DNA from: Cryomorphaceae bacterium
GTDB lineage: Bacteria; Bacteroidota; Bacteroidia; Flavobacteriales_G; Salibacteraceae
DNA: 18,259 nt
Reading direction: 5' to 3'
NCBI GenBank assembly: GCA_003564735.1
Contig: PXEK01000277.1
Coordinates: 1-18,259, forward strand
In this document: one piece after another, positions 1 through 18,259 of the stretch
Position numbering within the stretch: the stretch's first letter is position 1
Layout of the letters: each line of letters begins with the position of its first letter
The notes under the pieces: model-generated
Told to the model about the DNA's origin: nothing
The model's database searches: none
Seen by the model: only the letters and a program-made list of their open reading frames with translations
Program-made: the position numbers and the translations under genes

Positions 1-1576
1 CTTCCCCTCGGGAGTCCAATACGATTAGCGTAGGAAAGCTCATAACGTGATTTAATGCCGGCAGGGCTTTTCCCGCATCTTTGGGCGCATAGCCCGTAAG
101 CAATACGGGAAAGCTCAAACCCAAATCACGCTGCATTTTTTCAACCGCCTTTTGGGCAAAGTCGTCATCGGCTTTACGCTCAAAGGCCAACCCGATAATC
201 TCTAATTCGTCGCGAGCGTATTTTTGGTAGAGTTGCTCCAAAAATAGGGCTTCATCTTTACAGTTGGGACACCAACTCCCCATTAAGGTGATAAGCACGG
301 GTTTGTTTTGAAAGCGCTCATCTCGCAAGGATACGGGATTTCGATCAAAGTCGCGAAACGTGAATTCCAATCGGTCATACCCTTCTTTGAGGTAGGTCAA
401 TGTTTTGGCATCGGCGAGTTCTGCCTGGTCGTTTCGCTCACCGGCAAACGGAGCGCGGTAGTGATTTCCCGAATGGTAAGTACCTCTGATTTGGTTGGGT
501 TCTGAAAAAGAGCCTGAAAATAAGTAGGCAAATGAACCGTCAAAGGTGGTCAACCTAAAGGAGTCTTGTATAACCCGGCCCGCAAGATGGCGGTAATCGC
601 CCGTATTGGTCATGAATGTGCCGTACAATGTGCCGCCGGTTTGGGTGAATACGGCTACGGCAGGGGTTTGTTTTTGGGGGTGTTCAAATGTAACGGCGTA
701 TTTTCCGGTGTAATCGTTTCCGGCTTCATTGGGCGGAATAAAGGCATATGAGGAGGCGAACGGAATTTCATAATCGTCGCCGCGGTCATAGTTTACCCAT
801 TTCCCCTCGGGCAGTTCATTGTACCGGTGAAAAAACATTTTACTGTTAAACACGGGAAAATCGGCGGTGTAGCCTTGATCGTCACGCTCTATTTTAAGAG
901 TAATGCGCTCGCTGCCGTTCACGATTTCAAGCTCATGATCGCGTTTAAATGCGGGCACGGTAAGGGTTTCATCATCAATATCAAAGTGTAAATACAACGG
1001 AATTTCAGACCCTTTAAAAACGCCTTGTACGGTAACCGATTTATCGATTAACCCCGCGATTTTGAGTGTAGATTCTATTCGGTAGCCGCGGCGGGGACGG
1101 TAAGTCAGTGTTTTACGGTATGAAAAAACTGCGGTGGTGTTGCTTACTTCAAAGGATACTTCAGTGGTTTTGTCACCGCGCATAAGCAAAGTCACGGTTT
1201 TGACTTTTTCTTTTTCGTTTTGCGCGGTGTATGTGTATCGGGTGAGTTGGGGCCCCGAGAGTGTAGCGGTATCTACGCTGTATTTAGACTCAGCCCCCGG
1301 AGCGTTGAATTCAGCAGCTTCGATAAAGGCCTGTAATTCCTTATTCCAAGCGGTACTGTCGGGTTCGTATTCTACTTTTTCGGTTTGATTGTTCTCTTCG
1401 ATTTTTTTAATCAAGGTCGCTTTTTCATCGGTTAATCTTTTGATTTCGTTTTGAAAGTCAAGGGGGATATCAAAAGGTTTGTTACCGGCTCGTTCATCCT
1501 TTCCTTGCCCGCATCCCACCGCCATTAGAATCACGGCGGCGCATAGGGTTCTGACCAAAAAAATACTTTTCATCAT
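1..1576 (-). CDS. TlpA-like thioredoxin-fold lipoprotein (partial, C-terminus off left edge)
   Basis: The minus-strand frame is open from the ATG pair at 1576/1573 to the window edge, giving 525 visible residues. The N-terminus is a lipoprotein signal: K3 and R9, a hydrophobic stretch, and a lipobox-like AVGC with C22, so the protein is probably anchored in an envelope membrane facing the periplasm. Residues about 35-55 are charged and may form a short coiled coil. A long beta-rich middle part (about 90-400) contains the GTFMTNTGDYRHLAG and TTFDGSFAYLF segments that commonly precede the redoxin domain in Bacteroidota TlpA-like proteins. The thioredoxin-like domain starts near 405 and has the redox pair WCPNC (C436, C439). 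Such proteins reduce or exchange disulfides; the substrate is unknown. It lies 46 bases downstream of rnr on the same strand and may be co-transcribed with it. The C-terminal end of the domain is missing only because the window ends. Confidence 0.88.
   Translation of the reverse strand, partial: MMKSIFLVRTLCAAVILMAVGCGQGKDERAGNKPFDIPLDFQNEIKRLTDEKATLIKKIEENNQTEKVEYEPDSTAWNKELQAFIEAAEFNAPGAESKYSVDTATLSGPQLTRYTYTAQNEKEKVKTVTLLMRGDKTTEVSFEVSNTTAVFSYRKTLTYRPRRGYRIESTLKIAGLIDKSVTVQGVFKGSEIPLYLHFDIDDETLTVPAFKRDHELEIVNGSERITLKIERDDQGYTADFPVFNSKMFFHRYNELPEGKWVNYDRGDDYEIPFASSYAFIPPNEAGNDYTGKYAVTFEHPQKQTPAVAVFTQTGGTLYGTFMTNTGDYRHLAGRVIQDSFRLTTFDGSFAYLFSGSFSEPNQIRGTYHSGNHYRAPFAGERNDQAELADAKTLTYLKEGYDRLEFTFRDFDRNPVSLRDERFQNKPVLITLMGSWCPNCKDEALFLEQLYQKYARDELEIIGLAFERKADDDFAQKAVEKMQRDLGLSFPVLLTGYAPKDAGKALPALNHVMSFPTLIVLDSRGE
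1546..1563 (-). repeat. GGTCAGAAC element, copy 1 (inside the TlpA-like gene)
   Basis: Read on the minus strand this is TTTTTTTGGTCAGAACCC, with an exact ten-base core at 1547-1556. It is the only copy inside a coding sequence and encodes residues around FLVRT of the lipoprotein signal peptide. The other five copies lie between genes. Confidence 0.7.
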
Positions 1577-1622
1577 AAAGTTACTTTGTGCGAATTATCA
1601 AAAACTTAAACAAAGAGGGTTA

Positions 1623-3785
1623 CTATTGCGAAAGCATTTCAAAATCAATACGTTTATTCACTAAATCGGCTTTGGTTACTTTGATTTTTATTTCGTCGCC
1701 AAGTTGATAGCTGCGTGAGGTGTTGTGCCCCAAAATACGGTGATGCTTTTCATCCAGGTAAAAATAATCGCCCGATATATCACGCAAACGTATCATGCCT
1801 TCGCATTTATTTTCAATGAGTTCCACGTAAATACCCCACTCGGTAACGCCGCTGATAACACCGTTAAATTCCTCGCCCACATACTCCTGCATGTACAGCA
1901 CTTGAAAGAATTTGGTGGAGTCGCGCTCGGCCTCTACCGCTTTGCGTTCCATCTCGCTACAGTGTTTACACAAACTTTCGTATCGGTCGCGGTCTGCCGA
2001 CTCTGCACCGTTCAAATAATCGGCTAAAAGTCTGTGAACCATAACGTCGGGATATCTCCTGATGGGTGAGGTAAAGTGGCTGTAGTGCGGGAAAGCCAAA
2101 CCGTAATGACCAATATTTCCCGTGCTGTACTCGGCTTTTGCCATGGTGCGTATGGCGAGGGTTTCAATCATTGTTTCCTCTCGTTTACCCTGTACTTCGC
2201 CCAGCAGTGAGTTGATGTTTTTGGAAATTTCGCTCTCCTTGGCGAATTTATATTTGTAACCGAATTTATTGATAAACGTGCTGAGGTCACGCAATTTTTG
2301 CGGATCGGGCTTGTCGTGAATTCGGTAAATAAAGGTTTTGGGTTTGGGGTTGCTTTTACTCACTTTACCTATCATTTCGGCAATCGACTTGTTGGCCAAG
2401 AGCATGAATTCCTCTATGAGTTTGTTCGCCTCTTTTTGGGCTTTAAACACCACACTTTCGGGCTCTTTATCTTCGTTCAACACAAATTTGAGTTCAACTT
2501 TATCAAAGGCTATAGACCCGTTTTTGAGTCGGTTCGATCTCATTTTCACGGCCATTTTGTTGAGCGTGGTAAGTGCCTCGGCGTGTTTTCCCTTTCCTGT
2601 TTCAATCACTTTTTGCGCCTCTTCATAAGTGAAGCGCGTATCAGAGAGGGTTACGGTTCTCACGGGTTTAAAATCGATGACTTTCCCCGATTCGTCCATT
2701 TCAAACAGCACTGAAAATGTGAGTTTTTCCTCGTTGGGTCTCAATGAGCAAACGTTGTTTGATAAAATCTCGGGTAACATAGGCACTACGCGATCAACCA
2801 AATAAACCGATGTTGCACGTTCAACGGCCTCTTTGTCCAGCACGTCACCTTCTTTCATGTAATGCGAAACATCGGCAATGTGTACGCCAACGCGATATTT
2901 GCCGTTTTCGAGTTTTTCAAAGGACAGGGCATCGTCAAAATCTTTGGCATCGTGCGGGTCAATGGTAAAGGTTTCTACCTCGCGCATATCCAGCCGCTCT
3001 TCAATATCTTTTTTGGTAATTTTTATAGGCAGGTCGGCCGCGTATTTCTCCACATGTGCGGGGAATTTTTCGGGGAAACCGTGAGTATGCAAAATGGAGT
3101 CCATCTCCGTGGCGGGTTTATAAGCATCTCCCAGCACTTTAATTACTTCACCGAACGGACTCGAAGCATCTTTGGGCCAATCGGTCATTTTCACCACCAC
3201 CTTTTGTTTGTCTTTGGCCCCGGCCAATTTGTCGAGGGGCACGTAAACATCAACCGGCATTTTTTGGTCGTCGGGAATGAGGAATGCGAACTTTTTGGAA
3301 GCTTCAATTGTCCCCACAAACTCGGTTTTTGCCCGTTTCACAATTTCGGTGATTTGCCCCTCGGGTCCTTTTCGTTTTTTACGCGCTAAAATGAAAACCT
3401 TCACCGTATCGCCGTGCAGCGCATTGTACATAAACTTTGGCGGTATGTAAATATCTTTTTCGCTCTCCTCGCTTACTACGTATGCCGAGCCGCTTTTCGT
3501 CATATCCACCACACCCGTTACCACGGCTTTTTTCACCACCAACTTGTATTTGCCGCGTTCCACTTCCTTTAAAGTCTTATCCGCTTTGAGTTGTTCCAAT
3601 TGGTTAGCTACCAGTTTTCTATCGTGATTATTGTCAATATTCAAAGCCGCTGAAGCCTGCTTGTAATTCAGCGCTTCTTGGGGGTTTTGATTAAATAAGT
3701 TTAACAGTGCTCGTTTGAGTTGCTTACCGCTGATTTTAGCGTTTGGTTTACCTTTGCCTTTCTTGGTTTTTTTCTTTTTTGCCAT
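1623..3785 (-). CDS. rnr: Ribonuclease R (3'-5' exoribonuclease)
   Basis: A 720-residue RNase II/R family protein of usual length. Order of parts: lysine-rich N-terminal tail (MAKKKKTKKGKGK), winged-helix-like region about 20-85, two cold-shock/OB domains about 86-245, RNB catalytic domain about 265-595, and a C-terminal S1 domain about 635-718. The catalytic metal-binding motif TIDPHDAKDFDDAL is intact; D276, D282, D284 and D285 have the spacing of the four E. coli RNase R active-site aspartates. HFTSPIRRYPD (570-580) is the second conserved catalytic segment. The enzyme processively degrades structured RNA in mRNA turnover and rRNA quality control in the cytoplasm. The start at 3785 is the first ATG and preserves the basic tail. 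The gene ends with TAG. It is divergent from ferritin across 138 bases and followed closely by the TlpA-like gene. Confidence 0.97.
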   Translation of the reverse strand: MAKKKKTKKGKGKPNAKISGKQLKRALLNLFNQNPQEALNYKQASAALNIDNNHDRKLVANQLEQLKADKTLKEVERGKYKLVVKKAVVTGVVDMTKSGSAYVVSEESEKDIYIPPKFMYNALHGDTVKVFILARKKRKGPEGQITEIVKRAKTEFVGTIEASKKFAFLIPDDQKMPVDVYVPLDKLAGAKDKQKVVVKMTDWPKDASSPFGEVIKVLGDAYKPATEMDSILHTHGFPEKFPAHVEKYAADLPIKITKKDIEERLDMREVETFTIDPHDAKDFDDALSFEKLENGKYRVGVHIADVSHYMKEGDVLDKEAVERATSVYLVDRVVPMLPEILSNNVCSLRPNEEKLTFSVLFEMDESGKVIDFKPVRTVTLSDTRFTYEEAQKVIETGKGKHAEALTTLNKMAVKMRSNRLKNGSIAFDKVELKFVLNEDKEPESVVFKAQKEANKLIEEFMLLANKSIAEMIGKVSKSNPKPKTFIYRIHDKPDPQKLRDLSTFINKFGYKYKFAKESEISKNINSLLGEVQGKREETMIETLAIRTMAKAEYSTGNIGHYGLAFPHYSHFTSPIRRYPDVMVHRLLADYLNGAESADRDRYESLCKHCSEMERKAVEAERDSTKFFQVLYMQEYVGEEFNGVISGVTEWGIYVELIENKCEGMIRLRDISGDYFYLDEKHHRILGHNTSRSYQLGDEIKIKVTKADLVNKRIDFEMLSQ

Positions 3786-3816
3786 AAATATATTGTCGTA
3801 AAGTAATGTAGGATGG

Positions 3817-3836
3817 TTTTATTTTGGTCAGAACCG
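3817..3836 (+). repeat. GGTCAGAAC element, copy 2 (rnr-ferritin intergenic)
   Basis: TTTTATTTTGGTCAGAACCG, with the exact ten-base core at 3826-3835. It sits in the divergent intergenic region, 31 bases outside the rnr start and 87 bases before the ferritin ATG, pointing toward ferritin. Confidence 0.75.
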
Positions 3837-3839
3837 CAA

Positions 3840-3856
3840 TTGCTCTGCCTGAGCAA
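3840..3856. promoter_or_regulatory. Small inverted repeat upstream of ferritin (possible operator)
   Basis: TTGCTC and GAGCAA form a perfect 6-bp inverted repeat around a 5-base centre, 67 bases before the ferritin start and directly after repeat copy 2. It could be an operator for either divergent gene. It is short enough to be chance, and it does not resemble a Fur box that I can recognise. Confidence 0.25.
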
Positions 3857-3923
3857 AGAAACGGTTTTTCAAAAGTGTAGAAATTAAATCGAGTGTAAAT
3901 TGTAAATTAAAAAAGTTGTCAAC

Positions 3924-4436
3924 ATGATATCACAGAAAATTGAAGAGAAACTGAATGTGCAAATCGGGAGGGAAGCCGCCTCCTCACAGCTTTACCTATC
4001 GATGGCCTCTTGGGCTGAGGTGGAAGGCTTTGAAGGAGTTGCCGAGTTTTTATATCGCCAATCAGATGAAGAGCGCGACCACATGCTTAAGCTCATAAAG
4101 TTTGTCAATGAACGGGGCGGGAAGGCAATTGTTCCCGCATTGGAAAAACCGCCCGCCAAATTCGTTTCCATGCGCAGCGTGTTTGAAGATTTACTGGCCC
4201 ACGAGCGCGAAATCACAAATGCCATTAACGAATTGGTGTTTATCACCTTGGAAGAGAAAGATTACACCACTCACCGCTTTTTGCAGTGGTACGTTGAAGA
4301 GCAGTTAGAAGAGGAAGCACTGGCACAAACCATTCTGGACAAGCTCAAACTCATCGGAGATGACAAAGGCGGCGGCTTATATCTTTTTGATCGCGATATT
4401 ACGAGTATGTCTGCAAGTCCGGCAAGTGAGGAGTAG
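3924..4436 (+). CDS. ftnA: Non-heme ferritin (iron storage)
   Basis: A 170-residue four-helix-bundle ferritin of the bacterial FtnA type, close to the usual length. Every ferroxidase-centre residue known for E. coli FtnA is present at the same number: E17, E50, H53, E94, Q127 and E130. There is no sign of the bacterioferritin haem-binding methionine pattern. The protein assembles into a 24-subunit cytoplasmic shell that oxidises Fe(II) and stores the mineral, limiting free iron and oxidative damage. The gene is divergent from rnr and 47 bases upstream of the dioxygenase gene, which has its own -7 element. No terminator is visible between them, so read-through is possible. Ferritin next to an Fe(II)-dependent dioxygenase may be chance. 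It ends with TAG. Confidence 0.96.
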   Translation: MISQKIEEKLNVQIGREAASSQLYLSMASWAEVEGFEGVAEFLYRQSDEERDHMLKLIKFVNERGGKAIVPALEKPPAKFVSMRSVFEDLLAHEREITNAINELVFITLEEKDYTTHRFLQWYVEEQLEEEALAQTILDKLKLIGDDKGGGLYLFDRDITSMSASPASEE

Positions 4437-4456
4437 GAAAACTCCCCGGTATTTCT

Positions 4457-4464
4457 TAAATTTG
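4457..4464 (+). promoter_or_regulatory. -7 promoter element for the dioxygenase gene
   Basis: TAAATTTG matches the TAnnTTTG -7 element of the Bacteroidota primary sigma factor and ends 19 bases before the ATG at 4484. No clear -33 TTTG/TTG at the usual distance was seen. Confidence 0.5.
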
Positions 4465-4483
4465 TGACCAAATTAATTTATCT

Positions 4484-5014
4484 ATGAGTATAAAAAAGCC
4501 TTTCAATCTCTTTCGTTGGATTGATGATAACCGCGATTTGCTGAAACCCCCGGTGGGCAATAAAAATCTCTATCCCGAGGGTACCGATTATATTGTGATG
4601 GTCGTGGGCGGCCCCAATGCTCGTAAAGATTATCACTACAATGAAACAGAGGAATTATTCTTTCAGTTAGAAGGCGATATACTTGTGAAAATTCAGGAAA
4701 ACGGCAAATCTGTTGATGTCCCCATTAAAGAGGGCGAAATGTTTTTGTTGCCGCCCAAAGTGCCGCATTCTCCCATACGCAGTGAAGGCTCTGTGGGGTT
4801 GGTGATTGAGCGTATTCGCACAAAGGAACATACCGACGGACTTTTGTGGTTTTGCGACAAGTGTAACCACAAATTGCATGAAGTTTATTTCCCGCTTACC
4901 AACATTGAGAAAGACTTTTTACCTCGATTCAAAGAGTTTTACAACTCCTTGGAGCTGCGCACGTGCGACAATTGCGGTCACGTAATGGAAGCCGATGAGC
5001 GCTTTACCGATTAA
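4484..5014 (+). CDS. nbaC: 3-hydroxyanthranilate 3,4-dioxygenase
   Basis: A 176-residue cupin of typical bacterial length. It opens the ring of 3-hydroxyanthranilate with O2 to give 2-amino-3-carboxymuconate 6-semialdehyde in the cytoplasm. The Fe(II) ligands H51, E57 and H95 and the substrate-binding R47, R99 and E109 sit at, or within one residue of, the positions known from the Cupriavidus metallidurans enzyme. The C-terminal rubredoxin-like metal site of bacterial forms is complete: C124/C127 (CDKC) and C160/C163 (CDNC). The next gene encodes the enzyme for the very next step, 57 bases downstream, so the two likely form an operon. Earlier pathway enzymes (tryptophan dioxygenase, kynurenine monooxygenase, kynureninase) are not in the window. 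An alternative symbol is haao. Confidence 0.96.
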
Positions 5015-5032
5015 GTTTAGTAACTCCTTTGA

Positions 5033-5051
5033 TTTTTTATGGTCAGAACCC
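5033..5051 (+). repeat. GGTCAGAAC element, copy 3 (between nbaC and the decarboxylase gene)
   Basis: TTTTTTATGGTCAGAACCC, with the exact ten-base core at 5041-5050. It lies in the 57-base gap between two genes of one pathway, 20 bases before the next ATG. It differs from other copies by an A directly before the T that adjoins the core. Confidence 0.75.
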
Positions 5052-5071
5052 GATAAAAACCAATAATATAT

Positions 5072-6091
5072 ATGGACAGCAATTCCTTAAAGATAGATAT
5101 GCACACGCATATCCTCCCCAAACAACTCCCGAATTTCGCCGAAAAATTTGGTTACGGTGATTTCATTCACCTAATCCAAAATGATGATGATACCGCCGAT
5201 ATGATGAAGGGCGGCGAATTTTTCAGACGCATCAAAAGCAACTGCTGGGATGCGGAGTTACGCATGAAAGAGTATGAAGAATTTGATACGCGCGTTCAGG
5301 TGGTTTGTACCATCCCGGTGATGTTTTCTTATTGGGCAAAGGCCGCTCATACTCTTGAACTTGCCAAATTTTTAAATGACGACATTGCAAATCTGGCAGC
5401 AAAATATCCAAAGCGCTATATCGGTTTAGGCACGGTTCCGATGCAGGACGCTAAGTATGCCATTGAAGAGTTGGAGCGAATCAAAGAAATTGGATTAAAA
5501 GGCATACAAATAGGTTCCAATATTAACGACCTCAATTTATCAGAGCCCGAATTCTTCCCCATTTTTGAAGCCGCTCAAGATTTAAACCTCGCCGTGATGA
5601 TTCACCCTTGGAACATGATGGGTTTTGACGACATGAGAAAATACTGGTTGCCTTGGTTGGTAGGCATGCCCGCAGAAACATCTCGCGCCGCTTGCTCTTT
5701 GATTTTTGGGGGAGTATTGGAGAAACTTCCTAACCTAAGGGTGAATTTCTCACATGCGGGCGGAGCATTTTTACCTACCTTGGGGAGAATTGAACACGGT
5801 TTTAACTGCCGCCCCGATTTGGTAGCGATCGACAATGATAAGAATCCGCGCGAGTACCTCGGTAAATTTTGGGTTGATTGTATAACACATGATCTCAAAT
5901 TGCTTGAGTACATTCTCGATTTACAAGGTTCAAATCGCGTGACGTTGGGTTCTGACTATCCTTTCCCTTTAGGAGATTTGGAGATAGGAAAGTTTATAGA
6001 GGAATCGAATCTCAGCAATCAAATTAAAGAGGATATTTTTTGCAATGCCACTTTAGAGTGGTTAGATATGAATAAAAGCGAGTTGCTTTAA
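5072..6091 (+). CDS. nbaD: 2-amino-3-carboxymuconate-6-semialdehyde decarboxylase (ACMSD)
   Basis: A 339-residue metal-dependent amidohydrolase-superfamily decarboxylase, the usual ACMSD length. The N-terminal HxH metal motif (DMHTHILP, H11 and H13), H178 in the MIHPWN segment, H228 in NFSHAGG and D295 in LGSDYPFPLGD match the ligand and catalytic residues expected for the family. It decarboxylates the unstable product of the preceding dioxygenase to 2-aminomuconate 6-semialdehyde, diverting flux from quinolinate/NAD synthesis into catabolism. Immediate linkage with the dioxygenase makes the assignment firm within an otherwise broad family. The semialdehyde dehydrogenase and deaminase expected next in the pathway are absent; downstream lies an unrelated aminotransferase with its own promoter-like element. 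Confidence 0.95.
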   Translation: MDSNSLKIDMHTHILPKQLPNFAEKFGYGDFIHLIQNDDDTADMMKGGEFFRRIKSNCWDAELRMKEYEEFDTRVQVVCTIPVMFSYWAKAAHTLELAKFLNDDIANLAAKYPKRYIGLGTVPMQDAKYAIEELERIKEIGLKGIQIGSNINDLNLSEPEFFPIFEAAQDLNLAVMIHPWNMMGFDDMRKYWLPWLVGMPAETSRAACSLIFGGVLEKLPNLRVNFSHAGGAFLPTLGRIEHGFNCRPDLVAIDNDKNPREYLGKFWVDCITHDLKLLEYILDLQGSNRVTLGSDYPFPLGDLEIGKFIEESNLSNQIKEDIFCNATLEWLDMNKSELL

Positions 6092-6094
6092 TGG

Positions 6095-6113
6095 AGATTA
6101 AAAAAATCTTTTT
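6095..6113 (+). terminator. Weak candidate terminator after the ACMSD gene
   Basis: AGATT (6095-6099) and AATCT (6105-6109) can pair across a loop of five A, followed by four T. The stem is short and AT-rich, so termination here is only possible. Confidence 0.3.
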
Positions 6114-6141
6114 GTCACCTGTAAAAATATTGTAAAGTTTT

Positions 6142-6149
6142 TATCTTTG
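6142..6149 (+). promoter_or_regulatory. -7 promoter element for the aminotransferase gene
   Basis: TATCTTTG matches TAnnTTTG and ends 21 bases before the ATG at 6171. The nearest upstream TTTG (6111-6114) is 27 bases away, longer than the usual spacing, so only the -7 part is supported. Confidence 0.5.
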
Positions 6150-6170
6150 ACGCCATAAAACTACCACTAT

Positions 6171-7355
6171 ATGCAAGGAAAAACTACCAAAAAAATATGG
6201 TTATCTCCCCCGCACATGAGCGGTGAAGAGTTGAAACATGTTCAGGAAGCCTTTCGAGATAACTGGGTTGCTCCCGCCGGGCCTCATTTGAAAACAATGG
6301 AGTCAAAGCTAAAAGAGTTTTTTAATGTTGAGTCTGCAGCCGTTCTCACCTAGGGAACCGCAGCACTTCACTTGGCTTTAATTAACTTAGAAGTAGGCCC
6401 CGGCGATACGGTTTTGGTTCAAAGCTTGACTTTTTCGGCCTCGGCTAACCCGATTAAATACTTGGGTGCAGAACCTGTTTTCATTGACTCTGAAAGAGAC
6501 ACCTGGAACTTGGATCCTGAATTGGTGATTGAAGCCATTGAAGATTTAACGGCAAAAGATAAAAAACCCAAGGCCATCATCGCCGTTGATCTTTATGGTA
6601 TGCCGGCTAAATGGGCCGAACTTCAAAGTATAGCCACAGAATTTGATATTCCTATTATAGAAGACTCCGCAGAAGCGGCCGGTTCTACTTTTATGGGTAA
6701 AAAATGTGGATCGTTTGGCAGAATGGCGGTCGTATCCTTCAACGGAAATAAAATTATAACCACGGGTGGAGGAGGGGCACTGCTCTCCAATGATTGGAAT
6801 TTGGTAAATCACGCTCGTTTTTTGAGTACCCAAGCCAAAGACAATGCTCCCCACTATCAACATTCTTATGTGGGGTATAATTACCGGATGAGTAATATAA
6901 CCGCAGGAATAGGTATCGGACAATTGGATTGTTTGCCTGAGCGGGTGCTGCAACGGCGTCATAATTTCGATTTGTATTTTCGTGAGTTGAATGAGGTGGA
7001 AGGAATATCCTTCTTATTGGAACCTTATGGTTTTTACAGTAATCGCTGGTTAACTACCCTCATGATTGATCCCGCTCAAACGGGTGGAATCAATAGAGAG
7101 CACGTTAGATTAGCCCTTGAGAGTGAGAACATTGAAAGTAGACCGGTTTGGAAACCCCTGCACATGCAACCCGTCTTTAAAGATTGTCTGTTTTACGGCA
7201 ACGGCGTTAGTGAAGATGTTTTCCGGTACGGTTTGTGTCTGCCATCAGGCTCATGCATGACTGAGGATGAAGTGAAACGAGTAGCTTTCCTTGTCAAAAA
7301 GGTGATTAAACAACAGAAATTTCAATATAATACAGATATTCTACAAGAGAATTAA
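6171..7355 (+). pseudogene. DegT/DnrJ/EryC1 family PLP aminotransferase, interrupted by an in-frame TAG
   Basis: The reading frame encodes a complete 394-codon DegT-family sugar-aminotransferase-like protein, but codon 61 (6351-6353) is TAG. The frame continues unbroken on both sides, so this is a substitution, not a frameshift. The stop falls inside the conserved SGTAALHLAL motif: the sequence reads AVLT, stop, GTAALHLAL, replacing the residue usually Ser or Asn before GT; TCG to TAG is a one-base change. All else looks intact: D165 for the PLP ring nitrogen (EDSAEA), and the Schiff-base lysine K194 in SFNGNKIITTGGGG. Relatives transaminate nucleotide-linked keto-sugars for surface glycans. 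No glycan genes are adjacent. Translation from downstream would lack about 60-65 N-terminal residues. It is either a recent nonsense mutation, a suppressed stop, or a sequence error; TAG is a normal stop for rnr, ferritin and the HKD gene here. Confidence 0.85.
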
Positions 7356-7382
7356 TTTATCCCGTGTTTGATTAGCCATCGG

Positions 7383-7390
7383 TAGTTTTG
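7383..7390 (+). promoter_or_regulatory. -7 promoter element for the DUF4412-like gene
   Basis: TAGTTTTG matches TAnnTTTG and ends 26 bases before the ATG at 7417. A TTTG at 7367-7370 is only 12 bases upstream, too close for a standard -33 element. Confidence 0.45.
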
Positions 7391-7416
7391 AATGGGGGAT
7401 TTTAAAAACCAAAATC

Positions 7417-8067
7417 ATGATGAAAAAAATAGTTTATTTATTAAGTGCTATTACGTTATGTATTGCTTCGTTACAGGTTCAAGCCCAGGGTTTTGAGGGT
7501 GTTGTTGAAATGGAGATGATTTACGGTGATTTACCACCTGAAATGCAGGCGTATAAGTCGATGTTACCAAAAGAAACCAAAACATTAATTAAAGGCAAAA
7601 AGGCCCGAGTAGAAAAACCGGGAGCTATGGGTATGGAAACGGTGGTAATTATAGACCGTGACAAGGAGATGAGTTATTTCCTTATTGACGCCATGGGGCA
7701 AAAGATGTACGTGACGCAAGCCATCGATGATGGAAATGAGGAAGAAAATCAAGATGTTGATGTTGAGTACTTTGATGAAGAAAAAACGATTGCGGGCTAC
7801 AAATGCAAACGCGCTGAGGTAACTGATGGTGATGAAACGATAGAAATTTGGTACACCACCGAAATATCGAGTGATGCGAGTCCGGAATTCTCCGTTTTGA
7901 AAGGTTTCCCTATGCAGTACACCATTGAGGCTGAGGGAATGGAAATTACGGTTCGAGCCAAAAGGGTGGAAAAGAAAAAACTGGATAAGTCTCTCTTTGT
8001 TGTTCCTGCAGAATATGAGGAGGTAAGTGAAGAGGATTTGGGGGGAATGATGGGGGGTGGCTTTTAA
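7417..8067 (+). CDS. Secreted DUF4412-like protein of unknown function
   Basis: A 216-residue protein with a clear signal peptide (MMKK, hydrophobic core, VQA before QGFEG; cleavage about residue 24), so it is exported. The mature part begins with FEGVVEM and later has IIDRDKEMSYFL, KMYVTQ, a KTIAGYKCKRAEV segment and EIWYTTEIS, the layout I associate with the DUF4412 family of LolA-like beta-rich Bacteroidota proteins. Family function is not established. The middle (NEEENQDVDVEYFDEE) and the end (EEVSEEDL) are strongly acidic, and the protein ends in GGMMGGGF. There is no lipobox and no T9SS sorting domain, so a soluble periplasmic location is likely. It has its own -7 element and is closed by the terminator at 8123-8153, suggesting a single-gene transcript. 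Confidence 0.8.
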   Translation: MMKKIVYLLSAITLCIASLQVQAQGFEGVVEMEMIYGDLPPEMQAYKSMLPKETKTLIKGKKARVEKPGAMGMETVVIIDRDKEMSYFLIDAMGQKMYVTQAIDDGNEEENQDVDVEYFDEEKTIAGYKCKRAEVTDGDETIEIWYTTEISSDASPEFSVLKGFPMQYTIEAEGMEITVRAKRVEKKKLDKSLFVVPAEYEEVSEEDLGGMMGGGF

Positions 8068-8122
8068 TAGGACTCTGCAGTTATTTTCGACTGTCTAAAA
8101 TTAACTGACTACAAACTTTAAT

Positions 8123-8153
8123 AAAGGCTGTCTGTAAAAAGGCGGTCTTTTTT
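8123..8153 (+). terminator. Rho-independent terminator after the DUF4412-like gene
   Basis: AAAGGCTGTC (8123-8132) pairs with GGCGGTCTTT (8141-8150) through a ten-base-pair stem containing three G-U pairs, across an eight-base loop, and is followed by three more T. It ends the transcript that starts near 7390. Confidence 0.75.
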
Positions 8154-8221
8154 GTAGTTTATAATTTGCAGAGGTCCGACTCTTGGTAACTATAATTTAT
8201 AGCACGCGTTAATGGAGGCGC

Positions 8222-8881
8222 ATGTTTATTTTAAGTTTTAGATTTCTGTTCCTTTTTATTACGTCCACACTTCTTGCCGTGGGTTTTTACTTTGCGGGTG
8301 ATGAAGAAAGTAAGGGTTATGCAACCGCGGGAAATATCACGTACCCTATTGATATTGAAGAAGCCGTTTTTGAAGTGATGGAAAGTTTCCCCGAGGCAGG
8401 TAAGCACAAATTACATTTTATCTACGATGAAAGCGTGACGACTTCAGTTATGCAAGCTCAGCCTGCATTAGACTTTCTGATCAAATCAAAACAAAAGCGT
8501 AGTTACAAAGTTAAAATGAGGCCTTTTATAACAAACGGCTCTGATTCATTGCATATTTCTGAGCTGCCTAAAGAAGTACTTGCCGGCTGGCTCAGTCATG
8601 AGTTGGGGCACATTGAAGATTATTTGGATAGGAGTAAAACAGACCTGCTGAATTTCGCATTTCAATATGTGACAGACAAAGATTTTTTAATGAAGGCAGA
8701 ATGTAGAGCCGATTCATTTGCAGTGTTAAATGGAAGAGCCGGTGATTTAATACAAATGAAAAGGTTTATACAATACAATGACCTTTTTGACACTACCTAC
8801 AAAAAGAAAATTGAGAAATTATACCCCGATACAATCAGGGTTAAAAAATTTGTGCATCAAGAGACGGCAAGCCTTGAATGA
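8222..8881 (+). CDS. Small membrane-anchored putative zinc metallopeptidase (HExxH)
   Basis: A 219-residue protein I do not recognise as a named family. Residues 4-25 form one hydrophobic segment (signal anchor or uncleaved signal), placing the rest outside the cytoplasm. It has the zinc-protease motif HELGH (H126, E127, H130) on a predicted helix, followed by AECRADSFAV (E160, D164), which resembles the ExxAD third-ligand helix of M48-type and mini-gluzincin peptidases. Residues 27-110 have no recognised motif, and there is no multi-span region as in HtpX. The start at 8222 is preceded by GGAGG at 8214-8218, an unusually clear Shine-Dalgarno-like sequence for this window. Peptidase activity is inferred from motifs only; the substrate is unknown. 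It stands alone between a terminator and the promoter of the desaturase gene. Confidence 0.72.
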   Translation: MFILSFRFLFLFITSTLLAVGFYFAGDEESKGYATAGNITYPIDIEEAVFEVMESFPEAGKHKLHFIYDESVTTSVMQAQPALDFLIKSKQKRSYKVKMRPFITNGSDSLHISELPKEVLAGWLSHELGHIEDYLDRSKTDLLNFAFQYVTDKDFLMKAECRADSFAVLNGRAGDLIQMKRFIQYNDLFDTTYKKKIEKLYPDTIRVKKFVHQETASLE

Positions 8882-8904
8882 CAAAAGGAATGAGAATTTT
8901 TACC

Positions 8905-8912
8905 TAAATTTG
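8905..8912 (+). promoter_or_regulatory. -7 promoter element for the desaturase-holA unit
   Basis: TAAATTTG matches TAnnTTTG and ends 38 bases before the desaturase ATG at 8951. No -33 element is clear at the normal distance. Confidence 0.45.
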
Positions 8913-8950
8913 CCACGATATATTTCAAGTATTTAAAAGTTAATTTCAGT

Positions 8951-10093
8951 ATGCAAGCGCAACCCAGACACACCTTTGAACCTGCGAAAAATAAAGATTT
9001 CTTTCCGACCTTAAGAAAGCGTGTGAACGCTTATTTTAAAGAAAATAATATTTCGAAGTACGCTACTACGGAAACAAAAGTTAAAGCTGTCATTATGTTT
9101 GCAGCCTATCTTATTCCTTACGCTTTTATTTTGTCGGGCATGTTTACCACGGCCGGTGCCATAATCTTGCTCTACGTTCTTATGGGACTCGGTAAAGCAG
9201 GAATAGGTTTAAATATAATGCATGACTCTAACCACGGCACTTTCTTTAAAAAGAAGAAATTAAATAAACTCATGCAGCTTTCCATGAATGCTATAGGTGG
9301 AAGCGATATTGCATGGCAATACCAGCATAATTATTTGCATCATTCTTTCACCAATATAGCGGGTTCCGACATGGATATTGAGACTACGGTCTTAATGCGC
9401 AACTCTCCGTTGCAAAAATGGCGTGCGTTCCACCGCTTTCAGCACATCTACTCTTGGTTGTTATACGGCTTAGGTACGTTCTCAAGGGTATTATTCCGGG
9501 ACTTTTTATTACTACCCATGGCCTACAAAGACGGTTACATTAAAACGAAACAAGAATACCGTCGAGAGATGTTCAAAATAATCACTTCAAAAGTTATTTA
9601 CTTTTCAGCTATGCTGTTGTTGCCTTACTTACTTTTACCGGTATCTTTTGGGGTAATATTCCTAGCTTTCTTTGTGATGCATTTCGTGACAGGCTTTATT
9701 TTGAGTTTGATTTTTGTATGTGCTCACGTAATGCCTACGTCCGATTTCATTTCTCCTGAACAAAGCGGTAAAGTTGACGAAAACTGGGCAGTACACCAAA
9801 TGAGAACCACTACCAACTTTGCTCAGCACAAAAGAATTTTTTCTTGGTTCATTGGCGGACTAAACTATCAAGTTGAGCACCACTTGTTCCCGAATATGAG
9901 TCACGCTCATTACCGACCTATTTCAAAAATTGTAAAACAAACAGCAGATGAGTTTGGTGTACCTTATCATACGTATCCATCTTTTATAGGTGCTGTAGCT
10001 TTGCACGGAAAAATGCTTCATAAATTTAGTAAAAAGAGCACATCCGGTGAAATGCGAGGTGCTGAGCCGGTAGTATCCAACCCTTTACTATAA
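8951..10093 (+). CDS. Membrane fatty-acid (acyl-CoA/acyl-lipid) desaturase
   Basis: A 380-residue integral membrane desaturase with all three di-iron histidine boxes: HDSNH (H91, H95), HNYLHH (H126, H130, H131) and QVEHH (Q307, H310, H311). The third box with Q in place of the first H is typical of front-end and linoleoyl-CoA-type desaturases. Hydrophobic segments lie about 45-90 and 212-262, giving the usual four-span fold with the boxes on the cytoplasmic side. There is no fused cytochrome b5 domain, so an external electron donor is expected. It inserts a double bond into membrane fatty acyl chains, probably adjusting membrane fluidity; regiospecificity cannot be read from sequence. holA begins 10 bases downstream, so the two are probably co-transcribed, though functionally unrelated. 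Confidence 0.93.
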   Translation: MQAQPRHTFEPAKNKDFFPTLRKRVNAYFKENNISKYATTETKVKAVIMFAAYLIPYAFILSGMFTTAGAIILLYVLMGLGKAGIGLNIMHDSNHGTFFKKKKLNKLMQLSMNAIGGSDIAWQYQHNYLHHSFTNIAGSDMDIETTVLMRNSPLQKWRAFHRFQHIYSWLLYGLGTFSRVLFRDFLLLPMAYKDGYIKTKQEYRREMFKIITSKVIYFSAMLLLPYLLLPVSFGVIFLAFFVMHFVTGFILSLIFVCAHVMPTSDFISPEQSGKVDENWAVHQMRTTTNFAQHKRIFSWFIGGLNYQVEHHLFPNMSHAHYRPISKIVKQTADEFGVPYHTYPSFIGAVALHGKMLHKFSKKSTSGEMRGAEPVVSNPLL

Positions 10094-10103
10094 TTAAAGC
10101 TGC

Positions 10104-11102
10104 ATGGATTTTCAACAGCTTTTAACGGATATCAAACAACAGAAGTTTAAGCCTGTATATTTATTACACGGTCAAGAACCTTATTTTATTGATACCATCT
10201 CAAAAGCTCTGGAAAAACATACCCTCACCGAAGAGGAGAAAAGTTTTAATTTGACGGTGATGTACGGCAAAGACTCCGACGTAAATCAACTCATGGAGTC
10301 GGCAAAGCGCTACCCCATGATGGCCGAAAGACAGGTGGTTATCGTCAAAGAGGCACAGGGGATGCGAAATATCGAAGCTATTGAGAGTTATCTGGCGAAC
10401 CCGTTGCCCACAACTGTTTTGGTCATAGCTTACAAAGGCAAAAAGGTTGACGGTCGAAAAAAGTGGCTCAAGTTGGCTCAAAAAAACGGCGTTGAATTTT
10501 TTTCTAAACCCATTTATGAGAATCAGGTTCCCGCTTGGGTTGAGAAATATTTGAAGGGAAGAAACTACCAAATTTCGCCAAAAGCCGCGGCGTTAATCGC
10601 GGAATCGTTGGGTACGGATTTAGCTAAAATCACTAATGAATTGGACAAGCTGATGCTTAATGTTGAGGCAGGTACAACCATAGATGAAAATCATGTAGAA
10701 ACGAATATAGGCGTAAGTAAAGACTTTAATAATTTTGAGCTTCAAAATGCTATCGGTCATTTGAATCACGCCAAGGCTCAACAAATTGCGCTCTATTTCG
10801 CACAAAATACCAAAGACCATCCTCCTATTGTTACGATTTCGGTTTTGATGAAGTTTTTTACTCAGGTGATGTGTGTTTTCTTCGAAAAAAATAGGGATAA
10901 GTTTACTATCGCAAAAAAAATCGGGGTGAATCCTTATTTCGCGGGTGATTATATAACCACCGCTCAGAATTACTCGGGAAAAAAGGTGATGGAAAATATT
11001 ACGCTGTTACGCGAATATGACGGGAAAATAAAAGGGGTGGAGACTGCCAAGGTTGAACAGGGTGACTTGGTTCGAGAGTTGGTTTGGCGATTGATGAATT
11101 AA
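10104..11102 (+). CDS. holA: DNA polymerase III subunit delta (clamp loader)
   Basis: A 332-residue HolA-family protein of usual length. The N-terminal AAA+-like domain begins with KPVYLLHGQEPYFID (residues 16-30), the hallmark of delta; as in the family, this replaces a functional Walker A loop, so no ATP binding is expected. The middle is a three-helix segment around 160-200 (SPKAAALIAESLGTDLAKI, then a helix with NELDKLML), and the C-terminal collar domain starts near SKDFNNFELQNAIGHL and ends in GDLVRELVWRLMN. Delta is the wrench that opens the beta sliding clamp during replication. It is essential in model bacteria. It sits 10 bases after the desaturase gene and is followed by the bidirectional terminator at 11195-11233. 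Confidence 0.94.
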   Translation: MDFQQLLTDIKQQKFKPVYLLHGQEPYFIDTISKALEKHTLTEEEKSFNLTVMYGKDSDVNQLMESAKRYPMMAERQVVIVKEAQGMRNIEAIESYLANPLPTTVLVIAYKGKKVDGRKKWLKLAQKNGVEFFSKPIYENQVPAWVEKYLKGRNYQISPKAAALIAESLGTDLAKITNELDKLMLNVEAGTTIDENHVETNIGVSKDFNNFELQNAIGHLNHAKAQQIALYFAQNTKDHPPIVTISVLMKFFTQVMCVFFEKNRDKFTIAKKIGVNPYFAGDYITTAQNYSGKKVMENITLLREYDGKIKGVETAKVEQGDLVRELVWRLMN

Positions 11103-11170
11103 GTCTCGATTCGCTTTACTGTCTCAGAAATTCATATTTCACTGATCTATTTCTATCTCATAGCTTTTAG

Positions 11171-11186
11171 TGTTCTGACCAAAAAA
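11171..11186 (-). repeat. GGTCAGAAC element, copy 4 (between holA and its terminator)
   Basis: Read on the minus strand: TTTTTTGGTCAGAACA. The nine-base core is exact; the last base is A where the other copies have C. It lies 68 bases after the holA stop and 9 bases before the terminator stem. Confidence 0.65.
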
Positions 11187-11194
11187 TAATCCAT

Positions 11195-11233
11195 AAAAAA
11201 ACCCGAATTTCAATTTGAGATTCGGGTTTTTTT
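11195..11233. terminator. Strong bidirectional rho-independent terminator
   Basis: A perfect 14-bp stem, AAAAAAACCCGAAT (11195-11208) and ATTCGGGTTTTTTT (11220-11233), around an 11-base loop. With A and T tracts on the two sides it should stop transcripts from holA on the plus strand and from the OB-fold/lamin-tail gene on the minus strand, which converge here. Confidence 0.92.
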
Positions 11234-11250
11234 GAAAGAGTATTGTCGTT

Positions 11251-13698
11251 CTATTGAACTACGATGCGAATGACTTCACCTTTGGCTTTGATGAGGTACA
11301 TACCCGAGCTCAAGTGATTTACGTCCAAGTTATTCACTCGGTTTTGTTTGATGAGCATTTTACCGCTGATATCAAAAAGTTCAACATCAACAGTCTCGCT
11401 AAAGTTCAACACGCCCGTACTTACCGGGTTGGGATAAGCTTTTATTGTGGCGTTAGGTGTGTAATCGGTTACACTTAAAATCACACCGCCCGCGTTGCTT
11501 TCACCGGGTGTAGAGGTTTCAAAAGTTACCCAAGCTTCAGCGCCGTCATCCTCACGTCCGTATGAATGATCAGCGGCAAGAGATACAGCATTCACCTCGT
11601 CTACAGATGTGCTTCCGTCAGGCGTGTACAGCCCTACAAAAGTTTCATCTTGTAATTCGAATCCGGTGTAAAGAGCTCCGGTTTCTTCTTGCGTGCTCGC
11701 CCAAATGATGGCGAATTCACCCGCTGCAACGGTTGTTTGGTTTTCATGACAACGTGGAATGCGATAAAGCTCGGTGTGATTTTCATCGTTTGTGATGAAA
11801 TGACCGGCTAAATCGATAGCCTCACTGCGACCGTTGTAAATCTCAATCCAGTTTGTATATGCGTTGTTGTCGTCTTCAATTACGCTTTGGTTGTTTGTCA
11901 TTACTTCATTAATGTAAACATCTTCTAGAGCAGGCACGGGCAGCTCTTGAATGTCATACACAAACATGGGGAAAATTTGGAACCCGCTGTTGAACGGCGG
12001 ATTAAAGCCCGTGAACTGTCCACCGATTCCGGTAAGGTGAAATAAACCTGAGGGAGCTTGTGGCATGGTGTCGGCAATGAGCGTGCTGCGATCAATACGC
12101 ATAAGAAAAGTGTCTCCGTCTAGTGAAACAATATCAACATTAGAGCTGTTTCCGGGTGTAGGCCATTGATTTTCATCTATAACACTTACGTTTCTCAACT
12201 CAATGTAATGAGAGTTTGTAGATTGATCTAACTCAGTTACAATGGTAGGGAAAGGAATACAATTGTCTTGAGAAAGGAGTTGAATGGTGTCGGGCTCAAT
12301 CTGGATGAGTCCGCGGAACTGGCCGATTTGACCGAATACTCGAATCTCGTCACCTTCTTGAGCATCATAGTTGTCTACGTCATTGAAAGAAAAAACGTTG
12401 ATACCGCCCGTTTCATCGATGATGGTGAATTGATGTCCGTTACCGCGAAAGTCTATGCCGTAAACGATGCCTTCAACAGCGCAGTATACATTTAGTGAAT
12501 CGGCAACACCGTCGTTATCTGTTGATGTTACCGTACCTATAGAATAGAGGGGAACCGGTGTAGGTTCAGCGCCGCTTGTATCTTGAGTTCCACACGTTGT
12601 GTCCACATCGGTGTAGTAGCGGGGTAGTAGTTGGTAGCCGCTTAGAAAAGGTGAGGAGTTATCAAATTGCCCTCCTATTCCCGTTACGCTGCAAAGTGAG
12701 TCGCCTATGGCAAAAGAAATGCTGTCACCTACATCAGTGTTGCCTAAAATTCTGACCGTAAAATTATTGGTGCCGTCGGTTACATCAACATTGAAGTCAA
12801 AGCCACCGCCTACACTCACTACTTCCAAGTTTTCGAGAGTTACGAGTTGACTTTCAGTAGATTCATTCAATTCTGTTACTACTGAAGGAGAGGGGATAGG
12901 GTTACCCGAGTTCACATGAACTACAGTGTCTAGGCTCATTTGTGTAAGACCGTTAAACTGATCTACAGAGCCGCCTATTATAAGGGAGTCACCTTCATTA
13001 ACGGTGTAGCCCCAATCATTTGAAGGACTAAAAGTACCTATTCCGGCATTGTCATCCCAAAGGGTGAATTGCAATCCGTTACTTCTTGCGTTCACACCCA
13101 ATACAACACCTTTTGTGAAGCATTGAACACCTAGCGAATCGGCCACTCCTAATGTATCAATTGTTGTTATGGTGCTTATAGGATACATAGGGGTAAGGCC
13201 TGAAGGCGGAGGCGTAGATACGGGGGTGCCTAAAATGAGTACATCCCTAAGTCTTTTTCTTGAAGGACTGTTAGGTCTGGTGAATCGAATTTGCAAGTTG
13301 CTACCGGTAACTGTAAGCGTATCAGGCCCCGAGGGAAGATACGTTGAGCCGGTGGGCGTGGGCGAGTCGAACGACTGAGCTGTCCAAGTGGTACCGCCGT
13401 CGTTGGAAACGTCAACTGTAATGGGGCCGTCACCTCCCGATCCCCACTTAGCAACGCTAAATGAAATATTCACGTCGGTGAAACCTGAAAGGTCAAGCGT
13501 GGGTGTAGCCAGAGTTGAAGTGTCTTCTTCTAAGCGGGCATAGCCGCCGGCTGCGGTTTGCATATCAATATCCACTGCAGTCCAACCTGTAGGAACATTT
13601 CCGTCACGCAGCTCTTCAAATAAGATGGTATCCTGCTGCGCATTCAGAACAAACGCACTACAGATGAAGCAGGCGATTGATAGTAATTGTTTTTCCAT
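11251..13698 (-). CDS. Secreted T9SS protein with tandem OB-fold-like repeats and a lamin-tail domain
   Basis: An 815-residue exported protein. A signal peptide (MEKQLLSIACFICSAFVLNAQ) is followed by a jelly-roll-like region about 25-158 (ILFEELRDGNVPTGW; ISFSVAKWGSGGDGPITVDV), then two similar units of roughly 195 residues (about 172-365 and 385-582). Each starts (M/L)Y(S/P)I with GVADSL and contains QFT(L/I) plus TGIGGQF, and each probably holds two OB folds. Residues 590-700 look like a lamin-tail domain (VYINEVMTNN, NWIEIYNG, AIDLAGHFITND, FAIIWAS). The C-terminus (YPNPVSTG, LFDISGKML, LSSGMYLIKA) is a type A T9SS sorting domain, so it should reach the cell surface or medium. No catalytic motif is visible, which suggests a binding or scaffold role. 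It is divergent from the HKD gene, whose OB unit is related. Function is inferred. Confidence 0.85.
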   Translation of the reverse strand: MEKQLLSIACFICSAFVLNAQQDTILFEELRDGNVPTGWTAVDIDMQTAAGGYARLEEDTSTLATPTLDLSGFTDVNISFSVAKWGSGGDGPITVDVSNDGGTTWTAQSFDSPTPTGSTYLPSGPDTLTVTGSNLQIRFTRPNSPSRKRLRDVLILGTPVSTPPPSGLTPMYPISTITTIDTLGVADSLGVQCFTKGVVLGVNARSNGLQFTLWDDNAGIGTFSPSNDWGYTVNEGDSLIIGGSVDQFNGLTQMSLDTVVHVNSGNPIPSPSVVTELNESTESQLVTLENLEVVSVGGGFDFNVDVTDGTNNFTVRILGNTDVGDSISFAIGDSLCSVTGIGGQFDNSSPFLSGYQLLPRYYTDVDTTCGTQDTSGAEPTPVPLYSIGTVTSTDNDGVADSLNVYCAVEGIVYGIDFRGNGHQFTIIDETGGINVFSFNDVDNYDAQEGDEIRVFGQIGQFRGLIQIEPDTIQLLSQDNCIPFPTIVTELDQSTNSHYIELRNVSVIDENQWPTPGNSSNVDIVSLDGDTFLMRIDRSTLIADTMPQAPSGLFHLTGIGGQFTGFNPPFNSGFQIFPMFVYDIQELPVPALEDVYINEVMTNNQSVIEDDNNAYTNWIEIYNGRSEAIDLAGHFITNDENHTELYRIPRCHENQTTVAAGEFAIIWASTQEETGALYTGFELQDETFVGLYTPDGSTSVDEVNAVSLAADHSYGREDDGAEAWVTFETSTPGESNAGGVILSVTDYTPNATIKAYPNPVSTGVLNFSETVDVELFDISGKMLIKQNRVNNLDVNHLSSGMYLIKAKGEVIRIVVQ

Positions 13699-13724
13699 AA
13701 TAAAATTTTTGTTTGAATTTGGAG

Positions 13725-13732
13725 CAAAAGTA
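13725..13732 (-). promoter_or_regulatory. -7 promoter element for the OB-fold/lamin-tail gene
   Basis: On the minus strand TACTTTTG matches TAnnTTTG and lies 26 bases upstream of the ATG at 13698. No -33 TTTG is visible at the normal spacing. Confidence 0.45.
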
Positions 13733-13925
13733 AGGGCTTCACTTTTGTTACCGTGTTACGAGAATATTAAATACACGTTGATTTCTTTTGAAATTTTTGA
13801 GTTATGAACAATTTCGAACTAACTCCTTAAACCTTTGTTCCCTAAATCCCGCACTGATTACGGATACTTGATTCTTTTTAAATTCTGTTTCACTTGAAAG
13901 ATTGTGAGAAACATGTGTAAAAAAA

Positions 13926-13943
13926 AATATTGAGGTAATATGA
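13926..13943 (+). repeat. Shared upstream motif, copy A
   Basis: AATATTGAGGTAATATGA lies 55 bases before the ATG at 13999. It matches 17 of 18 bases of the copy at 16343-16360, also upstream of a T9SS-type secreted protein. It may be a regulatory site. Confidence 0.4.
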
Positions 13944-13998
13944 ATTTAACCTACCCTGATTGGGATTATAGTAATTTCGCGTCCAAATAATTTTCAAT

Positions 13999-16242
13999 AT
14001 GTACAGTAAAATTTCTATGACACTGATTGCGGCTCTGTTCGCTTGTGGAGGTGTAATATCTCAGGTAAGCGATATAGCAAATGCGCGATCTCAAACTTTA
14101 GGTTCCATTGTTACGGTTAAAGCTATCGTGACAACGGGAACGTCACTTGATCCTTCGTCGGGATCGACACGCTACTTTCAAGATGCAACGGGCGGTCTAT
14201 CAGCGTTTGGTAATGATTTGGCGCCGGTACAACTAGGTGATAGTATAATTATTACAGGTGAGCTTTCTGAGTTTTTTCAACTCAAGCAAATTTCTCCTAT
14301 CACTAATGTACAAATCGTGAATTCGGGGAATCCCTTGCCAAACCCCGAGGTGTTATCTATCAATGACGCCATGCAAGAATCCAAAGAATGCATGTTGGTT
14401 CAAATTCCCACCGTTACTTTTGATCAAGGCGGTAGTTTTTCAGGTCAATCCAACTACACCATAACTGACGCTTCCGGCTCGGGCACTTTACGTGTTAACG
14501 GGAATACGAACTTGGTGGGCAGTCCTATTCCGGCAGGTCAGGTAGGTGTTACGGGAGTCATAGGCCGGTTTAACGCCAATCAGCAAATTTTACCACGATC
14601 GGTAAATGACGTTGGAATTTTAAGCGGACCCGAGTTCGCTGAACTACCTAAACAAACCAATATTCAAACCAATGCCTTCGACTTGGAGTTTTCAAGCGAT
14701 GATGTCGTTTCCTCATTTATTGAATGGGGTGAAACACAGGATATGACCGAGACGCCTTTGGTGAGCACATCTGATGATACCGAGCATATTTTTACGCTAT
14801 CCGGACTTCAACCCGCCTCATTTTACTACGCCCGAGCGGGATTGGTTGAGGGTCAAGATACGTCATTATCGCCCGTAGGATTTTATAGCACCAAATCACT
14901 TTCTACAGGTAATATTAAGGTATGGTTCAACGCACCTGTTGATACAACCGTGGCTACCGAAAAAGTAGCTATGAATGTGGGCAGTACCGTGGTTGACAGC
15001 ATTATTGCCATGATTGAAAGTGCTCAAAGTACCTTGGATATCGCTATTTACAACTGGAATAACAGCGGTATTCGCGATATGTCACAGTCTATTAATGATG
15101 CCCACAACCGCGGCGTTCAGGTGCGTATGATTACCGACAGAAGCACGGCCACTCTGGGTTTTAATGATTTGGTTCAAGGCGTACCTACATTGGAGAGTCC
15201 TTCCGGTCAAACCTATGGTTTGATGCACAACAAATTTGTGATTGTAGATGCCGAAGATAATGACCCCAACGTTCCTCAGGTGCTCACCGGGTCGCTTAAC
15301 TGGACTGATGGCCAAGTGAATCGGGATCCCAACAATACGGTTGTTTTTCAAGATCAAGCCTTAGCTCGTGCCTATACTTTGGAGTTTGAGGAAATGTGGG
15401 GCAGTACCGGCGCAACACCCAATTTTTCCATGTCTAAATTCGGACCGGACAAGTCAAGCAACACCCCGCGTTTGTTCATGCTCAATGAAACTCCCGTAGA
15501 GCTGTTTTTTAGTCCTACCGATGCCGTGGAAACCAACATCACAAACAGTATCTCTGCCGCCACCGATGATATTGAGGTGGCTACCATGCTTATGACCCGC
15601 ACACCTTACGCCTATGCCGTGCGCAATGCGGTGAGAGATAACGGAGTTTACGGCGGATTTATCATTGATGATACCAGCTACCAAAACTCCACACTGCCTT
15701 TCTCATTGGTTTCTGAAGCTTTGAATGAGGGTGAGCATTTATTTGTTCACAACAGGCCCAATACTCTTCACCATAAATACGCCATTGTTGATCAGTCTAA
15801 CCCCTTTACCGGCGACCCTCGCGTAATCACGGGTTCACACAACTGGTCAAATGCAGCGAACCTTCGTAATGATGAAAATACCGTGATTATTCACAGTGCC
15901 GAAATTGCCAATATCTTCTTTCAAGAGTGGGTGAGACGCTTTACCGACTTGGGCGGAGAGGATTATATCGTAATCGCCTCGGCAGAAAGTGAGATATACA
16001 ACGAGCGCACCGTGAGCGTGTATCCCAACCCTTTTGCGAATGAAATCAACATAGCCGCTCCTCAATTAACAGGTGATGTGAGTATTAGGTTATACGATAT
16101 TTCAGGAAAACTCATAAAGCAGTACCACCAAAATCAAAGTGATATAATGCGCTTGAATACGTTTGATATTCAGTCCGGAATTTACATTCTGGAAATTGAA
16201 AATGAAGGAAAGCGCACGCGGCAAAAGGTGGTGAAACCATAG
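13999..16242 (+). CDS. Secreted T9SS protein with OB-fold unit and two phospholipase D (HKD) motifs, possible nuclease
   Basis: A 747-residue exported protein. A signal peptide covers about 1-21 (cleavage near VIS before QVSD). Residues 22-210 form one OB-fold-like unit related to those of the divergent neighbour (compare VNSGNPLPNPEV with VNSGNPIPSPSV). An Fn3-like part follows (about 213-300). Then come two PLD-like halves: HNKFVIVD (H410, K412, D417, followed by GSLNW) and HHKYAIVD (H591, K593, D598, followed by GSHNW). Paired HxKxxxxD motifs build one active site for phosphodiester hydrolysis. The TLDIAIYNW and SINDAHNRGVQVRMITDRST segments resemble PLD-family nucleases more than lipases. 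The C-terminus (YPNPFANEINI from Y675, LYDISGKLIK, SGIYILEI) is a type A sorting domain. A likely role is extracellular nucleic acid cleavage; lipid or other phosphodiester substrates are not excluded. It ends with TAG. Confidence 0.88.
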   Translation: MYSKISMTLIAALFACGGVISQVSDIANARSQTLGSIVTVKAIVTTGTSLDPSSGSTRYFQDATGGLSAFGNDLAPVQLGDSIIITGELSEFFQLKQISPITNVQIVNSGNPLPNPEVLSINDAMQESKECMLVQIPTVTFDQGGSFSGQSNYTITDASGSGTLRVNGNTNLVGSPIPAGQVGVTGVIGRFNANQQILPRSVNDVGILSGPEFAELPKQTNIQTNAFDLEFSSDDVVSSFIEWGETQDMTETPLVSTSDDTEHIFTLSGLQPASFYYARAGLVEGQDTSLSPVGFYSTKSLSTGNIKVWFNAPVDTTVATEKVAMNVGSTVVDSIIAMIESAQSTLDIAIYNWNNSGIRDMSQSINDAHNRGVQVRMITDRSTATLGFNDLVQGVPTLESPSGQTYGLMHNKFVIVDAEDNDPNVPQVLTGSLNWTDGQVNRDPNNTVVFQDQALARAYTLEFEEMWGSTGATPNFSMSKFGPDKSSNTPRLFMLNETPVELFFSPTDAVETNITNSISAATDDIEVATMLMTRTPYAYAVRNAVRDNGVYGGFIIDDTSYQNSTLPFSLVSEALNEGEHLFVHNRPNTLHHKYAIVDQSNPFTGDPRVITGSHNWSNAANLRNDENTVIIHSAEIANIFFQEWVRRFTDLGGEDYIVIASAESEIYNERTVSVYPNPFANEINIAAPQLTGDVSIRLYDISGKLIKQYHQNQSDIMRLNTFDIQSGIYILEIENEGKRTRQKVVKP

Positions 16243-16253
16243 AACTTTGCTTA

Positions 16254-16269
16254 TTTTGGTCAGAACCCC
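16254..16269 (+). repeat. GGTCAGAAC element, copy 5 (left arm of inverted pair)
   Basis: TTTTGGTCAGAACCCC, with the exact core at 16258-16267, starting 12 bases after the stop of the HKD gene. It is paired with copy 6 in opposite orientation. Confidence 0.8.
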
Positions 16270-16304
16270 GAACGGTGTAACAACGTTTGGGGTTCTGACC
16301 AAAA
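16254..16304. repeat. 21-bp inverted repeat formed by copies 5 and 6
   Basis: 16254-16274 pairs with 16284-16304 over 21 positions with a single G-T pair (16270/16288), around a nine-base centre that can pair twice more. The stem carries T on the left and A on the right, the reverse of a rho-independent terminator, and no T run follows on either strand. It may still act as an RNA hairpin at the 3' end of the HKD gene transcript. Confidence 0.85.
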
Positions 16305-16306
16305 AA
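16289..16306 (-). repeat. GGTCAGAAC element, copy 6 (right arm of inverted pair)
   Basis: Read on the minus strand: TTTTTTGGTCAGAACCCC, with the exact core at 16291-16300. It is the best match to the consensus of all six copies. Confidence 0.8.
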
Positions 16307-16342
16307 TGACCGAAAAAACGGTTTAGAAAACGCTTAGAATTT

Positions 16343-16360
16343 AATATTGAGGTAATGTGA
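16343..16360 (+). repeat. Shared upstream motif, copy B
   Basis: AATATTGAGGTAATGTGA is identical to copy A at 17 of 18 positions. Its last base is the A of the ATG at 16360, which argues that the true start of the last gene is further downstream. Confidence 0.4.
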
Positions 16361-18259
16361 TGGACCGTTTCGCAAAGTTAATTTTGCGGCGAAATTTAAT
16401 AGAGAATAAAGTCAGATTATTCGTGGATGTAGTAGGAGTAATATACGGCAGACTTTTAGGTACTATGATGGTTGCGTTGCTTTTGAGCGCTTCAATAGAC
16501 TCGCACGCGCAGGTGTTTGACGAAAAATTGTCCACCGCCGCTCAAATGCGCTTGGCCATCACCAACTTAGGTACTTTCGGCAATGCTTTTCGAGGTTACA
16601 GAGACGGATCGGGCACACCTTCATGTGAATACCCGGCAGGTTCGGGAATAGAGCATTTATTCGAGGCCGGCGTTTGGGTAGGTGCCGGCGGTAATCGTGT
16701 ATCTACGGCAGCTCTCGATGCCCCGCAAGGTTACCAAACGGGGGCAAGGGGCTTTGAAATGACCATTCCGCCCGGACAGGTTTTCGTGGAGAGTTCAAGT
16801 TTGGAAGATAGTCCGTTTTTTAATCCTAACGCCACCTCACACCAAGATTTTAAAGCCGTTTTTACTGATAGTAATATTTTGGTTCCCGGCACAAGTACGC
16901 CTATCACGGGGCATGATTTTCCTTTAAATGTGAGCGTTGCCATGGAAACTTACAATTGGAATTTTCCTTTTACCGATTATTTCGTGATTGTGAATTTGTA
17001 TGTGGTGAATGAAAACCGTGAGGCTTATGATTCCGTTTACGTGGGATTGTGGGCAAATACCGTGGTTCGAAATATCAACATCACGCCCGCCGGGCAGGGT
17101 GGTTCAACGTTTTATAGTCAGGGAGGAAACGGTTATGAAGACACCATGCAACTTGCATATGCTTGGGATATTCAAGGCGATGTGGGTTTTACCGATAGTT
17201 ATATTGGTCAAAAGTTCCTGGGAGCAGAGTACAAGGGGCAATTCATGCATCCCAATTTGGAGCCTCCTTTTGCTACGCAAAATTTCAATGTACATTACAA
17301 TCCCTGGTTTTTCAATGATGCCTCCAATCAGCTGTTTGCTTTTCCCTCATCAGAACAAGCGCGCTGGCAAAAAATGACGCAAGGAATTAACTTCTCCCCG
17401 CAGTGGGAATCGTTGCAAGATGATTTGGCTACGCCGGGTAATCGTTCCGATTTAATCTCAGCGGGACCGTTTTACGACTTCGACCCGGGCGACACTATTA
17501 ACATCACATTTGCTTTTGTCGCGGGACGCAAACAAGATGACGGCAACCCCAATTTTGAGAATACCGGAGCCCAACGCGAAATATTTTATCGTAATGCCGA
17601 TTGGGCACAAACCGCTTATTACGGTGAGGATAGAAACAGAAACGGTATTCTGGATCCGGGTGAAGATTTAGACGGCGACGGAAAAATAACCCGTTACATT
17701 CTGCCCGCACCGCCCGATATTCCGGTGACCCGCGTTGAGCCGGTGGGAAATCAAATTGATATTTACTGGTCTGATAATGCTGAGTTCTCCATAGACCCTA
17801 TCTCTCTTGAAAAAGATTTTGAAGGGTATCGTGTTTACGTTTCCAAACCGGGCTTTGATGTTACCGGTACTCAAACCTTGGAGCTGAATAAAGATTTAAT
17901 ACGCGCGGCAGAGTACGATATACCCGGAAATAATATTTTTAACGACATTGGTTTTGAGCCGGTTAAGCTGGATGAACCCGTTACCTTTGAAGATGACCCC
18001 ACGATTTACAAGTATAAATACTCTGTTCGCAACGTAAATCAAGGCTGGCAGTATGCTGTTTCGGTAACCTCATTTGATCGAGGTGAGCCTGAGAATAACC
18101 TGGAATCACTGGAATCATCGGTAACGGCAAACATCACTCGCGTTTTCCCGGGAACACCCGCAAACGACAACCCCGATGAGCACAAGGTTTACGCTTATCC
18201 TAATCCATATTACGCGGGCGCCGCTTGGGAAGGGAGAAGTAATTTCCAAGAAGAAAGCA
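16360..18259 (+). CDS. Large secreted surface protein, T9SS-type (partial, C-terminus off right edge)
   Basis: An open frame of 633 codons to the window end. A signal peptide core (MMVALLLSASIDSHA before QVFDEK, cleavage after residue 50 of the longest form) shows export. The mature start (MRLAITNLGTFGNAFRGYRDG, then CEYPAGSGIEHLFEAGVWVGA) is a pattern I associate with large Bacteroidota surface proteins of unknown function. At residues 422-441 GEDRNRNGILDPGEDLDGDG is an aspartate-rich, calcium-binding-like loop. Beyond 470 an Fn3-like region follows (DIYWSDN, YRVYVSKP, YKYSVRNVN, YAVSVTSFD). The visible end KVYAYPNPYYAGAAWEG is typical of the stretch before a T9SS sorting domain, which would lie outside the window. 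The ATG at 16360 is the first in frame, but a -7 element inside the frame (16379-16386) points to GTG 16423 or ATG 16465 as the real start. Function unknown. Confidence 0.8.
   Translation, partial: MDRFAKLILRRNLIENKVRLFVDVVGVIYGRLLGTMMVALLLSASIDSHAQVFDEKLSTAAQMRLAITNLGTFGNAFRGYRDGSGTPSCEYPAGSGIEHLFEAGVWVGAGGNRVSTAALDAPQGYQTGARGFEMTIPPGQVFVESSSLEDSPFFNPNATSHQDFKAVFTDSNILVPGTSTPITGHDFPLNVSVAMETYNWNFPFTDYFVIVNLYVVNENREAYDSVYVGLWANTVVRNINITPAGQGGSTFYSQGGNGYEDTMQLAYAWDIQGDVGFTDSYIGQKFLGAEYKGQFMHPNLEPPFATQNFNVHYNPWFFNDASNQLFAFPSSEQARWQKMTQGINFSPQWESLQDDLATPGNRSDLISAGPFYDFDPGDTINITFAFVAGRKQDDGNPNFENTGAQREIFYRNADWAQTAYYGEDRNRNGILDPGEDLDGDGKITRYILPAPPDIPVTRVEPVGNQIDIYWSDNAEFSIDPISLEKDFEGYRVYVSKPGFDVTGTQTLELNKDLIRAAEYDIPGNNIFNDIGFEPVKLDEPVTFEDDPTIYKYKYSVRNVNQGWQYAVSVTSFDRGEPENNLESLESSVTANITRVFPGTPANDNPDEHKVYAYPNPYYAGAAWEGRSNFQEES
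16379..16386 (+). promoter_or_regulatory. -7 promoter element near the start of the last gene
   Basis: TAATTTTG matches TAnnTTTG. It lies 36 bases before the in-frame GTG at 16423 and 78 before the ATG at 16465, but 17 bases after the ATG at 16360. If it is used, the first ATG is not transcribed. Confidence 0.4.

Follow-up and report, generated by a model that had tools for sequence, protein, structure and literature searches.

A genus-specific word dispersed through Salibacter genomes and its probable role as a DNA uptake sequence

The window, i.e. the whole stretch of 18,259 nucleotides that was analysed, corresponds to contig C286 of genome G000, a 2.29-Mb assembly in 406 contigs with a completeness of 83%. 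The genus name Salibacter for G000 rests on its kinship with two further genomes of the same genus, namely G001, which was identified as Salibacter halophilus KCTC 52047 (referred to as S. halophilus in the following), and G002, identified as the MAG SRR4030052_bin.21 (CAJXMT01), which is 94% complete; both identifications rest on equal motif counts. Within the window, the nine-base core GGTCAGAAC occurs in six exact copies, with cores at 1548-1556, 11172-11180 and 16292-16300 on the minus strand and at 3826-3834, 5041-5049 and 16258-16266 on the plus strand, whereas 0.09 copies are expected from dinucleotide shuffling and none of 200 shuffles contained six or more. Five copies share the ten-base form GGTCAGAACC, with GGTCAGAACA in its place at 11180. 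Each of the six is immediately preceded on its 5' side by a T-rich tract (TTTTTT in three copies, TATTTT in two and TTTTAT in the copy at 5041). These observations agree with a first-pass annotation of the window, which had reported the six copies and their positions, the ten-base form common to five of them and the T-rich tract before each core. The copies and their surroundings are as follows.

1547..1562, minus strand: copy 1, TTTTTTGGTCAGAACC; probably genic, in the first codons (signal-peptide region) of the minus-strand ORF 2..1576
3820..3835, plus strand: copy 2, TATTTTGGTCAGAACC; in the gap between the divergent genes for RNase R (1623-3785, minus strand) and ferritin (3924-4436, plus strand)
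5035..5050, plus strand: copy 3, TTTTATGGTCAGAACC; in the gap between the genes for 3-hydroxyanthranilate dioxygenase (4484-5014) and an amidohydrolase (5072-6091)
11171..11186, minus strand: copy 4, TTTTTTGGTCAGAACA, with A as tenth base; in the convergent gap between the genes for DNA polymerase III delta (10104-11102) and a protein with a T9SS tail (11251-13698)
16252..16267, plus strand: copy 5, TATTTTGGTCAGAACC; 3' of the gene at 13999-16242, left arm of an inverted pair
16291..16306, minus strand: copy 6, TTTTTTGGTCAGAACC; right arm of the inverted pair

Five copies are thus intergenic, as had been annotated, and the sixth (1547-1556) falls within the initial codons of ORF 2..1576, the start of which presumably encodes a lipoprotein signal peptide (lipobox), or just outside the gene if this starts at 1525. 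The latter start was chosen by our own simple codon-usage ORF caller, with which all genes were called, and copy 1 was therefore scored as intergenic in the genic and intergenic counts given below. The neighbours (RNase R, ferritin, 3-hydroxyanthranilate dioxygenase, amidohydrolase, DNA polymerase III delta and two T9SS-tail proteins) are functionally unrelated, which had also been noted before. The dioxygenase followed by the amidohydrolase at 4484-6091 resembles a kynurenine-pathway pair. The gene at 13999-16242, which adjoins the inverted pair, encodes a PLD-domain protein that ends in a T9SS sorting tail and is possibly secreted.

The two copies at 16258 and 16300 fold as a hairpin (-41.8 kcal/mol, z -8.0) located 3' of the gene that ends at 16242. 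This hairpin at a gene end and the intergenic location of five of the six window copies are what a transcription terminator or promoter element would lead one to expect, and terminators of both classical families with uptake sequences, Neisseriaceae and Pasteurellaceae, often carry the uptake motif (PMC13020248). However, the hairpin at 16252-16306 is followed by no T run and is absent from the 14 terminator-like sites found by the scan of the window, nearly all copies of the motif are single, and 49 to 83% of them, depending on the genome, are genic, which makes a terminator or promoter element a very unlikely explanation.

The genome-wide count, which had been proposed as a check, revealed 406 occurrences of GGTCAGAAC in G000 (199 and 207 on the two strands) compared to 6 of the reversed word, i.e. 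a number far above chance. Among 60 genomes (G000 and 59 relatives), only the three genomes of the genus are rich in this word (406, 500 and 667), and the maximum among the other relatives is 52 (G049, control 13; the count in G047 is 34, control 1). In de novo counts of 8-10-mers, the motif word and its variants likewise ranked highest in all three genus genomes. A better core is GGTCAGANCC, for which the whole-genome counts versus the reversed control are 486 versus 2 in G000, 1482 versus 4 in S. halophilus and 824 versus 0 in G002, corresponding to about one site per 4.7 kb, 2.1 kb and 3.4 kb, respectively, with balanced strands in all three genomes (241/245, 739/743 and 424/400). The other 57 sampled relatives contain 1-38 copies. 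Within the family, three of three Salibacter genomes but none of 32 other genomes are motif-rich, and among 394 other genomes sampled evenly across the phylum the highest count is 163 (control 15), followed by 146 (control 29), both in family f32.

In sampled stretches of 303 kb (G000), 880 kb (S. halophilus) and 325 kb (G002), 87, 399 and 88 sites were counted, while 0.4, 1.7 and 0.4 are expected under a Markov-4 model with the sites masked, which amounts to a 202- to 234-fold enrichment. The G000 contigs of this sample were partly picked as site-bearing, and their density (87 in 303 kb) is higher than that of the genome as a whole (486 in 2.29 Mb). Four G000 loci (L109 and L111-L113) read as N and lie outside the counts. 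The six window copies belong to a genus-specific, genome-wide signal.

Smaller excesses were seen elsewhere. In four genomes of the distant family f32 of the same phylum (G062, G067, G072 and G077), GGTCAGANCC is 4-11 times as frequent as the reversed control, perhaps due to composition, perhaps not. Two genomes of the same class show a small excess far below the genus level (G047, 26 versus 0; G049, 32 versus 4), and an 80-kb sample of G047 contained no strong dispersed word. A search for other dispersed words in nine other genomes (55-80 kb each), which a sparser code could escape, revealed none of comparable strength; the best words had 8 occurrences versus 0.34 expected (G014) and 6 versus 0.27 (G003), compared to 18 versus 0.44 in an 80-kb sample of S. 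halophilus. A scan of IMG/VR for TTTTGGTCAGAACC gave one match apiece in the 80 loci listed, out of 120 stretches, and two AUK197 MAG contigs sharing the 16-mer contain one core each.

The motif differs between the species. The inner core GGTCAGA.CC is common to all, whereas base -1 is mostly T or mostly C and base 7 is mostly A or one of T, G and A, depending on the species. G000 and G002 mostly use TGGTCAGAACC and have in common TnTTGGTCAGAACC, after which come C or G and then A-rich bases, and S. halophilus mostly uses CGGTCAGA(T/G/A)CC, with C at -1 in slightly more than half of the sites and T at -4 in most of them. The variation at base 7 in S. halophilus is apparent from the counts of GGTCAGATCC (68), GGTCAGAGCC (56) and GGTCAGAACC (48) in 400 kb, none of which occur in the reversed sequence. 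Copies with one mismatch exceed the reversed control by 36 in G000, 325 in S. halophilus and 38 in G002, and the ratio of exact sites to near-miss excess is 1:0.41, 1:0.81 and 1:0.43, respectively. A related word, TATTCAGAACC, was found 18 times in G002 versus 0 for the reversed control (325 kb sampled) and is possibly a second dialect there.

The T-rich flank is alike in genic and intergenic copies, being somewhat stronger in the latter, and conservation of the flanks declines within about 10-16 bases on either side of the core. AT-rich positions recur at about -7/-8, -10/-11, -17 and -20 in all three species, which might reflect helical phasing. Close pairs of sites (up to 60 bp apart) number 2 among 87 sites for G000, 9 among 399 for S. 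halophilus and 3 among 88 for G002 (random means 1.4, 10.8 and 1.4), and 13 of the 14 pairs are inverted, while 6.8 are expected under random placement. The inverted-pair layout inferred from the window is hence less well supported, as the pairs are few and their frequency is at chance, though nearly all are inverted. The strong hairpin formed by the window pair and the prevalence of inversion would fit a mobile or palindromic repeat of MITE or REP-like type that is dispersed in the genome. Such a repeat is largely refuted by the flank profiles, in which conservation fades close to the core and no longer common unit exists, and given the chance frequency of close pairs and the many genic copies we attach almost no credence to it.

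With respect to genes, 49 of 87 sites in G000, 146 of 175 sites in the first 400 kb of S. halophilus and 43 of 88 sites in G002 lie within called genes, at coding fractions of 83%, 85% and 83%, respectively. Since the density of intergenic sites relative to genic sites is 1.05 in S. halophilus and 3.6 and 5.1 in G000 and G002, we conclude that the sites of S. halophilus are placed as if genes were irrelevant, whereas G000 and G002 favour intergenic DNA; the intergenic preference suggested earlier thus applies to two species but not to S. halophilus. The density of intergenic sites is similar across divergent, tandem and convergent gaps, and in S. halophilus the genic sites are evenly distributed along genes. 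The signal is therefore not confined to promoters, and a promoter or regulon site was ranked low because sites are both genic and intergenic and the gap types are alike.

Two further leanings of the genic sites were observed. Of 238 genic sites in G000, G001 and G002, 142 are oriented opposite to the gene (p 0.003), and such sites favour the 5' half of genes in G002 (27 of 39, p 0.02), with no such lean in the other two genomes (23 of 42 in G000 and 76 of 139 in S. halophilus). Neither would be predicted by an uptake tag alone, and codon constraints might account for them.

On contig C1 of S. halophilus, no strand bias was detected over 400 kb (89 sites on the plus strand versus 86 on the minus strand), although the GC skew keeps one sign in eight of eight bins, which suggests that this stretch represents one replication arm. 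Chi sites, the recombination hotspots read by RecBCD or AddAB enzymes, are usually oriented with replication. A Chi-like hotspot would fit a motif that is short, asymmetric, genus-specific and dispersed through genes, but in view of the missing orientation bias, the more than 200-fold enrichment and the T-rich flank with its species dialect we consider it quite unlikely, and for lack of orientation bias on this stretch a replication-oriented motif was ranked low as well. The spacing of sites on C1 is random (CV 1.02), and its longest tag-free gap (15.9 kb, p 0.13) is within chance. One of the four longest tag-free gaps, which spans 10 kb, bears the type I restriction-modification genes HsdM and HsdS (L152, 14265-19961). 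As the longest gap is within chance, these data do not establish that the motif is depleted in horizontally acquired DNA, a feature of uptake sequences as a class.

Between species, sites are retained over short distances. In unselected alignments of G000 and G002 (34 kb, 75.3% identity), four of five G000 sites and four of six G002 sites are co-located, compared to 7.9% of identical ten-mers, and of the four common sites one is intergenic and three are genic; the figure of four of five leaves out alignment ends and 22 motif-selected G002 loci, in which eight of nine sites are shared. In DNA alignments with S. halophilus, none of three S. halophilus sites is shared with G002 and none of three with G000, and no G000 or G002 site falls inside those alignments. 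A protein-guided comparison, which includes distant ortholog pairs of about 30% identity, revealed three shared positions out of 7 and 9 sites for G000 and G002, three out of 9 and 13 for G002 and G001, and none out of 13 and 30 for G000 and G001. Since most sites are shared between G000 and G002 but none or few with S. halophilus, sites appear to persist between close species and to be mostly replaced between more distant ones, as would fit a self-recognition tag under drive, although the numbers are small.

The same data bear on the idea that the motif is bound by an abundant protein that is nucleoid-associated, organises the chromosome or regulates globally. The presence of hundreds of sites, on either strand, their retention between G000 and G002, the 3.6- and 5.1-fold intergenic density in two species and the lean of genic sites against the gene all speak in its favour. 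On the other hand, most S. halophilus sites are genic and even along genes, divergent promoters are not clearly preferred over convergent gene ends, the spacing is random, and no site is shared with S. halophilus in DNA alignments (the three positions common to G002 and G001 come from the protein-guided comparison). Moreover, a fixed ten-base core is unusually strict for proteins of this kind, and we regard such a binding site as unlikely. A mark of another kind, i.e. the target of a DNA-modifying system or a packaging signal favouring its own copies, would also be genus-specific, strand-balanced and maintained, as expected of any self mark. However, restriction targets are normally avoided in genomes rather than enriched, and we know of no described modification or packaging system that gives hundreds of exact copies, so that this explanation seems highly improbable.

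The presence of competence genes had been proposed as another check. ComEC is encoded in G001 and G002 (and in 57 of the 60 genomes overall), as is a ComEA-like protein that has three HHH stretches and is hydrophobic near its N-terminus, whereas neither ComEC nor the three-HHH protein gave a match in G000, which is 83% complete. DprA was detected in all three genus genomes, in G000 as a fragment only. However, these genes discriminate little because ComEC is found in 57 of 60 genomes and DprA and HHH proteins are widespread. By its description, the Salibacter three-HHH protein matches one that is essential for transformation of Riemerella anatipestifer (PMC8459023).

The search for a type IV pilus gave a divided picture. 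T2SSE, T2SSF (searched in 14 genomes) and ComP_DUS were all matched in S. halophilus, which contains the following locus.

L188 (contig C13 of G001), 5339-16593: type II secretion/type IV pilus-like locus with GspE, a secretin-like protein (recognised by eye), GspF and several pilin-like proteins

The pilin beside GspE scores 28.4 bits against the Pfam family ComP_DUS (cut-off 27.3). In contrast, none of the three families had a match above the cut-off in G000 (83% complete) or G002 (94% complete), and the ComP_DUS cut-off was passed by five of the 60 genomes, of which the four besides S. halophilus are not motif-rich. Competence genes are present in the genus, but no type IV pilus reader of the Neisseria kind was detected in G000 and G002. 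A pilus or type II system as obligatory reader was rejected, since motif-free relatives possess GspE, GspF and pilins and neither T2SSE nor T2SSF was detected in these two genomes. Unless both assemblies lack it by chance, the pilus is consequently not the common reader.

Taken together, the genomes of the genus contain a genus-specific, strand-balanced, dialect-bearing and conserved word over their whole length. The idea of a genome signal, put forward in the first-pass annotation, passed the checks proposed there. Judging from these genomic patterns, we think it likely that GGTCAGANCC together with the preceding T-rich tract is a DNA uptake sequence, i.e. a self-recognition tag, of the halophilic marine genus Salibacter. 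In such a scenario, a surface receptor of a naturally competent cell would preferentially bind tagged double-stranded DNA. The DNA would then cross the outer membrane and be held by the three-HHH ComEA-like protein, and a single strand would pass inward through ComEC to be loaded by DprA and RecA for recombination; the genes for ComEC, DprA and the three-HHH protein are found in the genus, and the functions proposed here are those of their counterparts in Riemerella and other competent bacteria. Tagged alleles would be taken up and recombined more often, which could explain the observed accumulation and maintenance of the tag throughout the genome, in genic and intergenic DNA alike, and a drift of the receptor preference could have given rise to the observed species dialects.

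Regarding the literature, the main text of the one paper found to name S. halophilus (PMC7214798) mentions neither competence nor natural transformation, and no uptake or transformation of any Salibacter is reported in the literature found. A search on uptake sequences in Bacteroidota, Bacteroidetes or Flavobacter, which covered neither most subscription papers nor bioRxiv preprints, yielded only PMC11033201, PMC7965970 and PMC6561018 (the latter on Thermus), and as literal text GGTCAGAACC gave, among the matches listed, only titles on unrelated subjects. To date, no more than two unrelated families of bacteria are known to have self-DNA uptake tags, and a third case in another phylum would, if true, mean that such codes arise repeatedly. 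The motif could then serve as bait for finding the surface DNA receptor of Bacteroidota, and the barrier to gene exchange of a marine lineage would become readable from sequence. With the cultured type strain KCTC 52047 of S. halophilus, which was isolated from a saltern, the proposal is testable.

In comparison with known systems, the motif shares with Chi sites, which are short, asymmetric, over-represented and genus-specific, all of these features, but it differs from them by its balanced strands on the stretch tested, its far stronger enrichment and its conserved flank. Natural competence itself occurs in members of the phylum, and a preference for self DNA is reported for R. columbina (PMC7965970). 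The competence of Riemerella (Flavobacteriaceae), a member of the same phylum, resembles what we propose for Salibacter in that ComEC, DprA and the three-HHH protein needed there have Salibacter counterparts. The transposon hits of Riemerella in the accessible part of PMC8459023 include no classical pilus genes, and one essential protein is predicted to be located in the fimbrium. Unlike the Salibacter motif, the words listed in the accessible part of the k-mer Table 3 for Riemerella and Flavobacterium are A-rich, and the authors leave their function open (PMC7965970).

The uptake signal sequences (USS) of Pasteurellaceae resemble the Salibacter motif in their core of about 9-10 bp, the existence of two dialects and an AT-rich flank on one side. 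In the USS this flank follows the core, whereas in Salibacter it precedes it, and the motifs are unrelated. Pasteurellaceae use type IV pili, and the minor pilin PpdA/ComN is the predicted receptor (PMC12616744). The receptors known or predicted for such tags are type IV minor pilins, and this counts against the uptake reading for Salibacter because G000 and G002 gave no match to T2SSE or T2SSF above the cut-off.

The DNA uptake sequences (DUS) of Neisseriaceae comprise closely related dialects with a fixed inner core and near-miss copies (PMC3630211). The Salibacter motif is like them in its short asymmetric core, its hundreds to thousands of copies, its dialects around a fixed inner core and its near-misses. 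It is unlike them in that it belongs to an unrelated phylum, is otherwise a different motif with a T-rich flank before the core, has close pairs at chance frequency, though mostly inverted, and comes without a type IV pilus or ComP family match in G000 and G002. The sequence TCTGA is present on one strand of either motif, but a match of five bases may well be accidental. The Salibacter tag would have arisen independently of the DUS of Neisseria and the USS of Haemophilus, and in G000 and G002 it would apparently function with no type IV pilus. Since the pilus and ComP families of the DUS system were not detected in these two genomes, we refer to it as an independent variant. Whether it represents a third self-DNA uptake code of independent origin, and the first outside Proteobacteria, with a receptor that is no type IV pilin but part of the pilus-independent outer-membrane DNA uptake route of Bacteroidota, is in our estimation an evenly balanced proposition, while the case for a functional analogy of the putative tag to DUS and USS is strong.
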